Part shown: positions 1 through 64,000 of the stretch, one piece after another
How the letters are laid out: each line of letters starts with the position of its first letter
Position numbering within the stretch: the first letter of the stretch is position 1
Source of the DNA: Pseudomonas sp. MPC6
Lineage (GTDB): Bacteria; Pseudomonadota; Gammaproteobacteria; Pseudomonadales; Pseudomonadaceae
Assembly: GCF_006094435.1 (NCBI RefSeq)
Contig: NZ_CP034783.1
Span: 4,491,001-4,555,000 of the forward strand
Reading direction: 5' to 3'
DNA: 64,000 bases
Notes under the pieces: generated by a model
The model's input: the letters and a program-made list of their open reading frames with translations, nothing else
Database searches by the model: none
What the model was told of the DNA's origin: nothing
Program-made: the position numbers and the translations under genes

Positions 1-24
1 AATTGCTCTTTTGGAGAAATCGCC

Positions 25-410
25 ATGAAACGAACCGTAATGCTGCTCGCCGCCTCCAGTATTTTTTTTCGTCGATCACAGCCTTTGCGCAATCCAGTCA
101 ACCCAACATCCTCGTCATTTGGGGGGATGACATTGGCATAGAAAATATCAGCTATAACAACCGCGGGATGATGGGTTACCAGACGCCTAACATCGACCGT
201 ATCGCCAAAGTAGGCTTGGGCTTCACCGACTACTATGCCCAGCAAAGCTGCACCGCCGGACGTGCGGCCTTCATCGGTGGCTCCGTCCCCATCCGCAACG
301 GAATGACCAAGGTTGGCCTACCTGACTACCCACCGAGTCAGACGCCAGGCTCGTTCAACCTGACGAAGATGCAGAAGCAGATCGAAGATATGTCGACGGA
401 AAAACAATAA
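25..410 (+). pseudogene. Remnant of a secreted sulfatase (frameshift plus large internal deletion)
   Basis: The ATG at 25 opens a signal peptide ([11 protein letters not shown]), but the reading frame changes in a run of eight T at 62-69. From there the other frame reads a type I sulfatase start: [10 protein letters not shown] (metal-binding Asp pair), QTPNIDRIA, and SCTAGR, the Cys-x-Ala-Gly-Arg form of the formylglycine motif. Right after GMTKVGL the text becomes [13 protein letters not shown], which in this family is the extreme C-terminus (typically YPPRQKPGSFNL). The roughly 400 central residues are therefore missing. About 130 codons remain of a usual 530 or more, so no active enzyme can be made. 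It sits just upstream of the HAD phosphatase gene, a neighbour I recall for such sulfatases in Pseudomonas; the deletion may have left that gene behind. A sequencing error could explain the homopolymer frameshift but not the deletion. Confidence 0.85.
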
Positions 411-433
411 TGATGTCTACGCAATGACACCCT

Positions 434-470
434 AAGCCGCACCCGTTTCACTGGGTGCGGCTTCTATTAT
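434..470 (+). terminator. Intrinsic terminator after the sulfatase remnant
   Basis: An 11-bp perfect stem (AAGCCGCACCC / GGGTGCGGCTT, 434-444 and 453-463) with an 8-nt loop is followed by CTATTATT. It ends only about 15 bases before the ATG of the next gene. That gene must then rely on read-through, on a promoter inside the terminator, or on processing. Confidence 0.75.
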
Positions 471-484
471 TGAGAGCCGCATTC

Positions 485-2137
485 ATGAAGACTATGCGTA
501 TACAAACGGTCCTGGCCGCCCTATTGGCTTGTGTACTGGCGTTTACCGCAATCGGCGCACAGTCCGCTGATCCGCTTCCCTCCTGGAACGATGGCAAAGC
601 CAAGCAGGCCATTGTCACTTTTGTCGATAAAGTCACCAAGCCCGACTCCCCGGACTTTGTGCCGGTGCCGGAACGCATTGCCACGTTCGATAATGACGGC
701 ACGCTCTGGAGCGAACAGCCCCTTCCCGTTCAGCTGTACTTTGCGCTTGATCAAGTAAAGGCGCTTAGCAATCAACATCCTGAGTGGAAGACTCAGGAAC
801 CGTTCGCATCGCTGCTCAAGGGTGACTTGAAAGCGGCTATGGCGGGGGGCGAGCACGCGCTGCTTGAGATATTCATGGCCACCCACACGGGGATGACCAC
901 GATGGAGTTCGAGCAGATCGTCAAGGACTGGATCGCGACGGCGAAAAATCCGAAAACCGGCAAGCGCTTTACCGAAATGACCTATCAACCCATGCTCGAA
1001 CTGCTCGACTACTTGCGAGGGAATGGCTTCAGGACCTTCATCGTCTCCGGTGGCGGCATCGAGTTCATGCGGCCGTGGGCCGAGCAGGTTTACGGTATCC
1101 CGCCCGATCAGGTCATTGGCAGCAGCGTCAAAACGAAATTTGAGCTGCGCGATGGTAAGCCCGTACTCGTGCGCCTACCGGAACTCAACTTCATGGATGA
1201 CAAGAGCGACAAGCCGGTTGGTATCAATCAACACATTGGCCGCCGCCCGATCGCCGCTTTTGGTAACTCTCGCGGTGACAAAGAAATGTTGGAGTACACA
1301 CAAGGTGGCAGTGGTTTGCGATTCGAACTGCTGGTGCTGCACGATGATGCACAACGCGAATTTGCCTATGGTCCGGCTCGTGGATTGCCAGACGTCAAAC
1401 TGGGTGCTTTCCCACCCGCACTGGATGAACAGGCGAAAAAGAGCGGGTGGACCGTTGTCAGTATGAAGAGTGATTGGAAAACCGTTTTCCCAGCCGCGCA
1501 GTCCGAGGTCACAGCAATCGACATCCTCCTTGAGCCGGACAGCAAGATGTTCAAGTACTCCGACGCCAATAACGCCCGCCTGCTCGCAGTGTTCCCGAAA
1601 GGTTTCGCCCTGGATGCCGAACACCGTCCACATATCACGCTGACTCAGCGCTTCGTCCGTACTGAGGACCTTGACAAGGTCTATGCCGCTGCGGAGAGGG
1701 TTCTGGTTGGCGCCAACGTCAAAGCCATGAAGCTGGAGGCGTTCAAATACTACTACGCTCCCGCTGGAGCGCTCGGGGTCGCCGGAATTTGCGCAAGACC
1801 GACGCCAGAAATCATCAAGCTGCAAGCGGACATCATTGCCGCCGTGGAGCCTTTCACGGTTGAATCCGGCCCTATCGGTGCTTTTACTGCTACACACGAC
1901 GATCCCGCCAGTGACGCGGCGCTCATCCAATACGTATCAACATTCGTCCCGAAGATGTCTGGCGAGAATTTCAATCCCCATGTGAGCACAGGCGTTGCAC
2001 CTCGCGACTATCTCGACAAGATGAATGCAGAGCCGTTCCAGTCATTTGTTTTCTCGCCCGCTGGCGCAGCGGTCTATCAGTTGGGACCTTTCGGTACCGC
2101 TGCAAAAAAACTCAAAGCATGGGATCTGAAACTTTAA
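485..2137 (+). CDS. Secreted HAD-family phosphatase fused to a 2H-phosphoesterase-like domain
   Basis: A 550-residue protein starting at ATG 485, chosen because a signal peptide (MKTMRIQTVLAALLACVLAF...GAQS) follows at once; it should act in the periplasm. Residues about 35-338 are a haloacid-dehalogenase phosphatase: motif I FDNDGT (Asp69, Asp71), motif II FIVSGGG and the late acidic motif GNSRGDKEM. This part runs to the tail DWKTVFP, where stand-alone members of the family normally stop. A second domain (about 340-550) then carries two H-x-T/S motifs, PHITL (His383) and PHVST (His499). That pair is the hallmark of 2H phosphoesterases (LigT / 2'-5' RNA ligase superfamily, which cut or join 2',3'-cyclic or 2'-5' phosphodiesters). 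The fusion suggests phosphodiester opening followed by phosphate removal in one secreted enzyme (inference). The substrate is unknown. Confidence 0.8.
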   Translation: MKTMRIQTVLAALLACVLAFTAIGAQSADPLPSWNDGKAKQAIVTFVDKVTKPDSPDFVPVPERIATFDNDGTLWSEQPLPVQLYFALDQVKALSNQHPEWKTQEPFASLLKGDLKAAMAGGEHALLEIFMATHTGMTTMEFEQIVKDWIATAKNPKTGKRFTEMTYQPMLELLDYLRGNGFRTFIVSGGGIEFMRPWAEQVYGIPPDQVIGSSVKTKFELRDGKPVLVRLPELNFMDDKSDKPVGINQHIGRRPIAAFGNSRGDKEMLEYTQGGSGLRFELLVLHDDAQREFAYGPARGLPDVKLGAFPPALDEQAKKSGWTVVSMKSDWKTVFPAAQSEVTAIDILLEPDSKMFKYSDANNARLLAVFPKGFALDAEHRPHITLTQRFVRTEDLDKVYAAAERVLVGANVKAMKLEAFKYYYAPAGALGVAGICARPTPEIIKLQADIIAAVEPFTVESGPIGAFTATHDDPASDAALIQYVSTFVPKMSGENFNPHVSTGVAPRDYLDKMNAEPFQSFVFSPAGAAVYQLGPFGTAAKKLKAWDLKL

Positions 2138-2146
2138 AACGCTAAA

Positions 2147-2164
2147 AGGTAGCCGTAGCTACCT
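2147..2164 (+). terminator. Short hairpin after the HAD gene
   Basis: A perfect 7-bp stem (AGGTAGC / GCTACCT) with a 4-nt loop starts 10 bases after the stop codon. It has no T tract, so termination is possible but not shown. Confidence 0.35.
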
Positions 2165-2245
2165 GCCAGGAATCCACCACGGGTCGTTACTTCTCTGGGA
2201 AACCGGGCATGAGTGATTGAATAGCCCTCAAATTCGTAGACACAT

Positions 2246-2320
2246 CTGAATGACTGCTTTTGGCTGTGGATTCAACCTGTCTCCACCGTCAGCTTTGGGT
2301 CGAAAGCGGCCTCTCTCGAA
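2246..2320. repeat. Copy of a dispersed Pseudomonas intergenic repeat (GACTGCTTTTGG family)
   Basis: The block TGACTGCTTTTGGCTGTGG...TTCAACC at 2248-2277 recurs almost unchanged in reverse complement at 12724-12753. The second half (CAGCTTTGGGTCGAAAGCGG) resembles the site into which the IS at 26816 inserted. Related copies lie near 13000, 15060, 18450, 21410, 22770 and 59570. Confidence 0.65.
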
Positions 2321-2338
2321 GGCCAGCTATCGACCGCA

Positions 2339-3196
2339 TCAGCATTTCAATTGTCCATAGGCTCGGGCCATGACTTCCCAGGTTTTCGCGTCGGCAGGAA
2401 TCAGATGCTCGATACGCAGCGACTCCATCGTAATGTCGAGAGGCATGCCAAATGTTGTAAAAGTTGACATGAATTTCAGTTCCCCGTGCCTCGAGTCGAG
2501 CCGCGTCAGCACCAACGGAGGCAGTTCGTTTGTCAACGTGGAAGCCTCTTGAGGCGTGGGGAGGCTTTTCAGAAGCGTAGCGAGCCCCGGGTTGCTCAAG
2601 GCCTCTCTCGCTGCCCTTTGCCAAGCAATCAATCTGATTTCCTCGACATTGTTAAGATGATCGCCCAACCCTCCAGGCTCCAGCAGCGTTACCAACAGAT
2701 TTAGGCCTTCTGCCGCATCGGCACTCAGGCCGACCAGATCGAACAGCACTCCAGTGCTTGCATTGGCTGCCAATATTTCCCACTGACTCCCCAAGACAAT
2801 CGCTGGTGCGGGGTTGTTGGCATGAAGCAGGTGAGTTATAGCATCACGAACAGCCTCCATGCCTGGCGAGGTTAGAGGTGTTGCTTCGTAGCGCGGTGCA
2901 TAACCACTGGCGAGAAAGACACTGTTGCAGTGCTCTAGAGGCGCATCGAGTGCCATGAGTAGGTTATGCAGCGTGCCAGGGCTTGGCTTGGCGCGTCCTG
3001 TCTCGATGCAGCTGAGGTGGCGCTGAGAAATACCTGACATCAAGGCGAGGTCGAGTTGGCTCAATTTTGCCTGACGTCGCAGTTGACGCAACTGCTCACT
3101 TGCAGTGATGGAGGGTGTCGTTCGAGGAAAAGGTCGGGGGCTCATTGTTCGACTCTGACGGCGCGAATTGGCTGAGTCCATGACCTGTGAGGTCAT
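2339..3196 (-). CDS. XRE-family regulator with MmyB-type ligand-binding domain
   Basis: Up to 285 residues. An N-terminal Cro/CI-type helix-turn-helix lies at about residues 32-88 (LRQLRRQAKLSQLDLALMSG, then SQRHLSCIETGRAKPSP). A PAS-like C-terminal region follows (AIVLGSQWEILAANAS..., ...LVTLLEPGGL..., ...PLVLTRLDSRHGELKFMSTFTTFG) as in MmyB/MLTR regulators, which bind small ligands. It is transcribed away from the membrane-protein gene at 3264. A perfect palindrome at 3180-3196 overlaps the first possible start; if that is an operator, the internal ATG at 3145 (MSPRPF) is the more likely start, giving 268 residues. Regulators of this type often control a divergent oxidoreductase, but no such gene is present here. 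Confidence 0.85.
   Translation of the reverse strand: MTSQVMDSANSRRQSRTMSPRPFPRTTPSITASEQLRQLRRQAKLSQLDLALMSGISQRHLSCIETGRAKPSPGTLHNLLMALDAPLEHCNSVFLASGYAPRYEATPLTSPGMEAVRDAITHLLHANNPAPAIVLGSQWEILAANASTGVLFDLVGLSADAAEGLNLLVTLLEPGGLGDHLNNVEEIRLIAWQRAAREALSNPGLATLLKSLPTPQEASTLTNELPPLVLTRLDSRHGELKFMSTFTTFGMPLDITMESLRIEHLIPADAKTWEVMARAYGQLKC
3180..3196. promoter_or_regulatory. Candidate operator palindrome between divergent genes
   Basis: ATGACCT GTG AGGTCAT is a perfect inverted repeat (7-bp arms, 3-bp spacer) in the region between the XRE regulator and the gene at 3264. Its place and symmetry suit autoregulation by a dimeric HTH protein. Binding is inferred. Confidence 0.45.
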
Positions 3197-3263
3197 TGAT
3201 CTCGTCGTGACAATATCACTACCTTGTCAGCGTTGATCATCGCTTCTTGCTCAAGGAGGACAA

Positions 3264-3623
3264 ATGAAAAGACCCTACCTCTCACTCGCCACATTGGTGA
3301 TTTTTTCCTCGTATACGGCGGGTACCATGCTCGTTTCCGATCAATCGCTCATCGACTTCGGCCTGGAGTTAATATCCAGCCCGGACACTGCCCAAGTAGT
3401 TATTGACCTTTACCTGCTCGGCGTCATCGCCTGCATCTGGATGTATCGGGACGCTCGTTCCAAAGACCGATCTGCGGTCTCTCTTGTGCCTTACTTTCTG
3501 ATAACGGCAGTCTTCGTATCGATTGGCCCATTGCTTTACCTCGTTATCAACGGATTCGCCAAGAAGAAGCTGCCTACGGATACCACCGGTTACAGCATCA
3601 ATATTTCGCGCAATCTCGACTAA
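3264..3623 (+). CDS. Small integral membrane protein, DUF2834-like
   Basis: 119 residues with a good ribosome site (CAAGGAGGACAA before ATG 3264). Three hydrophobic segments are visible at about 5-25, 43-60 and 72-95 (YFLITAVFVSIGPLLYLVI). The middle VIACIWMYRDARSKD followed by a conserved SIGPLLYL segment matches my memory of DUF2834 proteins. No enzymatic motif is present. It is read divergently from the XRE regulator and is the obvious candidate target of it. Function is unknown. Confidence 0.65.
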   Translation: MKRPYLSLATLVIFSSYTAGTMLVSDQSLIDFGLELISSPDTAQVVIDLYLLGVIACIWMYRDARSKDRSAVSLVPYFLITAVFVSIGPLLYLVINGFAKKKLPTDTTGYSINISRNLD

Positions 3624-3811
3624 CAGGAATGAGGAGGAAGTCCGTTGGCGTTTGGCAATTCCTTTGTTTCCAGGTGTCCTGCCAACACGCCTTACGTGAT
3701 TGAATGGGCGCCCATCGATGCGGCAGCAACTCCGTAATCTCACTCGCCCGCTGCGTCGGGAGGCGAGTCAGGGTGCCAAAACGAACACGGGGATATCTAG
3801 TGGTTACGACA

Positions 3812-4261
3812 ATGGGCGAACTGGCGATACGTCAGATCTCAGCGCTTCCTCCGGAAATCCTGGTACTTGAAGCGGAAGCAGTTACAGAAGGTTTGAGGTT
3901 TCTCACGCGCTTGGTTGCAGATTGGAAAAGCGGGTCAAATCGATTCGATCAACCAGGTGAATGCCTTTTTGGAGCCTTCCGCAACGGGCAACTGATCGCC
4001 ATCGGTGGTCTTTCATATGATCCACGTGCTGGATCGGACATCGGGAGGCTACGGAGGGTATACGTCGCGCGTGCATCAAGGGGTCAGAATGTGGGTAAAG
4101 TCCTGGTGCAGCAGCTTTTGGAATATGCGGCTCAACGATTCCGTGTCGTACGCCTGTCCACGGATACACCGGAGGGAGCCGCATTTTACCTTAGCTGCGG
4201 GTTCCTAGAGATAAAGGATGAGTTTGCTACTCATGTAAAGTCATTAGTCGATGCCACGTAA
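3812..4261 (+). CDS. GNAT-family N-acetyltransferase
   Basis: About 149 residues from ATG 3812 (MGELAIRQISALP); an upstream in-frame extension to 3704 is possible but reads as non-coding. The GNAT core is visible: strand FGAFRNGQLIAIGGLSYD, then the acetyl-CoA-binding RRVYVARASRGQNVGKVLVQQLLEYA, where RGQNVGK is a slightly divergent Q/R-x-x-G-x-G/A loop, then VRLSTDTPEGAAFYLSCGF, the usual C-terminal YxxxGF. It should move an acetyl group from acetyl-CoA to an amine; the acceptor cannot be predicted. It stands alone, followed 18 bases later by a transposase scrap. Confidence 0.85.
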   Translation: MGELAIRQISALPPEILVLEAEAVTEGLRFLTRLVADWKSGSNRFDQPGECLFGAFRNGQLIAIGGLSYDPRAGSDIGRLRRVYVARASRGQNVGKVLVQQLLEYAAQRFRVVRLSTDTPEGAAFYLSCGFLEIKDEFATHVKSLVDAT

Positions 4262-4278
4262 CCAGGGCGAACTCATCT

Positions 4279-4401
4279 ACGAAGCGCTTCATCTGAGGTG
4301 AACATCGTGGCCAGAGCACTTTGGTTCCCGAAAGCCTCGACGACTACGTTAGCGATACCAATCCAGTGCGTGTAGTCGACGTTTTCGCCGATGAACTCGC
4401 C
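4279..4401 (+). pseudogene. N-terminal scrap of an IS1182-type transposase
   Basis: The plus strand reads KRFI*GE...TLVPESLDDYVSDTNPVRVVDVFADELA. It aligns with the N-terminus of the intact transposase at 26990-28426 (MKRFIEGEARTQVTLLPECLDDYV...NPVRVVDVFVDEL). The start codon has become ACG, an in-frame TGA follows at codon 6, and only about 40 codons survive. It is a decayed relative, not a copy of the intact element. Confidence 0.8.
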
Positions 4402-4594
4402 TGGCGTTACTTCGTTACTGGAGTTCAAACACCAAGGTTGGTCATGACGTCGCGTTGTTCGATCAAGCAAATTAAACATCCACGAAAGGCGCATGTTTAA
4501 GCGTCCTACGGCTTACGTCCTGAAAGCTACAAAACCTTGCGCCGTTGCCTACGGGTACGCCAGAATCCGCCGGCTTGTGCGCCCCCGCCCCGCT

Positions 4595-4792
4595 CGGTAA
4601 CTTGATTCCCGTCACTGCCCATCAGTGATCGGGTTTAGCAGCCCGTCGTGACGAAGCGCATTTGCATCCTGCAGTCAGGTCATTTCATGCCTGCACTTTA
4701 TGGTAGCTGTGCGCAGGGCGCCCTCGGGCGCGCCGGAATCGTCTCCGCCGGTCTGCTAACCTGCACACAGCTGCCACCATTCGTTTAGCAGC
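4595..4792 (+). ncRNA. Candidate structured 5' leader upstream of the DUF6124 gene
   Basis: There are two strong RNA structures in a 330-base stretch without a gene. First, CCCGTCACTG / CAGTGATCGGG near 4603-4632 forms a 10-bp hairpin with one bulge. Second, 4702-4717 pairs with 4760-4775: 10 bp (one G-U), one C-A mismatch, then 5 bp. It encloses a GC-rich hairpin at 4718-4731. The 10-mer GTTTAGCAGC occurs at 4633 and again exactly 150 bases later at 4783. The whole block ends about 40 bases before the start codon at 4830. It may be a cis-regulatory leader or an sRNA; no known Rfam class is claimed. Confidence 0.5.
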
Positions 4793-4829
4793 GACTTGGT
4801 GACGGCTCCATGTTTTGGAGCGTACAAAG

Positions 4830-5192
4830 ATGATTAAGCCTTCACCCAATCCGCCAGAAGCCGATCCGGCATCTCTCTACGAAAGCCCCGATTCAAACAA
4901 ACCCAACGAAGTCCCCGAACGCGCCCTCGACTCCCACGGCCCCTCGACAGCCGACATCAAAGCCACCCCACGCACGCCCAGCACCCTGTTCACCGTCGAC
5001 CCGCACGCCACGACCGAAACCCTCGCGGTCTATCTGGTCGAGACGCTAGCCTCGGTCGACGTGATGGTTCATCACCTGGTAGATCATCTGGACGGCGGAT
5101 CGCGCAATGCCCTGCTGGGCATTTCCAACAGCATCATGCTCGCGGAAATCACGGCGAACCGGATGCTGGATCAGATCGACCCACCCGCCTGA
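4830..5192 (+). CDS. DUF6124 family small protein
   Basis: 120 residues. ATG 4830 is preferred over the in-frame start at 4815 because GGAG lies about 8 bases upstream and family members begin MIKPSPNPPE. The pattern PNPPEADPASLYESPDS, a proline-rich stretch, then an alpha-helical part (ETLAVYLVETLASVDVMVHHLVDHLDG...ALLGISNSIMLAEITANRMLDQ) is that of DUF6124, a family I know mainly from Pseudomonas. There is no signal peptide, catalytic motif or membrane segment. Function is unknown; the structured leader suggests post-transcriptional control. Confidence 0.8.
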   Translation: MIKPSPNPPEADPASLYESPDSNKPNEVPERALDSHGPSTADIKATPRTPSTLFTVDPHATTETLAVYLVETLASVDVMVHHLVDHLDGGSRNALLGISNSIMLAEITANRMLDQIDPPA

Positions 5193-5324
5193 GGCAAGCG
5201 CGTCCGCGATGCGGGCTATGCAGCGGTCTCTTCTTTATTGGGGACCGCATTTCAGCGAAGTAAAACAAATAGATCCGTCGCCTTAATTGGTCCCCTTAAT
5301 TGGCAAAACAAACAGATCCACCCC

Positions 5325-5615
5325 TCAATTGATCTGCACAACAACCGGACCTTCCGTAACGATCGGCGGCTCCGCGTGGATATCTGACGCATTTTTCTGA
5401 ATCCACTCACGTGCGACTTTCAAGCTCGCATCGCTGCCGGCCTTGTCCGTGCAAACAGTCACCGCCGTACCACCATCACCCGTATTCAGCAGTGTGTAGC
5501 TGACGAGGCCGGGCACAGTCCGCAGGGCAGTTTCGACGTCGGTTTTGCGCTCTTCCAAACGCTCGAAAAGCCGCCTTGCTCCAGTACCCAAGTAGGTTCT
5601 TATCACCGCATACAT
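5325..5615 (-). CDS. Small protein resembling the ABM-like dimeric alpha/beta-barrel fold
   Basis: 96 residues from the ATG at 5613-5615, chosen because a textbook Shine-Dalgarno (AAAGGAGA) precedes it; the reading frame extends to 5681 without good support. MYAVIRTYLGTGARRLFERLEERKTDVETALRTVPGLVSYTLL resembles the first half of antibiotic-biosynthesis-monooxygenase-like (ferredoxin-like) proteins, and VTVCTDKAGSDASLKVAREWI is a matching strand-helix. Such proteins are often annotated as hypothetical. No catalytic residue can be assigned. Confidence 0.7.
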   Translation of the reverse strand: MYAVIRTYLGTGARRLFERLEERKTDVETALRTVPGLVSYTLLNTGDGGTAVTVCTDKAGSDASLKVAREWIQKNASDIHAEPPIVTEGPVVVQIN

Positions 5616-5819
5616 AGTCGTCTCCTTTGAGAGCAGCGTCTCGATGCCGATCCAGATCCGCTGATGGCCGCTCTCACCCAAGTTTCAATTCACCCCGATT
5701 CATTAAGCTTAGCCACACGCCGGCGACGAGCGAAATGCAACGACCACCGGCCGCAGTAGCCGTTTTCTGCCGCCGAAGAAAATCCTGTGCGCGTACATTT
5801 TCGATCAGAACAACAATCA

Positions 5820-5940
5820 ATGGAGATATCTCTGCTCTACGAAAACGTCGACACCGCCGTCATCGATGGCGAATCCCTGCCCTGCATTCCGTTTGCCCCC
5901 TTATGCGGATAACGCCCTGCTCAAGTACTGCCTGTGGAAC
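5820..5940 (+). pseudogene. 5' scrap of a cupin dioxygenase-like gene
   Basis: ATG 5820 reads MEISLLYENVDTAVIDGESLPCIPFAP; after a one-base frameshift at about 5899-5903 it continues YADNALLKY. This resembles the N-terminus of cupins related to 2,4'-dihydroxyacetophenone or acetylacetone dioxygenases (LYENVDT..IDG..LPW.PF.PY). The metal-binding cupin core is missing. It sits immediately upstream of the AraC-type regulator at 6184 and may once have been its target. Confidence 0.5.
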
Positions 5941-5973
5941 TGCTTCTGCCGCCGCCGGCTTCAGGTCGCTGGC

Positions 5974-6005
5974 AATGTCCCAACATGCTAAGAAATTGTC
6001 CCACC
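5974..6005 (+). promoter_or_regulatory. Direct repeat TGTCCCA spaced 21 bp, candidate AraC operator
   Basis: ATGTCCCAAC and TTGTCCCACC start 21 bp apart (cores at 5976 and 5997), so both lie on one face of the helix. AraC/XylS proteins bind such tandem sites. A similar pair with the same spacing lies just upstream of the related regulator gene at 11638. Confidence 0.45.
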
Positions 6006-6183
6006 ATGCCCATAGCGCCGCGCTTGTGCTCCCTAAAATGAGCCCGAGCTTCCTGCTCTGCAATACGCCAGATCAGGGTTGAAGATTGCTCGCGCCAGCA
6101 GTACTTCCACGAGCGCCGTCTTCTCGCTCACTACATCTTCGATGAAAAAGAAACGCCGCCATCGGCCGAGGGAGATCCTGCGC

Positions 6184-7194
6184 ATGCCCAAGCTTGTTCG
6201 CGCCGCCGTCTTGACCAAATACCTGGAAGTCACCCAGGACCTGGGATTGAACCCGCGTGACGTGCTGGCAGTTGCTGGCCTGAACAAGGCTCAACTGCAA
6301 AGCCCGGACTATCGCATTCCGATTGATGCCGCCGTGCGCCTGCTGGAAGATTCGGCCGCTGCCAGCGGTTGTCAGACCTTAGGCCTGCGCATGGCCGAGT
6401 CACGCCAGCTTTCGGACTTCGGTGTCGTCAGCCTGCTGCTCAGCCAGCAGCGCACCCTGCGCGACACCTTGCAGGTGATGGAGCGCTACCGTCATCTGAT
6501 GAACGATTCCTTGGGAATCTTCGTTGAAGAGGCCGGCCGGGTGGTGATCATTCGTGCAGAGATGGTCACCGAATCCTTGCTGCCCAATCGCCAGGCCACG
6601 GAGCTGGTCATTGGCGCGCTGTTCCGCTTGTGCTCGACACTGCTCGGCTCGAAGTGGCGCCCCTACGGCGTCAACTTCATGCACCAGGCGCCAGACAGCC
6701 TGCACCTGCATCGGCGCCTGTTCGGCTGCAATCTGGAATTCGGCAGCGAGTTCAACGGCATTGTTTGCTCCGACGCCAGTTTCGATATGATCAATCCCAA
6801 TGCCGACCCGGCCATGGCCCGTCATGCCCAGGACTACATCGATTCGTTGCAGCGCGATGACAGCACCTCGATGCTGTACGAGGTGCGCAAGGCCATCTAC
6901 CTGTTGTTGCCCATGGGGCGCGCCACCCTCGAGCAGATCGCCCTGTCGCAGGGCATGAACGTGCGCACCTTTCAACGCCGCCTGCAGGACGACGGCGGTG
7001 TCTTCAACGACCTGATCAATGACGTGCGCCGCGACCTGGCGCTGCGCTATCTGGAGAACCCGAACAACTCGATGAGCCGCATCGCCGACATGTTCGGCTT
7101 CTCCATGGCCAGCTCCTTTACCCGCTGGTTCGTCAACCAGTTCGGCATGCCACCGGCGGCGTGGCGTAGCGCGCAGAAACAGTACATCGAGTAG
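6184..7194 (+). CDS. AraC-family transcriptional regulator (arabinose-binding-like sensor domain)
   Basis: 336 residues from ATG 6184 (MPKLVRAAVLTKYLEV), preceded by GGGAGA; longer in-frame starts at 6079 and 6142 look less natural. The N-terminal two thirds resemble the AraC-type ligand domain of the OruR/ArgR-like group (LGLNPRDVLAVAGLNKAQL..., ...SDFGVVSLLLSQQRTLRDTLQVMERY). The C-terminus has the double HTH (ATLEQIALSQGMNVRTFQRRLQDDGGVF and MSRIADMFGFSMASSFTRWFVNQFG). The final ATC GAG TAG (Ile-Glu-stop) lies inside the group II intron remnant that starts at 7186, so the original C-terminus was replaced by intron sequence. The effector is unknown. The cupin scrap upstream may be its lost target. 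Confidence 0.9.
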   Translation: MPKLVRAAVLTKYLEVTQDLGLNPRDVLAVAGLNKAQLQSPDYRIPIDAAVRLLEDSAAASGCQTLGLRMAESRQLSDFGVVSLLLSQQRTLRDTLQVMERYRHLMNDSLGIFVEEAGRVVIIRAEMVTESLLPNRQATELVIGALFRLCSTLLGSKWRPYGVNFMHQAPDSLHLHRRLFGCNLEFGSEFNGIVCSDASFDMINPNADPAMARHAQDYIDSLQRDDSTSMLYEVRKAIYLLLPMGRATLEQIALSQGMNVRTFQRRLQDDGGVFNDLINDVRRDLALRYLENPNNSMSRIADMFGFSMASSFTRWFVNQFGMPPAAWRSAQKQYIE

Positions 7195-7578
7195 GAGGCG
7201 GCTTCACAGCCGCTGTCCTCTCACACCACCGTACGTACGAAAAGCGGATAGAGGCGGCGCAGTGGGGTAAGACGGCCCAAATCGTCAAAGCCCAATACTT
7301 GCACGGAACGCTGTGACGTATATCCGACAGGCATAAACAGGAAGGTCGCGCGAATTACCCTGGGAGATCTGCCCGTTTGCCATTGTGCTACCGAGCGCCG
7401 CGAGGTGACGGGATGAACGTGCAGAAGTCAGCCGAGGCCGTAGTAAGTGACGGGTAACCGCGCCACCAAGGGCCGAACGCCGCCAGTAGGCGCCAGAGTC
7501 TCGTCGAATGTCTAAAAGCAGAAATTTCTCCGAGGGAGACAGCGCCAGTCGCGGCGCTACGCGCCATGCCTGGCGCAC
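7186..7578 (-). mobile_element. Deleted group II intron (class C-like), remnant 1
   Basis: Read on the minus strand, the remnant opens with GTGCGCCAGGCATGGCGC at 7578, matching the group II 5' consensus GUGCG. It ends with a domain V/VI-like tail: ACGTACGGTGGTGTGAGAGG, then a small stem and CTCCTACTCGAT at 7186. The interior is not recognisable and there is no reverse-transcriptase gene. It begins 4 bases after the hairpin and T-rich tail of an intrinsic terminator, the site preference of bacterial class C introns. Both ends match remnant 2 at 9009-9193. Confidence 0.65.
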
Positions 7579-7581
7579 CCA

Positions 7582-7617
7582 CAACAAAGCCCGCTGACCG
7601 CCACCGGTTCAGCGGGC
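7582..7617 (-). terminator. Intrinsic terminator of the small gene at 7624
   Basis: On the minus strand GCCCGCTGA and TCAGCGGGC form a 9-bp stem followed by TTTGTTG. The intron remnant starts directly behind it. Confidence 0.75.
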
Positions 7618-7623
7618 CTGCGA

Positions 7624-7815
7624 TCAGGCCTGGCGTGGTGACGCGGTGGGGTGCGGGGCGGGGGCGATGACACCTAAGTTATTTCTTACATTCAGATAGC
7701 CGATATCGTGAGCATCGGCGGCTGTCAGGACGGTGGATTTCACCATCCCTATTCCATGAACACTGGCCAGAGCGACAACGGCCAGCAAACATAAACCCAA
7801 TACCAAACGCTTCAC
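7624..7815 (-). CDS. Small exported or membrane-anchored protein, unknown
   Basis: 63 residues: MKRLVLGLCLLAVVALASVHGIGMV is a hydrophobic leader that could be a signal peptide or anchor, followed by a short polar tail. GGAAAAACC just upstream is an acceptable ribosome site. It has its own terminator. It lies 57 bases downstream of the dihydrofolate-reductase-like gene on the same strand and could be co-transcribed with it. No family was recognised. Confidence 0.55.
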   Translation of the reverse strand: MKRLVLGLCLLAVVALASVHGIGMVKSTVLTAADAHDIGYLNVRNNLGVIAPAPHPTASPRQA

Positions 7816-7872
7816 TGGTTTTTCCTTGGGTTCCGACGCTGCGAGTTTCGATACAGGATCGACTTACGGACG

Positions 7873-8412
7873 TTAGTCCGTTTTCACGTCCAGTACGCAT
7901 TCCATGGCACCGCTCTGCAGCGTACGATGTTTTCTGAGAACGACTTCAAGTGCGCGGTCAACGGGCAGTACGGGAACGCCGATGCCGATAAAGATTGGAA
8001 TGGTGGTAATGAACAGCTGCTGCAATTCCCCGGCGTCGGCAAAACAGGCTGCCGTTTTGCCGCCACCGACCAGCCAGACATTCTTGCCCTTCGCCGCCTG
8101 CCTGGCCCTCGCCGCGATGGCCCCGGCATCACCGAGTACGAAGGTGATATCCGAATTGGCGGGGGCTGACAGACTCCGGTTGCTCATGACAAAGGCGGGG
8201 ACATCCTGGTAGGGCCAGTAATCGGGAGCGTTCGACATGATCCACTCATAGGTCTGTGACCCCATGACCACTGCTCCGACCGTCTGATAGAAATCATCAT
8301 AGGCCGTTGCGTCATCCCCCAGCGCAAAGTTCTCCAGCCAATCCAGTTTGTGTTGTTGAGTGGCAATATAACCATCCAGCGTGGCAGCTACGTAATAGAC
8401 CAGAGTCGACAT
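7873..8412 (-). CDS. Dihydrofolate-reductase-like / RibD C-terminal domain protein
   Basis: 179 residues. MSTLVYYVAATLDGYIA is the classic opening of the RibD-C / DHFR-like fold. VGAVVMGSQTYEWIM is the second motif and KNVWLVGGGKTAACFADAGELQQLFITTIPIFIGIGVPVLP the NADPH-binding glycine loop and the following strand. Such stand-alone proteins are probably NADPH-dependent reductases, but their substrate is generally unknown. TAAGGAAAA (minus-strand sequence from TACAAGGAAAAC) precedes the ATG. It is intact and of normal length. Confidence 0.88.
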   Translation of the reverse strand: MSTLVYYVAATLDGYIATQQHKLDWLENFALGDDATAYDDFYQTVGAVVMGSQTYEWIMSNAPDYWPYQDVPAFVMSNRSLSAPANSDITFVLGDAGAIAARARQAAKGKNVWLVGGGKTAACFADAGELQQLFITTIPIFIGIGVPVLPVDRALEVVLRKHRTLQSGAMECVLDVKTD

Positions 8413-9008
8413 GTGTTTTCCTTGTAATCATGCAGGAGGGAAATGACCCGAGGACGCTGGAGATGTCGACGTCGTGGAAGCGCTGCCTCAAGGTACCGGC
8501 GGCCTCCCACTCTGCTCGAGTGAACGCCGTCCTGATGCCGTGGAATAGGTGAATATTCAGTCTTATGGAAGACTTTATTCATTGAGGTGAATATGGGCGT
8601 GTCCTCCCTGATTGCCCATGTTGTGGGTTATCCGATCTTCTATTTCGAACCGCGTGGGCACGATGTTCCAAAGCGCCATTCTGTGTCTTCCTGACAAGGG
8701 CGATGTACTGCCGACCCTGATGGCCAAAGACATGAGCCTGTCATCAAATAGCACAGCAACTTCTAATAACTCACCCTATATCAAGCAGTTTTCTTCAAGC
8801 AATAAAACCAGGGAACATTTCAAGCACCATTCATGAATACAGGAAGTTTCATACCCTAATCCTCACGTTTTCTGTAAGAATTTTCTTACTGGCACAACTT
8901 GATACCTGAATTCAGTATTTATTGTTATGACGTGGCATCCGGATGGAAAAATTTAGTATGGAGCCGGCAGCTACAATTAAGCTATTTCAAACAGCTACAA
9001 AACCAAGC
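8413..9008. other. 596-base stretch without a convincing gene
   Basis: The first half has ordinary composition; from about 8720 it becomes clearly AT-rich. A 33-codon frame at 8593-8694 (MGVSSLIAHVVGYPIFYFEPRGHDV) has a GAGGTG ribosome site but no recognised relative. A minus-strand frame reading IRTAFTRAEWEAAGTLRQRFHDVD near 8450-8540 may be gene debris. Nothing else can be supported. Confidence 0.4.
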
Positions 9009-9193
9009 ATCGAGTAGGAGGCGGCTTCACAGCTTCCTGTTCGTCAGGTCAGCATTTTGCCTCGGGCTTCCTTCAGATTCGCATTCGCCCGCGACACCCT
9101 TGCCTCTGGCTAACACTTCCCCTTGCCGGGTGTGTAGAGGACTTTCACCTCCAAGTGGTTGCGCTTGCGCGCAACGCGCCATGCCTGGCGCAC
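9009..9193 (-). mobile_element. Deleted group II intron (class C-like), remnant 2
   Basis: On the minus strand it starts GTGCGCCAGGCATGGCGC at 9193 and keeps well-known domain I text: GAGGTGAAAGTCCTCTAC, GGGAAGTGTTAGCC, then CGAATCTGAAGGAAGC and CTGACGAACAGGAA. It jumps straight to the domain VI tail ending CTCCTACTCGAT at 9009. About 185 of an expected 1.8-2.4 kb remain; domains II to V and the maturase gene are gone. It begins right after the nine-T tract of a terminator, as class C introns do. Confidence 0.8.
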
Positions 9194-9194
9194 C

Positions 9195-9224
9195 AAAAAA
9201 AAACCGCAGCTTTCGCAACGGGGC
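9195..9224 (-). terminator. Terminator behind the prfC fragment
   Basis: On the minus strand an imperfect stem (CCCCGTTGC, GAAA, GCTGCGG) is followed by nine T. It lies between the prfC stop codon and the intron remnant. Confidence 0.6.
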
Positions 9225-9246
9225 TTTTGGTGTTTCTGGTCAGCGC

Positions 9247-9747
9247 TTAATGATGCTCACGGGGCGCGCGGAATATCACGTCCGGCCAGCGCTCTTCCAT
9301 CAGCGCCAGGTTGACCCGGGTCGGGGCCAGGTAGGTCAGGTGAGCGCGAGGTTTTCCACGGCCTTGACCCGGAATTCTTCGAGCTTCTTCTTGTCGCCGC
9401 AATCGATCCAGCGCGCGGAATACACGGTGATCGGCTCGTAGGAGCACTCGACCTTGTATTCCTCTTTCAGGCGGCTGGCGACCACATCGAACTTCAGCAC
9501 ACCGACGGCACCGAGGATGATGTCGTTGCTGCGCTCGGGGAAGAACACCTGGGTCGCGCCCTCTTCCGCCAGTTGCTGCAGGCCCTGGCGCAGTTGCTTG
9601 GACTTGAGCGGATCACGCAGGCGCACACGACGGAACAGTTCCGGGGCGAAGTGCGGGATGCCGGTGAAGGCCAGGACTTCGCCTTCGGTGTAGGTGTCGC
9701 CGATCTGGATGGTGCCGTGGTTGGGCAGGCCGATGATGTCGCCAAGC
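9247..9747 (-). pseudogene. prfC: Displaced 3' fragment of peptide chain release factor 3
   Basis: The minus strand reads [22 protein letters not shown]...[65 protein letters not shown], which is RF3 domain II/III. After a frameshift near 9340 it ends [33 protein letters not shown]. The GTPase domain and all upstream sequence are absent: similarity stops abruptly at about 9747, where AT-rich DNA begins. RF3 is about 527 residues and only about 165 remain. A full copy presumably exists elsewhere. The breakpoint marks an edge of the imported proS region. Confidence 0.88.
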
Positions 9748-9942
9748 AACGTTCAATGAGACTCAAGTGTCGCGCAAAGAAAATGAAACAGCCTTACAAA
9801 AAAGCCAGATTTGTCTGAAGGAAATTTCCGAAAGATCAAATAAAAATCATAAGTTCTTGAAATTTCAAGCCTCAAAAAATATACATACACCTACACAACA
9901 TCAATCTCAAAATCACACAATGTCTTTACACTCCGGGGTACT

Positions 9943-11433
9943 ATGAAAAACGCAATATCACCTACAAGAAGTGAAAATTTTTCTGAATGGTATCAACAAG
10001 TCATCTGTCAGTCTGAATTGGCTGAAAAATCTCCTGTTAGAGGCTGCATGGTCATCCGCCCTTGGGGCTATGGCATATGGGAGCAGATTCAACGAGAGCT
10101 TGACCAAAAATTCAAGGATACAGGCCATGTGAATGCATATTTTCCGCTTTTGATCCCATTATCCTTTCTTCAAAAAGAAGCAGAACATGTCGATGGTTTT
10201 GCCAAAGAGTGCGCAGTCGTAACCCATCACCGTCTGGAACAGACTGCAGATGGAAAACTCACTCCCGCAGGTGAACTGGAAGAGCCTTTGATCATAAGGC
10301 CTACCAGCGAAACGGTGATCGGAGCCTCCTTTTCACGCTGGGTGCAAAGTTATCGGGATCTGCCGCTACTCATCAATCAGTGGGCCAACGTCCTGCGCTG
10401 GGAAATGCGTCCCAGGATCTTCCTGCGCACGTCAGAGTTCCTGTGGCAGGAGGGCCACACCGTTCACGGCTCCAGTGAAGAGGCCTTGGACGAGACGATG
10501 AAGATGTTGGATATCTATGAGCGGTTTGCTGTCGAGCATCTGGCCATACCAGTAATAAAAGGCGAAAAGTGCTCATGGGAACGTTTCCCGGGCGCTGTCA
10601 GTACCTACACCATCGAGGCGATGATGCAGGACGGAAAGGCCTTGCAGGCGGGAACTTCACACTTTCTGGGACAGAACTTCGCCCAGGCGTCAGACATCCG
10701 CTTTGTGAACAAGGAAGGGGTAAAAGAGCTGGCCTGGACCACTTCATGGGGCGTTTCCACGCGTCTGATTGGTGCCATGATCATGGCCCATGGCGATGAC
10801 GACGGACTGGTGATTCCACCGCTAGTGGCACCGACGCAGGTCATCATTGTTCCGATCGTACGCAGTGAACAGGATGCCGAAGCCATTCATGCTTACTGCG
10901 ACAAGTTGCAGAAGCAGATCTCCCGAAAAAAACTGAAGGGACAAAATCTGCGTGTAAACGTTGATAAGCGGGACATGAATGGCGGCGAAAAAAAGTGGTA
11001 TCACATCAAGCGCGGAGTGCCTGTTCGGGTCGAGGTCGGGATAAAGGAACTGGAGCAGAACATGGTTTCTTATTCCTGCAGAGACAACAGCAAGAACACG
11101 TTAAACGTTGAGATAATTAGCTTTGTTAAAAACCTGCCAAAAATCCTGCAGACTATTCAGACAGGCATGCTTGAAAGTGCCAGAAAAAAGCTGTCGGACA
11201 ACACCGAAACAATTACTACACTTGACAACTTCAGACAAGCTTTCAAACGCAAAGACAAACTCAACACATTCGTTCTCGCCCCCTTCAGCGATGACGAGAA
11301 AGTTGAGAAAGCCATCAGCGAACTGGGTGTAACAGTTCGATGCATTCCACTCGCTCAACCCAAGGTAGCAGCCACCTGTTTGTTTACAGGTCAGCCCACC
11401 CAATCCTGGGCCCTATATGCGAAGTCATATTGA
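9943..11433 (+). CDS. proS: Archaeal/eukaryotic-type prolyl-tRNA synthetase
   Basis: 496 residues. Class II motifs are present: motif 1 around PVRGCMVIRPWGYGIWEQIQRELD, motif 2 VLRWEMRPRIFLRTSEFLWQEGHT and motif 3 AWTTSWGVSTRLIGAMIMAHGDDDGLVIPP. The anticodon-binding domain follows (QVIIVPIVRSEQDAEAI). There is no editing (INS) insertion between motifs 2 and 3, and the protein ends LYAKSY with the C-terminal Tyr typical of the archaeal-like (ProS3) group. One of the usual zinc-ligand Cys positions in CLFTGQPTQSWALY is not Cys. Pseudomonads normally use the larger bacterial ProRS, so this is probably a second, acquired copy; the flanking DNA is AT-rich. Extra synthetases often give resistance to a synthetase inhibitor (inference). 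CCGGGG precedes the ATG weakly. Confidence 0.92.
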   Translation: MKNAISPTRSENFSEWYQQVICQSELAEKSPVRGCMVIRPWGYGIWEQIQRELDQKFKDTGHVNAYFPLLIPLSFLQKEAEHVDGFAKECAVVTHHRLEQTADGKLTPAGELEEPLIIRPTSETVIGASFSRWVQSYRDLPLLINQWANVLRWEMRPRIFLRTSEFLWQEGHTVHGSSEEALDETMKMLDIYERFAVEHLAIPVIKGEKCSWERFPGAVSTYTIEAMMQDGKALQAGTSHFLGQNFAQASDIRFVNKEGVKELAWTTSWGVSTRLIGAMIMAHGDDDGLVIPPLVAPTQVIIVPIVRSEQDAEAIHAYCDKLQKQISRKKLKGQNLRVNVDKRDMNGGEKKWYHIKRGVPVRVEVGIKELEQNMVSYSCRDNSKNTLNVEIISFVKNLPKILQTIQTGMLESARKKLSDNTETITTLDNFRQAFKRKDKLNTFVLAPFSDDEKVEKAISELGVTVRCIPLAQPKVAATCLFTGQPTQSWALYAKSY

Positions 11434-11600
11434 TCCTTGATCACCACCAGCCCCGTTTGCCAGGGGCGCGTGAGCATCCCCATGACCAAGGGCCGTGCTG
11501 TTGAACCGCAGCTGGCTCAGCACGTATCCATTACATTCCGCTCCCTGTTTTCAGAAGCCTGAAGGTAGCTCTGACGGCGCATCCTGCCCTAAGCTTCCCA

Positions 11601-11629
11601 GGACACAATCGTGCGAAGTTGGGACACGA
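11601..11629 (+). promoter_or_regulatory. Direct repeat GGACAC spaced 21 bp, candidate AraC operator
   Basis: GGACAC at 11601 and at 11622 lie exactly 21 bp apart and end 11 bases before ATG 11638. On the other strand they read GTGTCC, matching the TGTCCC pair at 5976/5997 in sequence and spacing. Binding so near the start codon would suit autorepression. Confidence 0.45.
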
Positions 11630-11637
11630 GGGAAATC

Positions 11638-12657
11638 ATGTATACCCTGACGCGCAGTGCCAGCCTTACCGACTATGAGCAGATTGCCCGTTCAGTGGGG
11701 CTCGATCCTTTTCGTATGCTGCGGATGGCCAAGCTGCCGGCCGGCGCCCTCGACGATCCGAATATCATGATCAGTAGCGATTCGGTCGGGTGGCTGCTGG
11801 AAGAGTCAGCCCGATTGTCCGGCCAGGAGGCTTTCGGCCTGCTGCTCGCCGAAAAGCGACACCTTTCCAACTTTGGCATGCTGGCGCTGCTTATCCGCGA
11901 AGAGCCAACCCTGCGCGCCGCCTTGCAATCCTGCTTTCGCTATACGCGACTGCATAACGCCGGTGTGCAATTGTGGCTTGAGGATGCAGGCGATCTGACC
12001 CTGCTGCATGTGGGTGTGAACATGCAGGGCCATCATGGCGTCTGGCGCCAGGCGATTGAACAGGCAACCGGCATTATCCTGCGCACCTTGTGCATCCTGA
12101 GCGGCTATACCTTCCGGCCGGTCAGGATCAGTTTTACTTACGAGCCCCCCTCCAGCCTTGAAGTACACCACCGTGTGTTGGGAACCGCGATCGAGTTCTC
12201 TCAGGAATTCAATGCCATCCTGTGCCGCGGGCGCGACCTGGATATGGCCATACCTGAGGCGGACCCGGCGCTGCATCGCGAAGTGAAGCGATCGCTGGAC
12301 ATGCAATTGGCTAACCTGCCCGACGAGCCGGCGCAGCAGGTACGACAGATCGTCAAGATGCTGCTGCCAAGCGGACTGTGTTCTGTCGATGCGGTTGCCC
12401 AGCATCTTGGCATGCATCGACGCACCCTCAACCGCCACCTGGCCACTGAGGGTGAGAGTGTCACCACGATCATCAACGCTGTACGGGCTGAACTCGCCGA
12501 AGAGTATCTGGCCAACAGCAAACGCCGATTATATGAGGTGGCCGAACTGCTCGGCTTTTCCTCGGCCGGCGATTTTTCACGCTGGTTCCGCAGCCAGTTT
12601 GGCAAGACACCTTCGAATTGGGTCGCGTCCTATCAAGAGAGCAAGGCGGCTAAATAG
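11638..12657 (+). CDS. AraC-family transcriptional regulator, same subfamily as 6184
   Basis: 339 residues from ATG 11638 with GAGGG 6 bases upstream. The layout is the same as in the regulator at 6184: ligand domain (VGLDPFRMLRMAKLPAGALDDPN..., SNFGMLALLIREEPTLRAALQSCFRYTRLHN), then two HTH units (CSVDAVAQHLGMHRRTLNRHLATEGES and LYEVAELLGFSSAGDFSRWFRSQFGKTPSNW). The two are clearly homologous but not recent copies. The stop codon sits inside a 10-bp hairpin (12643-12664). No co-directional target follows; the proS gene lies upstream on the same strand. The ligand is unknown. Confidence 0.9.
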   Translation: MYTLTRSASLTDYEQIARSVGLDPFRMLRMAKLPAGALDDPNIMISSDSVGWLLEESARLSGQEAFGLLLAEKRHLSNFGMLALLIREEPTLRAALQSCFRYTRLHNAGVQLWLEDAGDLTLLHVGVNMQGHHGVWRQAIEQATGIILRTLCILSGYTFRPVRISFTYEPPSSLEVHHRVLGTAIEFSQEFNAILCRGRDLDMAIPEADPALHREVKRSLDMQLANLPDEPAQQVRQIVKMLLPSGLCSVDAVAQHLGMHRRTLNRHLATEGESVTTIINAVRAELAEEYLANSKRRLYEVAELLGFSSAGDFSRWFRSQFGKTPSNWVASYQESKAAK

Positions 12658-12715
12658 CCGCCTTCGAAAAACACTAAATAACGAAACGCCCGCTGAACGA
12701 TTTAGCCAATCTGTT

Positions 12716-12757
12716 GTGTCGACCGGTTGAATCCACAGCCAGAAGCAGTCATTCGGA
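12716..12757. repeat. Inverted copy of the dispersed repeat at 2246
   Basis: 12724-12753 is the reverse complement of 2248-2277 with one mismatch. It lies between an AraC gene and a small membrane-protein gene. Confidence 0.7.
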
Positions 12758-12795
12758 TGCGCCTGGAAAATCCGACAAGGAGACACGAGGATCAA

Positions 12796-12981
12796 ATGGA
12801 CTTCATCTTGGATGTGGTAGTTCATCGCATTGGCGTTTACGTGCTGGGCTTGATGAGTGGCGGCCGTTTCAAAGGAGAAAGTGGTTTTGCCCGGGGTTGG
12901 GCAGTCGCCGTCGGTGGCTTGATACTGCTCTTTCTATTCGCGGCTTTCATAGCCTGGCTCATCTATACCAGTAGCCCGTAA
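12796..12981 (+). CDS. Small membrane protein, unknown
   Basis: 61 residues from ATG 12796, chosen because AAGGAGA lies upstream. MDFILDVVVHRIGVYVLGLMSGGRFKGESGFARGW is followed by one clear membrane helix (AVAVGGLILLFLFAAFIAWLIY). I remember near-identical small proteins as conserved hypotheticals in Pseudomonas. No motif suggests a function. Confidence 0.6.
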   Translation: MDFILDVVVHRIGVYVLGLMSGGRFKGESGFARGWAVAVGGLILLFLFAAFIAWLIYTSSP

Positions 12982-12995
12982 ACTGATGCCTGCTA

Positions 12996-13046
12996 GAGGT
13001 CGATTGCTGCCTATCACGACGGGCCGCAACCGGCCAAAAGCGGTCA
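12996..13046. repeat. Dispersed repeat copy
   Basis: GTCGATTGCTGCC, then CCGGCCAAAAGCGGTC: an inverted-orientation relative of the copies at 18450 and 21410. Confidence 0.6.
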
Positions 13047-13344
13047 TCGAAAACCATCAAAAGCTTCATCAGCGAGTAATCGGGCCATTGAGCAGCCAAG
13101 CTGAGGTGTCCAGGAAATCAGGGGCATTTTTGTCCGACGCCCAAGCTCTGCGGCCTCAGTCGGTTTCATATTGGTCGTCATGCATGCACCTCTCCAACTT
13201 GCGCCGCCGAACACAAAAATTATGCGCAGTCCTGGCGCAAGAGTGAAAACGATTCCAGATAAGCGTGCTCAAGCCTTGAGTGATTGGGCTTAAATACCTT
13301 AGGCTGCCATTCAGTCATACCTATACCTTTGGGAATGTACAAAA
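13047..13344. other. About 300 bases without a gene before the toxin locus
   Basis: No frame has a plausible product, and no terminator or clear promoter was seen. Composition shifts toward AT at about 13250. Confidence 0.4.
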
Positions 13345-14328
13345 ATGGATCTTTTAGCCAATGTCCCAAGTTGGGATGAGATTGAGCGAAACCTCGATTG
13401 CAAGTTTGGCGAGCTAAATCAAGGTATCAGTCAGGGCTGGCAAAACGCTCAGGATGGGTGGGACGGCTTCACTCGACGCGTTAACACCCAATTTGACCGT
13501 ACCAATGGTCAACTGGGTGGAGATAGGATTAACGCTGTTCGAGAGGCGCTATACCGGGCAGACCCCATAATCTTGATGAATCTTAAGCAACGCTGGGCAT
13601 CCATCGAAATCGATCAAGTTCTTGACGTGCTACGACAGTTGGTCAAAGAAGTCTCGATGATATTAGGCGGCAGCATCGCTATAGGTTCAATCATTGGCGG
13701 TGCTGCTGGCGCAGCAGCATTTGGGGCCGGCGCGGGACCGGGAGCGGTTGCAGGCGCCGGAGTAGGCTTGCAGATCGGCAATCTCATTCTGATGGGAATG
13801 GGATTATCAGCCATCGCTGAGTATTTCTATAGAGGCCTTCCCGGCTGTCTAGCGACGCTGCAGGACGGTATCGTAACTGCCTGGCACTCTGTTGACGGCA
13901 AGCCTAGCGGGATCGATCCCACCGGAGGTTCGGAGGCCAGAAGACAGTCAATGATCGACCAAGCCTCAAGGCAATTGGCGATCGGACAGGAACAACTTGT
14001 TCAATTATTATTGACCGCCATCGTAACCTATTTGATGCGAGGGCAAATTAAGGCCGGGATCTCTGCCAGTATAGAAACTCGCGCAATGCGCAGCGCAAGG
14101 CTTCAAGCAGAAATATCGAACAGGCAACTGGCTAACTGGTTGGCGAAGATTGAACAGAAACTTTTGGCCCAGCCTGGATTGCAACCGACAGACATGGTAG
14201 CGCCCGCAAAGGCAAGAGCCGATATAGATCATCCGAAATGGGATAATACCAGGTTCCGCACAGACGGCGATTTCGGCTATCTTCCCCCACTTAGACAAAA
14301 TTACGTAAGGGAAGTACATGAGTTATAA
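13345..14328 (+). CDS. DUF6861 polymorphic toxin, N-terminal part (ends at an in-frame TAA)
   Basis: 327 residues. MDLLANVPSWDEIERNLDCKFGELNQGISQGWQNAQDGWDGFTRRVN is the DUF6861 opening I know from Pseudomonas toxin genes. A glycine/alanine-rich, glycine-zipper-like hydrophobic segment lies at about 108-160 (GGSIAIGSIIGGAAGAAAFGAGAG), and a second hydrophobic helix near 220. The conserved linker FRTDGDFGYLPPLRQNY precedes the end. Complete relatives continue into an 80-100 residue toxin domain. Here GAG TTA TAA interrupts the frame at 14326, and the missing domain continues in the same frame at 14344-14586. Either the toxin is inactivated by one nonsense mutation, or it works as two polypeptides. 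Such proteins are thought to be delivered into competitors (inference; no secretion genes nearby). Confidence 0.8.
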   Translation: MDLLANVPSWDEIERNLDCKFGELNQGISQGWQNAQDGWDGFTRRVNTQFDRTNGQLGGDRINAVREALYRADPIILMNLKQRWASIEIDQVLDVLRQLVKEVSMILGGSIAIGSIIGGAAGAAAFGAGAGPGAVAGAGVGLQIGNLILMGMGLSAIAEYFYRGLPGCLATLQDGIVTAWHSVDGKPSGIDPTGGSEARRQSMIDQASRQLAIGQEQLVQLLLTAIVTYLMRGQIKAGISASIETRAMRSARLQAEISNRQLANWLAKIEQKLLAQPGLQPTDMVAPAKARADIDHPKWDNTRFRTDGDFGYLPPLRQNYVREVHEL

Positions 14329-14343
14329 GTTTCTGTAAGCAAA

Positions 14344-14586
14344 ATGAAAGCCAAAAACCAGAACTTTGAAGACATTGCAAGATATGCTCATGAGGCCAGG
14401 ACAAATCTGAAACTAAAATATCGGGAGTACACCCCACCAAACCTACTGGAAACTATTGATGCCCGAAACATGGCAAAGTACGGGAATAAAATTGGCCCAA
14501 CATTTGAAACACTGATCAGCAAAGGAAAATCTTTCAAACAAATCATCGAAAGCGCAACCAGAGCTGGTGGTGGAGACATATTCTGA
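14344..14586 (+). pseudogene. Toxin C-terminal domain separated from its N-terminus by a stop codon
   Basis: 80 codons, in the same frame as the gene at 13345 and only 15 bases after its stop: MKAKNQNFEDIARYAHEARTNLKLKYREYTPPNLLETIDARNMAKYGNKIGPTF..., ending KQIIESATRAGGGDIF. This is the C-terminal end seen in full-length DUF6861 and related toxins (ARN..KYG...GP......GKS...IIESA.R.GG.D). The sequence shows no further damage. An ATG at 14344 could start it independently, but no Shine-Dalgarno sequence is visible. Its stop overlaps the start of the immunity gene by one base. It could equally be called part of one nonsense-interrupted gene. Confidence 0.7.
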
Positions 14587-14900
14587 TGAAAAACAAAATA
14601 ATACCAAGTGAATTGACAATTGAAAAAATGTACTCCGGCCGATCGTGTCTGAACCTGACATCGAGTGTCGACTGGGAGTGTTTTCCTGATTATGCAGAGT
14701 TTATTCTTGGACTACTTGGGGGGTCGATCATCAGCAAGTCTGACGGAGCTGATGTGCGTATTTGGGAGGTACTAATAGACAACGAGTACTTCTTCCTCGC
14801 ATTTGACGATTTCCCAGTAATGATTACGCTAGAATCGAAGAGTCTGCAGGGAGACGATTATATACCAGCCTTCAAGGCCTTACTCGCTGAGAAGTCCTAA
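14586..14900 (+). CDS. Putative immunity protein, DUF3630-like
   Basis: 104 residues. The start ATG overlaps the toxin stop (TGATG), so translation is probably coupled. The sequence (SSVDWECFPDYAEFILGLLGGSIISKSDGADVRIWEVLIDNEYFFLAFDDFPVMITLESKS) is acidic and cytosolic, and FDDFPVMITLESKS...DD resembles DUF3630 proteins that follow toxin genes. Position after the toxin domain is the main argument for immunity. It appears intact even though the toxin is interrupted. Codon use is AT-rich, like the toxin tail. Confidence 0.65.
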   Translation: MKNKIIPSELTIEKMYSGRSCLNLTSSVDWECFPDYAEFILGLLGGSIISKSDGADVRIWEVLIDNEYFFLAFDDFPVMITLESKSLQGDDYIPAFKALLAEKS

Positions 14901-15046
14901 CCTTGAAACCAATCCAAACGGACTGAGTACGGATAAATAATTGACACGCACAAAACAAAGGATGAGCCATCTGGCAGGAATGATGATGAACTACACCATG
15001 CCCCCTCCCACCCAGGCAAACAGGAAAAATGCGGACGTTGTAAGAA

Positions 15047-15150
15047 TGCCTGCTTATGGCCGGTTTCTGTCTGTCCCCACCGGCCGCTTAGGGTCGGATC
15101 AAGCCCTTCGCGGCCGGCAACAGTCGGCAAAAGCAGTCACTCACACAGTC
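15047..15150. repeat. Dispersed repeat copy in a 384-base gap
   Basis: TGCTTATGGCCGGTTTCTGTC, CCACCGGCCGCTTAGGGTC and, inverted, CGGCAACAGTCGGCAAAAGCAGTCACTC form a degenerate palindromic pair. The rest of 14901-15284 shows no gene. Confidence 0.6.
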
Positions 15151-15284
15151 AAGCGATCAACAGTAACGCTACAACCCTTTCTCCACAGTTATTTTTTCAA
15201 TCAGGTGCATCCAGTTAACCCTCCCGCGGGTAGTACAGGTAGTAGCCATAGCTGCTGAACTGACCACTTTCTGGAGAGATTTGC

Positions 15285-15827
15285 ATGAACGCTAAACGAT
15301 ACCTGTGCTTTGTTAGTACTGCGCTTGCAGCTACCTGCTTGTTGGTCAATGTGCCAGCTGCCTATGCGCAAACAGACCTGCCCGACACCATCAAGGTCCC
15401 GGACGGTCACAAGATCGCGCTGGAGACCGTGGGGACGGGCGAAATCACGTATGAGTGCCGCGACAAGGCTAACGCCGCTGGCCAGACTGAGTGGACTTTC
15501 GTCGGCCCCAAAGCGGTACTCAATGATCGCAACGGCACACAGGTCGGCACTTACTTCGGACCGCCCGCTACCTGGCAAGCCAAAGACGGCTCTAAAATCA
15601 CAGGGACACAACTGGCAGTTGCCCCCTCAGGCACCGGCGACCTCCCCTATCAGTTGGTCAAGGCCAACCCTGCTGAGGGTAAAGGCGCGATGAACGGTGT
15701 CAGTTACATCCAGCGGGTGGCCATTAAAGGGGGCGTAGCGCCCATGACCGAATGCTCCGCCGCAAACAGAGGCAAACGGGAAGTAGTGAAATATCAGGCT
15801 GACTATATTTTTTGGGCAGCCAACTAA
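15285..15827 (+). CDS. Secreted DUF3455 family protein
   Basis: 180 residues with a signal peptide (MNAKRYLCFVSTALAATCLLVNVPAAYAQ, cleavage after AYA). The mature part has the DUF3455 pattern: LPDTIKVPDGHKIALETVGTGEITYEC, W.FVGPKAVL, HxxG-like GTYFGPPATWQAKDGSKITG, YIQRVAIKGGVAPMTEC and a C-terminal VKYQADYIFWA. Function is unknown, periplasmic or extracellular. GGAGAG lies before ATG 15285. It is followed by an ECF sigma and anti-sigma pair, and families like this are often targets of such a pair (inference). Confidence 0.82.
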   Translation: MNAKRYLCFVSTALAATCLLVNVPAAYAQTDLPDTIKVPDGHKIALETVGTGEITYECRDKANAAGQTEWTFVGPKAVLNDRNGTQVGTYFGPPATWQAKDGSKITGTQLAVAPSGTGDLPYQLVKANPAEGKGAMNGVSYIQRVAIKGGVAPMTECSAANRGKREVVKYQADYIFWAAN

Positions 15828-15933
15828 GCCAACGACCCAGTCCAGGTTGTCGGCGCACAAGTCGTCTACTCTTCTTCGATGCAACCCCAGCCCTATGGCT
15901 GGGGAATTTACCACCTGCTGATGGCTGAAAACC

Positions 15934-16500
15934 TTGTCCTTGCCTGAGCCCTGTTTTGACTATGAAGCCTGCCTGAGTGCTTGCGCCCGAGGCGAGCAGC
16001 AGGCACTGCGGGAATTGTATGAGCAGGAAAGTGCTCGTCTTTTGGGTGTTGCCAAGCGCATCGCTCGTGATAACGCCCTGGCCGAAGACATCGTGCACGA
16101 TGTCTTTATCAAGATTTGGACCCGTGCCGCCAGTTTCGATCCAGCGAGAGGCTCTGCGCGTGGCTGGATTTTCAGCGTAACGCGGCATCTGGCGCTCAAC
16201 TTCATGCGTGATAGCGCCAGGGAGGTACAAGTAAGTGAACAACGGGAAACAGCACTGCAAGATTCAGCGTCCGTGGAGGCATCGCTGGAGAATGTGGATG
16301 CCTTCGATTATCGAGCCCGTTCAGGGCGTATTTATGTGTGCCTCGAGCAACTGGAGCCGGCACGTCGCAACTGCATCCTTCATGCGTATGTCGACGGCTA
16401 TTCGCACTCAGAAATTTCACAGAAACTGGGCGCACCGCTGGGGACCGTCAAAGCCTGGATCAAACGCAGTCTGGTGGCATTGCGGGAGTGCATGGGATGA
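15934..16500 (+). CDS. ECF-family RNA polymerase sigma factor
   Basis: About 188 residues. Region 2 is at about 25-95 (LYEQESARLLGVAKRIARDNALAEDIVHDVFIKIWTRAASFDPARGSARGWIFSVTRHLALNFMRD) and region 4 at about 130-185 (LEQLEPARRNCILHAYVDGYSHSEISQKLGAPLGTVKAWIKRSLVALRE). The only in-frame start candidates near the N-terminus are TTG codons (15934, 15940). An ATG at 15921 opens a 9-codon overlapping upstream frame (MAENLVLA), which could damp or couple translation. The stop overlaps the anti-sigma start by 4 bases. Confidence 0.9.
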   Translation: MSLPEPCFDYEACLSACARGEQQALRELYEQESARLLGVAKRIARDNALAEDIVHDVFIKIWTRAASFDPARGSARGWIFSVTRHLALNFMRDSAREVQVSEQRETALQDSASVEASLENVDAFDYRARSGRIYVCLEQLEPARRNCILHAYVDGYSHSEISQKLGAPLGTVKAWIKRSLVALRECMG

Positions 16501-17228
16501 CCATAAGCCCACAGGATGACAGCCCCGACAACATTGAAGAGCTGGCGAGTGAGTATGTGTTAGGCACGTTGTCGGCAGCGCGTCGTAGCGAAGTACAAAA
16601 GCGTCTTGCTCATGACGCCGATTTGCGAGCGGTTGTGGATGCATGGGAACAACGTTTGCTTGCGTTGACCGAACTGGCTGAACCGCAAACACCTACGGCA
16701 TTACTCTGGGGGCGTATCGAGCGCAGCTTGAACGGCATTGACCGGCGAGCATCACGAGTGACGGCCACCGCGCAGCCAATCTCATGGTGGAACCTTCTGC
16801 CGCTATGGCGTGGGCTGGCGGGGACAGGTCTGGCCGCAGCGTTGTTGCTCGGAACAATGCTGCTGACACAAACAGCTCCGGTGAAACCGACCACCTACCT
16901 GGTCGTTCTGGTAGCTCCCCAGAACCAGGCGCCCGGCTGGGTCATTCAGGCCAGCAGCCCAAGAGAAATCCAGCTGATACCGTTGGGGGTCGCTCAAGTC
17001 CCAACCGACAAAGCACTTGAGTTCTGGACCAAGGGGGATGGCTGGCAAGGTCCGGTATCCCTTGGACTGGTCAAACCTGGGCAAACGCTTTCTGTCCCCT
17101 TGGATAGATTGCCGCCGCTGGAGCCCAACCAACTCTTTGAGTTGACTCTGGAAAACCCCAATGGATCGCCGACTGGGAAACCCACAGGACCGATTCAGTT
17201 CATTGGACGGGCCGTTAAAGTGATCTGA
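16497..17228 (+). CDS. Anti-sigma factor, RskA/ChrR-like
   Basis: 243 residues. The cytosolic N-terminal anti-sigma domain (NIEELASEYVLGTLSAARRSEVQKRLAHDADLRAVVDAWEQRLLAL) starts with the LASEYVLGTL motif of RskA-type anti-sigma proteins. One membrane helix (GLAGTGLAAALLLGTMLLTQ) is followed by a periplasmic RskA C-terminal domain (YLVVLVAPQNQAPGWVIQA..., LEFWTKGDGWQGPVSLGLV). It should hold the neighbouring sigma factor at the membrane until a periplasmic signal arrives. ATGA overlap with the sigma gene shows coupling. No zinc His-x3-Cys-x2-Cys motif is present. Confidence 0.9.
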   Translation: MTISPQDDSPDNIEELASEYVLGTLSAARRSEVQKRLAHDADLRAVVDAWEQRLLALTELAEPQTPTALLWGRIERSLNGIDRRASRVTATAQPISWWNLLPLWRGLAGTGLAAALLLGTMLLTQTAPVKPTTYLVVLVAPQNQAPGWVIQASSPREIQLIPLGVAQVPTDKALEFWTKGDGWQGPVSLGLVKPGQTLSVPLDRLPPLEPNQLFELTLENPNGSPTGKPTGPIQFIGRAVKVI

Positions 17229-17246
17229 GCGAGCGCTTTGGATGAA

Positions 17247-17270
17247 AAGGCCGCTGAGGCGGCCTTGTTC
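17247..17270 (+). terminator. Intrinsic terminator of the sigma/anti-sigma operon
   Basis: AAGGCCGC TGAG GCGGCCTT, then GTTC: an 8-bp stem 19 bases after the anti-sigma stop, with a weak T tract. Confidence 0.6.
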
Positions 17271-17649
17271 GCCTCTCACATCTCTACCTGAGTGCCCAGC
17301 TAAATCAACTGTTCAGAGGCAATTTGAAATACTTCAGGTTGCTGTTGGCGTTTTTCAGCAAAACCGTGAAGAAAGCACACCGGTGGTCACTCGCCCTGTA
17401 TGACTGCTGTGGGGCGCTTATGGCCAACAGCTACCTGTAGTAGTTCGATACACCACATAAACAGGACTGACAGCACTTTCACAACCTTGGACACACCCAA
17501 CTCCTTTGACCCCCGATCGGCTACCAAGTGGCTAGCGGTCAGTGAACTCAACCGCGCGGGCGGCAGATGCCCTCGCAGCCGACTATGCTTTCGCGGGCGC
17601 AACGCGCTCGCTGCGTTGCTCCTTCGGCCATCACATGGAAAGCAGGTCT
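17271..17649. other. 380-base gap
   Basis: No gene or repeat recognised. The last 100 bases are high in GC and read openly in frame with the next gene, but lack a better start. Confidence 0.35.
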
Positions 17650-18228
17650 ATGAAACCGATTAGGTCTTTTGCTCCCGCTGTTGCCCTCGCCTCACTCATA
17701 TCCACCGCCAGCTTTACGGCCCATGCAGCCGATGTGCCGCTGGGCAGTACTGCTCTGGAGAGACATATCATTACGCACGTACTGGCTGTCGATGCGGCCA
17801 ACTATCAGGTCACTGTGGAAGGTCCCGACAAAAGCCAGGTACCCATCCAGCTCACCGACCAGGCCAAGGCCCTGCACAACCTGAAGGTCGGTGATAAGGT
17901 CGATATATATGTTATCCGCTCGGTTGCCTACACGCTCGACACTGATGTTAATAGCGATAGAGGTGTCAGCACCAAATCAGCGATTACCCGCGCCGACAAG
18001 GACAACCCTAATCCGGGCGGTGAGGCGTTTCGTCAGGTCAAGGTCACGTCGAAGATCACCCACATTGACTTGAAAAAGCATGAAGTGACCTTGCTTCCTC
18101 CAGAAGGAAAAGTGAAGGTTGTCAAGGTCGAGGACCCCGAGCTCCAGGCCCGCATGAAGAACCTCAAGGTCGGTCAGACGGTCGACGCCACCTACACCGA
18201 AGTGCTGGAAATCAAAACCTCACGCTAG
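17650..18228 (+). CDS. Periplasmic protein, unknown
   Basis: 192 residues from ATG 17650, where a signal peptide begins (MKPIRSFAPAVALASLISTASFTAHAAD). The mature protein has two similar beta-rich stretches, HIITHVLAVDAANYQVTVEGPDKSQVPIQLTD and KVTSKITHIDLKKHEVTLLPPEGKVKVVKVED. Each is followed by a NLKVGDKVD / NLKVGQTVD loop and a V-x-(V/Y)-T-E strand, so it looks like an internally duplicated OB-like fold. No catalytic residues are evident. A longer in-frame start at 17542 is unlikely because it would bury the signal peptide. Confidence 0.75.
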   Translation: MKPIRSFAPAVALASLISTASFTAHAADVPLGSTALERHIITHVLAVDAANYQVTVEGPDKSQVPIQLTDQAKALHNLKVGDKVDIYVIRSVAYTLDTDVNSDRGVSTKSAITRADKDNPNPGGEAFRQVKVTSKITHIDLKKHEVTLLPPEGKVKVVKVEDPELQARMKNLKVGQTVDATYTEVLEIKTSR

Positions 18229-18320
18229 CAACGTGCGCTGACCAGAGAAGGCCTCGCCGAAGACAATCTGCACAGTACTGTGCTTGCACACTCTGGTTGG
18301 CGATCCGTCCTACCGTGCCG

Positions 18321-18348
18321 ACCGGGACCGGTTATCCCCGGTCCCGGT
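18321..18348. other. Perfect 11-bp hairpin
   Basis: ACCGGGACCGG, a 6-nt loop and CCGGTCCCGGT lie 93 bases after the stop at 18228, without a T tract. Each arm is itself nearly symmetric. It may protect the 3' end of a transcript or act as a weak terminator. Confidence 0.5.
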
Positions 18349-18444
18349 CAAACACAAACAGTCGTTGATGACAGCATCTGACAAAAGACCGCAGTTCAGA
18401 TTTGTCTATAAAGCCAAGGTGATTTCAGTTTCCTGGATGCATCC

Positions 18445-18500
18445 GACTGGCTGCTTTTGGCCGATTTCTGCCTGTCGCGACCGGCAGCTTCACGTCCTGA
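18445..18500. repeat. Dispersed repeat copy in a 611-base gap
   Basis: GGCTGCTTTTGGCCGATTTC, TGCCTGTCGCGACCGGCAG: the clearest copy of the family. Nothing else is recognisable in 18349-18839. Confidence 0.65.
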
Positions 18501-18839
18501 GGAAGTCAGTCAACCTTAATCGAGGTTCTTCAGGAGCGCCGCGCTTCCTCAAGGCATTCAAATAGGTGGTTTCATCGTAGAGGGTCACAGCTCAATTTCA
18601 TGACGATGTTTGCGTGATATGAATGCGATTGTGCTGGTGGCAGCCAGCTGCGTTTTTCCAGTTTCTAGGCCATAGGTCGATTGGAGTAGGCATTCACAAA
18701 CGGAAAAGGCTCTCTAGCTAGACGACACGGAGCAAACGCCCGTATGCTCTCGATTCCTTATCTGCATGGAATCCTTCGTGGACCCCAGCCCCGCAACACA
18801 CATCCGCTGTCCAGATTCTGAATTTGGTCGTGCCACCAA

Positions 18840-20216
18840 ATGATCGAAACTATCCCTACCCTCATTCTTGGCATCCTGGTCATCCTGGCGATCATCGCTG
18901 TAAACGGCTATTTCGTTGCGCAAGAATTTGCCTACATGGCGGTTGACCGTACCAGGCTCTCAGCATTGGCTGCTGCCGGTGATACGTCGGCAAAGCGCGC
19001 ATTAGCCGTCACGAACCGCACAAGCTTTATGCTGTCGGGTGCCCAGCTTGGCATTACCGTAACAGGCTTACTTGTTGGTTATGTCGCTGAGCCCTTGGTT
19101 GGTGAGCCATTAGGCTTTCTGCTCGCAGGAACCGGTATTCCGCCCGACGCCAGAGTGGCCGTCGGTACAGGTATGGCCCTAGTTGCTGCTACGATTATCC
19201 AAATGATCGTGGGTGAGCTTTATCCGAAGAACCTTGCCATTGCGAACCCTGAGCCCTTGTCGCTCGGGCTTGCCCGCTCCACGCTCTTCTATATGTCGGC
19301 CTTCGGCTGGCTAATCAGTTTCTTCGACAAATCTGCCAATCTTCTCCTGAAGTTACTGCGTATTGAGCCGATTCATGACCTCGACGTGAGCGCCTCGGCT
19401 ACCGATCTACCGCACATAATCGCGAACTCGCGTGACAGTGGCGACCTACCACGTGAGCTTTCACTCATGATGGATCGCATCCTCGACTTCCCGCAACGCA
19501 ACGTCGAGCACGCTATGGTGCCCAGATCACAAGTCGACTGGGTTGAGCCAGATACGACGCTCGAAGAGCTGCGAGGGCTAATGGCGCGTGCTCACACCCG
19601 ATACCCGGTGATTGACGATGATGATTCCCCTGTGGGTGTTGTACATCTCGCCGACGTGCTTGCACGTCTTTCCACGGGAAACAGTAATGAGACCGTTGCG
19701 TCGCTGATGAGACCTGCCAAGGTGCTGCCGACGCTGATGCTGCTGCCAGATGCTCTTGATCAGTTGGTTCAAACAACCGATCAGTTAGCTTGTGTTATCG
19801 ACGAGTATGGTGGTTTCGCTGGAGTGCTTACGATTGAAGATCTCGCCATGGAAATCGTCGGTGAAATTACCGATGAGCATGACGCAGAAGTCGGCGATGC
19901 CATCGTGTCTGAAGGGGAAAACACCTGGACAATGGAGGGCGACGTTCACCTCGACGAGGTCAGGCGCATTATTGGTCACGACCTGCCGCGCGTTGATGTT
20001 GAAACAGTGGCAGGTATGCTGATCGCTGAGCTTGGCGCACTGCCTGGAGAAGGCGACACAGTCACCGTTGATCTACCTATCGATGCTGCCGAGCTGGTCT
20101 CCGACGAGCCGGTGAGATATCGACTCGAAGTTGATGTACTGCGTATTGAACGACATGTTCCGACTGAAGTTCGCATACGGCTGGTCAAAGTCTCTATGGC
20201 GGAGGAAGGGCAATGA
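18840..20216 (+). CDS. CNNM/CorC-type membrane protein with two CBS domains (gene 1 of a pair)
   Basis: 458 residues. The N-terminal CNNM (DUF21) transmembrane domain covers about 1-190 (VNGYFVAQEFAYMAVDRTRL, LSGAQLGITVTGLLVGYVAEPLVG, VGELYPKNLAIANPEPLSLGLA). Tandem CBS domains follow (MVPRSQVDWVEPDTTLEELRGLMARAHTRYPVID... and LMLLPDALDQLVQTTDQLACVIDEYGGFAGVLTIEDLAMEIVGEI). A C-terminal CorC/HlyC domain (WTMEGDVHLDEVRRIIG...) closes it. The family is linked to magnesium or cobalt efflux; the old name hemolysin is not supported by function. The stop overlaps the next gene by 4 bases. No obvious ribosome site precedes ATG 18840, so the exact start is uncertain. Confidence 0.9.
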   Translation: MIETIPTLILGILVILAIIAVNGYFVAQEFAYMAVDRTRLSALAAAGDTSAKRALAVTNRTSFMLSGAQLGITVTGLLVGYVAEPLVGEPLGFLLAGTGIPPDARVAVGTGMALVAATIIQMIVGELYPKNLAIANPEPLSLGLARSTLFYMSAFGWLISFFDKSANLLLKLLRIEPIHDLDVSASATDLPHIIANSRDSGDLPRELSLMMDRILDFPQRNVEHAMVPRSQVDWVEPDTTLEELRGLMARAHTRYPVIDDDDSPVGVVHLADVLARLSTGNSNETVASLMRPAKVLPTLMLLPDALDQLVQTTDQLACVIDEYGGFAGVLTIEDLAMEIVGEITDEHDAEVGDAIVSEGENTWTMEGDVHLDEVRRIIGHDLPRVDVETVAGMLIAELGALPGEGDTVTVDLPIDAAELVSDEPVRYRLEVDVLRIERHVPTEVRIRLVKVSMAEEGQ

Positions 20217-21229
20217 ATGATCCGCTGATAGTCACGATAGCAACAGTCGCGCTGATCGCTCTGAGTGGCTTGTTTGTTGTCATCGAGTTCGCGTTGCTCG
20301 GCGCTCGCCGGCACCGCCTTGAAGAGCTGGCCGTCAACAGTCCGTCTGCTCGTGCTGCGCTGCGCGGCATGAATGATTTGACGTTGATGCTTGCCGGTGC
20401 TCAGTTGGGCATCACGCTGTGTACTTTTGCCCTAGGTGCGGTGACGAAACCTGCGGTCGACTTATGGCTCGGCCCAGTGTTCATCGCGTGGGGCTTGCCT
20501 GAGTGGGCTGCTGGTGGCGCAGCTTTCGGCTTCGCGCTTTTCCTGGTGACATTCTTGCACCTGGTTGTCGGTGAGATGGCGCCCAAGTCCTGGGCCATTG
20601 CACACCCGGAAAGATCCGCTCTGGCAATTGGCATCGTTTCGCGCATCTATACCTGGCCGCTACGTCCGCTGTTGCGCTGGGTGAATCGAATCGCCAATCG
20701 TCTCGTAAAAGCCTCAGGTGTTGAGCCAGTTGAAAGCGCCGCAGTGGGTGGTCAGGATATTGAGACCATAAGGCAGCTCGTTGAGCATTCGGCGAAGGTC
20801 GGCACGCTACAGCCGCAGATGCAGCAGCAGATTTCAGGCCTGATCGACCTGGGCACTCTACCCGTCGAAGCTCTGCTAATCGAGGGAGAGGCGCTGGTTC
20901 ACGTTACGCGGGATGCGACGGTGGCGGATGTCCGCACTGCGGCCATTCAGTCCGGGCACCTGCGCATTCTCGTGCTGGGAACCGAGGGCATACAACCCTC
21001 GGTGGTTCACGTACGCGACACCTTGCTTGAGCCAGAGACTCGGTTTGCGCATGAGCTTGCACGCGAAGCTTTTGTGCTTGATGCGAAAACCCCCGTCTAT
21101 GAAGCACTTGCGCGCATGCGTAAATCGAGCATTCAGCTTGCTTTAGTCGTGAGCGCGGATCGCTTGCTGGGCGTTGTTACGTTGGCCGACATCCTCAAAC
21201 GAGTGCTTCCTGCTGCCTCCAATACCTAA
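20213..21229 (+). CDS. CNNM/CBS membrane protein (gene 2 of the pair)
   Basis: 338 residues, a shorter paralogue of the preceding protein. It has a CNNM domain (GLFVVIEFALLGARRHRLEELA, LMLAGAQLGITLCTFALGAVTKPAVDLWLG, VVGEMAPKSWAIAHPERSALAIG), then one degenerate CBS pair ending MRKSSIQLALVVSADRLLGVVTLADILKRVLP. It lacks the C-terminal CorC/HlyC domain. GGAGGAAGGGCA precedes ATG 20213 and ATGA overlaps the upstream stop, so the two are co-translated. A pair of long and short CNNM proteins suggests a hetero-oligomeric transporter (inference). Confidence 0.88.
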   Translation: MNDPLIVTIATVALIALSGLFVVIEFALLGARRHRLEELAVNSPSARAALRGMNDLTLMLAGAQLGITLCTFALGAVTKPAVDLWLGPVFIAWGLPEWAAGGAAFGFALFLVTFLHLVVGEMAPKSWAIAHPERSALAIGIVSRIYTWPLRPLLRWVNRIANRLVKASGVEPVESAAVGGQDIETIRQLVEHSAKVGTLQPQMQQQISGLIDLGTLPVEALLIEGEALVHVTRDATVADVRTAAIQSGHLRILVLGTEGIQPSVVHVRDTLLEPETRFAHELAREAFVLDAKTPVYEALARMRKSSIQLALVVSADRLLGVVTLADILKRVLPAASNT

Positions 21230-21404
21230 CGGTCGCATGTATGTCATAAATGTTCGGGTGTTCCCGTAACCACTTGGCAGGTACATCTTGCTTGGTATAG
21301 ACAGTTTTCAGCTTAGCTTCGTTGCTGATCGAGCTCATGACCCTATGCGGCTGAGCACGTATTGAAGCTGCTCACTGGTTATCTCTGGTTTAGGGCTGAA
21401 TGAC

Positions 21405-21460
21405 TTGAACGGCTGCTTCTGGCCGTTTTCTGCCGGTCGCAACAGGCAGCAATCGACCCA
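21405..21460. repeat. Dispersed repeat copy in a 461-base gap
   Basis: GGCTGCTTCTGGCCGTTTTC, TGCCGGTCGCAACAGGCAGC, AATCGACCC. The rest of 21230-21690 shows no gene. Confidence 0.65.
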
Positions 21461-21690
21461 TTGCTGTCGTTCGAGTTTCGTCGACTATCGTCTGTTTCGC
21501 AGCGGTAGCAGTCACCCGTTATGACGAGCTGGACGTGAGGTTCGGCAGGTTCGTGATATCGCCTTGATCTTTGAGCACCTACGTTAATGTGAACAGATCC
21601 TAGTCCAATTTAACGATTCCACACGGTGCTCCCCCGCGCACAGTGACTTGTACCGGCGCAAAGCCGCCCATCACAAAGCGGAGACATCAG

Positions 21691-22494
21691 ATGAAAAGAC
21701 TGCAAGGCCGTGTGGCCCTGATTACCGGCGCAGGAGCCGGCATCGGCAAAGGCCTGGCCCGTCGTTTCGCAGCCGAAGGCGCTTCGCTATGGCTGGCGGA
21801 TATTAATGCTGCAGCAGGTGAATCCGCTGCAGCAGAAATCCGATCTGAATTTGGTGTGAAGGTAGGCTTTGCTACCACAGACGTGAGCGAACGCGCTGCT
21901 GTACAAGACATGGTGGGCGCAGCCCAACAACACTTTGGCCGTGTAGACATTCTCGTTAACAATGCCTGGGGCCGCCGCCCAAATAGCCCATCCGGCTTTG
22001 CGAGTGTGGATACGCTGACCGATTTGGACGCCGACTGGGCCTGGCGCATTGGCACGCAATCAGCACTGTGGGCCATGCAGGCGACATTTCCCGGTATGAA
22101 AGAGCGCAGCTGGGGCCGGGTCATCAATATGTGCTCGCTAAACGGCGTCAACGCCCACCCCTATTCGGTGGACTACAACATGGCCAAGGAGGCGCTGCGC
22201 ACTCTCACACGCTCCGCCGCGCGCGAGTGGGCGGCCTATGGTATTTGCTGCAATGCCATTTGCCCCGGGGCAAACACCGAGGCATATCAAAAGTTCGCAA
22301 CCGCCCAGCCTGACAACGCAGCCGATATGCTGCGGCTGAACCCCATGGGCTATATGGGCGACCCCGAGCGCGACATTGGCGGTGCAGCATTGTTTCTGGC
22401 CAGCGAAGATTGCCGTTATGTGACAGGTAATACACTGTTTGTCGATGGCGGCAGCCACATCAATGGCGTGCCCTGGTTGCCTAAGCAAAAGTAA
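21691..22494 (+). CDS. Short-chain dehydrogenase/reductase
   Basis: 267 residues. ATG 21691 is chosen because GCGGAGAC lies upstream and the protein then starts MKRLQGRVALITGAGAGIG. Classical SDR motifs are TGAGAGIG (cofactor loop), the acidic LADI after the second strand (favouring NAD), NNAW in place of NNAG, the Ser in INMCSLNG, YNMAK (catalytic Tyr and Lys) and a C-terminal FVDGGSHINGVPW. It should oxidise or reduce a hydroxyl/keto pair. It faces the 2-hydroxyacid dehydrogenase operon and may belong to the same catabolic module. The substrate is unknown. Confidence 0.88.
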   Translation: MKRLQGRVALITGAGAGIGKGLARRFAAEGASLWLADINAAAGESAAAEIRSEFGVKVGFATTDVSERAAVQDMVGAAQQHFGRVDILVNNAWGRRPNSPSGFASVDTLTDLDADWAWRIGTQSALWAMQATFPGMKERSWGRVINMCSLNGVNAHPYSVDYNMAKEALRTLTRSAAREWAAYGICCNAICPGANTEAYQKFATAQPDNAADMLRLNPMGYMGDPERDIGGAALFLASEDCRYVTGNTLFVDGGSHINGVPWLPKQK

Positions 22495-22639
22495 ATGCTT
22501 CTATTTTGATAGCTTGATATGAGTTATCTAACAGAGCACCCAACCAATTGAAACGCCAGCACTGTTCTAGGCCTGTTCACGAAAATTATGAGTACCTGCG
22601 GGAACGCTGACAATCCAGCATCCGCATGCATATCACTCG

Positions 22640-22728
22640 CGTTCAGTTCAAGCGTATCGCGAGCGCAATGAGGTGGAGCGCTTGTTTCGTAGGATCAAGG
22701 CATATCAGTTCAAAGCCGACAATGTCTG
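22640..22728 (+). pseudogene. C-terminal scrap of an IS5-like transposase
   Basis: The plus strand reads RSVQAYRERNEVERLFRRIKAYQFKADNV-stop. YRERNxVERLFxRIK is the conserved glutamate-containing end of IS5-type DDE transposases. Everything before it and the inverted repeats are missing. Confidence 0.7.
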
Positions 22729-22759
22729 AAATACAGCCTGAAGCGGTCACTTAGCCAGC

Positions 22760-22815
22760 AGTGGCGATAGTCGGCTTCTGGCCGTTTTCCGCCCGTGACC
22801 AAGAGCCGAAATCGG
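22760..22815. repeat. Dispersed repeat copy
   Basis: GTCGGCTTCTGGCCGTTTTC, CGCCCGTGACC, GAGCCGAAATCGGCCC: a degenerate member inside a 551-base gap full of debris. Confidence 0.55.
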
Positions 22816-22959
22816 CCCAGGCTGCGTGAAAAGCATGCGCCATTTCGAAGTGTGCGTTGCTACGTGAAATCTGCCAACGTTTGGTTAACCAGCAGACTGG
22901 AAATTTGCATAGGAACGCGCTTTTCGCTCCAGTCCTGACGGTCAAACCTGCTCCAAAAC

Positions 22960-22979
22960 GTTTTCACACAGCCTGGACC
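22960..22979. mobile_element. Solo terminal repeat of an IS1182-like element
   Basis: GTTTTCACACAGCCTG at 22960-22975 is identical to the outer 16 bases of the intact IS right end (28477-28492). The next four bases are GACC, the complement of the GGTC duplicated around the intact element, followed by AAAAGCAGTC of the dispersed repeat. It is probably the scar of an earlier insertion. Confidence 0.55.
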
Positions 22980-23045
22980 AAAAGCAGTCAGTAAGAGCGG
23001 CAGCGACAAGGTCGAACTTCATTGCAAGGTCTGCCGGTAGCAGCG

Positions 23046-23978
23046 CTAGCTCACTGGAGTTAATACAGGTTCCCCCGCGAAATGAGTTGTCAAGTTGTTG
23101 AAAGTCAGATCCAGCATTGCATGAACTGTCGCATGAGTAGAACTGGCCATATGCGGTGTCAGCACCACGTTCGGCAAAGCTAGCAATGCCCGAGAAACGT
23201 GCGGCTCATCGCAAAACACATCGAGCCCCGCCGCGAGAATCTTGCGGTCGCGCAAGGCCTCGACAAGGGCATCTTCGTCGACGATGGAGCCGCGCGCAAT
23301 ATTGATCAATACACCGCAGTCGCCAAGCTCTGCCAGCACGGCCGCGTTGATCATGCCGTGAGTGTCGGAGCCACCGCTCGCGCACAACACCAGATAATCG
23401 ACACTCGCCGCCAATGTTTGTACATCGTTGCACCAGCGATAGGGCACATCAGCCTTTGGCGTGCGCCCCGTATACGCAATGCTCATACCGAACGCCAGGG
23501 CTCGTAAAGCCACTGCTCTGCCAATACGGCCCAAACCGACGATGCCCATTCGCCCGCCAAACACCCGCGCAGTCATCGGATGGCGGCCGACTGTCCATTC
23601 ACCTCGTCGCACAAATCGGTCGGCGGTTAGCACTTGACGTGCGGTACACAGCAACAGCGCGATGGCGAAATCTGCAATGTCTTCGGTGGACAGTCCAGGG
23701 GTATGGGTGACCCGGACGTTGCGTTCGCGCGCGGCTTCAAGATCTATTCCATCGTAACCGACACCCATCACCGAAATGATTTCCAGCGCTTGCAGTCGAG
23801 CGATCAATACGCGGGGTACGCTGGATTCGGCAGTCGCAACAATGCCTCGCACAGTGGGGGCCAGTTCCATGAACCGCTTTTCGTCAAGAAGCGAATATGA
23901 GTGACAGTCGAAATGCTCGCCCATGCGGATGATGAAATCATCGGGCAGGCGGGAAAGCAGTAGCAAAGTGGGTTTCAT
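23046..23978 (-). CDS. D-isomer-specific 2-hydroxyacid dehydrogenase
   Basis: 310 residues from the ATG at 23976-23978 (MKPTLLLLSRLP); the frame extends to 23999 without need. The NAD-binding domain has GIVGLGRIGRAVALRALAFGM. Catalytic residues are Arg in NIARGSIVDEDAL, Glu in LDVFCDEPHV and His in LTPHMASSTH. It should reduce a 2-keto acid, such as glyoxylate or hydroxypyruvate, to the 2-hydroxy acid or the reverse. It is the third gene of a minus-strand operon after a TauD-like dioxygenase and a class II aldolase, and is 77 bases from the aldolase stop. Specificity cannot be read from sequence. Confidence 0.92.
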   Translation of the reverse strand: MKPTLLLLSRLPDDFIIRMGEHFDCHSYSLLDEKRFMELAPTVRGIVATAESSVPRVLIARLQALEIISVMGVGYDGIDLEAARERNVRVTHTPGLSTEDIADFAIALLLCTARQVLTADRFVRRGEWTVGRHPMTARVFGGRMGIVGLGRIGRAVALRALAFGMSIAYTGRTPKADVPYRWCNDVQTLAASVDYLVLCASGGSDTHGMINAAVLAELGDCGVLINIARGSIVDEDALVEALRDRKILAAGLDVFCDEPHVSRALLALPNVVLTPHMASSTHATVHAMLDLTFNNLTTHFAGEPVLTPVS

Positions 23979-24055
23979 CGCGTTGTCATGTCTCGGCAAA
24001 GTACGAGGTATCAGCGGCGTGGACGTTTGTCATGCCGCCGCGACCGGTGGGAGGT

Positions 24056-24826
24056 TTATTCAAGAACGGTTGGATCGCGCCGGATTTCCTCGCGAGCCAT
24101 GGCTTCCCACAGGAATGGGAACCCATTGGCATCGGTGCGCCCTCCGGTGGCGAGCGCGACGCTGGCGGGCAGCGGTGAGCCGCCGCCGAGCGTTTCGACA
24201 TGCCAGGCCAGACGGCTGCGCCACTCCAGTGTGATCGCGCGCAGGTGTGCCTGGCGAATGCCGTTGGCCACCACCAGGACGCCGTGGTTGGCGAGCAACG
24301 CCCACTTTTGCGTTCCGAGAGCGTCCACGACGGCGCGGCCTCGTTCGGTGTCTTCAACGGTGCCCTGATACTCGTCATAGAGCACCGGGTCGGTGTCAAC
24401 CAGGGCGGACGTCTGATCATAGATCGGTGGAATACGCCCGGCCGCCGACCACACTGATCCCCACTGCGGATGGTTGTGGATCACCACGCCGACATCATGC
24501 CGGGCGGTGTGTACATCAATGTGCAGGTTGATGGCCGGCGTGATGTTCCACTCCCCCTCGATCACCTTGCCTTGCGGATCGAGGCGCACGATATCCGAGG
24601 CGGTCACTTCCCCCCAGGTGAGTTCCCACGGATTGGCCAGGTACGTGCCGTCGTCCTGGCGAACGGTGATGTGGCCGGCGATATGGTCGTTATAACCCTC
24701 GCGATACAACACCCGACACAGCAATGCCACGGTCTGGTGGGGCGTCAACTCGGGCAGCAGCGCATATCGACCTGGCTTGGGAGCGAAGCGGGCCAGCAAA
24801 TCCTGGTTAAGCGAGTCCTTCAACAT
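24056..24826 (-). CDS. Class II aldolase/adducin family protein
   Basis: 256 residues from the ATG at 24824-24826, which has an AGAGGAAACAG ribosome site. Zinc ligands of the fold are visible: HNHPQWG (two His) and the later His in LLANHGVLVVAN. EGYNDHIAGHITVR contains the family's N-terminal His/Gly motif (usually G.SGNIS.R). Members cleave sugar phosphates or beta-hydroxy acids; this subfamily has a GHITVR variant common in proteins of unknown substrate. It lies between a TauD-like dioxygenase (52-base gap) and a 2-hydroxyacid dehydrogenase on the same strand. Confidence 0.88.
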   Translation of the reverse strand: MLKDSLNQDLLARFAPKPGRYALLPELTPHQTVALLCRVLYREGYNDHIAGHITVRQDDGTYLANPWELTWGEVTASDIVRLDPQGKVIEGEWNITPAINLHIDVHTARHDVGVVIHNHPQWGSVWSAAGRIPPIYDQTSALVDTDPVLYDEYQGTVEDTERGRAVVDALGTQKWALLANHGVLVVANGIRQAHLRAITLEWRSRLAWHVETLGGGSPLPASVALATGGRTDANGFPFLWEAMAREEIRRDPTVLE

Positions 24827-24878
24827 AGCTGTTTCCTCTTGAGCCACTGTCACAAGCGGTGATTGACCAATCAATGAA

Positions 24879-25718
24879 TTAACCGTGGAACGACCCGCGG
24901 GCGAAAACCGAGGTGCGCTGCATACGCCGTTGGTGCGGTTGATAGTCGAGGATGGCGTTGTGGAGAACGCTACGGTTGTCCCAGAGCACCATGTCGCCGA
25001 CTCGCCAGCGATGGCGGAAACCGAATTGGACGTGTTGGCAATGCGCATGCAGGTAGGCAAGGATGGCATCGCCCTCGGAGGTGGCCAGACCGTCGATATG
25101 GGTGGTGTAGGTCGGGCTCAGGTACAGCGCCTTGCGACCTGTCACCGGGTGCTGGATAACCAGCGGATGCAGGTGCCGTCGGTTCGCTTTTATGACCTCG
25201 ACATAGCGCTCGTGCGTGACGACGTTTTGGCGCAGCGCTGCCGTCATGGGGCCGTTCATGTCGTGCCAGCCACTGAGGCCTTCGAGGTAGTGCTTCATGC
25301 GCTCGGACAGCGCGTCGTAAGCCGTGGTCATGCTGATCCAGCAGGTGTCGCCGCCACACGGCGGCAGGATCCGGGCGTGGGTCATTGTGACAATTGGTGG
25401 GCTGGGCAGAAAACTCTCGTCGTGGTGCCACATATCAGCACGATCGCCCAGCTTGGAGTCGATCACGGTGATCTGTTCAAGGCCCTCGCCCAGGTTGGGA
25501 TAGAAGGTGTGTACTTCTGGCTCACCGAAATACCGTGCAATCGCCAAATGTTGCTCGGGCCTTAGTTCCGGGACGTGCAGCACGATGGCTTCATGTTTGA
25601 AAAGAGCCGCCTCAAGCGCCGCCAGCGTTGCTGGCAAAATCAATGAAGTCGGATCCAAGTCAAGTACCTCGGCACCCAGGTTTGGACCAAGGGGCCGGAC
25701 GGTGAAAGATGAAAGCAT
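24879..25718 (-). CDS. TauD/TfdA-family Fe(II)/2-oxoglutarate dioxygenase
   Basis: 279 residues from the ATG at 25716-25718 (MLSSFTVRPLGPNLGAEV), where the TauD-type start is recognisable; in-frame upstream codons read as leader DNA. Iron ligands are WHHDES (His-x-Asp) and the distal His in LWDNRSVLHNAILDY, with the 2-oxoglutarate-binding Arg in QRRMQRTSVF. The alternative start signal GGGAGATTGTCC is only fair. Relatives hydroxylate taurine, sulfate esters, phenoxyacetates or gamma-butyrobetaine. The partner aldolase and 2-hydroxyacid dehydrogenase suggest that oxygenolytic cleavage yields an aldehyde or keto acid that is then processed (inference). The divergent TetR gene is the likely regulator. 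Confidence 0.9.
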   Translation of the reverse strand: MLSSFTVRPLGPNLGAEVLDLDPTSLILPATLAALEAALFKHEAIVLHVPELRPEQHLAIARYFGEPEVHTFYPNLGEGLEQITVIDSKLGDRADMWHHDESFLPSPPIVTMTHARILPPCGGDTCWISMTTAYDALSERMKHYLEGLSGWHDMNGPMTAALRQNVVTHERYVEVIKANRRHLHPLVIQHPVTGRKALYLSPTYTTHIDGLATSEGDAILAYLHAHCQHVQFGFRHRWRVGDMVLWDNRSVLHNAILDYQPHQRRMQRTSVFARGSFHG

Positions 25719-25881
25719 GGACAATCTCCCGATAGGGTTGAAACATCCGATCTGATGGGGCGCATTACTACGCGTCTGGACGATGTCTGGTTGACGAAAA
25801 CGATCATACTCACGTCGCGACGGCTGAGATATTCGCATTCAACAAGTGACCACATATGTAGTTAACTGATTGATTTAGTTG

Positions 25882-25898
25882 AACAATATTAGATTGTT
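25882..25898. promoter_or_regulatory. Candidate TetR operator
   Basis: AACAAT-ATTAG-ATTGTT is a 6-bp inverted repeat in the intergenic region between the divergent TauD operon and the TetR gene. TAGTTAAC and TAGTTGAAC lie just to its left. The surrounding DNA is AT-rich as expected for a promoter. Confidence 0.45.
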
Positions 25899-25957
25899 AG
25901 TACGGCGATAAATGCAGCACTCGGATTTCCATAAACAAGTCAGGAGATGAAACCACG

Positions 25958-26611
25958 ATGAGCACAAAGTCCTCGCCGGCGCAGCTTCCCGCGTTACGCA
26001 AGCGTCCGACCCAATCACGCTCTCGTGCACTAGTCGACGCTGTGGAGCAGGCGTGCCTGCGGATCCTTGATGAGGCAGGCGAGAACGCGCTGACCGTCGC
26101 CCGCATCGCGGAAATATCAGGGGTCGCCGTCGGCTCGATCTACCAATATTTCCCCAACAAGGACGCGATCGTTGCCTTGCTGTACGAGCGCGTTCTCGAC
26201 GAGGAATCCGAGGAACTACTGAGGGTGCGCGAAAGGCTGGTTGGCGTGCCATTGAGATCGGCACTGCGCGATATTCTGGCCAACATCATTCGTGTCGAAA
26301 CGCGCCTGTTCAAATTGAACAACGCCTTTCACTTGCGTTACCACTGCGCCTTGCACCTGGGAATGTGGCGCGGCCCTTACCGCACGACGGGTGAATTCAT
26401 CGAAGCGACCTGGCTGCCGCTCCTGCATCTGTACGAGCATGAGATCACCACAGAGCACCCTGCCTTGGCGGCTTATTTGCTAGGACAGGGGCTGCGCAGT
26501 GTAATCCGGTCGGTGTTGGAGGATACACCGGCACAGCTGGAACATCCGGCCTTGCTCGACAGCCTGGTCGCCATGGCTATCGGTTGCCTGCGTCCATCCG
26601 CATTCGACTGA
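25958..26611 (+). CDS. TetR-family transcriptional regulator
   Basis: 217 residues. The N-terminal HTH is typical: RPTQSRSRALVDAVEQACLRILDEAGENALTVARIAEISGVAVGSIYQYFPNKDAIVALLYERVL. A ligand domain follows with a C-terminal helix set ending MAIGCLRP. CAGGAGATG lies a few bases before ATG 25958. It is divergent from the dioxygenase/aldolase/dehydrogenase operon, so it probably represses it. No auto-inducer can be proposed. Confidence 0.92.
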   Translation: MSTKSSPAQLPALRKRPTQSRSRALVDAVEQACLRILDEAGENALTVARIAEISGVAVGSIYQYFPNKDAIVALLYERVLDEESEELLRVRERLVGVPLRSALRDILANIIRVETRLFKLNNAFHLRYHCALHLGMWRGPYRTTGEFIEATWLPLLHLYEHEITTEHPALAAYLLGQGLRSVIRSVLEDTPAQLEHPALLDSLVAMAIGCLRPSAFD

Positions 26612-26815
26612 CAGGCGGCCCATATAGCAACGGGATTTTGTCAACATTCCTCACGCCGTACTTACCCTATGCTCCGTTATCAGCAGCTTCGTTCGCTTGT
26701 TTGACTCGGTTTGGCCTTCAGACAGCATCGGCTGCGGGATCGAATCAATGGAAAATAACCCCCTCAAGGGTTCGCTGGGTAAATGCCTGCCGGCTACGAC
26801 CGACCGCTTTGGGTC

Positions 26816-28492
26816 CAGGCTGTGTGAAAACACGCTGGATTCATTGAAAACCGGGATTTGCTTGGATTGCCTGCGAAACCAGCAGACGGAAGCGCGAATT
26901 GCCCCAGTAAGCTACATAGGTGTTCGTAATGCTGTTTGGGCCGCGCCAGCGGCCCAAACAGCCGCTCACGGACGATCAAACGGCGGGATTCACGCCCTGA
27001 TCGCCTCAAGCAGTCCTGCGATGCCGAAGATGCTCATCATTCGTTTGAGGTTGTAGGCCAGCACATGAAGGCTCATCTCAGTGCTTACCCGCGGAAGGGT
27101 TTTGGTCAGGAAGTGGGTACTTCCCATCCTGTATTTGAGCGTTCCAAAAGGATGTTCAACGGTCTGTCGGCGACGCCTCATCATCGTTGGATCATTTTCC
27201 AGCCGTACCTGCATCGCATCGACTACGGCTTCATGTTCCCAGCGCTTTATCCGGCGCTCCTTACCCGTCGTACACTGCTTCTGCATTGCGCAGGACTGGC
27301 AACCCGAGAACCAATAACAGTGCAGTAGCATGCCGTCTTCCATCGAAGAATGCCGCCGGGTCAGTAACTGTCCCGCGGGGCATCGATACTCGTCCGATGC
27401 AGTAACGTAGATGAAGTCCTGCTTACCAAATCGGCCTTCGGCTTTGCTGCCGGAAGTCAGGGGTTTCGGTACGAAGGTGGTGATGCCCGCCTGCTCGCAG
27501 GCAAGGATTTCCAAGCCTTTGTAATAGCCTCGGTCGGCCACCACCGTCAGCGACTCAGCGCCGATCTCTTCACGCGCTTGGTTCGCCATATTGCTGAGTT
27601 GCGCCCGGTCATTACCAACGTTGGTCACCTCATGGGCGATGATCAGATGGTGTTTGTCGTCGACAGCTGTTTGTACGTTGTAGCCAACCGTTCCGGTGCC
27701 TCGGCCGCTTGTGGCCATTGAGCGTGCATCTGGGTCTGTGAGGGAGATCTGCTGGTCTGGACTTTCGTGGAGCTGCACCTCGATGTCCTTGAGTTTCTGC
27801 ATCTGCTTTTTCAGTGTTTCTATCTTTTCTTTAAGCCGCTCGGTTTTGGCCTCGGCCACTTCGGGCATTGCCCGATCCGCCGAATCCATCGCCGCCAGAT
27901 ATCGATCAATGCTCTGCTCGATCTGCTGCATGCGTGCCTTCACTTTGCCCTGGGTGAAGTTACGGTCGCGGTTGTTCACGGCTTTGAATTTGCTGCCGTC
28001 GATGGCGATGATCGATTGGGAGAAGAGATTGAGATTGCGGCAAAGCACTACGAATTGTCGGCAGACGCTGCGAATGGCTTTGCCGTTGTCTTTGCGAAAG
28101 TCGGCAATGGTTTTGAAGTCCGGAGCCAAACGCCCCGTCAGCCACATCAACTCGACGTTGCGCTCGGCCTCACGCTCCAGCCGGCGGCTGGACTGAATCC
28201 GATTGAGATAGCCGTAGATATAGATCTTCAACAAGATCGCTGGATGATAGGCCGGACGACCCGTTGCAGCAGGATCTACGCCCTCAAACCCAAGTGCGCC
28301 CAGATCGAGTTCATCGACGAAAACGTCGACCACACGGACTGGATTTTCTTGGGTTACGTAATCGTCCAGGCACTCCGGCAGCAGCGTCACTTGCGTCCGG
28401 GCCTCGCCTTCAATGAATCGCTTCATGATCGTCCCCGCTACGATCTCGACGATCAGAAGATTAGACAATTGCAGGTGTTTTCACACAGCCTG
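26816..28492 (-). mobile_element. Intact IS1182-type insertion sequence
   Basis: A 1677-bp element bounded by CAGGCTGTGTGAAAACAC (26816-26833) and its perfect inverse (28475-28492). GGTC lies directly outside both ends (26812-26815 and 28493-28496), a 4-bp target duplication. The target was a dispersed repeat: joining the flanks gives GACCGCTTTGGGTCCTAAGC. One transposase gene fills the element. Confidence 0.88.
26990..28426 (-). CDS. IS1182-family DDE transposase
   Basis: 478 residues from ATG at 28424-28426 (MKRFIEGEARTQVTLLPECLDDYV). The N-terminal DUF772-type DNA-binding part (RPAYHPAILLKIYIYGYLNRIQSSRRLEREAERNVELMWLTG) is followed by the DDE domain: IDGSKFKAVN (first Asp), VVADRGYYKGLE (second Asp) and RRQTVEHPFGTLKYRMG (Glu). 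A zinc-like cysteine cluster CQSCAMQKQCTTG lies before the last motif. There is no stop or frameshift, so it could still be active. Confidence 0.93.
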   Translation of the reverse strand: MKRFIEGEARTQVTLLPECLDDYVTQENPVRVVDVFVDELDLGALGFEGVDPAATGRPAYHPAILLKIYIYGYLNRIQSSRRLEREAERNVELMWLTGRLAPDFKTIADFRKDNGKAIRSVCRQFVVLCRNLNLFSQSIIAIDGSKFKAVNNRDRNFTQGKVKARMQQIEQSIDRYLAAMDSADRAMPEVAEAKTERLKEKIETLKKQMQKLKDIEVQLHESPDQQISLTDPDARSMATSGRGTGTVGYNVQTAVDDKHHLIIAHEVTNVGNDRAQLSNMANQAREEIGAESLTVVADRGYYKGLEILACEQAGITTFVPKPLTSGSKAEGRFGKQDFIYVTASDEYRCPAGQLLTRRHSSMEDGMLLHCYWFSGCQSCAMQKQCTTGKERRIKRWEHEAVVDAMQVRLENDPTMMRRRRQTVEHPFGTLKYRMGSTHFLTKTLPRVSTEMSLHVLAYNLKRMMSIFGIAGLLEAIRA

Positions 28493-28562
28493 GGTCCTAA
28501 GCAGCCGCTGGACAGCCTAGTGGCTGGTAGCGTAGTCAGGCGTATGAATTGGAGGCGTTGCA

Positions 28563-29123
28563 ATGACAACAATCGATGTGAAATCCCGATTCGAAGCAAA
28601 GCTTCTTCGCCCGGCAAAGCCTGGTAATGATGCATCCTGGGCGTTCGTAGTACTGCCAAGAGACGTGAGTGAACAGCTTCCGAGGCGAGGAAGGACGACC
28701 GTTGAAGGCACAATCAATGGGCACCCTTTCCAGGCAACCCTTGAGCCGGATGGTCAGTTGAGCCATTGGCTGCAGGTAAGCAGAGAGTTACTCGAAGCCG
28801 CGGGCTCGGTTGTTGGGGATATCGTTATGCTGGAGCTAACCCCTGTGAAGAAGGAACCCGAGCCTGACATCCCGGCAGATTTTCAGGAGGCACTGGCAGC
28901 CGCTCCTGAGGCTCGTGACGTCTGGAACGATACGACGACCATCGCACGAGTAGACTGGATACATTGGATTACTTCAGCCAAGCAACTCAAGACTCGCGCA
29001 AAACGAATTGGTGATGCCTGCGATATGCTTGCATCCGGCAAGAAACACGTTTGCTGTTTCGACCAGTCCGGCTACTACAGTAAGGCCTTCCGTGCGCCCG
29101 AGGCAGATGGAACACTCCGTTGA
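28563..29123 (+). CDS. YdeI/OmpD-associated family protein with DUF1905 domain
   Basis: 186 residues with TTGGAGGCG before ATG 28563. The N-terminal DUF1905 domain covers about 8-100 (FEAKLLRPAKPGNDASWAFVVLPRDVSEQLPRRGRTTVEGTINGHPFQATLEPDGQLSHWLQVSRELLEAAG...). A YdeI/OmdA-type helical tail follows (PADFQEALAAAPEARDVWNDTTTIARVDWIHWITSAKQLKTRAKRIGDACDMLASGKKHVCCFD). Proteins of this family have been tied to bacteriocin or antimicrobial tolerance, but the biochemical role is unclear. It begins 70 bases after the IS right end, and its promoter region may have been displaced by the insertion. Confidence 0.85.
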   Translation: MTTIDVKSRFEAKLLRPAKPGNDASWAFVVLPRDVSEQLPRRGRTTVEGTINGHPFQATLEPDGQLSHWLQVSRELLEAAGSVVGDIVMLELTPVKKEPEPDIPADFQEALAAAPEARDVWNDTTTIARVDWIHWITSAKQLKTRAKRIGDACDMLASGKKHVCCFDQSGYYSKAFRAPEADGTLR

Positions 29124-29193
29124 AAACGCCTGACAAATCGCCGCGAGCTGACCATCATCGAAGCTGACCTGCCTTAATATTCAAGGACCGGTC

Positions 29194-29218
29194 GGGCCTC
29201 CTCGGCGAGGCCCTTCAC
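29194..29218 (+). terminator. Terminator after the YdeI-like gene
   Basis: GGGCCTC, a 6-nt loop and GAGGCCC, then TTCACGATTT: a 7-bp stem with a poor T tract. Confidence 0.5.
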
Positions 29219-29395
29219 GATTTATCAGCGCCACCCATCAACCTCCATACACCCGCGCCATCTCCCCTCGCCGTTTCATCCGCGAAACAAATCCGCTGTT
29301 TCCCCTCATCAGGCGTTACCTGAACAGGCACCGCGCGCTCGCGTTTTTCCGGGCCTCGCACGATCGATGTGCAATTTCGTGCCAAATAGGAAACC

Positions 29396-29415
29396 GCGTT
29401 TCATATCTGAAACGC
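29396..29415. promoter_or_regulatory. Candidate IclR operator
   Basis: GCGTTTCA TATC TGAAACGC is a perfect palindrome (8-bp arms) 135 bases before the importer gene; a half site AATCTGAAAT follows at 29423. IclR proteins often bind GTTTC-like palindromes, and an IclR gene is encoded within the operon (34475). Confidence 0.55.
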
Positions 29416-29490
29416 TCAAAATAATCTGAAATCTCCTTAAACATCTAATAACAAAGGAGTTTTTGACAAAAAACAAAACGTCCACAGCTC

Positions 29491-29506
29491 TGGCATTGTT
29501 CATGCA
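29491..29506 (+). promoter_or_regulatory. Sigma-54-like promoter of the catabolic operon
   Basis: TGGCATTGTTCATGCA has GG and GC separated by ten bases, as sigma-54 requires, and agrees well with TGGCAC-N5-TTGC. A similar element precedes the porin gene (45191). No sigma-54 activator gene is in the window, so this is a prediction. Confidence 0.45.
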
Positions 29507-29510
29507 CTAA

Positions 29511-29533
29511 ACGGCGTATCACCTATAAAACAG
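29511..29533 (+). promoter_or_regulatory. Box shared with the porin upstream region
   Basis: Twenty of 23 positions match 45233-45255, including the runs CGTATCACCTA and AAACAG. It lies just downstream of the sigma-54-like element and 18 bases before the ATG. It may be a regulator site or an mRNA element shared by importer and porin. Confidence 0.5.
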
Positions 29534-29550
29534 ACCAGAGACCCTTCCCA

Positions 29551-30402
29551 ATGGCTGTGAACGAGATGTACGCCGTCGCCCCGCAATGGAATAAGCCCGC
29601 TCCCAAGGACAATCCGGAGCCCACCGAAATTGAATTCCGCAATGTCGGCAAATGCTTCCCGGCCAAGGGAAAGTCCGAAGCGCCGTTTGCCATTCGCGAG
29701 GTGAACTTCAAGATCCGCCGCGGTGAAGTGGTGTCGATCATCGGCCCTTCCGGGTGTGGCAAGAGCACCATCCTGAACATGGGTTCCGGGTTGTATCGCC
29801 CTACCGAAGGCGAAGTCTTCGTCGGCGGCGAAGCCGTGACCGGGCCGGTCCGCCAGGTGGCGTTCATGCTGCAAAAAGACCTGCTGATGCCGTGGCGCAG
29901 TATTCGCCGCAACGTCGAGCTGGGCCTGGAAATCCAGGGTGTGCCGGCCGCCAAGCGTCAGGCGGTGGCCAAAGATCTGCTCGATCGCTGCCACCTGCAA
30001 GGTTTTGCCGACCACTACCCCTTCCAGCTGTCGGGGGGCATGCGCCAGCGTGCTGCGCTGGCCCGCACCCTGGCCATCGACCCGCAGGTGCTGTTCCTCG
30101 ACGAACCATTTTCGGCCCTGGATGCGCAGACCAAGATGATCCTGCAGCAGGACATGGCGCGGATGCTGTTCGATGAAAAGAAAACCGCGCTGTTCATCAC
30201 CCATGACCTGATCGAAGCCATCGCCATGTCCGACCGCTTGCTGGTCATGAGCGCCCGCCCCGGCACCATCATCGAAGAAATCAGCGTCGACCTGCCGTTT
30301 CGCGACAACCCGCTGGAGCGCCGCAAGCTGCCGGAGATCGGCCCGCTGGCCGGACGCCTGATGGAACTGCTGAAAGTCGGCGAAGACACCGAACTGCATT
30401 GA
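29551..30402 (+). CDS. ABC importer ATP-binding protein (SsuB/TauB/NrtD type)
   Basis: 283 residues. Walker A is GPSGCGKST, the Q-loop lies in FMLQKDLLMPW, the signature is LSGGMRQR, Walker B is VLFLDEPF and the H-loop LFITHD. The order and the length match ATPases of nitrate/sulfonate/taurine-type importers. It is first in a 17-gene plus-strand operon and is followed by a binding protein (39-base gap) and a permease. There is no strong Shine-Dalgarno before ATG 29551, which is odd for a lead gene; the shared box occupies the presumed leader. Confidence 0.93.
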   Translation: MAVNEMYAVAPQWNKPAPKDNPEPTEIEFRNVGKCFPAKGKSEAPFAIREVNFKIRRGEVVSIIGPSGCGKSTILNMGSGLYRPTEGEVFVGGEAVTGPVRQVAFMLQKDLLMPWRSIRRNVELGLEIQGVPAAKRQAVAKDLLDRCHLQGFADHYPFQLSGGMRQRAALARTLAIDPQVLFLDEPFSALDAQTKMILQQDMARMLFDEKKTALFITHDLIEAIAMSDRLLVMSARPGTIIEEISVDLPFRDNPLERRKLPEIGPLAGRLMELLKVGEDTELH

Positions 30403-30441
30403 TCAACGCCCTTGTGGCCATCAACCTTTTCAGGAGTACTC

Positions 30442-31443
30442 ATGCTCAAGTCTCTGTTTCAACGCTTCAGCCAGGCCAGCGCCGTCGCGCTCGGCCTGGG
30501 CCTGGCCTTCGCTGCCCAGGCGCAGTCGACCGACGTGACTTACCTGTTGCCGGCGCCGCCGAACCTGCCGGCGTTCGCGCCGTGGATCATTGCGCAGCAA
30601 AAGGGTTACTACGCCGCCCAGAACCTGAACATGAAGTTCATCGCGGCCAAGGGCGGTGTGGACGTGGCAAAGCAGATCGGTGCGGGTAACGCGATGCTCG
30701 GTGGCGCCCTCGGTGATACGCCCATCGTGGTACGGGCCAACGGCATTCCGGTGCGCAACGTCGCGGTGCTGGGCGCCGGCGGCGTCACCATGATTGCGAC
30801 CAATGCGGCGCAGAACATCAATTCGATCACCGACCTCAAAGACAAGACGGTGACCGTGATGTCCTACTCCGACACCACCTACTACGCCTTGCTCGCTTCC
30901 CTGCGTAAAGCCGGCCTGAGCAAGAACGATGTGAACATCCAGGCCGCCGGGCCCGCCGGTGTCTGGCAATTGTTCTCGGCGGACAAAGCCGTGGCAATGG
31001 CCGGCGTGCCGGACTGGGTGATCAACGCCGAGGAAGCCGGGGTGAAGATCAAGCTGATCCCGCAAGCGCAGATCTTCGACAGCATGGCTCAGTCGATCCT
31101 CGCCTCCGACGATGCCATCAAGCATCACCCGGACATTGTTCGCGGCACGGTCCAGGCAACCCTGCACGGAATGCGCGACATCATTGAAGACCCCCGCGCG
31201 GCCGCCGTGACCTTTGCCAAGGCTGTTCCCGCTTATGCCGGCAAGGAAGATTCGCTGGAGAAAATCTTCAAGCTCTACGTCGAGCACGTCTATGCCAACC
31301 AGACCGTACCGGGCCGAATCGATCCGGTGCGCCTGGAAGCGGTCCGCCAGTTCTATGTCAGCGAAGGCATCGTCACCCAGGAGCCGAAGCTCGACGACCT
31401 GTACACCAACCAGTTCATCGACACCCAAACCGCCGCGCAATGA
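30442..31443 (+). CDS. ABC importer periplasmic substrate-binding protein (NMT1/SsuA type)
   Basis: 333 residues from ATG 30442 with CAGGAG upstream. Signal peptide MLKSLFQRFSQASAVALGLGLAFAAQAQ (cleavage near AQA). The mature start VTYLLPAPPNLPAFAPWIIAQQKGYYAAQNLNMKFIAAKGGVDVAKQIGAGNAMLGGALGDTPIVVRANGI is characteristic of NMT1/THI5-like and SsuA binding proteins. It also carries LKDKTVTVMSYSDTTYYALLASLRKAGL, the second-lobe opening of the family. It binds the imported compound in the periplasm; relatives take aliphatic sulfonates, thiamine precursors or aromatic acids, so specificity is open. Confidence 0.93.
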   Translation: MLKSLFQRFSQASAVALGLGLAFAAQAQSTDVTYLLPAPPNLPAFAPWIIAQQKGYYAAQNLNMKFIAAKGGVDVAKQIGAGNAMLGGALGDTPIVVRANGIPVRNVAVLGAGGVTMIATNAAQNINSITDLKDKTVTVMSYSDTTYYALLASLRKAGLSKNDVNIQAAGPAGVWQLFSADKAVAMAGVPDWVINAEEAGVKIKLIPQAQIFDSMAQSILASDDAIKHHPDIVRGTVQATLHGMRDIIEDPRAAAVTFAKAVPAYAGKEDSLEKIFKLYVEHVYANQTVPGRIDPVRLEAVRQFYVSEGIVTQEPKLDDLYTNQFIDTQTAAQ

Positions 31444-31471
31444 CGGTCAGTGACAACAAGGTAACGACACG

Positions 31472-32248
31472 ATGAAAAACCTCAATAACTCCATGCTCGG
31501 CAGCGTCGCCCTGCTGATCCTGTTCCTGGTGCTCTGGCAGTGGGGCCCGGGACTGCTCGGCATGCCCGAATTCGTCATGCCGCAACTGAGCCGGGTGGCC
31601 CAGGAAAGCGTGGTGATGTGGCAGACCGGCGGCCTGTTGCAGCACACCTTGATCACCGCGTTCGAGATCATCGTCGGCTTCGGCCTGGGCGCCCTGCTCG
31701 GCGTGGCCATCGGCGTGTCGCTGGGCCTGTCGCCCGCCGCAGAAGCCATGCTCTCGCCGTACATCCTGGCGCTGCAGATCGCGCCGAAAGTCGCCTTCGC
31801 CCCGCTGTTCGTGATGTGGCTGGGCTACACCATCTACCCGAAGATCCTGATCGCGATCCTGATCGTGTTCTTCCCGGTGATGATCAACGTGCTGTCGGCG
31901 ATTCGCACCGTGGACCCGGACATGATCAACCTCGTGCGGACCATGAACGCCAGCCGCTGGCAGATCTTCCGCCTGGTGGAATTTCCATCGGCCATGGCCG
32001 CGCTGTTCTCCGGCTTGCGCATTGCCTCGACCCTGGCCGTGATCGGCGTCACCGTCGGTGAACTGGTCGGCGGCAACCAGGGCCTGGGCTTCCTGCTGGT
32101 GGATGCCGAAGGCCAGGGCAATACCGCGGGCGTGTTCGTCGCCATCGTCATGCTCACGCTGATCGGTGTGCTCGCTTACGGCGCGGTGGTCTGGGCCGAG
32201 AAACGCATCCTGCACTACATGCCCAAAGCCATGCTGAGTACTCAATGA
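31472..32248 (+). CDS. ABC importer permease
   Basis: 258 residues with six predicted membrane helices (SVALLILFLVLWQWGPGLLG, TLITAFEIIVGFGLGALLGVAIGVSLG, ILALQIAPKVAFAPLFVMWLGYTIYPKILIAILIVFFPVMIN, and others). The cytoplasmic coupling motif around VRTMNASRWQIFRLVEFPSAMAALFSGLRIASTLAVIGVTVGE corresponds to the EAA loop of BPD-type permeases. It completes the importer with the ATPase and the binding protein. GTAACGACACG gives a weak ribosome site. It overlaps the following SDR start by 4 bases (ATGA). Confidence 0.93.
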   Translation: MKNLNNSMLGSVALLILFLVLWQWGPGLLGMPEFVMPQLSRVAQESVVMWQTGGLLQHTLITAFEIIVGFGLGALLGVAIGVSLGLSPAAEAMLSPYILALQIAPKVAFAPLFVMWLGYTIYPKILIAILIVFFPVMINVLSAIRTVDPDMINLVRTMNASRWQIFRLVEFPSAMAALFSGLRIASTLAVIGVTVGELVGGNQGLGFLLVDAEGQGNTAGVFVAIVMLTLIGVLAYGAVVWAEKRILHYMPKAMLSTQ

Positions 32249-33012
32249 TGACGACCCTCACTCGTTTGCTCGAAGGCCGTCGCGTGCTGGTCACCGGGGG
32301 CGCCCGCGGCCTGGGTTACGCCTTCGCCCAGGCCATCGGCCGCGCCGGTGCCCGGGTAGTGATCGCCGACATTCTCGCCGAGCGCGTCCAGCAATCGGCC
32401 GCCGAACTGGTCGCTGAAGGCCTGAGCGTTTATGGCGTGACCGTGGATTTGGCGCAACCGGATTCGATCGAGGCCTGCATCGCCGAAACCAGCCGTTTGC
32501 TCGGTGGGCTGGACGGCCTGGTCAACAACGCGTCGATCACCAATTCCGGCGGCAAGACCTGCGAAGAGCTGAGCCTGGATACCTGGGACCAGGTGATGCA
32601 GGTCAATGTGCGCGGCACCTGGCTGATGACCAAAGCCTGCCTGCCGGCCCTGCGCGCCAGTGGCCGTGGCGCGATCGTCAACCTGGCGTCCGACACCCCG
32701 CTGTGGGGCGCGCCGAACCTGTTGGCCTATGTCGCCAGCAAGGGCGCGATCATCGCCATGACCCGTAGCCTGGCCCGCGAGCTGGGTGGCGACAACATCA
32801 CGGTCAATGCCATCGCGCCTGGCCTGGTGCTGGTCGAAGCCACCGCCTACGTGCCCGAAGCGCGTCACCGCTTGTACAACGACCAGCGGGCGATTCAGCG
32901 CCCACAACTTCCCGAAGACGTCAGCGGCGCCGTGCTGTTCGCGCTGTCCGACCTCGCCCGTTTCATCACTGGACAAACCCTGCCGGTCAACGGCGGGTTC
33001 GTCATGCCTTGA
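32245..33012 (+). CDS. Short-chain dehydrogenase/reductase (SDR 1 of the operon)
   Basis: 255 residues. Motifs are TGGARGLG (cofactor loop), the acidic VIADI, VNNAS (variant of NNAG), the Ser in LASDTPLWG, YVASK (catalytic Tyr and Lys) and a C-terminal GQTLPVNGGFVMP. It is NAD-dependent by the Asp after strand two. The start overlaps the permease stop, so it belongs to the same transcript. A dihydrodiol or alcohol dehydrogenase step is plausible given the Rieske oxygenase further on, but this is inference. Confidence 0.9.
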   Translation: MMTTLTRLLEGRRVLVTGGARGLGYAFAQAIGRAGARVVIADILAERVQQSAAELVAEGLSVYGVTVDLAQPDSIEACIAETSRLLGGLDGLVNNASITNSGGKTCEELSLDTWDQVMQVNVRGTWLMTKACLPALRASGRGAIVNLASDTPLWGAPNLLAYVASKGAIIAMTRSLARELGGDNITVNAIAPGLVLVEATAYVPEARHRLYNDQRAIQRPQLPEDVSGAVLFALSDLARFITGQTLPVNGGFVMP

Positions 33013-33025
33013 TCAGGAGACTGCC

Positions 33026-33589
33026 ATGACCGATCTATCCGCCAACTTGAATGCCCACGCTGCTTCAGAGCAGGCCACCGCGAAAAGCTGGGAACAACCC
33101 GCCGGCAGCGACCTTGCAAGCTGGATGCAGACCCGCATCGCCCGCTACGAGACGCGCAAGTACGACTGGAACGCGCTGAAGTTCCAGGCCGACTACGACC
33201 CGAAATTCCGCCGCGCGCAGATGCGCTACATCGGCACCGGCGGCACTGGCGTGAGCACCGACATGAACACCATCCCGTCGGAGAACTTCACCTTCTCCAC
33301 CATGGTGATTCCGGCTGGTCACGAAGGCCCGCCGCACCTGCACACCGACGTGGAAGAAGTGTTCTTCGTGCTGCGCGGCAAACTCAAGGTGGTGATCGAA
33401 AAGGACGGCGAGCGTTTCGAAACCATCCTCACCGACCGCGACGTGATTTCCGTGCCGCCCGGCGTGTACCGCGAAGAGATCAACATCGGCGATGAAGACG
33501 CGTTGATGTGCGTGATGCTCGGCGCGAAAAAACCCGTCACCCCGACCTACCCGCCAGAACACCCCCTGGCCTCGATCAAGCGCGGATAA
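33026..33589 (+). CDS. Cupin-domain protein
   Basis: 187 residues from ATG 33026 (CAGGAGAC upstream). The cupin core is FTFSTMVIPAGHEGPPHLHTDVEEVFFVLRGKLKVVIEKDGE. Its metal motif is G(X)5HXH(X)3,4E(X)6G: GPPHLH, then E in DVEEVFF and the glycine in LRGKL. The second motif (DVISVPPGVYREEINIG) lacks the usual His. A single-domain cupin could be a dioxygenase, decarboxylase or isomerase of a ring-derived intermediate; which one cannot be decided. N-terminal sequence ASWMQTRIARYETRKYDWNALKFQADYD precedes the barrel. Confidence 0.85.
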   Translation: MTDLSANLNAHAASEQATAKSWEQPAGSDLASWMQTRIARYETRKYDWNALKFQADYDPKFRRAQMRYIGTGGTGVSTDMNTIPSENFTFSTMVIPAGHEGPPHLHTDVEEVFFVLRGKLKVVIEKDGERFETILTDRDVISVPPGVYREEINIGDEDALMCVMLGAKKPVTPTYPPEHPLASIKRG

Positions 33590-33593
33590 GCCC

Positions 33594-34478
33594 ATGTTGC
33601 ACGCCATCGATACCCTCGCCCCGCCGCTCACGGCCGACCTCCAGGCCCAGTTGGCGCTGCACTTCCCCCAGCGCACGCTGGAGCTCGCAGGCGCCCGCCA
33701 GGCCGTGCGCGAATGCGGGGCCGGGCCGGCCATCGTGTTGCTGCACGGGATCGGCTCGGGCTCGGCGTCGTGGCTGCAAGTGGCGCAGGAGTTGGGCCAA
33801 AGTGCCCGGGTGATCGCCTGGGACGCGCCCGGCTATGGCGACTCTACGCCGCTCAGGGCCTTGGCCCCGGACGCTTCGGACTACGCCGAACGGCTGCTGC
33901 AGATGCTCGACGCCCTGGACATCCAGCGCTGTGTGCTGGTGGGTCACTCCCTGGGGGCGATCACCGCCACCGCGTTCGCCAGCGGCGTGCACCAGCAGCG
34001 CATCAGCCGCCTGGTCTTGATCAGCCCGGCCCAGGGCTACGGCCATCCGTCGCGCGCCTTGCAACGCCAGGACGTGCGCAACAAACGCCTGCGCGCCCTG
34101 GAGCAACTGGGCATCCCGGGCATGGCCGAGCAACGCAGTGCCTACATGCTCTCGCCCCACGCCAGCCCCAAGGCACAGGCCTGGGTGCAGTGGAACATGG
34201 CCCGGCTCAATCCCGAGGGCTATCGCCAGGCCATCGAGCTGCTGTGCGGCGATGACCTGCTGCGCCACGCGCCGCTGTCGATGCCGTGCGAAGTGCATTG
34301 CGGCGAAGCCGACGGCATCACCGCGCCCGAAAGCTGCCTGACCCTGGCCAAGGCCCTGGGCGGCACGTTCAACCTTATCGCCGATGCCGGGCACGCCAGC
34401 CCCATCGAACAACCTTGTGTGGTGGCGGGCCGTCTGGCCTGTGCCATCAAAGAATCCCTGACAGGTGCATCGCTATGA
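33594..34478 (+). CDS. Alpha/beta hydrolase, possible ring-cleavage-product hydrolase
   Basis: 294 residues. Oxyanion region LLHGIGSGSASW, nucleophile elbow GHSLG (Ser), Asp near CGEADGITAPESC and His in DAGHASPIEQP complete the triad. The lid region is ordinary for BphD/MhpC-like C-C hydrolases or enol-lactone hydrolases. Only 4 bases separate it from the cupin stop, and its own stop overlaps the IclR start (ATGA). With an extradiol-type enzyme in the same operon, a role in hydrolysing a ring-opened product is reasonable but not proven. Confidence 0.88.
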   Translation: MLHAIDTLAPPLTADLQAQLALHFPQRTLELAGARQAVRECGAGPAIVLLHGIGSGSASWLQVAQELGQSARVIAWDAPGYGDSTPLRALAPDASDYAERLLQMLDALDIQRCVLVGHSLGAITATAFASGVHQQRISRLVLISPAQGYGHPSRALQRQDVRNKRLRALEQLGIPGMAEQRSAYMLSPHASPKAQAWVQWNMARLNPEGYRQAIELLCGDDLLRHAPLSMPCEVHCGEADGITAPESCLTLAKALGGTFNLIADAGHASPIEQPCVVAGRLACAIKESLTGASL

Positions 34479-35311
34479 ACGATTCAGATCTGCTGAAGGA
34501 CGCTCAGGACAAATACATCGTGCCGGGCCTGGAGCGCGGCCTGCTGCTGCTCTGCGAGTTCAGCCGGCGCAACCGCACGCTGACCGCGCCGGAACTGGCC
34601 CGGCGCCTGGCGCTGCCGCGCTCGACGATTTTCCGCTTGCTGACGACCCTGGAAACCATGGGCTTCGTCACCCGCAGCGGCAATGAATATCGCCTGGGCA
34701 TGTCGGTGCTGCGCCTGGGCTTCGAGTACCTGGCCTCGCTGGAGCTGACCGAACTCGGCCAGCCGCTGCTGGCCCGCCTGTGCGACCGCCTCAACTACCC
34801 GAGCAACCTGGTGGTGCGCGACGGCCGTTCGATCGTCTACGTGGCCAAGGTCTCGCCGCCGTCGGTGTTCTCCAGCGCGGTGAATGTCGGCACCCGCCTG
34901 CCCGCCCACGCCACGGTCCTGGGGCGCATCCTGCTCGAAGACCTGTCGCTGGCCGAGCTGCGCGAGCTGTACCCGGAAGATCACCTGGAGCAGTTCTCGC
35001 CCTGCACGCCGAAAACCGTGATGGAGCTGTTCGACATGGTCCAGGCCGACCGTCAGCGCGGGTTTGTCAGCGGTGAAGGCTTCTTCGAGTCAGCGATTTC
35101 GACCGTTGCCGCACCGGTGCGCGATCAATCCGGGCAGATCGTCGCGGCCCTGGGCGTGACCATTCCGACCACGCAAATCGCCCACGTCAACTTCAACGAA
35201 TTGCTCCTGCAGGTGCGTCGCAGCGCCGACGAGCTGTCGCGGTTGCTCGACTACAACAGCGCGGCCGGCCACGACGGCCAGCAGCGCGTGACCGCCCTGA
35301 TGAGGGATTGA
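34475..35311 (+). CDS. IclR-family transcriptional regulator
   Basis: 278 residues. Winged HTH at about 16-75 (VPGLERGLLLLCEFSRRNRTLTAPELARRLALPRSTIFRLLTTLETMGFVTRSGNEYRLG) and an IclR effector domain (VVRDGRSIVYVAKVSPPSVFSSAVNVGTRLPAHATVLGRILLEDLSLAELRELYP..., GFVSGEGFFESAISTVAAPVRDQSGQIVAALGVTIP). IclR proteins commonly control aromatic catabolism and bind the pathway compound. It is encoded inside the operon, coupled to the hydrolase; the palindrome at 29396 is its likely operator. Confidence 0.93.
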   Translation: MNDSDLLKDAQDKYIVPGLERGLLLLCEFSRRNRTLTAPELARRLALPRSTIFRLLTTLETMGFVTRSGNEYRLGMSVLRLGFEYLASLELTELGQPLLARLCDRLNYPSNLVVRDGRSIVYVAKVSPPSVFSSAVNVGTRLPAHATVLGRILLEDLSLAELRELYPEDHLEQFSPCTPKTVMELFDMVQADRQRGFVSGEGFFESAISTVAAPVRDQSGQIVAALGVTIPTTQIAHVNFNELLLQVRRSADELSRLLDYNSAAGHDGQQRVTALMRD

Positions 35312-35312
35312 G

Positions 35313-36110
35313 ATGAGCCTCTATCAACTGCAAGACAGCACGGCCATCGTGACCGGCGGCTCCTCCGGGATTGGCCTGGCCTGTGTCGAGTTGCTGCTCG
35401 AAGCCGGCGCCGCCGTGGCCTTCTGCGGTCGCGACGAAGACCGCCTGCGTAGCGTCGAAGCCGACCTGCGCCAACGCTTTCCCCACGGGCGGTTGCTGGC
35501 CCGGGTGTGCAACGTGCTCGACGCGGATTCGGTCAACGCCTTTGCCGCCGCCAGCCTGGCCGCACTGGGCCCGGCCAGCGTGCTGATCAACAACGCCGGA
35601 CAAGGTCGGGTCTCGACCTTCGCCGACACCACCGACAGCGCCTGGACCGAAGAGCTGAACCTGAAATTCTTCTCGGTGATCAACCCGGTTCGCGCCTTCA
35701 AGGCGCAGCTGCAAGCTCAACCGAACGCGGCCATCGTCTGCGTCAATTCGCTGCTGGCCAGCCAGCCGGAGCCGCACATGGTCGCCACCTCGGCCGCCCG
35801 CGCCGGGGTGATGAACCTGGTGCGCTCGATGGCCACCGAATTCGCCGTCGATGGCATTCGGGTCAACGGCATCCTGATCGGCCTGGTCGAGTCCGGGCAG
35901 TGGCGCCGGCGTTTCGAAGCCCGCGAAGAGCGGGAGCTGGACTGGAGCCAATGGACCGCCCGCCTGGCTCGACAAAAACACATTCCCTTGGGGCGCCTGG
36001 GCCTGCCGATTGAAGCGGCCCGCGCGATCCTGTTTCTGGCCTCGCCTCTGTCGGCTTACACCACAGGCAGCCATATCGATGTTTCCGGAGGCCTGTCCCG
36101 CCATGCGTAA
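35313..36110 (+). CDS. Short-chain dehydrogenase/reductase (SDR 2 of the operon)
   Basis: 265 residues starting one base after the IclR stop (TGAGATG). TGGSSGIG opens the nucleotide fold; FCGRDE suggests NADP. INNAGQGR, the Ser of NSLLASQPEPH and a C-terminal DVSGGLSRHA are present. The usual catalytic YxxxK is replaced: the sequence at that place reads HMVATSAARAGVMNLV, with no Tyr and no Lys. If the reading is right, this SDR has lost the standard catalytic pair and may not be a classical dehydrogenase. The ThDP enzyme start lies inside its last codons (8-base overlap). Confidence 0.85.
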   Translation: MSLYQLQDSTAIVTGGSSGIGLACVELLLEAGAAVAFCGRDEDRLRSVEADLRQRFPHGRLLARVCNVLDADSVNAFAAASLAALGPASVLINNAGQGRVSTFADTTDSAWTEELNLKFFSVINPVRAFKAQLQAQPNAAIVCVNSLLASQPEPHMVATSAARAGVMNLVRSMATEFAVDGIRVNGILIGLVESGQWRRRFEAREERELDWSQWTARLARQKHIPLGRLGLPIEAARAILFLASPLSAYTTGSHIDVSGGLSRHA

Positions 36111-37785
36111 TGAAAATACTGTCACCGTTGGCGCTGCCATCACCGCGTTCCTCGAGCAATGCGAGGTCAAGGCCGCGTTCGGCGTGATCTCGATCCACAA
36201 CATGCCGATCCTCGATGCGTTCGCCGTGCGCGGCAACATCCGCTTCGTCATGGCCCGGGGTGAAGCCGGCGCCACCAACATGGCCGATGCCTATGCCCGC
36301 ACCACCGGTGGCCTGGGCGTGTGCCTGACGTCCACCGGCACCGCGGCCGGCAACGCCGCCGGAGCACTGGTCGAAGCATTGACCGCCGGCACGCCGCTGC
36401 TGCACATCACCGGGCAGATCGAAACGCCGTACCTGGATCAGGAATTCGCCTACATCCACGAAGCCCGCGATCAGCTGACCATGCTCAAGGCCGTGTCGAA
36501 GGCCGCGTTCCGCGTGCGCAGCGTCGAGACCGCGATCAGCACCCTGAAGCTGGCCGTGCAGACTGCACTGACCGCGCCTACCGGGCCGGTCAGCGTGGAA
36601 ATCCCGATCGATATCCAGTCGACCTTTATCCCGATGCCCACCGACCTGTCGCCATTGCCGATCCCGGTAGCCGTGCCCGCGCCCGAAGCGCTGGACCTGG
36701 TCGCCGAACGCCTGGCCAGTGCCACTCGCCCGCTGCTGTGGCTGGGCGGTGGCGCGCGACATGCCGGGCCACAGGTCAAACGCCTGCTGGACATGGGCGT
36801 CGGCGTGATCACCTCGACTCAAGGTCGCGGCGTGGTCAACGAAGACGACGAACGCTGCCTGGGCGCGTTCTCGCAAAACAAACTGGTCGAGCAGTTCCTT
36901 CAAAGCTGCGACGCCCTGCTGATCGCCGGCTCCCGCTTGCGCAGCAACGAGACCTTCAAGTACGCGCTGAAGTTGCCGCGCAACACCTTGCGCATCGACG
37001 CCAACCCGGCCATCGAAGGGCGCAGCTACAACAGCGAGCTGTTTATCTGCGGTGACGCGGCGCTGGCCCTCGAAGGCCTGGCCGACCGTCTCGAAGGTCG
37101 CCTGCAGATCGACCCGACGTTCCTCGCCGAGCTCAAGGCCGTTCGCGAAAAATCCCGCACGCAACTGATCGCCGACCTCGGCCCCTACTCGGCCATGGTC
37201 GAACAGCTGCAAGCCAGCACCGGGCGCAATTTCTCCTGGGTGCGCGACGTCACGCTGTCCAACAGCATCTGGGGCAACCGCCTGCTGACGCTGTACCACG
37301 CACGCGCCGGCGTGCATGCCCTTGGCGGCGGCATTGGCCAGGGCTTGTCGATGGGGATTGGCGCGGCGGTCGCGGCGGCGGAAACGGCACCGGAGCGCAA
37401 GGTCTTCGCCCTGGCCGGTGACGGCGGTTTCATCCTTAACCTCGGTGAGCTGGCGACCCTGGTGCAAGAGAACGCCAACGTGGTGATCCTGCTGATGAAC
37501 GACCAGCGCTATGGCGTGATCCGCAATATCCAGGACGCGGTCTACGGCAGCCGTCACTGCTACGTCGACCTGCACACCCCGGATTATTCCAAGCTGGCCG
37601 AATCGCTGAACCTGCGCCACGGCCTGGTCACCGACCTGAAGGATTTCGGCAAGGTCGTCGACGGCGCGCTGGCGCAACCCGGTCCGTTCCTGCTGGAAGT
37701 CGACATGCTCGCCGTCGGCAGCTTCGCCACCCAGTTCGCCGGCCCGCCCAACAGCGAAACCAAAGCGCAGAAAGCCACGGCTTGA
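36103..37785 (+). CDS. ThDP-dependent enzyme, acetolactate synthase / carboligase-like
   Basis: 560 residues from ATG 36103. The N-terminal PYR domain has the cofactor-activating Glu in MARGEAGATNMADAYAR. The middle domain lies at about 190-330. The PP domain has GDGGFILNLGELATLVQENANVVILLMNDQRYG, the GDG...N magnesium/ThDP motif. The enzyme should decarboxylate a 2-keto acid or join or split carbon-carbon bonds next to a carbonyl. It keeps the Glu, unlike the gcl product at 54106. It differs from true AHAS in lacking an obvious regulatory subunit gene nearby. A role in cleaving a ring-derived 2-keto acid is a guess. Confidence 0.9.
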   Translation: MRNENTVTVGAAITAFLEQCEVKAAFGVISIHNMPILDAFAVRGNIRFVMARGEAGATNMADAYARTTGGLGVCLTSTGTAAGNAAGALVEALTAGTPLLHITGQIETPYLDQEFAYIHEARDQLTMLKAVSKAAFRVRSVETAISTLKLAVQTALTAPTGPVSVEIPIDIQSTFIPMPTDLSPLPIPVAVPAPEALDLVAERLASATRPLLWLGGGARHAGPQVKRLLDMGVGVITSTQGRGVVNEDDERCLGAFSQNKLVEQFLQSCDALLIAGSRLRSNETFKYALKLPRNTLRIDANPAIEGRSYNSELFICGDAALALEGLADRLEGRLQIDPTFLAELKAVREKSRTQLIADLGPYSAMVEQLQASTGRNFSWVRDVTLSNSIWGNRLLTLYHARAGVHALGGGIGQGLSMGIGAAVAAAETAPERKVFALAGDGGFILNLGELATLVQENANVVILLMNDQRYGVIRNIQDAVYGSRHCYVDLHTPDYSKLAESLNLRHGLVTDLKDFGKVVDGALAQPGPFLLEVDMLAVGSFATQFAGPPNSETKAQKATA

Positions 37786-37795
37786 GGACTTCGTC

Positions 37796-38599
37796 ATGTT
37801 GCACATCACCATGATCGGCTGCGGCGCCATTGGCGTCGGCGTGCTCGAACTGCTGGAGAAAGACCCGCAGCTGTGCGTCGACTACGTGATCGCCTCGGCC
37901 GGTTCGGAAGCGCTTGTCCGTCAACGGCTGGCCAGTTTCAAACAACCGCCGCAGGTGCTGACGGCGTTGCCGGCCGATGCGCGCCCCGACCTGTTGGTCG
38001 AGTGCGCCGGCCATCGCGCCATCGAAGAACATGTGTTGCCGGCGCTGGAACGCGGCATCGCCTGCCTGATCGTCTCGGTCGGCGCGCTGTCCGAAGTCGG
38101 CCTGGTGGAACGCCTGGAAGCGGCGGCCGAACGCGGCCAGACCCGCATCGAATTGCTGCCCGGCGCCATTGGCGGCATCGATGCGCTGTCGGCGGCCAAG
38201 GTCGGCGGCCTGGACTCGGTGAATTACACCGGACGCAAACCGGCGCGCGCCTGGAAAAACACCCCGGCTGATCAGGCCTTTGACCTGGACAGCCTTACCG
38301 AAGCCACGGTGATTTTCCAGGGCAGCGCCCGGGAAGCGGCCCGGCTCTACCCGAAGAATGCCAACGTCGCCGCGACCCTGTCGCTGGCCGGGCTCGGCCT
38401 GGATCGCACCCATGTGACGCTGATCGCCGACCCGCTGAGCGAGGAGAACGTGCATCACTTCGAAGCCCGCGGTGCCTTTGGCGGTTTCGAACTGAGCTTG
38501 CGCGGCAAACCGCTGCTGGCCAACCCGAAGACCTCGGCGCTGACCGTGTACAGCGTCGTCCGCGCCTTGGGCAACCATGCCCATGCGATTTCGATTTAG
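37796..38599 (+). CDS. L-aspartate dehydrogenase-like protein (NadX/DUF108 type)
   Basis: 267 residues. Rossmann start MIGCGAIGVGVLELLEKDP, then LLVECAGHRAIEEHVLPALERGIACLIVSVGALSE, and the catalytic-domain text LLPGAIGGIDALSAAKVGGLDSVNYTGRKP followed by the helix-strand FQGSAREAARLYPKNANVAATLSLAGLGLDRT. These are typical of aspartate dehydrogenases, which interconvert aspartate and iminoaspartate or oxaloacetate plus ammonia. In a catabolic operon it may instead act on another amino acid or imine, which would fit a nitrogen-containing substrate (inference). It starts 10 bases after the ThDP gene. Confidence 0.88.
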   Translation: MLHITMIGCGAIGVGVLELLEKDPQLCVDYVIASAGSEALVRQRLASFKQPPQVLTALPADARPDLLVECAGHRAIEEHVLPALERGIACLIVSVGALSEVGLVERLEAAAERGQTRIELLPGAIGGIDALSAAKVGGLDSVNYTGRKPARAWKNTPADQAFDLDSLTEATVIFQGSAREAARLYPKNANVAATLSLAGLGLDRTHVTLIADPLSEENVHHFEARGAFGGFELSLRGKPLLANPKTSALTVYSVVRALGNHAHAISI

Positions 38600-38609
38600 G
38601 GGACAGTCG

Positions 38610-40106
38610 ATGACTCTCGAACAGACTTTACCGATCTGCATTGCCGGCGACTGGCGCCTGGGGCGCGGCGAGCGCTACGCCACCTGCTACCCCGCCACCG
38701 GCGAGGCCGTCGCCTGGCTCAACGCCGCCAGTGTCGACGACGTCGAAGACGCTGTACAAGGTGCGCACCAGGCGTTTTTGCACAGCGGCTGGGCCCAGCG
38801 CAAACCCCACGAGCGCGCCAGCGTGCTGTACCGCATCGCCGAACTGATCCGCGCACGCAGTGAAGAACTGGCGCAATTGCAGCGCCAGGACAACGGCAAA
38901 CCGATCAACGAAACCCGGGCGCTGGTGGCCAGCGCGGCCGGCACCTTCCAGTTCTTCGCCGCGGCCTGTGAAACCCTCGAGGAAACCATCACCCCGTCCC
39001 GTGGTGACTTCGTCAGCATGAGCGTCTACGAGCCGATGGGCGTGATCGCCGCGATCACTCCGTGGAACTCGCCGATTGCCAGCGAAGCGCAGAAGGTCGC
39101 GCCAGCCCTGGCGGCGGGCAACGCGGTGGTGATCAAGCCGGCGGAAATCACCCCGCTGCTGGCCTTGCAACTGGCGCGCATCTGCGAAGAGGCCGGGCTG
39201 CCGAAAGGCTTGCTCAGTGTGTTGCCGGGCAAGGGTGCGCTGCTCGGTGATGCCTTGACGCGTCACCCGCTGGTCAAGCGCGTGTCGTTCACCGGCGGCA
39301 CCAGAACCGGCAAACACATTGCCCATATCGCCGCCGACAAGATGATGCCGGTGTCACTGGAACTGGGCGGCAAATCGCCGACCATCGTCCTCGATGATGC
39401 CGACCTCGACCACGCGGTGGCCGGTGTGCTGTACGGCATCTTCAGTTCGTCGGGCGAAGCCTGCATCGCCGGCTCACGGTTGTTTGTCGCCCGGGCGCTG
39501 TACGAACCGTTCATGGCGCGCCTGGTGGCTGCTGCCGCCGAACTGCGCGTCGGTGATCCGGCCGATGAACGCACGCAGATGGGCCCGTTGATCAGCGCCG
39601 GCCACCGCGAGTCGGTGGAGCGTTATGTTGCTCTTGGGATCGCCGAAGGTGGACGCCTGCTGCTCGGTGGCGAGCGTCCGAGCGGTGGCGTGTACGACCA
39701 GGGTTATTACTACCCGCCGACCATCCTCGAAGGCTTGAACAACAGCCAGCAGGTGTGCCAGGAAGAGATCTTCGGCCCGGTGCTGGTGGCCATGCCGTTC
39801 GATGACGAAGCGCAATTGCTCGAACAGGCCAACGACAGCCTGTATGCGCTCGCCGCCGGCATCTGGACCCGCGATTACAAGCGCGCCTGGGCCCTGGGTC
39901 GAAAAATCCAGGCCGGTACGGTGTGGATCAACACCTACAAGCAGTTCTCGATTTCCACCCCGTTCGGTGGCTGGCGCGACAGCGGTTTGGGCCGGGAAAA
40001 AGGCCGCCTCGGCATCCTGCAGTACATGGAACAGAAGAGCCTCTATTGGGGCATGAATCAACAGCCATTGGCCTGGGCCGGTGTGCAAACGGAGGGTGGG
40101 TTATGA
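38610..40106 (+). CDS. NAD(P)-dependent aldehyde dehydrogenase
   Basis: 498 residues from ATG 38610 (GGGGACAGTCG upstream). Features are ITPWNSPI with the active-site Asn, KPAEITPLLAL for the cofactor, FTGGTRTGK, the general base Glu in SLELGGKSPTIV and the catalytic Cys in SSGEACIAGSRL. Also present are EEIFGPVL and the C-terminal FGGWRDSGLGREKG. It oxidises an aldehyde to an acid; relatives handle semialdehydes from ring-cleavage pathways, benzaldehydes and betaine aldehyde. The stop overlaps the VOC gene start (ATGA). Confidence 0.93.
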   Translation: MTLEQTLPICIAGDWRLGRGERYATCYPATGEAVAWLNAASVDDVEDAVQGAHQAFLHSGWAQRKPHERASVLYRIAELIRARSEELAQLQRQDNGKPINETRALVASAAGTFQFFAAACETLEETITPSRGDFVSMSVYEPMGVIAAITPWNSPIASEAQKVAPALAAGNAVVIKPAEITPLLALQLARICEEAGLPKGLLSVLPGKGALLGDALTRHPLVKRVSFTGGTRTGKHIAHIAADKMMPVSLELGGKSPTIVLDDADLDHAVAGVLYGIFSSSGEACIAGSRLFVARALYEPFMARLVAAAAELRVGDPADERTQMGPLISAGHRESVERYVALGIAEGGRLLLGGERPSGGVYDQGYYYPPTILEGLNNSQQVCQEEIFGPVLVAMPFDDEAQLLEQANDSLYALAAGIWTRDYKRAWALGRKIQAGTVWINTYKQFSISTPFGGWRDSGLGREKGRLGILQYMEQKSLYWGMNQQPLAWAGVQTEGGL

Positions 40107-41068
40107 GCGTTCTAGGTATCGATGAAGTCACCTACGGCGTCGAGGACCTCGCGACCAGCGTGCGGTTCTTCAGCGACTGGGGCTTGAACAAGGTCAGCGA
40201 GCAGCCTGACGAGGTGATTTTCGAAACCCTCAACGGTTGCCGCGTAGTGCTCGCCGACATCAACAAGGCTGGTTTGCCGCCGGCGATCGAAGCCGGTTCG
40301 ACCGTGCGCGAAGTGGTCTGGGGCGTCGAAAGCGCGGCGGACCTGAAGCTGTACAGCGAGCGCATCGCCAACGATCCCGGCTTCATCGAAGCTGACGGGC
40401 GCATCGGTTGCACCGACCCCAATGGCCTGGCGATCCGCCTGCAGGTGACGCGCAAGCGGGAACTGCAGATCGAGTGCAGCGGCCACAACACCTGGCAAAC
40501 CAAAGGCCGGATCAACAAGGCCGCGCCGATCTACGACCACGCCACGCCGATCGAAGTCGGGCACGTGGTGTTCTTCGTCAAGGACGTCAATGCCTGCGAA
40601 GCCTTCTACCACGAGCGTTTCGGCTTCCAGGCCTCGGACCGCTATCCGGACCGCGGCGCGTTCCTGCGCACCGCCGAAGAAGGCGGGCATCACGACCTGT
40701 TCATGCTGCAACTGCCCGCCCCTCGCGCCGGCCTGAACCACGTCGCCTTCACCGTGCGCGATGTACACGAAGTGTTCGGCGGCGGCATGCACATTTCCCG
40801 CCGCGGCTGGGCCACGGAAATCGGCCCCGGCCGGCACCCGGTGTCGTCGGCGTTCTTCTGGTACTTCAAGAACCCGGCCGGCGCGCTGGTCGAGTACTAC
40901 GCCGACGAAGACCAACTGACCGGCGAATGGCAGCCACGCACCTTCGAACCCGGCCCCACGGTATTCGCCGAATGGGCGATCGCCGGCGGCATCGATGGCA
41001 ATACCCGGCGCCAGCAACATGTCGAAGCGCCCCAGGGCAAGTTCCTTACCGACAAGCCGAAATCCTGA
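40103..41068 (+). CDS. VOC-family protein, type I extradiol dioxygenase-like
   Basis: 321 residues made of two vicinal-oxygen-chelate modules. The C-terminal module has a complete iron triad in the usual order: His in PIEVGHVVFFVKD, His in GLNHVAFTVRD and Glu in GALVEYYADED. The N-terminal module (IDEVTYGVEDLATSVRFFSDWGL) lacks ligands, as in true extradiol enzymes. Conserved His for acid-base chemistry may be the GHHDLFML pair. It should open a catechol- or hydroxypyridine-like ring next to two hydroxyls (inference). It is co-translated with the aldehyde dehydrogenase and followed by the flavin monooxygenase. Confidence 0.85.
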   Translation: MSVLGIDEVTYGVEDLATSVRFFSDWGLNKVSEQPDEVIFETLNGCRVVLADINKAGLPPAIEAGSTVREVVWGVESAADLKLYSERIANDPGFIEADGRIGCTDPNGLAIRLQVTRKRELQIECSGHNTWQTKGRINKAAPIYDHATPIEVGHVVFFVKDVNACEAFYHERFGFQASDRYPDRGAFLRTAEEGGHHDLFMLQLPAPRAGLNHVAFTVRDVHEVFGGGMHISRRGWATEIGPGRHPVSSAFFWYFKNPAGALVEYYADEDQLTGEWQPRTFEPGPTVFAEWAIAGGIDGNTRRQQHVEAPQGKFLTDKPKS

Positions 41069-41081
41069 GCAGGAGTTGCCC

Positions 41082-42224
41082 ATGTCTTCACTCAATATTG
41101 CGATTGCCGGTGCCGGTATCGGTGGCCTGACCGCCGCCATTGCCCTGGTCCGTGCCGGGCATAACGTCACCGTATTCGAACAGTCGAAAGCCTTTTTGCG
41201 GGTCGGTGCCGACATCAATCTGACGCCGAACGCCGTGCGTGCCCTGGATGGTTTAGGGGTCGGCGCTGCGGTGCGTATTCCTGCCGCTCGCCCCACGCAC
41301 CGGATCAGCCGGATGTGGGACAGCGGCGAGGAAACCTCGCGCCTGGAAATGTCCGATGCCGCCGAACAGAAATACGGTGCGCCGCAGCTGACCATCCACC
41401 GCGCCGATCTGCTGACCGCGCTGGCGGACGTCTTCCCGCAGGAGCAGGTGAAGTTTGGCAAACGCGCCGAGCGCGTCGTGCAAACCGCCGACGGCATCGA
41501 GTTGCACTTCAAGGATGGCAGCCGCCACGTCACCGACCTGTTGATCGGCGCCGACGGCATCCATTCGGTGGTGCGTAATGCGCTGTTCGGTGACGAGCAA
41601 CCGCGCTTTACCGGGGTGGTTGCCTACCGTGCCGTCGTACCTGCCGAAAGCGTGGCTCATGTGCCGAATATCCAGGCGTTCACCAAATGGTGGGGCCCTA
41701 CCCCCGAAAGCCAGATCGTGACCTTTCCGCTGAACCAGGGCCGGGACATCTTCATTTTCGCCACCACCGCCCAGGACAGCTGGCATGAAGAGTCCTGGAC
41801 CAGCGCCGGCGATGTCGACGAGTTGCGCAGCCACTATCAGGACTTCCATCCGGATGCCCGCGCCCTGCTCGATGCGTGCAACGAGGTGCTCAAGACCGCG
41901 TTGTATGAACGCGACCCGCTGCCGTTCTGGTCCAAAGGCGCGATGACCCTGCTGGGCGATGCCTGCCACCCGATGATGCCGTTCATGGCGCAAGGTGCCG
42001 GCCAGGCGATCGAGGATGCGGTGGTGCTCGCTCGCCATTTGCAAGACCTGACCGGCACCGCGCAGATCGCCGATGCCCTGCAGGCTTATCAGCAGGCGCG
42101 ACTGCAACGTACCAGCCAGATCCAGATCGGCTCGCGCGGCAACCAATGGCTCAAGGAAGGCGGCAACGCCGACTGGGTGTATGGCTACGACGCCTGGGCC
42201 GTGCCGACATCAGACGCGGCCTGA
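41082..42224 (+). CDS. FAD-dependent aromatic monooxygenase, NicC/salicylate-hydroxylase-like
   Basis: 380 residues from ATG 41082 (GCAGGAGTT upstream). GAGIGGLTAAIAL (FAD Rossmann), the middle DG motif GADGIHSVVR and the late GD motif LLGDACHPMMPFMAQGAGQAIEDA are all present. The C-terminal end WLKEGGNADWVYGYDAW closely recalls 6-hydroxynicotinate 3-monooxygenase (NicC), which hydroxylates with loss of a carboxylate. Salicylate 1-hydroxylase and 3-hydroxybenzoate hydroxylases are alternatives. It probably makes the dihydroxylated ring for the neighbouring extradiol-type enzyme (inference). Confidence 0.9.
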   Translation: MSSLNIAIAGAGIGGLTAAIALVRAGHNVTVFEQSKAFLRVGADINLTPNAVRALDGLGVGAAVRIPAARPTHRISRMWDSGEETSRLEMSDAAEQKYGAPQLTIHRADLLTALADVFPQEQVKFGKRAERVVQTADGIELHFKDGSRHVTDLLIGADGIHSVVRNALFGDEQPRFTGVVAYRAVVPAESVAHVPNIQAFTKWWGPTPESQIVTFPLNQGRDIFIFATTAQDSWHEESWTSAGDVDELRSHYQDFHPDARALLDACNEVLKTALYERDPLPFWSKGAMTLLGDACHPMMPFMAQGAGQAIEDAVVLARHLQDLTGTAQIADALQAYQQARLQRTSQIQIGSRGNQWLKEGGNADWVYGYDAWAVPTSDAA

Positions 42225-42238
42225 ACCGGGACACGAAC

Positions 42239-42412
42239 ATGAGCGAAGCCCTGCGTTTGCCGCCGAGCCTTCTGCCGAGCCTGCTGCCGACAACCAACGT
42301 CGAGCTCGAACGCTCGGCCTGGGGCGTGTTCAGCAGCGCAGTGTTCCCGACATACGACTTTATTCCCGTGCGCGAAATGATCCGCGAACGGGTATGCAAT
42401 GGAGGTCAATGA
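42239..42412 (+). CDS. 57-residue protein of unknown function
   Basis: MSEALRLPPSLLPSLLPTTNVELERSAWGVFSSAVFPTYDFIPVREMIRERVCNGGQ. It starts 14 bases after the monooxygenase stop and ends one base before the next ATG, so it is packed as a real operon gene. It has no signal peptide or cysteine cluster. I recognise no family. It could be a small partner of the oxygenase system. Confidence 0.6.
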   Translation: MSEALRLPPSLLPSLLPTTNVELERSAWGVFSSAVFPTYDFIPVREMIRERVCNGGQ

Positions 42413-42413
42413 G

Positions 42414-42641
42414 ATGAGCAATACCGAACCCTACCTGCAGCCCCATCAGGCTCGCAAACGGCCCAACACCCAGTTCGAAGAGTTGCTCGGCGACTCCATC
42501 GAACGCGCGTTCGGCCATGGCGTGACCGAGCTGCCCGACCTGCTCGCGCACCTGAACCTGGCCGGGCCGCCCTGCCCGCTGACCACCGGCGAGTGGACTG
42601 CGGATGCCTATAAAACCCTGATGGCTCGGCTGGGCGAATGA
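42414..42641 (+). CDS. Recombinase-like helix-turn-helix domain protein
   Basis: 75 residues. ATG 42414 is preferred over the in-frame ATG 42399 because GGAGGT lies 7 bases upstream. NTQFEELLGDSIERAFGHGVTELPDLLAHLNLAGPPCPLTTGEWTADAYKTLMARLGE resembles the recombinase-type HTH small proteins I recall next to Rieske oxygenase genes. The name comes from fold similarity to the recombinase C-terminus; whether it binds DNA is unknown. Confidence 0.65.
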   Translation: MSNTEPYLQPHQARKRPNTQFEELLGDSIERAFGHGVTELPDLLAHLNLAGPPCPLTTGEWTADAYKTLMARLGE

Positions 42642-42662
42642 CCCGCCGGAGGACAATAAGAA

Positions 42663-43697
42663 ATGAACATGAATACAACCGTCGATCCTGTTGAAAACCT
42701 CTTGGCCAACGGCTTGAAGAACCTTTGGTTCCCGGTGCTGCCGTCCGATCAGCTGGGTGAAAAACCGCTGTCGATCCGTCGCCTGGGCTACAAGATTGCC
42801 CTGTGGCGCGACAATGACGGCAGCGTGCATGCCCTGGAAGATCACTGCCCGCATCGCGGCGCGCCGTTGTCCCAGGGCCCGGTGCTGGGTGACCGCCTGC
42901 AATGCCCTTATCACGGCGTCGAAGTGCGCTGCGATGGCACCGTGACCAAAGTCCCCGGCAGCCCGGGTTGCAAACTCGAAGGCAGCCGCCCGACGCGGAT
43001 GTTCCACACCCGTGAAGCCGCGGGCGCGATCTTCCTCTACAACGCCGCCGACCCACACGAGGACAGCCCGCCGGAACTGGTGCTGCCCGAGCAACTGACC
43101 TCCCCGCAGTGGAGCAGCTTCCTGTGTTATGCCGAGTGGAAAGGCGATTACCGCTACGTCATCGACAACGTCATGGACCCGATGCACGGCACCTACCTGC
43201 ACAAGATGTCGCACTCCATGAGCGAAGGCGAAGCCACGGCCAAGTTCGTCACCCGCGACACCGACCACGGTTTCTTCTTCGAGAAGGAAGGCCAGCGCGG
43301 GGTGAATTTCGACTGGACCGAATTCATGGACAATACCTGCCACTGGCTGCGCCTGGAAATTCCGTACCCGAAAACCGGCGGTCCCGGTGGCAACTTCACC
43401 ATCATCGGCAGCTACACGCCGAGCAGCCGTGCCTTGTCGGCGGTGTTCCACTGGCGTTGCCGCCCGCTGACCGGCTGGCAGCGTGACACCTGGCGCTTCC
43501 TCTACAAGAACCGTCTGGAAGCCCGCCACTGGGCGGTGCTGGAACAGGATCGGGTGCTGCTCGAGTTCATGGAACCGGACGCCAACCAGCGGGAGAACCT
43601 GTACCAGCACGACCTCGGCGTGGTGCGCCTGCGCCGCTACCTGAAAAATGCAGCCAAGGCCCAGCTGGAGCTGATCGACGCGAAGCAGTTGCCATGA
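42663..43697 (+). CDS. Rieske non-heme iron oxygenase, oxygenase subunit (VanA/phthalate-like)
   Basis: 344 residues with CCGGAGGACAA before ATG 42663. The Rieske cluster ligands are CPHRGAPLSQGPVLGDRLQCPYHG (C-x-H, 16 residues, C-x2-H). The mononuclear iron site is DNVMDPMHGTYLHKM (Asp bridging residue and two His), with a third ligand further on. It is one subunit of the single-component-oxygenase type that includes vanillate demethylase and phthalate dioxygenase. It would hydroxylate or demethylate an aromatic compound with electrons from the next gene product, to which it is coupled by ATGA. Confidence 0.93.
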   Translation: MNMNTTVDPVENLLANGLKNLWFPVLPSDQLGEKPLSIRRLGYKIALWRDNDGSVHALEDHCPHRGAPLSQGPVLGDRLQCPYHGVEVRCDGTVTKVPGSPGCKLEGSRPTRMFHTREAAGAIFLYNAADPHEDSPPELVLPEQLTSPQWSSFLCYAEWKGDYRYVIDNVMDPMHGTYLHKMSHSMSEGEATAKFVTRDTDHGFFFEKEGQRGVNFDWTEFMDNTCHWLRLEIPYPKTGGPGGNFTIIGSYTPSSRALSAVFHWRCRPLTGWQRDTWRFLYKNRLEARHWAVLEQDRVLLEFMEPDANQRENLYQHDLGVVRLRRYLKNAAKAQLELIDAKQLP

Positions 43698-44659
43698 ACG
43701 TGTCCAATTCCTCCCCCCTCACCGCGCTCGTGCACACCCTGCGCTACGAAGCCGAAGGCATCATCAGCGTCGAATTGCGGCCGTATGGCGACACCGTCTT
43801 CCCTCCGTTCGAAGCCGGCTCGCACATAGACCTGCACCTGCCCAACGGGCTGGTGCGCAGCTACTCGCTGCTCAATTCGCCGAGCGATCGCGGCCGTTAC
43901 GTGGTCGGCATCCTGCGCGATCGCAACAGCCGTGGCGGCTCGGAATTCGTGCATGGGCAATTGCGGGTCGGCATGCAACTGCCGATCTCGTCGCCGCGCA
44001 ATAACTTCCAGCTCGACCTCAACGCCAGGCACAGCGTGCTGGTGGCCGGTGGCATCGGCATCACGCCGATCTACTGCATGTTCCGCCAACTGCTGGCCCT
44101 GGGAAAATCCGCCGAGCTGATCTACTGCGCCCGTTCCCGGCAGGAAGCCGCGCTGGTCGAAGAACTCAGCGGCCTGAGCGCCAAGGTGGTTTATCACTTC
44201 AACGATGAAAAAGGCATGCCGCCCGACTTGAGCGCCTACCTGGCGGGCCAGCCGGCTGACACGCATTTCTATTGCTGCGGTCCGACGCCGATGCTCGATG
44301 CTTTCGAAAGCACCTGCGAAGGCCTCGGTTATCCCCACGCGCATATCGAGCGCTTCACCGCAGCGGAGTTGCCACCGTCTGAAGATGCGCAGAGCAGTTA
44401 CAGCGTCGAACTGAAAAAAACCGGCAAGACCCTGTCGATCGAGCCAGGCTTGAGTTTGCTCGACGTATTGCTCGAGGCGGGTTGCGACATTGAATACAGC
44501 TGTCGCGAAGGAGTCTGCGGTTCGTGCGAAACCCGGGTCCTGGAAGGTGAAGTCGATCATCGGGATGGCGTGCTGACCAAGGCCGAGCGTGCGGCGAATA
44601 AATCGATGATGGTGTGTGTATCGGGTTGCAAGAGTCGGCGGTTGGTTCTCGACTTATAA
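43694..44659 (+). CDS. Oxygenase reductase (VanB/phthalate dioxygenase reductase type)
   Basis: 321 residues. Flavin (FMN) domain with RSYSLLNSPSDRGRYVVGILRDRNSRGGSEFVHGQL, NAD domain with VLVAGGIGITPIYCMFRQL and YYCCGPTPML-like FYCCGPTPMLDAFE, and a C-terminal plant-type [2Fe-2S] ferredoxin with EYSCREGVCGSCETRVLEGEVDHRD and a last Cys in MMVCVSGC. It passes electrons from NADH to the Rieske oxygenase. It is the last gene of the operon, followed by a strong terminator. Confidence 0.93.
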   Translation: MNVSNSSPLTALVHTLRYEAEGIISVELRPYGDTVFPPFEAGSHIDLHLPNGLVRSYSLLNSPSDRGRYVVGILRDRNSRGGSEFVHGQLRVGMQLPISSPRNNFQLDLNARHSVLVAGGIGITPIYCMFRQLLALGKSAELIYCARSRQEAALVEELSGLSAKVVYHFNDEKGMPPDLSAYLAGQPADTHFYCCGPTPMLDAFESTCEGLGYPHAHIERFTAAELPPSEDAQSSYSVELKKTGKTLSIEPGLSLLDVLLEAGCDIEYSCREGVCGSCETRVLEGEVDHRDGVLTKAERAANKSMMVCVSGCKSRRLVLDL

Positions 44660-44687
44660 CCGCTGTTCTATTTCATCCATTGAACAG

Positions 44688-44712
44688 GCCGACACTTTTG
44701 TCGGCCTTTTTT
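44688..44712 (+). terminator. Strong intrinsic terminator of the catabolic operon
   Basis: GCCGACA, CTTT, TGTCGGC and seven-base T-rich tail CTTTTTT. It lies 29 bases after the reductase stop. Confidence 0.9.
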
Positions 44713-44766
44713 ATGCGAGTCCACTGGTTTGGACGCCACCTCATTATCCAGCATGGGCACGGTCCC

Positions 44767-44862
44767 CCTGTAGGAGCTGGCTTGCCAGCGAAAGCGGCGG
44801 CACATTCAATATCAATGGCGACTGACACACCGCATTCGCTGGCAAGCCAGCTCCTACAGGGG
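44767..44862. repeat. REP pair (inverted) 1
   Basis: CCTGTAGGAGCTGGCTTGCC and its inverse around 44835-44862 face each other across about 35 bases. It is a Pseudomonas REP doublet in the 720-base gap between the reductase and the porin. Confidence 0.9.
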
Positions 44863-44898
44863 ATCAGTGCCATGTTCGGATTGAAGGCTGGCGCAAGA

Positions 44899-45003
44899 CC
44901 TGTAGGAGCCAGCTTGCTGGCGATGATCGTTAACGATAACGCGTGAGATCTGGTTAAACGCGGCGCACTTGAGTCCATCGCCAGCAAGCTGGCTCCTACA
45001 GGG
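44899..45003. repeat. REP pair (inverted) 2
   Basis: CCTGTAGGAGCCAGCTTGCT and its inverse. The variant core GCTTGCTGGCGATG differs from pair 1, so they belong to different subclasses. Confidence 0.9.
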
Positions 45004-45190
45004 TATTGCGTCATCTGTGTTTCCTCGTGAAAGGCCTTTTTGTAGGCGAGTCGAGTAAGTGCGCACACATAACGTGCAGTTTCGTTACTCCTTGAAGCCC
45101 TCGTTTCACGGGCAATACAAGGAAATGCGTTTCCCATATAAACAATTGTTTTTACTGGATTTTATTCGGCAAAGAAGCACCGCCCAACAG

Positions 45191-45206
45191 TGGCATGGTT
45201 TCTGCT
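45191..45206 (+). promoter_or_regulatory. Sigma-54-like promoter before the porin
   Basis: TGGCATGGTTTCTGCT has GG-N10-GC as in the element at 29491 and lies about 190 bases before the porin ATG. No activator gene was found in the window. Confidence 0.4.
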
Positions 45207-45232
45207 CTATTCCCCTCAAGTTCATAGGTCAG

Positions 45233-45255
45233 ACGCCGTATCACCTACGAAACAG
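45233..45255 (+). promoter_or_regulatory. Box shared with the importer upstream region
   Basis: Contains CGTATCACCTA and AAACAG as at 29511-29533 (20 of 23 positions). It lies 27 bases after the sigma-54-like element, versus 5 bases at the importer. Confidence 0.5.
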
Positions 45256-45379
45256 CAAAAAACAACAACGCACTCCAATACCGCAACACCCAAAGTCACT
45301 CGCCCATTGCCACTTTCAAGGCAAGCGGAAAAGTGTTGCCGGTCACTTTGTAGCGCCCACTATTGCAGGGGAAGTGAGC

Positions 45380-46609
45380 ATGAAGAATTACGTGATATGT
45401 CTCGGGCTGATGATGACCAGCTGCGTCAGTTTCGCCGGCGAACCCGGCCCTGCCGCGCCCGTGACCTCGACCACCGGTAAAAAGCCGTTCCCGCATATCG
45501 CCTGGCGCAGCGACGATGGCCAGAGCAGCCTGGACATCGGCGGCGCCTTGCGCACCAACTACCGCGACGAGCATTGGGACACCACCGAAAACAATGGCCG
45601 CTTGCTGTTCGACACCTTCCGCATCGACGTGCAGGCGACTTACCAGAACTTGTTCAGCGATGTCGGCTACTGGTTTCAGGACGACGGCAAACGCTCCATC
45701 GATCGCGGCTTCGTCGGCTACCGTTTCAACAGCAATTCGAACCTGCAACTGGGCGCGCCGTTCAAGCCGTTCGGCCTGGAACCCTACCCGCAATTCGGCT
45801 GGAGTTATCACCTGCCGTTCTTCATGGGCTATGGCGTCAGCGCCGGTTCGGGTTTGAAGTACAGCTACAAGGACAAGGACTGGGATCTGCAACTGGGGTA
45901 TTTCCCGCGCATGATGCCGTCGGACATTCGCTACTCGCCGGAAGTCGGCCGCTACGCCGACCTCAAGGACAACGCGATCCCCTTCACCCAGTCGCGCCAG
46001 GACAACGAGAAGCACAACCAGATCAATGCCCGCGTCGCGCGGACCTTTGTCAACGACGGCTGGAAAGCCGAGGTCGGGGCCTCGGTGGCCGCGGCCCAGC
46101 TGTACAACGCCACCACCCGGGACGACGGTGATTACTGGGCCGCTGGCATTCACGCCGTGATCAATGCCGGCCAATGGACCGTCAGCACCCAGGGCATCCG
46201 GTACGAGTACGACCCGAAAAATCCCGCCGGCGTCAGCAACGACTCGGTGTTGATGGGCGGCAACGGCCTGACGCCCGCGTACCTGATTGCCTCCAAGGCA
46301 ACCATTGCTTCGCTGAACATCGGCTATGACATTGCGACGCCGAAGCTGGGGCAGTTGAAGAAGATCAAGCTGTACAACGACTACAGCCGCATGATGAAAG
46401 ACCAGAGCGGTTGGGACGACTCGCAGATGTACACCGTCGGCGCGCAATTCCTGGCGATGCCGATCATGGCGTGGGTCGACCTGACCTGGGCGAAAAACGC
46501 CAACCCCTACGGCGGCGCGGAAAACGGTAGCGGCTTCACTAACACAAGCTCGATCGGCAGCAACGAGTGGTACTACCGGACCAACATCAACATCGGCTAC
46601 TACTTCTGA
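45380..46609 (+). CDS. Outer-membrane porin
   Basis: 409 residues from ATG 45380 (GGGGAAGTGAGC upstream); the open frame extends far upstream but the signal peptide begins here (MKNYVICLGLMMTSCVSFAG). The mature protein is a run of amphipathic beta strands (LDIGGALRTNYRDEHW, NLFSDVGYWFQDDG, DLQLGYFPRMM...) and ends TNINIGYYF with the terminal aromatic required for barrel assembly. It is a general or substrate-selective porin, not clearly an OprD protein. The shared upstream box links it to the importer and pathway operon. It is convergent with the MFS gene. Confidence 0.85.
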   Translation: MKNYVICLGLMMTSCVSFAGEPGPAAPVTSTTGKKPFPHIAWRSDDGQSSLDIGGALRTNYRDEHWDTTENNGRLLFDTFRIDVQATYQNLFSDVGYWFQDDGKRSIDRGFVGYRFNSNSNLQLGAPFKPFGLEPYPQFGWSYHLPFFMGYGVSAGSGLKYSYKDKDWDLQLGYFPRMMPSDIRYSPEVGRYADLKDNAIPFTQSRQDNEKHNQINARVARTFVNDGWKAEVGASVAAAQLYNATTRDDGDYWAAGIHAVINAGQWTVSTQGIRYEYDPKNPAGVSNDSVLMGGNGLTPAYLIASKATIASLNIGYDIATPKLGQLKKIKLYNDYSRMMKDQSGWDDSQMYTVGAQFLAMPIMAWVDLTWAKNANPYGGAENGSGFTNTSSIGSNEWYYRTNINIGYYF

Positions 46610-46614
46610 GGGGT

Positions 46615-46644
46615 GTTGCCCTCTCCCCCGCGGGAGAGGGCAAC
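46615..46644. terminator. Bidirectional terminator between porin and MFS genes
   Basis: GTTGCCCTCTCCC, CCGC, GGGAGAGGGCAAC: a perfect 13-bp stem between convergent genes, without long T tracts. Confidence 0.6.
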
Positions 46645-46652
46645 CGCCAGGC

Positions 46653-48329
46653 TCAGGTGTGATGGATTTCCCGATCCTTGGTTTCCGGCAGGAAGAAGAT
46701 ACCCAGGATGGCCGTCATCACCGCGATGATGATCGGGTACCACAGCCCGTAGTAGATATCACCCGTGGCTGCGACCATCGCGAACGCTACCGTCGGCAGG
46801 AAGCCGCCGAACCAGCCGTTGCCGATGTGGTACGGCAGCGACATCGAGGTGTAGCGGATGCGCGCCGGGAACAGTTCCACCAGCCAGGCGGCGATCGGGC
46901 CGTAGACCATGGTCACGTAGATCACCAGGATGGTCAGGAGCAGCAGCACCATTGGGTAGTTGGTCTTGGCCGGGTCGGCCTTCTCGGGGTAGCCGGCTTC
47001 CTTGAGCGAAGCACCGAGGGTCGCGACGAACGCATCGTTTTTGGCCTTGAAATCGGCGGCCGGCATGCCGGTGCCCTCGAAGCTCTGGATGACTTTTTCG
47101 CCGATGCGCACCTGCGCCACGGTGCCAGGTTCGGCCTTCACGTTCTGATAGGGGATGGCCCGCTTGGCCAGCACGGTCTTGGCCAGGTCGCAGGAGCTGG
47201 TGAATTTGGCCTTGCCCACCGGGTCGAACTGGAACGAGCACTGGTCGGGATCGGCGATCACCGTGACCGGGTTCTTCGCCTGCGCGGCGAACACGTCGGG
47301 GTTACCGTACTGGGTCAACCCATGGAAGATCGGGAAGTAGGTCAGCGCCGCGAGGATGCAGCCGGCCATGATGATGCCCTTGCGGCCGATGCGGTCGGAC
47401 AGGCTGCCGAAGATGACGAAGAACGGCGTACCGATCAGCAGCGAACCGGCGATCAGCAGGTTGGCGGTCTGCGGGTCGATCTTCAGCGTCTGCAGCAGGA
47501 AGAACAGCGCGTAGAACTGCCCGGTGTACCAGACCACGGCCTGGCCGGCAGTGCCGCCGAGCAGCGCCATGATGACGATCTTGAGGTTGTCCCAGCGGGC
47601 GAAGGATTCGGTCAGCGGCGCCTTGGAAGCCTTGCCTTCAGCCTTCATTTTCAGGAACACCGGCGACTCGCTGAGTTGCAGGCGGATGTACACCGAGACG
47701 ATCAGCAGCAGGATCGACAGCAGGAACGGAATCCGCCAGCCCCAGGCCTCGAAGGCTTCGGTGCCGAGGATGGTGCGACAGGCGAGGATCACCAGCAGCG
47801 ACAGGAACAGGCCGAGGGTCGCGGTGGTTTGAATCCACGAAGTGAAGTAGCCGCGCTTGCCCTTGGGCGCATGTTCGGCGACGTAGGTCGCCGCACCGCC
47901 GTACTCACCGCCCAGGGCCAGGCCTTGCAACAGGCGCAGGGTGATCAGGATGATCGGCGCTGCGACGCCGATGGTCGCATAGCCGGGCAGGAAGCCGACG
48001 ATGGCCGTGGAGATACCCATGATCACGATGGTGATGAGGAAGGTGTGCTTGCGCCCGATCATGTCCCCCAGGCGGCCGAACACGATGGCGCCGAAGGGGC
48101 GTACGGCGAAGCCCGCGGCGAACGCGAGGAGCGCGAAGATGAACGAGGTTGTCTCGTTGACCCCGGCGAAGAAATGCTTGGCGATGATCGCGGCAAGCGA
48201 GCCGTAAAGGTAAAAGTCGTACCACTCGAACACGGTGCCCAGGGACGAGGCAAAGATGACTTTGCGCTCCTCCTTGGTAAGCCCGTGGTGGGGGGCGCTG
48301 CGCGCCGTTGTATTGTCGATTGCGGGCAT
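46653..48329 (-). CDS. MFS transporter, metabolite:H+ symporter (MHS/ProP-ShiA) type
   Basis: 558 residues with GGAGAAG before the ATG. SLGTVFEWYDFYLYGSLAAIIAKHFF is the classic MHS opening, followed by GRLGDMIGRKHTF (the loop 2-3 motif) and RLLQGLALGGEYGGAATYVAEHAP. Twelve helices fit. Between helices 9 and 10 there is an extra extracytoplasmic stretch of roughly 110 residues (about 345-455), including DPDQCSFQF...SSCDLAKTVLAKRAIP and AKNDAFVATLGASLKEAG, absent from most MHS proteins. Relatives carry shikimate, proline/betaine or dicarboxylates and aromatic acids. It is convergent with the porin and may import the pathway substrate. Confidence 0.92.
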   Translation of the reverse strand: MPAIDNTTARSAPHHGLTKEERKVIFASSLGTVFEWYDFYLYGSLAAIIAKHFFAGVNETTSFIFALLAFAAGFAVRPFGAIVFGRLGDMIGRKHTFLITIVIMGISTAIVGFLPGYATIGVAAPIILITLRLLQGLALGGEYGGAATYVAEHAPKGKRGYFTSWIQTTATLGLFLSLLVILACRTILGTEAFEAWGWRIPFLLSILLLIVSVYIRLQLSESPVFLKMKAEGKASKAPLTESFARWDNLKIVIMALLGGTAGQAVVWYTGQFYALFFLLQTLKIDPQTANLLIAGSLLIGTPFFVIFGSLSDRIGRKGIIMAGCILAALTYFPIFHGLTQYGNPDVFAAQAKNPVTVIADPDQCSFQFDPVGKAKFTSSCDLAKTVLAKRAIPYQNVKAEPGTVAQVRIGEKVIQSFEGTGMPAADFKAKNDAFVATLGASLKEAGYPEKADPAKTNYPMVLLLLTILVIYVTMVYGPIAAWLVELFPARIRYTSMSLPYHIGNGWFGGFLPTVAFAMVAATGDIYYGLWYPIIIAVMTAILGIFFLPETKDREIHHT

Positions 48330-48766
48330 AAGTCTTCTCCGTCTTTGTTGTTATTTACAGGCCGGAGTACCCCACTACCTTCTTGCCGCACCCTGGCCCT
48401 GGGGCTGATTTTCATCGGATTACGGATTGCGCAAAGCATGCACACAGGTTGACGGCCTCGCATTGCTGCAAGGCTTCCTGAAGCATAATCGGCTTCGTGC
48501 AGATATCCACTCGCCGGCGACAGTTACTTGCGCGACCTCGACCCTTTGCGGCCAGACACCCACACGGGCGGTCGAAGCGTTTCACCGATCCCCGTGCTTG
48601 GTGTTAAATAGGACGCTCAGGGTGTCAGCCCGGCCCTGTTGCGTAAATGCACTGCCTAGAGAACCGTTATGAGCCCGCATTTTAAGAACATTGATGTCCT
48701 TGCCTCCAGGCCCCAGCCTGATGAAAACACTCACCGTGTCGCCCCTGCGCAGTCGGCGGTAACCCC
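48330..48766. other. 437-base gap
   Basis: It separates the divergent MFS and amidase genes and should hold both promoters. No repeat or recognisable gene was seen; a plus-strand frame at 48427-48672 has no identifiable product. Confidence 0.4.
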
Positions 48767-50482
48767 ATGATCGAGGTCACCGAAGTCTCCATTGCCGAAC
48801 TGCGTGCGGCGCTCGAATCCGGCCGGACCACCGCGGTCGAGCTGGTCCAGGCCTATCTGGCCCGGGTCGATGCCTATGACGGCCCCGCCACCCCCACCGC
48901 CCTCAACGCGATGGTGGTGCGCAACCCCGATGCACTCGAGGAGGCCCGGGCGTCCGATGCCCGGCGGGCCAAAGGCGAGACCCTGGGTCCGCTCGATGGC
49001 ATCCCCTATACGGCCAAGGACAGTTATCTGGTCAAGGGGCTGACCGCCGCCTCGGGCAGTCCGGCATTTGCCAACCTGGTCGCTTATCGCGATGCGTTCA
49101 CCATTGAACGGCTGCGCGGCGCGGGTGCGATCTGCCTGGGCAAGACCAATATGCCGCCCATGGCCAACGGCGGCATGCAGCGCGGGGTCTATGGTCGCGC
49201 GGAAAGCCCGTACAACGCCGACTATCTCACCGCCCCGTTCGCCTCGGGCTCATCGAATGGCGCCGGGACTGCCACCGCCGCCAGTTTCGCCGCCTTCGGC
49301 CTGGCTGAAGAGACCTGGTCGAGCGGACGCGGGCCTGCGTCGAACAATGGCCTGTGTGCCTACACGCCGTCGCGCGGGGTGATCTCGGTGCGCGGCAACT
49401 GGCCGTTGACCCCGACCATGGACGTGGTGGTGCCGTTTGCCCGCACCATGACCGACCTGCTCGAGGTGCTCGACGTGGTGGTCGCGGAGGATCCCGACAC
49501 CCGCGGCGATCTGTGGCGGATGCAACCCTGGGTGCCGATTCCGAGTGTCGCCTCGGTGCGCCCGGCCTCCTATGCATCGCTTGCGGCGAATAGCGTTGCG
49601 CTGGCCGGAAAACGCTTTGGCGTGCCGCGCATGTACATCAACGCCGATCCCGAAGCCGGTACCGCGGATGCGCCGGGTATCGGCGGGCCGACCGGGCAGC
49701 GGATCAACACCCGGGCCTCGGTGATCGGTCTCTGGGAAGAGGCGCGCCAGGCACTCGAGGCCGCAGGCGCCGAAGTGCTCGAGGTCGATTTCCCGATGGT
49801 CTCCAATTGCGAGGGTGATCGTCCGGGCGCACCGACGGTGTTTACCCGGGGGCTGGTGTCCAAGGAGTTCCTGCATCATGAGTTGTGGGACCTGACGGCC
49901 TGGGCGTTCGATGATTTTCTGCAAGCCAACGGCGATCCCGACCTGAATCGCCTGGTGGATGTCGACGGGCCGCTGATTTTCCCCCACGACCCGGGGACCT
50001 TGCCCAACCGCGAAGGCGACCTGGTTGCGGGCATGGACGAGTATGTGCGGATGGCCGAGCGCGGCATTACCCCCTGGGACCAGATCTCCACCGTGCCGGA
50101 TGGACTGCGCGGGCTGGAACAGACCCGTCGAATCGACCTGGAGGACTGGATGGATCGGCTGGGGCTCGATGCGGTGATCTTCCCGACGGTAGCCGACGTC
50201 GCGCCGGCGAATGCCGACGTCGACCCGCAGTCTGCGGATATCGCCTGGAGTAACGGCATCTGGGTCGCCAACGGCAACCTCGCCATCCGCCACCTGGGTG
50301 TGCCCACGGTCACGGTGCCGATGGGGATCATGCCCGACATCGGCATGCCGGTCGGGCTGACGTTTGCCGGTCGTGCGTATGACGATTCGACGTTGTTGCG
50401 TTTGGCTGCGGCGTTTGAGTCGACGGGAACCAAGCGCATGATTCCGCCTCGGACGCCGCCATTGGCCCGTGGCGAAAAATAG
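48767..50482 (+). CDS. Amidase-signature-family hydrolase
   Basis: 571 residues. The N-terminal helix IAELRAALESGRTTAVELVQAYLARVDAYDG and the catalytic Lys in PYTAKDSYLVKGL are typical. The signature region is FASGSSNGAGTATAASFAAFGLAEETWSSGRGPASNNGLCAYTPSRG, providing the Ser-Ser pair. FAGRAYDDSTLLRLAAAFE closes it. It cleaves an amide or nitrile-derived amide; the substrate is unknown. It is divergent from the MFS gene. If the pathway compound carries an amide, this could be the entry step (inference). The ribosome site is weak. Confidence 0.9.
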   Translation: MIEVTEVSIAELRAALESGRTTAVELVQAYLARVDAYDGPATPTALNAMVVRNPDALEEARASDARRAKGETLGPLDGIPYTAKDSYLVKGLTAASGSPAFANLVAYRDAFTIERLRGAGAICLGKTNMPPMANGGMQRGVYGRAESPYNADYLTAPFASGSSNGAGTATAASFAAFGLAEETWSSGRGPASNNGLCAYTPSRGVISVRGNWPLTPTMDVVVPFARTMTDLLEVLDVVVAEDPDTRGDLWRMQPWVPIPSVASVRPASYASLAANSVALAGKRFGVPRMYINADPEAGTADAPGIGGPTGQRINTRASVIGLWEEARQALEAAGAEVLEVDFPMVSNCEGDRPGAPTVFTRGLVSKEFLHHELWDLTAWAFDDFLQANGDPDLNRLVDVDGPLIFPHDPGTLPNREGDLVAGMDEYVRMAERGITPWDQISTVPDGLRGLEQTRRIDLEDWMDRLGLDAVIFPTVADVAPANADVDPQSADIAWSNGIWVANGNLAIRHLGVPTVTVPMGIMPDIGMPVGLTFAGRAYDDSTLLRLAAAFESTGTKRMIPPRTPPLARGEK

Positions 50483-50520
50483 CAGCGGTGTGTTGGCTTG
50501 CCCCTGTCCAGGGCATTACA

Positions 50521-50627
50521 CCGATCACCTGTAGGAGCTGGCTTGCCAGCGAAGGCGTCCGTTCAGCGAAAAATTAGTCGACTGACCCACCGCTTTCGCT
50601 GGCAAGCCAGCTCCTACAGGTGATCGG
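50521..50627. repeat. REP doublet with 33-bp perfect arms
   Basis: 50521-50553 is the exact inverse of 50595-50627 (begins CCGATCACCTGTAGGAG). The symmetry extends past the usual REP into the flanking CCGATCA. A degenerate REP follows to 50720. Confidence 0.9.
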
Positions 50628-50731
50628 TATGCTTCACACATGCCAGGGTCGACCGACCCACCGCTTTCGCTGCGGTGCGGCGATCCGACAAGCCTGCTCC
50701 TACCGTGTGATCTGTCCGCTCCCTCCCGTTT

Positions 50732-52897
50732 TCAAGCCGCCGCCACCCGCTCACTGCAATTACTCACCTCAAATTGCCCCACCAGTTTTTGCAGTTTGTT
50801 GGCATTGAGCCTCACGGTTTCGGCGCTGCTCTGCAGCACTACCACCGTCTGGCGCATCTCGGTGGAAGACTGGTCGACCTGCCGGATCGTCTTGCCATAA
50901 TCGAGGCTGTGCTTGTTGAGCTGCTGAATGATCGCAAACATGCTTTCCACGGCTTGATGCAACTGCACGTTTTCCGAGGAGGCATCTTCGGCCAGGCGCA
51001 GGCTGTTATCGACGTCCTTGACCCCCGCCTCCATGAAGCTCACGGCTTTTTGCGTTTCGCCCTGCAGGCCTTCGACCATCTGCCGGATATCGTCGGCCGC
51101 CCGTGACGTGCGTGAGGCCAGGCTGCGTACCTCATCGGCCACCACCGCAAAGCCGCGCCCATGCTCGCCCGCGCGCGCCGCCTCGATGGCGGCATTCAAG
51201 GCCAGCAGATTGGTTTGGTTGGTGATGTCGCTGATCAGGCTGGTGATGTTGCCGATTTGCGTCATCCGGCTGTCGAGCAACTGCACGCTTGAAGATGAAC
51301 GCTCGACCACATCGCGAATCGACTGGGTGCCGGCCTGCACCGCGAGAAACTGTTCACGGGCACGGGTGACGACTTCGTCCATCACCTGCTTCATCTGCTC
51401 GGCGCTGGCCGAGGCTTGCTGGATCTCGCCCAACTGGTCTTCCACGATAATCATCATGTGACGCACCGCTTCGGCCACCTCGGCGGAGGTGATGCCGGCT
51501 TCCTGGCTGCGGCCGAGCATCATCTGATTGGTGGTGCCGACGTTGCGACTGGCCTTCACCACTTGCCCGACCACCGAGTCAAGGTGGTCGATGAAACTGT
51601 TGATCCAGCGCCCCATGTCACCGGTCTCATCGTTGGCCATGGTCGCGGGGTCCAGGCGCTGACGCAGGTTGCCCTCGCCCTCGGCGATGGTCCTGATCAC
51701 ACTCGTCATCCCGTCCAGCCGGGCCGCCAGTCGCTTGGGCCCCAGCTGACTGAACAGCAGCGTGGCGCCGACCATGCTCACCACTTCGACGGCATCGATC
51801 AGGCCCTGGGCCAGGCCACTGTAGTGCTGGACCAGGTAATTGCAGGCAAACAGGCCGGTCATGGTCGCCAGATAAGGCTTCATCAGGCCATGGCTGAGCG
51901 AGCGTCGGCGGTACACCTCCTCCAGGTCGGCCTCACACATCATGCCCCAGCGGTCAGGGGAGCCTGGCAACTGGAAGGTGACGCCCTTGCCGACCACGGG
52001 CACGTGCCGGTAATCCGAATAACCGGGATAGGTCACGAACAGGTTGGAGCCCTTGCGGATGGTCTCGCGTACTCCCGGGTGCAGTTGCTGGGTCGCCGGG
52101 TCGGTAAAGCGCAGTTCCAGCTCGGTGTGGCGCTGGATCTGCACGGTCTTCCACGGCGTGTGTACGCCGCTCTTGAGGTTTTCACCGTGGGTAAAGGTGC
52201 CGTCCTCGAAACGTGAGCGCGACAAGGCGGTCCCCGGTTGGATGGCGGGATCGAATCGTGACTGCGCCATGAACAGGTAGTTGTCGCCGGACTCGGCAAA
52301 AATGTGCCCGGCCTCGCGCTGGATCAGGTCGCCCAGCACATCGTTGGGCACGCGACCACAGAGACAGCCAACGACCTTTCCCTCGGCCTTCAGCGGCTGA
52401 TAGAACATCAAGGTGACTTCATCGTGGAAGCGTGAAGACGATGGACCGATGGGCAAGGTCAGTGGATCGCAGTAAGGCCCCTGGAGAAACGGCGCCTTCA
52501 AACCTTCGGCCAATGCGCGAGTGTGCTCGACCCGGGTATTGACCCGTCGGCTCCAAGTCGAGGCGATGACGCGGCCGGCAGTATCAACCACAAACAACTC
52601 GGAAAAATCTTCCGCCTGGCGCAGCTTGTCCATCAACGGAGCGCTGTCGAGACAGGCGAAATCACGGCCGAGATGGTCTGCCAGTTCAGCCAGGTGTTCC
52701 CACTGCTCGCGGGTCCAGTTGTGCAGCAACTGCACGCGGGTTTCAGCGATGGCTTCGAAGGTTTGTTCGATCACCGGGTACGCCGACCGATTGAGCCGGC
52801 ACGACCAGCCCATGGCGATTTTTCCGGTTTTGCCGAACCAGGGTAACCAGCTTTTCTCGCTTGGGGATAACGCCATGGCATTACTTGATAGCGACAT
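50732..52897 (-). CDS. Methyl-accepting chemotaxis protein with cytosolic-looking N-terminus
   Basis: 721 residues. The C-terminal signalling hairpin tip is visible: [41 protein letters not shown]-like and methylation helices precede it ([13 protein letters not shown]... and [12 protein letters not shown]). The N-terminal 350 residues hold a PDC/dCache-like sensor ([18 protein letters not shown]..., [32 protein letters not shown]). There is no membrane helix before the sensor; the only hydrophobic pair is at about 345-395 ([31 protein letters not shown]). The sensor may therefore sit in the cytosol. It probably steers the cell to the pathway compound. Confidence 0.9.
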
Positions 52898-53088
52898 TCA
52901 ATTCACCCGCTGCGACACTCAGATGGCAAATTGATAGCAAATACCAGGCCAATTCGTAAGCAGGCTAATCATTGTGCCGACGCGCAGACAGGCGTTGTTT
53001 TTTGGCGCCGATGCGCAGGACGGCGGGATGCCCGGCCCATGCTTCAACTCAGTGCGTCAACCGCCATACGCTCCAGAAAGGCGCTGAT

Positions 53089-53997
53089 CTAGCTGCGAAC
53101 CCAATAACCCGGGCGGCCGTAGACCTCCTTGAGAAAGGCGATAAAGAACCGCACCTTGGCCGGCAGGTAATGTTGCTGGGGGTACACGCCCTGGATGTCG
53201 TAGCTGGGCAAGGCGAACTCATCGAGCACTGTGATGAGTTCGCCGCTGAGCAGCTCGCTCTGGATTTCCCAGACCGAACGCCAGCAAATGCCCAGGCCGC
53301 GCTTGGCCCAGTCAAACAGCAGTTCGCCATCGTTGCAGTACAGATTGCCGGCCACTTTGACCGCTACCTGCCGGCCGTCTTTCTGGAAGGTCCAGCCCCG
53401 GTGTTGCCCGCCCTGCAGGCTGAACGCCAGACAGTTGTGCTGAGCCAGATCGTCGAGGGTGTTCGGGGTGCCGTGGGTGGCAAAGTAACCCGGTGCACCG
53501 CAGACCACCCGCCGGTTGGCGGCCAGGGTGATCGCCACGTAATTGGGGTCGAGCACTTCACCAATGCGAATGCTCATGTCGTAGCCCTCACGCACCAGGT
53601 CGATGACGTTGTCGGTCAGGTCGAGGGACAGCTTGAGATCCGGAAACCGCGCCTGGAATTCCGGCGCATGCGGGGCCACATGCCGTCGGCCGAAGCCGGC
53701 CGGCGCGGTGATCATCAGGTGGCCGCGCACCGCGCCGCGGTTCTCGCCGATGCTCGCATCAATCTCGTCGAACGACTGCAGCAAGACCTTGGCCTGCTCC
53801 AGGTAGGCCTCGCCCAATTCGGTGAGCGTCAGCCCGCGGGTTGAACGATGGATCAGCTTGACCCCGAGTCGCTGCTCCAGGGCGGTCAGGCGCCGCCCCA
53901 TGATCACCGGCGTCACGCCATCGGCCAGGGCCGCGGCCGCAAAGCTGCCACGGGACGCTACGAGCACGTAGCTGCGTAATTCCGTGTAACGATCCAT
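53089..53997 (-). CDS. LysR-family regulator, probable controller of gcl-hyi-glxR
   Basis: 302 residues from the ATG at 53995-53997, with AGGAGTATCGA as ribosome site; the frame continues upstream antisense to gcl, which is not coding. HTH at 1-60 (MDRYTELRSYVLVASRGSFAAAALADGVTPVIMGRRLTALEQRLGVKLIHRSTRGLTLTELGEAYLEQ). The substrate domain has GHLMITAPAGFGRRHVAPHAPEFQARFPDLKLSLDLTDNVIDLVREGYDMSIRIG. The 108-base divergent interval to gcl is the expected control region. Confidence 0.93.
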   Translation of the reverse strand: MDRYTELRSYVLVASRGSFAAAALADGVTPVIMGRRLTALEQRLGVKLIHRSTRGLTLTELGEAYLEQAKVLLQSFDEIDASIGENRGAVRGHLMITAPAGFGRRHVAPHAPEFQARFPDLKLSLDLTDNVIDLVREGYDMSIRIGEVLDPNYVAITLAANRRVVCGAPGYFATHGTPNTLDDLAQHNCLAFSLQGGQHRGWTFQKDGRQVAVKVAGNLYCNDGELLFDWAKRGLGICWRSVWEIQSELLSGELITVLDEFALPSYDIQGVYPQQHYLPAKVRFFIAFLKEVYGRPGYWVRS

Positions 53998-54105
53998 TCG
54001 ATACTCCTGATACCGACAGAAACGATAAAAGATCCAATTCACAAAAGAGGCTAACAAATGGAGGCTATCGATGTACAAAAAATATCGAATCCAGGAGAGC
54101 CCCCA

Positions 54106-55881
54106 ATGCCCCTCATGAAAGCTATCGAAGCCGCCGTTCTGGTGATGCGCCGCGAAGGCATCGACACCGCCTTCGGCATTCCCGGCGCGGCGATCAATCC
54201 GCTGTATGCCGCGCTCAAGGCATTGGGCGGCATCGATCACGTGCTGGCCCGTCACGTCGAAGGCGCGTCGCACATGGCCGAGGGCTACACCCGCGCCGTG
54301 GCCGGCAACATCGGCGTGTGCATTGGCACCTCGGGCCCGGCCGGTACCGACATGATCACCGGCCTGTATTCGGCGTCCGCCGATTCGATACCGATCCTCT
54401 GCATCACCGGCCAGGCCCCGCGGGCCCGCCTGCACAAGGAAGACTTCCAGGCCGTGGATATTTCCCGGATTGCCGCGCCGGTGTGCAAATGGGCCACGAC
54501 CGTGCTGGAACCTGGCCAGGTTCCCTATGTTTTCCAGAAGGCCTTCCAGATCATGCGCAGTGACCGTCCGGGTCCGGTCCTGATCGACTTGCCCTTCGAC
54601 GTGCAGATGGCCGAGATCGAGTTCGACATCGACGCCTATGAACCCCTGCCCGTGATCAAGCCCAAAGCCAGTCGCCAGCAGGCGGAAAAAGCCATGGCCC
54701 TGCTCAATCAGGCCGAGCGTCCGCTGATCGTCGCCGGGGGCGGCATCATCAACGCCGATGCGTCGGCACTGCTGGTGGAGTTCGCCGAACTGACCGGTAT
54801 TCCGGTGATTCCGACCCTGATGGGCTGGGGTTGCATTCCCGATGACCACCCGCAAATGGCGGGTATGGTCGGCCTGCAGACGTCCCACCGCTACGGCAAC
54901 GCGACGATGCTTGAATCGGACGTGGTGATCGGCATCGGCAATCGCTGGGCCAACCGGCATACCGGCTCGATCCCGGTGTACACCGAGGGGCGCCGGTTCA
55001 TTCACATCGACATCGAGCCGACTCAGATCGGCCGGGTGTTGATGCCGGAACTGGGCATCGTTTCGGATGCCGGCAGCGCCCTGCTCATGCTGCTGGAAGT
55101 CGCCCGTGAATGGCATACGGCCGGTCGCCTGAAAAACTTCGCCACCTGGCTGGGCAGTTGCCAGGAACGCAAAGCCCGTCTGCAACGCAAGACCCATTTC
55201 GACAACATGCCGATCAAGCCGCAGCGGGTGTACGAGGAGATGAATCGCTTTTTCGGCCAGGACACCTGCTACATCAGCACCATCGGCCTGTCACAGATCG
55301 CCGGCGCGCAGTTTCTTCACGTCTACAAGCCCCGCCACTGGATCAATTGCGGCCAGGCCGGGCCATTGGGCTGGACGATTCCGGCGGCACTGGGCGTGGT
55401 CAAGGCCGATCCGCAGCGCCAGGTCGTGGCGCTGTCCGGCGACTACGACTTCCAGTTCATGATTGAAGAGCTCGCGGTGGGCGCGCAGTTCAAGTTGCCC
55501 TACATTCATGTGGTGGTGAACAACTCCTACCTCGGGTTGATTCGCCAGTCCCAGCGGGGTTTCGACATGGACTATTGCGTGCAGCTGGCGTTCGACAATA
55601 TCAATGCCCCGGAACTCGAAGGCTACGGCGTCGACCACGTCGCAGTCGCCGAAGGACTGGGCTGCAAGGCGCTGCGCGTGACCGATCCGGCGCATCTGCA
55701 GGCCGCCTTCGCCGAGGCCCGCGAGCTGATGGCCCAGTATCGCGTGCCGGTGGTGGTCGAAGTCATCCTGGAGCGTGTCACCAACATCGCCATGGGCACC
55801 GAGATCAACGCGATCAACGAATTCGAAGAATTGGCGCTGGTCCGCAACGATGCGCCAACGGCGATTTCGTTGCTCGATTAA
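54106..55881 (+). CDS. gcl: Glyoxylate carboligase
   Basis: 591 residues, the usual length. ATG 54106 ([34 protein letters not shown]) has CAGGAGAG upstream; an in-frame ATG at 54058 lacks this. The normally conserved ThDP-activating Glu is Val in [17 protein letters not shown], a hallmark of this enzyme. The PP domain has [35 protein letters not shown] and the C-terminus [24 protein letters not shown]. It joins two glyoxylates to tartronate semialdehyde and CO2, and uses FAD structurally. It starts the glyoxylate-to-glycerate operon. Confidence 0.96.
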
Positions 55882-55895
55882 CTGCTGAACGCTCC

Positions 55896-55991
55896 CCTGT
55901 AGGAGCCGGCTTGCTGGCGAAAGCGGTGTATCAGTTGACATTGATGTGTCTGACACACCGCTTTCGCCAGCAAGCCGGCTCCTACAAGGGG
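55896..55991. repeat. REP doublet between gcl and hyi
   Basis: CCTGTAGGAGCCGGCTTGCT and its inverse fill the gap between the two genes of the operon. Confidence 0.9.
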
Positions 55992-56019
55992 GGACCTCAC
56001 AAATTCAAGGGAGACCACC

Positions 56020-56802
56020 ATGCCCCGTTTCGCAGCCAATCTATCCATGCTGTTCACCGAACAGGATTTTCTTGCCCGTTTCGAAGCGGCCGCCAAGGCC
56101 GGCTTCAGTGGCGTGGAATACCTGTTCCCTTACGAGTTCGGCTCAGCCGAGATCAAGGCCAGGCTCGACGCCAACGGCCTGACCCAGGTGCTGTTCAACC
56201 TGCCTGCCGGCGACTGGGGCCAGGGTGAACGCGGTATCGCCTGCCACCCCGACCGGGTCGAAGAGTTCCGTGCGGGCGTCGACCTGGCGATCGAATACGC
56301 CAAGGTCCTGGGTAATACCCAGGTCAACTGCCTGGCCGGCATCACCCCGGCGGATGCGGACGCGGCAACCGTGCGCCAGACCTTCGTCGACAACCTCAAG
56401 TACGCCAGCGCCAGGCTTGAAGCCGCGGGCATTCGCCTGGTCATGGAGATGATCAACACCCGTGACATCCCGCGCTTCTTCCTGAACACCACGGCACAGG
56501 CGCTGGAGATTCGCGAGCAGGTCGGCAGCGCCAATCTGTTCCTGCAATACGACATCTATCACATGCAAATCATGGAGGGCGATCTGGCCCGCACCCTCGA
56601 GGAGCAGCTGGCGCTGATCAACCACGTACAGCTGGCGGACAACCCCGGCCGCCATGAACCGGGGACTGGCGAGATCAACTATCGTTTCCTGTTCGAACAC
56701 CTGGACCGTATCGGCTACAACGGCTGGATCGGCTGCGAATACAAACCGCTGACCACCACCGAAGCCGGCCTGGGCTGGCTGAAAACCCATAACGCGCTCT
56801 GA
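56020..56802 (+). CDS. hyi: Hydroxypyruvate isomerase
   Basis: 260 residues, normal length, with AAGGGAGACC before the ATG. TIM-barrel of the xylose-isomerase-like (AP endonuclease 2) fold: MPRFAANLSMLFTEQDFLARFEAAAKAGFSGVEYLFPYE, LVMEMINTRDIPRFFLNTT with metal-binding Glu, LQYDIYHMQIMEGDLARTLEEQL and HVQLADNPGRHEPGTGEINYRFLFEHLDRIGYNGWIGCEYKP. It interconverts hydroxypyruvate and tartronate semialdehyde, next to the carboligase that makes the latter. It is separated from glxR by a 1-kb tandem array instead of the usual short gap. Confidence 0.95.
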   Translation: MPRFAANLSMLFTEQDFLARFEAAAKAGFSGVEYLFPYEFGSAEIKARLDANGLTQVLFNLPAGDWGQGERGIACHPDRVEEFRAGVDLAIEYAKVLGNTQVNCLAGITPADADAATVRQTFVDNLKYASARLEAAGIRLVMEMINTRDIPRFFLNTTAQALEIREQVGSANLFLQYDIYHMQIMEGDLARTLEEQLALINHVQLADNPGRHEPGTGEINYRFLFEHLDRIGYNGWIGCEYKPLTTTEAGLGWLKTHNAL

Positions 56803-56810
56803 CGCAATCC

Positions 56811-57800
56811 CCCTGTAGGCGCTGGCTTGCCAGCGAAGGCGGCCTCAAGCCTTGCAACGCTAATGCTGACGCCTTCGCCAGCAAGCCGGCTCCTACACAG
56901 GGGTTTGGCGTTAACCACCATTCACCTGTACGCAGGTGATCCCTGTAGGAGCTGGCTTGCCAGCGAAGGCGGCCTCAAGCCTTGCAGCGTCAATGCAGAC
57001 GCCTTCGCCAGCAAGCCGGCTCCTACATAGGGGTTTGGCGTTAACCACCATTCACCTGTACGCAGGTGATCCCTGTAGGAGCTGGCTTGCCAGCGAAGGC
57101 GGCCTCAAGCCTTGCAGCGTCAATGCAGACGCCTTCGCCAGCAAGCCGGCTCCTACATAGGGGTTTGGCGTTAACCACCATTCACCTGTACGCAGGTGAT
57201 CCCTGTAGGAGCTGGCTTGCCAGCGAAGGCGGCCTCAAGCCTTGCAACGCTAATGAAGACGCCTTCGCCAGCAAGCCGGCTCCTACACAGGGGTTTGGCG
57301 TTAACCACCATTCACCTGTACGCAGGTGATCCCTGTAGGAGCTGGCTTGCCAGCGAAGGCGGCCTCAAGCCTTGCAGCGTCAATGCAGACGCCTTCGCCA
57401 GCAAGCCGGCTCCTACATAGGGGTTTGGCGTTAACCACCATTCACCTGTACGCAGGTGATCCCTGTAGGAGCTGGCTTGCCAGCGAAGGCGGCCTCAAGC
57501 CTTGCAACGCTAATGAAGACGCCTTCGCCAGCAAGCCGGCTCCTACACAGGGGTTTGGCGTTAACCACCATTCACCTGTACGCAGGTGATCCCTGTAGGA
57601 GCTGGCTTGCCAGCGAAGGCGGCCTCAAGCCTTGCAGCGTCAATGCAGACGCCTTCGCCAGCAAGCCGGCTCCTACATAGGGGTTTGGCGTTAACCACCA
57701 TTCACCTGTACGCAGGTGATCCCTGTAGGAGCTGGCTTGCCAGCGAAGGCGGCCTCAAGCCTTGCAACGCTAATGAAGACGCCTTCGCCAGCAAGCCGGC
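56811..57800. repeat. Tandem array of eight 130-bp REP-containing units
   Basis: Units start at 56811, 56941, 57071, 57201, 57331, 57461, 57591 and 57721. Each holds an inverted REP pair (CCTGTAGGAGCTGGC / GCCGGCTCCTACA) and a linker with GGTTTGGCGTTAACCACC and TACGCAGGTGATCC. Two sub-types differ at the loop and the REP end: A (GCAGCGTCAATGCAGAC, CTACATAG) and B (GCAACGCTAATGAAGAC, CTACACAG). Order: B-like, A, A, B, A, B, A, B (the last is cut off at 57800). The 130-bp period is not a multiple of three, so it does not code. Confidence 0.95.
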
Positions 57801-57859
57801 GCCGACAAAAGCAGTCCCCCATTTGTTTGAAGCAGCAACAAAAACACGAGGATTTCCCC

Positions 57860-58756
57860 ATGGCTAATATCGGATTTATCGGCACCGGCATCATGGGCCT
57901 GCCCATGGCGCAAAACCTGGTCAAGGCCGGCCACCAGCTGTTCCTTTCCAGCCACCACGGCACCCCGCCCACAGCACTCACCGACACCGGTGCCCAGGTG
58001 TTGGCGACCCCCCGTGAAGTGGCGCGACAAGCTGAGTTCATCATTGTCATGGTGCCGGACACGCCCTATGTCGAAGCGGTGCTGTTCGGCAAGGATGGCG
58101 TCGCTGAAGGGACCGGCCCGGACAACGTAGTGATCGACATGAGCTCGATTTCCCCGTCAGCCACCAAGGCGTTCGCGGAAAAAATCGTCGCCACCGGCGC
58201 GCGTTACCTGGATGCACCGGTCTCCGGCGGCGAGGTCGGTGCCAAGGCTGGCACCCTGAGCATCATGGTCGGCGGCGATCAAGCCGTGTTCGACCGCGCC
58301 TTGCCGCTGCTGCAATGCATGGGCAAGAACATCACGCGGGTCGGTGGCAATGGCGACGGTCAGACCGCCAAAGTGGCGAACCAGATCATCGTCGCCCTGA
58401 ACATCCAGGCGGTGGCCGAAGCCCTGTTGTTCGCTGCGAAAAACGGGGCCGACCCGGCCAAGGTCCGTGAGGCGCTGATGGGCGGTTTTGCGTCGTCGAA
58501 GATTCTCGAAGTCCATGGCGAACGCATGATCAAGGGCACATTCGATCCGGGGTTCCGCATCGCCCTGCACCAGAAGGACCTTAACCTGGCGCTGGAAGGC
58601 GCCCGCGAGTTGCACCTCAACCTGCCCAATACCGCCAACGCCCAGCAGGTGTTCAGCACGTGCGCGGCCCTGGGCGGCAGCCAATGGGACCACTCGGCCT
58701 TGATCAAGGGGCTGGAACACATGGCCGGTTTTTCCATCCGCGACGCCAAGGGCTGA
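57860..58756 (+). CDS. glxR: 2-hydroxy-3-oxopropionate (tartronate semialdehyde) reductase
   Basis: 298 residues from ATG 57860 (ACGAGGATTTCCCC upstream); the open frame extends back into the repeat array but the protein begins MANIGFIGTGIMGLPMAQNLVKAGHQL. This is the beta-hydroxyacid dehydrogenase pattern: GTGIMG cofactor loop, DAPVSGGEVGAKAGTLSIMVGGD, the catalytic Lys in GDGQTAKVANQIIVALNIQAVAEAL and KDLNLAL near the end. It reduces tartronate semialdehyde to glycerate with NADH, the third step after gcl and hyi. The 1-kb array upstream may reduce or tune its share of the transcript. Confidence 0.95.
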   Translation: MANIGFIGTGIMGLPMAQNLVKAGHQLFLSSHHGTPPTALTDTGAQVLATPREVARQAEFIIVMVPDTPYVEAVLFGKDGVAEGTGPDNVVIDMSSISPSATKAFAEKIVATGARYLDAPVSGGEVGAKAGTLSIMVGGDQAVFDRALPLLQCMGKNITRVGGNGDGQTAKVANQIIVALNIQAVAEALLFAAKNGADPAKVREALMGGFASSKILEVHGERMIKGTFDPGFRIALHQKDLNLALEGARELHLNLPNTANAQQVFSTCAALGGSQWDHSALIKGLEHMAGFSIRDAKG

Positions 58757-58893
58757 AGCCGGCGACAGTCTAACAATCCGCCGGACTGGCGAATGCGGAT
58801 GATCCGTGGCGAGGGCGCTTGATCGAAGACATCAACGCCCGCCTGGCGCGCGGAGAAACCCCACAGGGTTCCTGACCGCAATACCCCCCGATT

Positions 58894-58929
58894 ATCGGTG
58901 TTGGACATAACTTTATGTCCAACACCGAT
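58894..58929. other. Perfect 36-bp inverted repeat
   Basis: Two 17-bp arms (58894-58910 and 58913-58929, starting ATCGGTGTTGGACATAA) are separated by only CT. The REP doublet begins two bases later. No T tract follows, so it is not an ordinary terminator. Confidence 0.75.
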
Positions 58930-58930
58930 C

Positions 58931-59034
58931 CCTGTAGGAGCAAGCTTGCTCGCGATGGACCTGAACGATGACGCTTGCTACCTGAATCCCCGTGGCGCCC
59001 TCCGGTTTTTCGCGAGCAAGCTCGCTCCTACAGG
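58931..59034. repeat. REP doublet, GCTCGC subclass, left of the orphan gene
   Basis: CCTGTAGGAGCAAGCTTGCT and the inverse GAGCAAGCTCGCTCCTACAG. Its internal text resembles the doublet at 59422-59523. Confidence 0.9.
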
Positions 59035-59044
59035 ACCACGAAAT

Positions 59045-59398
59045 TCAGTAGCCGCGCACCAACATCGCCTCCAGCGCCCTCTCCAACACCGACAACCCAA
59101 TCTCCGGCCCATCACCGCAACGCGCAGTCCGGCGAGCACAATCGATCACCACCCTCACCCCTGTCCCCATCCGATCCCCTGGATACTTGCGCAGCATGAC
59201 CTCAAGCGACGTCGCGCTCAGCCAGGTGTCACGATCCAATGACCAGCGACGATCGGCAAATTTGAACAGGCAGGTATCCTGCTCGGTATCAATGATGTGC
59301 GGCAAATACACCCAGTGACTATTGCCTGCCTCCCAAACCGCTGCCTCAACACGATAACGCCCCCCGGGAGACAGCGACAAAATTTCAATTTCATCCAT
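59045..59398 (-). CDS. Orphan 117-residue protein between matching REP doublets
   Basis: The start is ATG at 59396-59398 with GAGGG 6 bases upstream; a TTG at 59404 is less likely. Sequence: MDEIEILSLSPGGRYRVEAAVWEAGNSHWVYLPHIIDTEQDTCLFKFADRRWSLDRDTWLSATSLEVMLRKYPGDRMGTGVRVVIDCARRTARCGDGPEIGLSVLERALEAML. It looks like a small cytosolic alpha+beta protein without catalytic motif. I do not recognise a named family. Two doublets of one REP subclass flank it closely on both sides. Confidence 0.65.
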   Translation of the reverse strand: MDEIEILSLSPGGRYRVEAAVWEAGNSHWVYLPHIIDTEQDTCLFKFADRRWSLDRDTWLSATSLEVMLRKYPGDRMGTGVRVVIDCARRTARCGDGPEIGLSVLERALEAMLVRGY

Positions 59399-59421
59399 AA
59401 ACAACCCTCAAACACGGTCCG

Positions 59422-59523
59422 CTGCAGGAGCAAGCTTGCTCGCGATGGACGTCAACGATAACGCGTACTGTCTGGATGTACCCGGCGCCTGTTAGTTTTT
59501 CGCGAGCAAGCTCGCTCCTACAA
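59422..59523. repeat. REP doublet, GCTCGC subclass, right of the orphan gene
   Basis: CTGCAGGAGCAAGCTTGCTC and the inverse GAGCAAGCTCGCTCCTACAA. A scrap of the other dispersed repeat (CAGGCAGCAATCGGCAAAAA, 59572-59591) follows. Confidence 0.9.
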
Positions 59524-59646
59524 CGAAAAAAGGCGACGGATTTATTTTTCTATTGGAATCTGGAAATTCGACAGGCAGCAATCGGCAAAAAGCAGTCGTT
59601 TGGCACCGGACGCTGTCTTAACAGCGAGTAGGCCAAGGGGGAAACC

Positions 59647-60441
59647 ATGACAACGCACACATTAACCATTGAAGACTTGCAGTTGAACGTTTCAATCCGC
59701 GGCCAAGGCTCACCGCTGCTCTTGCTCAACGGCCTGGGTGGTTTGATCCGTACCTTCGATCCGCTGCGCGATGAACTGGTGGACTACAGGACCATCACGC
59801 TGGACGTGCCCGGGGTTGGCAAATCGCAAACGCCCCGCTGGCCGATGCGTCTGCCGCGCCATGCCGACCTGATCGCTAAGATGCTCAAGCAATTGGGAAT
59901 CGACCAGATCGATGTGTTCGGCCTCAGTTGGGGCGGTGCGTTGGCGCAAGAATTCGCCCTGCGTCATCCGAGCATGGTGCGCCGGCTGATTCTCGCGGCG
60001 ACCTCGGCCGGCCCGGCGATGCTGGTGAAGCCCGCCGACATCCTGGATTTTTTTGCCCGGAGCAAAAGCGCCAAACTGCACAAACAGGAAGGCTCGCGCA
60101 ACTCGATACAGACGCTGCTGCGCTTCGGTAGGGTGAACGGCATGCTCACGGTCAACCCGCTAACCTATTACCACCAGCTCACCGCCTTGGTCGGCTGGAC
60201 CAGCCTGCTGCGGCTGTTCCGTCTGCGCCAGCGCACGCTGATCCTCGCCGGCGACCGCGACACCCTGGTGCGGTTGTACAACGCGCACATCCTGCGCCGC
60301 GCCATTCGCCATGCCGAACTGCACGTCCTGCAGGGCGAGGGGCATTTTTTCGTGGTGACCAGCCCCAGGCGAACCGCCGAAGCGATACGCGAATTCCTCT
60401 GCACTAGCACGGCGATGAAGAGCCCGCGCCGAACAGCCTGA
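59647..60441 (+). CDS. PhaZ-like alpha/beta hydrolase (mcl-PHA depolymerase family)
   Basis: 264 residues with AAGGGGGAAACC before the ATG. LDVPGVGKSQTPRWPMRLPRHADLIAKMLKQLGIDQIDVFGLSWGGALAQEFALRHP contains the nucleophile elbow GLSWGG. LVGWTSLLRLFRLRQRTLILAGDRDTLVRLYNAHILRRAIRHAELHVLQGEGHFF supplies Asp and His. Order and phrases match intracellular medium-chain polyhydroxyalkanoate depolymerase PhaZ. It is not in a pha operon and the C-terminus is shorter, so it may act on another lipid-like ester. It is convergent with a lysine-rich protein gene. Confidence 0.85.
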   Translation: MTTHTLTIEDLQLNVSIRGQGSPLLLLNGLGGLIRTFDPLRDELVDYRTITLDVPGVGKSQTPRWPMRLPRHADLIAKMLKQLGIDQIDVFGLSWGGALAQEFALRHPSMVRRLILAATSAGPAMLVKPADILDFFARSKSAKLHKQEGSRNSIQTLLRFGRVNGMLTVNPLTYYHQLTALVGWTSLLRLFRLRQRTLILAGDRDTLVRLYNAHILRRAIRHAELHVLQGEGHFFVVTSPRRTAEAIREFLCTSTAMKSPRRTA

Positions 60442-60445
60442 GGAA

Positions 60446-60466
60446 GCTAGGGCGTAAAGCCCTAGC
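60446..60466. terminator. Bidirectional hairpin between convergent genes
   Basis: GCTAGGGC, GTAAA, GCCCTAGC: an 8-bp stem just after the hydrolase stop. Only short T tracts are present. Confidence 0.5.
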
Positions 60467-60478
60467 AGACAGCAGATG

Positions 60479-60709
60479 TCACTTTTTCTTTTTCGCCGGC
60501 TTCTCTGACTTCTTGGCCTTTTCTGGCTTGCTATCAGCTTTTTTTGCAGATTTCTTTGGTTCGGCATCTTTTTTCTTGTCTTTCTTTTCGGAAGATTTCG
60601 AAAGAGCCGAGGCCGCAGCTGATTTCTTTGGCGCTGATGACTTTTTGTCTTTCAAGTCCTTGCTGGCTTTCGAAGCGTCACCTTTGCTTTTCTTCTCGTC
60701 TTTAGCCAC
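60479..60709 (-). CDS. Lysine-rich basic protein
   Basis: 76 residues from the GTG at 60707-60709, preferred because GAGAGG lies about 8 bases upstream; the other GTG at 60716-60718 overlaps that signal. MAKDEKKSKGDASKASKDLKDKKSSAPKKSAAASALSKSSEKKD ... KKK consists almost only of Lys, Ala, Ser, Asp, Glu and Pro, with 30 Lys in the longer reading. It resembles the basic tails of AlgP or PhaF (histone H1-like), which bind DNA. It lies opposite a PhaZ-like gene, but no phasin domain is present. It may be a nucleoid-associated protein (inference). Confidence 0.7.
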   Translation of the reverse strand: MAKDEKKSKGDASKASKDLKDKKSSAPKKSAAASALSKSSEKKDKKKDAEPKKSAKKADSKPEKAKKSEKPAKKKK

Positions 60710-61026
60710 GTTGCCCACCTCTCGGAGTATGCCGGTATTGGCAAATTGCCTGCGGGATTATCCACAGGATGATCATTAGGCGAGCGCGTCCAGAAGCGGT
60801 TCAAATTTTTTGAAGCGTCGAGATTGGCTTTGGGTGATGCACCGATAGGCACCGAGGGCTGGACGGCTTGAATAGGTCATCAGCTACGGCTCGGGATCGC
60901 GAGTTCCGTAATTTCCTTCAGTAGCTCTGGCTGCCCATACCAAGACTCCGGCTTGGTGGTCGAGCATGACCCTTGATTTCGGGCACACTTGCAGGATCAT
61001 TCAGGGAATCACTAAAAGGAATTACG
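60710..61026. other. 317-base gap
   Basis: It separates divergent genes (lysine-rich protein and secreted protein). No further gene, repeat or clear promoter was identified. Confidence 0.4.
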
Positions 61027-61608
61027 ATGCGATCGTTCAGCCGCAAGCTAGTCATGCTGTGTTTGGCCTTCTCGGTTCAAGGCGTTGCAGCGATTCAGGC
61101 AGCAACGGAGCCGCCGACCAGTGAGGCAAGTACTCCCCAGAGGATTTCCGTGCTCGCGGGCAAACTGACTTACACATTGCCGCAAGGTTACGTCGAGCGC
61201 GATTTGCCTGAGATTGACGCGCAGGCCAGAGCCAGAGGCATGACGGGCACGATGTACGTCAACGCCGCGCAAAAACGCATGGTGGTGGTGACCGAGACCC
61301 CGGTGCCGGAAGGATCGTTTGAGGGGGATAACGATGAGGAGTTTCTGCTGGGATTGGCAAACGGCACCATCAGCAAGCATGAAAGCGGCTACCAGGACTT
61401 CAGGATTCTGCGTGAGAAAGAGGTGGTCAAGAACAACGGTCTTGGCATTCTCGAGATTGATGCCTACGGCACACTGGGCAACGATCAGCTTCTCAACACC
61501 ACGCTATTGGCGGCCTCTGGAAGGACGGCCGCTTATATTCACTTGATCTCACCGCGCGACACTCGCAAGACCCATATTGCATTGATCAAGGCGATCATTG
61601 GTGAATGA
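61027..61608 (+). CDS. Secreted protein, unknown
   Basis: 193 residues from ATG 61027 with AAAAGGAATTACG upstream. Signal peptide MRSFSRKLVMLCLAFSVQGVAAIQA. The mature part (RISVLAGKLTYTLPQGYVERDLPEIDAQARARGMTGTMYVNAAQKRMVVVTETPVPEGSF...YIHLISPRDTRKTHIALIKAIIGE) is a compact alpha/beta domain I have seen as a conserved Pseudomonas periplasmic protein without an assigned role. It has no Cys in the mature part. It is followed by aer on the same strand after 185 bases. Confidence 0.7.
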   Translation: MRSFSRKLVMLCLAFSVQGVAAIQAATEPPTSEASTPQRISVLAGKLTYTLPQGYVERDLPEIDAQARARGMTGTMYVNAAQKRMVVVTETPVPEGSFEGDNDEEFLLGLANGTISKHESGYQDFRILREKEVVKNNGLGILEIDAYGTLGNDQLLNTTLLAASGRTAAYIHLISPRDTRKTHIALIKAIIGE

Positions 61609-61793
61609 CCGGACCCGTCGCTCTCCTGCCCACTCGTTAACCCTCACGATGCAACAATATGGGATGGGTGAAAGGGGAGCGTTGTCGGAGACCACCTGCT
61701 TTTCCGACGCACAACCTGTCCTTTTGGAATTACTCGTTAATCTTTCACCCATTGCAGCCGATGCCCCTAACTTAGGGCATAGGAGCAATACAG

Positions 61794-63359
61794 ATGAGAA
61801 ACAACCAACCGGTTACGCAGCGCGAGGTTGCCCTTGGACCTCAACAAAAACTCATCTCGACAACGGATGCACGAGGCGTCATCACGTACTGCAATGACGC
61901 CTTCGTTGATATCAGCGGTTTCAACAAGTCCGACCTGATCGGCGCGCCTCAAAACATCGTTCGTCACCCCGACGTCCCCTCCGCGATCTTTGCCCATATG
62001 TGGGGCGCGCTCAAGCTTGGCAAGCCGTGGATGGGCATCGTCAAGAACCGCGCCAAAAACGGCGACCACTACTGGGTCAACGCCTACGTCACGCCGATTT
62101 TCGATGGTCGTGAGGTGGTTGGCTATGAATCGGTCAGGGTCAAGCCGACGGCCGAGCAGATCCGCCGCGCCGAAGCCCTCTATAAACGCATCAGTCTTGG
62201 AAAATCAGCCGTCCCGGGCAGCGATCAATGGCATCCTGCCCTACTCGCCTGGTTGCCTGTTGTGACGGTCGGATTGGCGGGAACGCTGGGCGGCATGTTC
62301 CTCAGCGCGCCTGTGGCTTTCATTCTGGCTGTCGGGGTTTCGATTCCCATCGGGTTGCTTGCGGCCCGCAGGCAAAACCGAGGGGCGCTGCATCTGCTGG
62401 AATTGGCTGAGGCCTCTACCTCCGATTCGTTGCTGGCCAAAATGTACAGCGATGAACGCGGTTCTCAGGCACGCCTTGAAACGGCGTTTGTCAGTCAAGC
62501 GTCTCGGCTCAAGACCTGCCTCACTCGGCTGCAAGACACGGCAGAGCAACTGACCAGTCTGGCTGGCAGATCCGATGGCCTCGCCGCCGATAGCTCCCGT
62601 GGACTGGACCGCCAACGGGTCGAGACCGAGCAGGTGTCGGCCGCAGTCAATCAAATGGCGGCCACCACGCAGGAGGTTGCCAGCCACGTCCAGCGCACTG
62701 CCGACGCCACTCAAGAAGCCAATGTGCTGACCGGACGTGGACGCGAGGTGGCGCGGGACACTCGAGAAGCCATTCAGCGCCTCTCCGTCGTGGTGGGCGA
62801 GACAGGGCTGACGGTGGCGCAGCTGGCCAAGGACAGCAATGAAATCGGGACGGTGGTGGATGTCATCAAAGGCATTGCCGATCAAACCAACCTGCTCGCG
62901 CTGAACGCCGCCATCGAAGCCGCGCGCGCGGGCGACATGGGTCGAGGCTTCGCGGTCGTCGCAGATGAAGTGCGTCAGCTGGCACAGCGCACGACTCAGT
63001 CCACGATCCAGATCCATAACCTGATATCCAAGTTGCAGGTCTCATCCAGCAACGCGGTTAAAACCATGGAAAGCGGCCATCGACAGGCTGAAGAAGGCGT
63101 GGCGTGGGTGCTTGAGGCAGATAAGGCATTAGTCGGCATCAGTGAGGCCGTCGCGAACATCACGGACATGACCACCCAGATTGCCGCTGCGACCGAAGAG
63201 CAAACCGCCGTGGCTGAGGAAATCAGCCGCAATATCACGACCATTGCCAATCTGGCGGACCAGACATCTGAACAAGCCAGGCATTCGGCAGAGCTGAGCA
63301 AGGAATTGACCCAGACCGCTAAAACCCAGTATTCATTGGTCGAGCGGTTTAACCGATAA
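61794..63359 (+). CDS. aer: Aerotaxis receptor
   Basis: 521 residues, the expected length. The N-terminal PAS domain for FAD is clear: [83 protein letters not shown]. Two membrane segments follow ([39 protein letters not shown]). The signalling hairpin tip is [40 protein letters not shown]. It senses redox state or oxygen through FAD and steers swimming. GGAGCAATACAG precedes the ATG. Confidence 0.95.
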
Positions 63360-63381
63360 CCCATCAATTTTCTTGAAAAAA

Positions 63382-63401
63382 GCCCGCTCCTGCGGGCTTT
63401 A
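63382..63401 (+). terminator. Terminator of aer
   Basis: AAAAAAGCCCGC, TCCT, GCGGGCTTT: a 6-bp GC stem followed by TTTAAATTTT. Confidence 0.85.
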
Positions 63402-63485
63402 AATTTTGCGCAAATCGATCCAAGCCCCAATCCTCCGGACTGCGGTTAAAATACCCGAGGCTCACTTCCCAGAGGATGACAAGAC

Positions 63486-63980
63486 ATGTCCCCGCACGAC
63501 ACCTCCCTGCAAGACAGCGCCGCGCCGGAAGGCGTGTGTTACGGCTGCGGCAGCAGCAACCCGCACGGGCTGCACATCAAGAGCTTCTGGCATGAGGACG
63601 GCGTGCACGTCATGGCCGAGCATGTGCCCGAAGCCAAGTACTGCGGCTGGCCGGACCTGGTCTACGGCGGGCTCATCGCAATGCTGGTCGACTGCCATTC
63701 GAACTGGACGGCGATGGCCTATCACTACCGGCAGGAACAGCGCGCGGCCAACAGCCTTGCGCGCATCAACTGCGTCACCGGCAACCTTGGCATCAAGTTC
63801 ATCAAGCCGACTCCCATGGGCGTTCCGCTGACGTTGCGGGCGAAGGTCGAGGGTGAAGTCGGACGCAAGACCCGGGTGATCTGCGAGGTGTATGCGGGGG
63901 ACCTGCTGACCGCGGTTGGCGACTCGGTTTTCGTTCGGGTCGATACCGGGCAGTTGGCCGATGCGGCTCACGGGCGCTAA
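63486..63980 (+). CDS. Hotdog-fold thioesterase (PaaI/YbgC-like)
   Basis: 164 residues. AEHVPEAKYCGWPDLVYGGLIAMLVDCHSNWTAMAYHYR contains the hotdog active-site helix (G-x-x-x-x-x-VDC). It is followed by CVTGNLGIKFIKPTPMGVPLTLRAKVEG. A cysteine-rich start, GVCYGCGSSNPHGL, is conserved in this branch (C-F-x-C-G-x-x-N-x-x-G-L). It should hydrolyse an acyl-CoA; the acyl chain is unknown. GAGGATGACAAG lies upstream of ATG 63486. Confidence 0.88.
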   Translation: MSPHDTSLQDSAAPEGVCYGCGSSNPHGLHIKSFWHEDGVHVMAEHVPEAKYCGWPDLVYGGLIAMLVDCHSNWTAMAYHYRQEQRAANSLARINCVTGNLGIKFIKPTPMGVPLTLRAKVEGEVGRKTRVICEVYAGDLLTAVGDSVFVRVDTGQLADAAHGR

Positions 63981-64000
63981 CCGGATTTATAAGCAGCCGG

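Follow-up and report, generated by a model that had tools for sequence, protein, structure and literature searches.

A putative sigma-54/IclR-type regulon of Pseudomonas sp. MPC6 with the predicted capacity to break down a nitrogen-bearing aromatic acid, possibly kynurenate

Results

A 17-gene operon and a porin gene form a putative regulon

In a 64,000-nucleotide window of Pseudomonas sp. MPC6 (contig NZ_CP034783.1, positions 4,491,001 to 4,555,000), we identify a compact catabolic unit that very probably serves the breakdown of some nitrogen-bearing aromatic acid. Kynurenate, used as nitrogen and carbon source, is the leading, though tentative, candidate. Judged from its sequence, the pathway looks switchable, with an N-containing aromatic ring as target.

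The operon consists of 17 ORFs on the plus strand (29551-44659 of the window), with gaps between genes of -8 to +39 bp. The initial annotation had proposed 17 tightly packed genes, and the protein families that it assigned to them are confirmed by profile and domain matches. It also drew the unit as 29396-52897, with a sensor, a porin, and transporters. An intrinsic-terminator-like hairpin with a 9-bp stem and a T run is located just 3′ of the last gene (44686-44707, plus strand), placing the end of the operon at 44659 and not at 52897. Of the genes farther downstream, the porin-like outer-membrane protein (45380-46609, plus strand) is counted within the unit, because it is preceded by a separate sigma-54-type promoter and by the second perfect operator site, the only other such site in the genome being that of the operon. 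The MFS transporter (46653-48329, minus strand), the amidase (48767-50482), and the chemoreceptor (50732-52897, minus strand) have no operator site and show no link to the operon, and the amidase gene is distant from the cluster in four of six relatives checked, adjoining it in the other two and in MPC6. Their proposed membership in the pathway is thus not upheld.

Sigma-54 promoters have GG at -24 and GC at -12 at a fixed spacing. The same arrangement is conserved upstream of the operon (29491-29506, plus strand; TGGCATTGTTCATGCA) and of the porin gene (45191-45205, plus strand) in Pseudomonas loci. The pattern TGGC[AG]-N7-[TC]GC occurs before the operon in 44/44 loci (shuffles: mean 1.04, largest 5) and before the porin gene in 40/43 (shuffles: mean 1.42, largest 6). 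A match in a single sequence is not rare, with 2 in the 64-kb window versus 1.1 expected. The pattern is absent from the 500 bp before the Rieske gene in 17 Cupriavidus-type loci and from four Klebsiella/Acinetobacter/Caballeronia loci.

Directly 3′ of the operon promoter is an operator (CGTATCACCTATAAAACAG, 29515-29533, plus strand), and its second perfect match precedes the porin gene (45237-45255, plus strand); there are no other perfect matches in the whole 7.2-Mb genome. A palindrome farther upstream (GTTTCATATCTGAAAC, 29398-29413, plus strand) occurs nowhere else in the genome at up to one mismatch, and a looser form of it is present in 41/44 Pseudomonas and 15/17 Cupriavidus-type loci. 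This palindrome is a putative site for the IclR-family regulator that the operon encodes (34475-35311, plus strand; profile matches), although the pairing of regulator and site is inferred. An NtrC-like dyad (GCAC-N7-GTGC; 29358-29372, plus strand), which precedes the operon promoter by about 120 bp, is suggestive only: the exact dyad occurs in 8/44 Pseudomonas loci versus a shuffle mean of 0.18, and sites with at least 9 of 12 consensus letters occur in 28/44 versus about 6.6 expected, so that such sites are enriched yet degenerate. The best explanation for these patterns is that the operon and the porin gene constitute one sigma-54/IclR-controlled regulon.

The unit recurs in other bacteria with a constant core

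Our survey comprises 107 loci, among them 99 full loci, nearly all selected by the ThDP gene, from Pseudomonas, Burkholderiales, Klebsiella, Acinetobacter, and alphaproteobacteria. All 99 full loci encode a VOC protein together with the hydrolase, SDR2, the aspartate dehydrogenase, and the IclR regulator; 98 of them encode the aldehyde dehydrogenase. Blocks of the same genes flank the ThDP gene in 93 loci, all selected by that gene and varying in detail in gene order, indicating that the gene set is not a chance assembly. The initial annotation knew of no characterised pathway with this set, and in the literature that could be searched we find neither a match to the exact gene order nor a published substrate for the unit.

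Uptake

The first three genes encode an ABC importer, as seen from profile and domain matches: an ATPase (29551-30402), an NMT1/THI5-like substrate-binding protein (30442-31443), and a permease (31472-32248), all on the plus strand. The importer scores below the curated SsuABC/TauABC cut-offs (taurine ATPase, 198 versus 357 bits; SsuA, 78.5 versus 163.5; SsuC permease, 95.6 versus 347). A porin homolog is found in 44/107 loci; in the listed Pseudomonas loci, its gene comes after that of the reductase. The protein has no match in Pfam or NCBIfam, so the name "porin" reflects the appearance of its sequence.

Ring attack and cleavage

The Rieske oxygenase alpha subunit (42663-43697, plus strand; PF00355) retains the motifs CPH-X16-CPYH and D-X2-H-X4-H for the Rieske cluster and the mononuclear iron. 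It carries a VanA_C domain (PF19112), and its leading solved relative is dicamba O-demethylase, a monooxygenase. The adjoining VanB-like reductase has a C-terminal 2Fe-2S domain (43694-44659, plus strand). The description of the two as a VanA/VanB-type pair fits at the domain level, but in Klebsiella, Acinetobacter, and Caballeronia records, a separate ferredoxin gene accompanies the Rieske gene, along with a gene annotated as ferredoxin reductase or FAD-dependent oxidoreductase, an arrangement as in ring dioxygenases.

SDR1 (32245-33012, plus strand), a short-chain dehydrogenase, is a candidate cis-dihydrodiol dehydrogenase. It is missing from 5 of the 99 full loci, and the Rieske gene is gone from the same five, a single event on the tree. 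These five loci retain the core and carry the flavin enzyme and a sulfatase, making more than one entry compound likely.

The two-domain VOC protein (40103-41068, plus strand) is a putative extradiol dioxygenase. Residues H154, H213, and E264, which we take to be the 2-His-1-Glu metal site, and H197, H245, and Y254, presumably the second shell, align with homoprotocatechuate 2,3-dioxygenase (1f1x), giving the full residue set of a type I extradiol enzyme. The protein scores below the cut-offs of the named equivalogs HpaD, catechol 2,3-dioxygenase, and BphC (best, HpaD at 68 versus 321 bits, obtained on a longer ORF containing the protein). Relatives with 72-73% identity occur in Delftia acidovorans and Comamonas.

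Later steps

SDR2 (35313-36110, plus strand) matches NF005468 (446 bits, cut-off 266) and has a close solved relative in 3lf1, "Short Chain Oxidoreductase Q9HYA2" (E 5e-133). The ThDP enzyme (36103-37785, plus strand; NF005470, 871 bits, cut-off 495) is a proposed 2-oxo acid decarboxylase. The L-aspartate dehydrogenase (37796-38599, plus strand; NF009827, 464.5 bits, cut-off 226) retains, in alignment with 1j5p and 2dc1, the motifs PKN.NVAATL and NPKTS and the conserved His, presumably catalytic. The aldehyde dehydrogenase (38610-40106, plus strand; PF00171) falls under the cut-off of all 25 families among the matches listed. The alpha/beta hydrolase (33594-34478, plus strand; PF00561), which may hydrolyse a C-C or an amide bond in what is left of the ring, weakly matches PcaD, HsaD, BphD, MhpC-type hydrolases, and the pyridoxine-pathway hydrolase 3kxp. 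The cupin (33026-33589, plus strand; PF07883) could be an isomerase or a ring-cleaving dioxygenase.

The flavin monooxygenase is accessory, and a RidA gene has been lost

The NicC-like FAD monooxygenase (41082-42224, plus strand) has 6-hydroxynicotinate 3-monooxygenase (5eow) as its best solved relative (E 8e-83). It is found in 47 of the 99 full loci and missing in 52. Of 13 genomes examined whose locus does not contain it, three have an ortholog elsewhere (67-73%) and the other ten have no match above 40% identity. Therefore, the enzyme is not obligatory, in contradiction to the order "Rieske, then flavin hydroxylation" of the initial annotation.

Two tiny proteins were also listed there. 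One (42414-42641, plus strand; ATG start at 42414, 75 aa) is a conserved HTH_62 protein (PF20552, E 2.6e-27) whose gene occurs in 67 full loci, every one with the Rieske gene. The other (42239-42412, plus strand) is the remnant of a conserved protein of about 105 aa with an internal deletion. In relatives, a RidA-family gene is located between the Rieske and reductase genes; it is deleted in MPC6, where the reductase gene starts at the scar. The presence of RidA in 46/107 loci points to an imine or enamine intermediate.

Discussion

A tentative kynurenate pathway

The sequences establish the gene content and its conservation, the active-site residues, and the patterns at promoters and operators; we infer every reaction of the following scheme, and also the substrate. 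The porin and the NMT1-type importer would bring in the substrate. The Rieske oxygenase would form a cis-dihydrodiol on the benzene ring, and SDR1 would restore aromaticity, giving a catechol, 7,8-dihydroxykynurenate. The VOC enzyme would cut the catechol next to the ring fusion, yielding a hydroxylated picolinate that carries a 2-oxo-acid arm. The arm would be saturated by a reductase, perhaps SDR2, and shortened through decarboxylation by the ThDP enzyme and then oxidation by the aldehyde dehydrogenase. The hydrolase and the cupin would open the pyridine ring to a C5 acid and iminosuccinate, which aspartate dehydrogenase would convert to aspartate. In loci that have RidA, this protein would hydrolyse the imine. 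As an optional extra, the NicC-like enzyme may provide a second entry for an already hydroxylated analogue, e.g., xanthurenate, or may assist pyridine-ring opening.

Kynurenate degradation involves ring dihydroxylation, a diol dehydrogenase, 8,8a-extradiol cleavage, 2-oxo acid decarboxylation, and aldehyde oxidation (EC 1.14.99.2, 1.3.1.18, and 1.13.11.10), enzyme activities that date back to the 1960s. This classical enzymology of Pseudomonas matches the proposed order of chemistries, including the N-bearing C4 unit, and by homology the unit contains a gene class for each of these five steps. A 1961 title in the references of PMC11354673 has Pseudomonas extracts degrading kynurenic acid and making glutamate. 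No gene assignment for the degradation is found in the literature searched.

Several observations weaken the kynurenate reading. The kynurenine genes are not linked to the cluster: tryptophan dioxygenase and kynureninase are encoded in 0/107 loci and both are missing from the MPC6 genome. Among 25 cluster-bearing genomes, 18 have the dioxygenase and 19 the kynureninase, away from the cluster save in one (G208), where the pair is 7-9 kb upstream; in a genome of the same genus (G615), the pair is about 64 kb away. The dicamba enzyme heads the solved relatives of the Rieske protein, and no single enzyme can be uniquely assigned to enone reduction or to the opening of the pyridine ring. In addition, excerpts of PMC4938989 report that kynurenate builds up to 100 uM in rich medium in a P. 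aeruginosa kynU mutant, despite a 78% identical aspartate dehydrogenase in that species; nitrogen control could be the reason.

Alternative substrates and routes

The same type of pathway with another nitrogen-bearing aromatic as substrate is only slightly less probable than kynurenate. The compound could be some other acid of the quinoline or N-heteroaromatic kind, or it could derive from an aromatic amino acid. In the latter case, the hydrolase would cut the extradiol product and directly free aspartate, which the aspartate dehydrogenase would deaminate. Such a substrate relies on the same recurring genes, accords with the weak matches of the hydrolase to BphD, HsaD, and MhpC-type C-C hydrolases and with the five sulfatase-bearing core loci, and no cluster gene names kynurenate. 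However, RidA is harder to account for, and a hydratase or aldolase gene, looked for without models, was not noticed in the cluster.

It is unlikely that the aromatic substrate is nitrogen-free and the aspartate dehydrogenase merely handles oxaloacetate from the pathway. Aspartate dehydrogenases do also catalyse the conversion of oxaloacetate to aspartate, and the flavin enzyme has solved relatives, such as the tropone and vanillate enzymes, that act on nitrogen-free rings. Against this stand the frequency of RidA and the combination of a sigma-54-type promoter and NtrC-like sites with an operon that has no dedicated activator gene. The earlier proposal of a nitrogen-bearing aromatic is instead strengthened by the invariant aspartate dehydrogenase, RidA, and the promoter.

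Still less probable is that the Rieske protein and reductase demethylate their substrate in the manner of VanAB or TsaMB, or oxidise a side chain, with the SDRs oxidising the resulting alcohol. The VanA_C match and the dicamba relative would fit; the separate ferredoxin genes do not, and the extradiol-type enzyme would still require a catechol. A linear route with the amidase and an obligatory flavin hydroxylation is highly improbable, since the adjoining amidase gene of MPC6 and two relatives is distant in the others and lacks the operator, and ten of the 13 genomes have no ortholog of the flavin enzyme.

Significance and related systems

The regulon is a recurring compact catabolic unit in the groups surveyed, for which we found no published substrate. 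Kynurenic acid is a host-active by-product of tryptophan. If kynurenate is the substrate, genes would be available for several activities for which none were found here, and bacterial removal of kynurenic acid would become directly testable. It is conceivable, if speculative, that bacterial breakdown of kynurenate (and, with the flavin enzyme, of xanthurenate) has its genetic basis in this regulon and that the patchy occurrence of the regulon in soil and host-associated bacteria controls the persistence of this signalling molecule. If kynurenate is not the substrate, the regulon still offers a handful of enzymes for an N-aromatic acid that lend themselves to assay.

The locus around PA3504-PA3514 of P. 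aeruginosa shares the SDR2 relative Q9HYA2 (3lf1), which we take to be PA3507, the 78% identical aspartate dehydrogenase, and an ABC transporter. In the excerpted text of PMC5623697, this transporter, PA3512-PA3514, sits within a locus of hypothetical proteins. The lumichrome (lum) pathway likewise uses a Rieske dioxygenase, an extradiol dioxygenase, and a ThDP enzyme on an N-heteroaromatic, but there the Rieske enzyme is an alpha/beta pair, the ThDP heterocycle decarboxylase is encoded by two genes, a step of the xanthine oxidase type takes part, and the host is Nocardioides; the word "aspartate" is absent from the text (PMC12746152). The Rut uracil pathway resembles the unit in its flavin monooxygenase, RidA-type deaminase, alpha/beta hydrolase, and nitrogen control; it differs in that it is not known to include a Rieske, VOC, or ThDP enzyme and in that its flavin enzyme is obligatory. 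The nicotinate (nic) pathway has the NicC-like monooxygenase in common, which is accessory in MPC6-type loci; to our knowledge, it has no Rieske, VOC, or ThDP enzyme and no aspartate dehydrogenase.

Structure and setting of the operon

Seventeen ORFs on the same strand run from 29551 to 44659 in the window, with intergenic gaps of -8 to +39 bp. In order, they encode an ABC ATPase, an NMT1-type binding protein, a permease, a short-chain dehydrogenase (SDR1), a cupin, an alpha/beta hydrolase, an IclR regulator, a second short-chain dehydrogenase (SDR2), a ThDP enzyme, an aspartate dehydrogenase, an aldehyde dehydrogenase, a two-domain VOC protein, a NicC-like FAD monooxygenase (hereafter, the flavin enzyme), a remnant ORF, a small HTH_62 protein, a Rieske oxygenase, and a VanB-like reductase. 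Three of these proteins exceed curated NCBIfam cut-offs, namely SDR2 (446 bits vs cut-off 266), the ThDP enzyme (871 vs 495), and the aspartate dehydrogenase (464 vs 226). Rfam and tRNA scans gave no match inside the operon.

The initial annotation had described a larger operon that included an amidase, an MFS transporter, and a sensor (chemoreceptor). The regulon, comprising the operon and the porin-like gene at 45380-46609, is real and self-contained, but its operon is smaller than reported. The ORFs stop at 44659, and a terminator-like hairpin with a 9-bp stem and a T-run lies at 44686-44707. We reject the amidase, the transporter, and the chemoreceptor as parts of the unit, given that none of the three has the operator site of the regulon and that the amidase is encoded far from the cluster in 4 of 6 relatives checked. 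REP-like inverted repeats (CTGTAGGAGC...GCTCCTACAG) occupy ~44760-45010, between the terminator and the porin gene.

The GC content is 64% in the operon and 55% in the 29.5 kb on its left, with the shift near 30 kb. A DDE transposase gene (DUF772 and DDE domains; 26990-28468, minus strand) lies ~1 kb ahead of the operon. The low-GC left part also contains C4 antisense RNA, which is a phage-type RNA, and group II intron pieces, on both strands (4696-9094). A second ThDP enzyme, which we guess is possibly a glyoxylate carboligase, is encoded at 54058-55881 and adjoins a LysR-type ORF on the opposite strand.

Recurrence across bacteria

Twenty-one window proteins were compared by tblastn with 93 and afterwards 107 loci. 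The loci were chosen by the ThDP gene (103 of 107) or the VOC gene (4 of 107), so the presence of these two follows from selection. Eight loci with too short a flank were excluded, leaving 99 full loci. All 99 encode the hydrolase, SDR2, aspartate dehydrogenase, IclR, and a VOC protein, the last with just ~30% identity in a Rhodobacter-like group, and 98 encode the aldehyde dehydrogenase. The named loci with the same gene set, taken from the best 80 of 571 relatives and from annotated records, belong to Pseudomonas, Cupriavidus, Ralstonia, Herbaspirillum, Noviherbaspirillum, Caballeronia, Klebsiella, and Acinetobacter. The ThDP protein of the window shares 98% identity with those of Pseudomonas fluorescens isolates PS833 and PS862. 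Further relatives, some of them alphaproteobacterium-like, also carry the set.

Of 398 genomes sampled from the whole phylum, 15 have a ThDP marker above cut-off; the corresponding counts are 19 of 249 for the genus, 14 of 244 for the order of compared genome G208, and 2 of 197 for the order of compared genome G166. These low frequencies indicate that the unit is accessory and patchy.

For P. aeruginosa, PMC5623697 places the ABC transporter PA3512-PA3514 in a locus of what it calls hypothetical proteins. Searches with PAO1 locus numbers returned incidental mentions only, and searches by enzyme names found nothing on this gene set. The regulon is a real, recurring combination of known enzyme kinds for which no characterised match was found. 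It is of the aromatic catabolic type, and the hypothesis on its substrate is specific and cheap to test.

Predicted promoters and operators

Upstream of the first operon gene, TGGCATTGTTCATGCA (29491-29506) resembles a sigma-54-type promoter by its consensus. A match to the scored pattern, TGGC[AG]-N7-[TC]GC, is not rare within the window taken alone, and the argument rests on conservation. Among Pseudomonas loci, the pattern precedes the operon in all 44 (shuffle mean 1.04, maximum 5) and the porin gene in 40 of 43 (shuffle mean 1.42, maximum 6). It is also present in 12 of the 17 Herbaspirillum-type loci, with a shuffle maximum of 3. Three of eight alphaproteobacterium-like loci have it, which is not above the largest shuffle. 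It is absent from the 500 bp before the Rieske gene in all 17 Cupriavidus-type loci and from all four Klebsiella, Acinetobacter, and Caballeronia loci.

A putative operator, CGTATCACCTAYRAAACAG, stands after both the operon and the porin promoters (at 29515 and 45237), and the 7.2-Mb genome has no other perfect copy of it. Allowing three mismatches adds two further sites, against a control count of 2. The operon site is kept within one mismatch in 33 of 44 other Pseudomonas loci. The porin site is looser, within one mismatch in 2 of 43 and within three in 21 of 43 (shuffles never <4). Farther upstream, the palindrome GTTTCATATCTGAAAC at 29398 has no other occurrence in the genome. Looser upstream palindromes occur in Pseudomonas (41 of 44 loci), in the Cupriavidus-type (15 of 17) and Herbaspirillum-type (2 of 17) groups, and in the set of Klebsiella, Acinetobacter, and Caballeronia loci (2 of 4). 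We regard these elements as putative IclR sites. NtrC-like dyads matching at least 9 of 12 letters are enriched yet degenerate (28 of 44 vs ~6.6 expected; 29 of 43 vs ~8.2 expected). No activator gene is present in the operon, which makes nitrogen control of the predicted regulon likely.

Accessory and decayed genes

The flavin enzyme is encoded in 47 of the 99 full loci. Among 13 genomes checked that lack it in the locus, an ortholog (67-73%) lies elsewhere in 3, and in the other 10 nothing matches at more than 40%. On these observations we reject an obligatory role for the flavin enzyme; the initial annotation had put flavin hydroxylation after the Rieske attack in its order of reactions. 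On a quick ThDP tree (101 rows, with 7 of 108 left out), the state of the flavin enzyme changes at least 18 times and that of RidA at least 12 times. The raw association of the two (p 8e-6) is gone on this tree (sign test median p 1), arguing against their loss as a module.

Forty-six of the 107 loci carry a gene for a RidA-family protein (PF01042) inside the cluster (e.g., L080:17708-18145 and L056:17718-18155, in two homologous loci). In Pseudomonas examples, this gene sits between the Rieske and reductase genes. In the window, the junction of these two genes is a scar in which the seven initial bases of the RidA start of L056 survive, and RidA tails of ~50 residues remain in loci L052 and L055. 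No RidA ortholog was found anywhere in the genome of the window strain. The ORF at 42239-42412 (57 residues) likewise retains the start and C-terminal half of a protein of 105 residues; 10 relatives of this protein share 52 invariant positions. The intact protein of ~105 residues (e.g., L149:18121-18453 and L072:16107-16424) is highly conserved, has no Pfam match, and is predicted to adopt a ferredoxin-like fold (mean pLDDT 77), which gives only generic structural matches and is rejected as a lead. The scar and the remnant indicate that the window strain has lost two accessory genes common among its relatives.

Enzymes and proposed mechanism

When aligned to homoprotocatechuate 2,3-dioxygenase, the VOC protein matches at H154, H213, and E264, which we take to be metal ligands, and at H197, H245, and Y254, which we take to be second-shell residues. 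On this alignment, it should be an extradiol dioxygenase. It scores far under the cut-offs of the named equivalogs listed. Relatives with 72-73% identity occur in Comamonas and in Delftia acidovorans, a species that uses the quinoline branch. In the aspartate dehydrogenase, the His and two motifs conserved in solved enzymes are intact, as are both iron motifs in the Rieske protein. Among solved structures, the Rieske protein is closest to dicamba O-demethylase and 3-ketosteroid 9-alpha-hydroxylase; carbazole and 2-oxoquinoline oxygenases rank lower. The flavin enzyme is closest to 6-hydroxynicotinate 3-monooxygenase among solved structures, and a close SDR2 relative is solved as 3lf1, titled by accession only.

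From the classes of the genes, we propose that a catechol would be formed by dihydroxylation and rearomatisation, or by flavin hydroxylation, and opened by extradiol cleavage to a 2-oxo acid. The ThDP enzyme would decarboxylate this acid, and the aldehyde would then be oxidised. The nitrogen-bearing remainder would be hydrolysed, and an iminosuccinate/aspartate unit would be captured by the aspartate dehydrogenase, assisted in some strains by RidA. With no substrate specified, we consider this mechanism very probable.

Kynurenate as a candidate substrate

A kynurenate pathway of Pseudomonas extracts from about 1961 reportedly has the same step order. In kynurenate, the carboxylate sits on a carbon attached to the ring nitrogen, and ring opening could therefore yield exactly an iminosuccinate unit. 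The ~1961 work appears in the reference list of PMC11354673, and no gene assignment for the pathway was found in the literature searched.

Several observations count against kynurenate. No specific gene is matched to enone reduction or pyridine opening. A P. aeruginosa kynU mutant builds up kynurenate to 100 uM in rich medium (PMC4938989), notwithstanding that P. aeruginosa carries the transporter PA3512-PA3514 and an aspartate dehydrogenase (78% identity). Kynurenine genes are found in none of the 107 loci and are absent from the genome of the window strain; of 25 cluster-bearing genomes, 18 have tryptophan 2,3-dioxygenase and 19 have kynureninase, away from the cluster in most carriers. In G208, a tryptophan 2,3-dioxygenase and kynureninase pair (L156:1661-3714) lies 7-9 kb upstream of the cluster, an arrangement that recurs in none of the other genomes checked, and we reject linkage to kynurenine genes. 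Kynurenate is thus a tentative candidate, with the balance tilting slightly against it.

Variation in the ring-attack genes

The full loci split into 92 with Rieske and SDR1 genes, 5 that lack both and have the flavin enzyme, and the remaining two, L045 and L046. The sequence examined for these two begins within SDR1; in a Klebsiella locus with a similar position, the Rieske gene lies immediately upstream. Among the full loci, only five lack SDR1; the Rieske gene is missing from these as well, and all five retain the flavin enzyme. This co-loss is a single event on the ThDP tree and is not taken as strong evidence. A MobA-like phenol hydroxylase, present in 1 of 107 loci, is rejected as a general Rieske substitute. 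A separate ferredoxin accompanies the Rieske protein in Klebsiella, Acinetobacter, and Caballeronia, and Klebsiella also has ferredoxin-reductase ORFs. In loci L048, L049, L050, L148, and L154, the cluster lacks Rieske, SDR1, and cupin genes, and a sulfatase is encoded nearby in all five, which suggests a sulfated phenolic entry compound for this version of the cluster.
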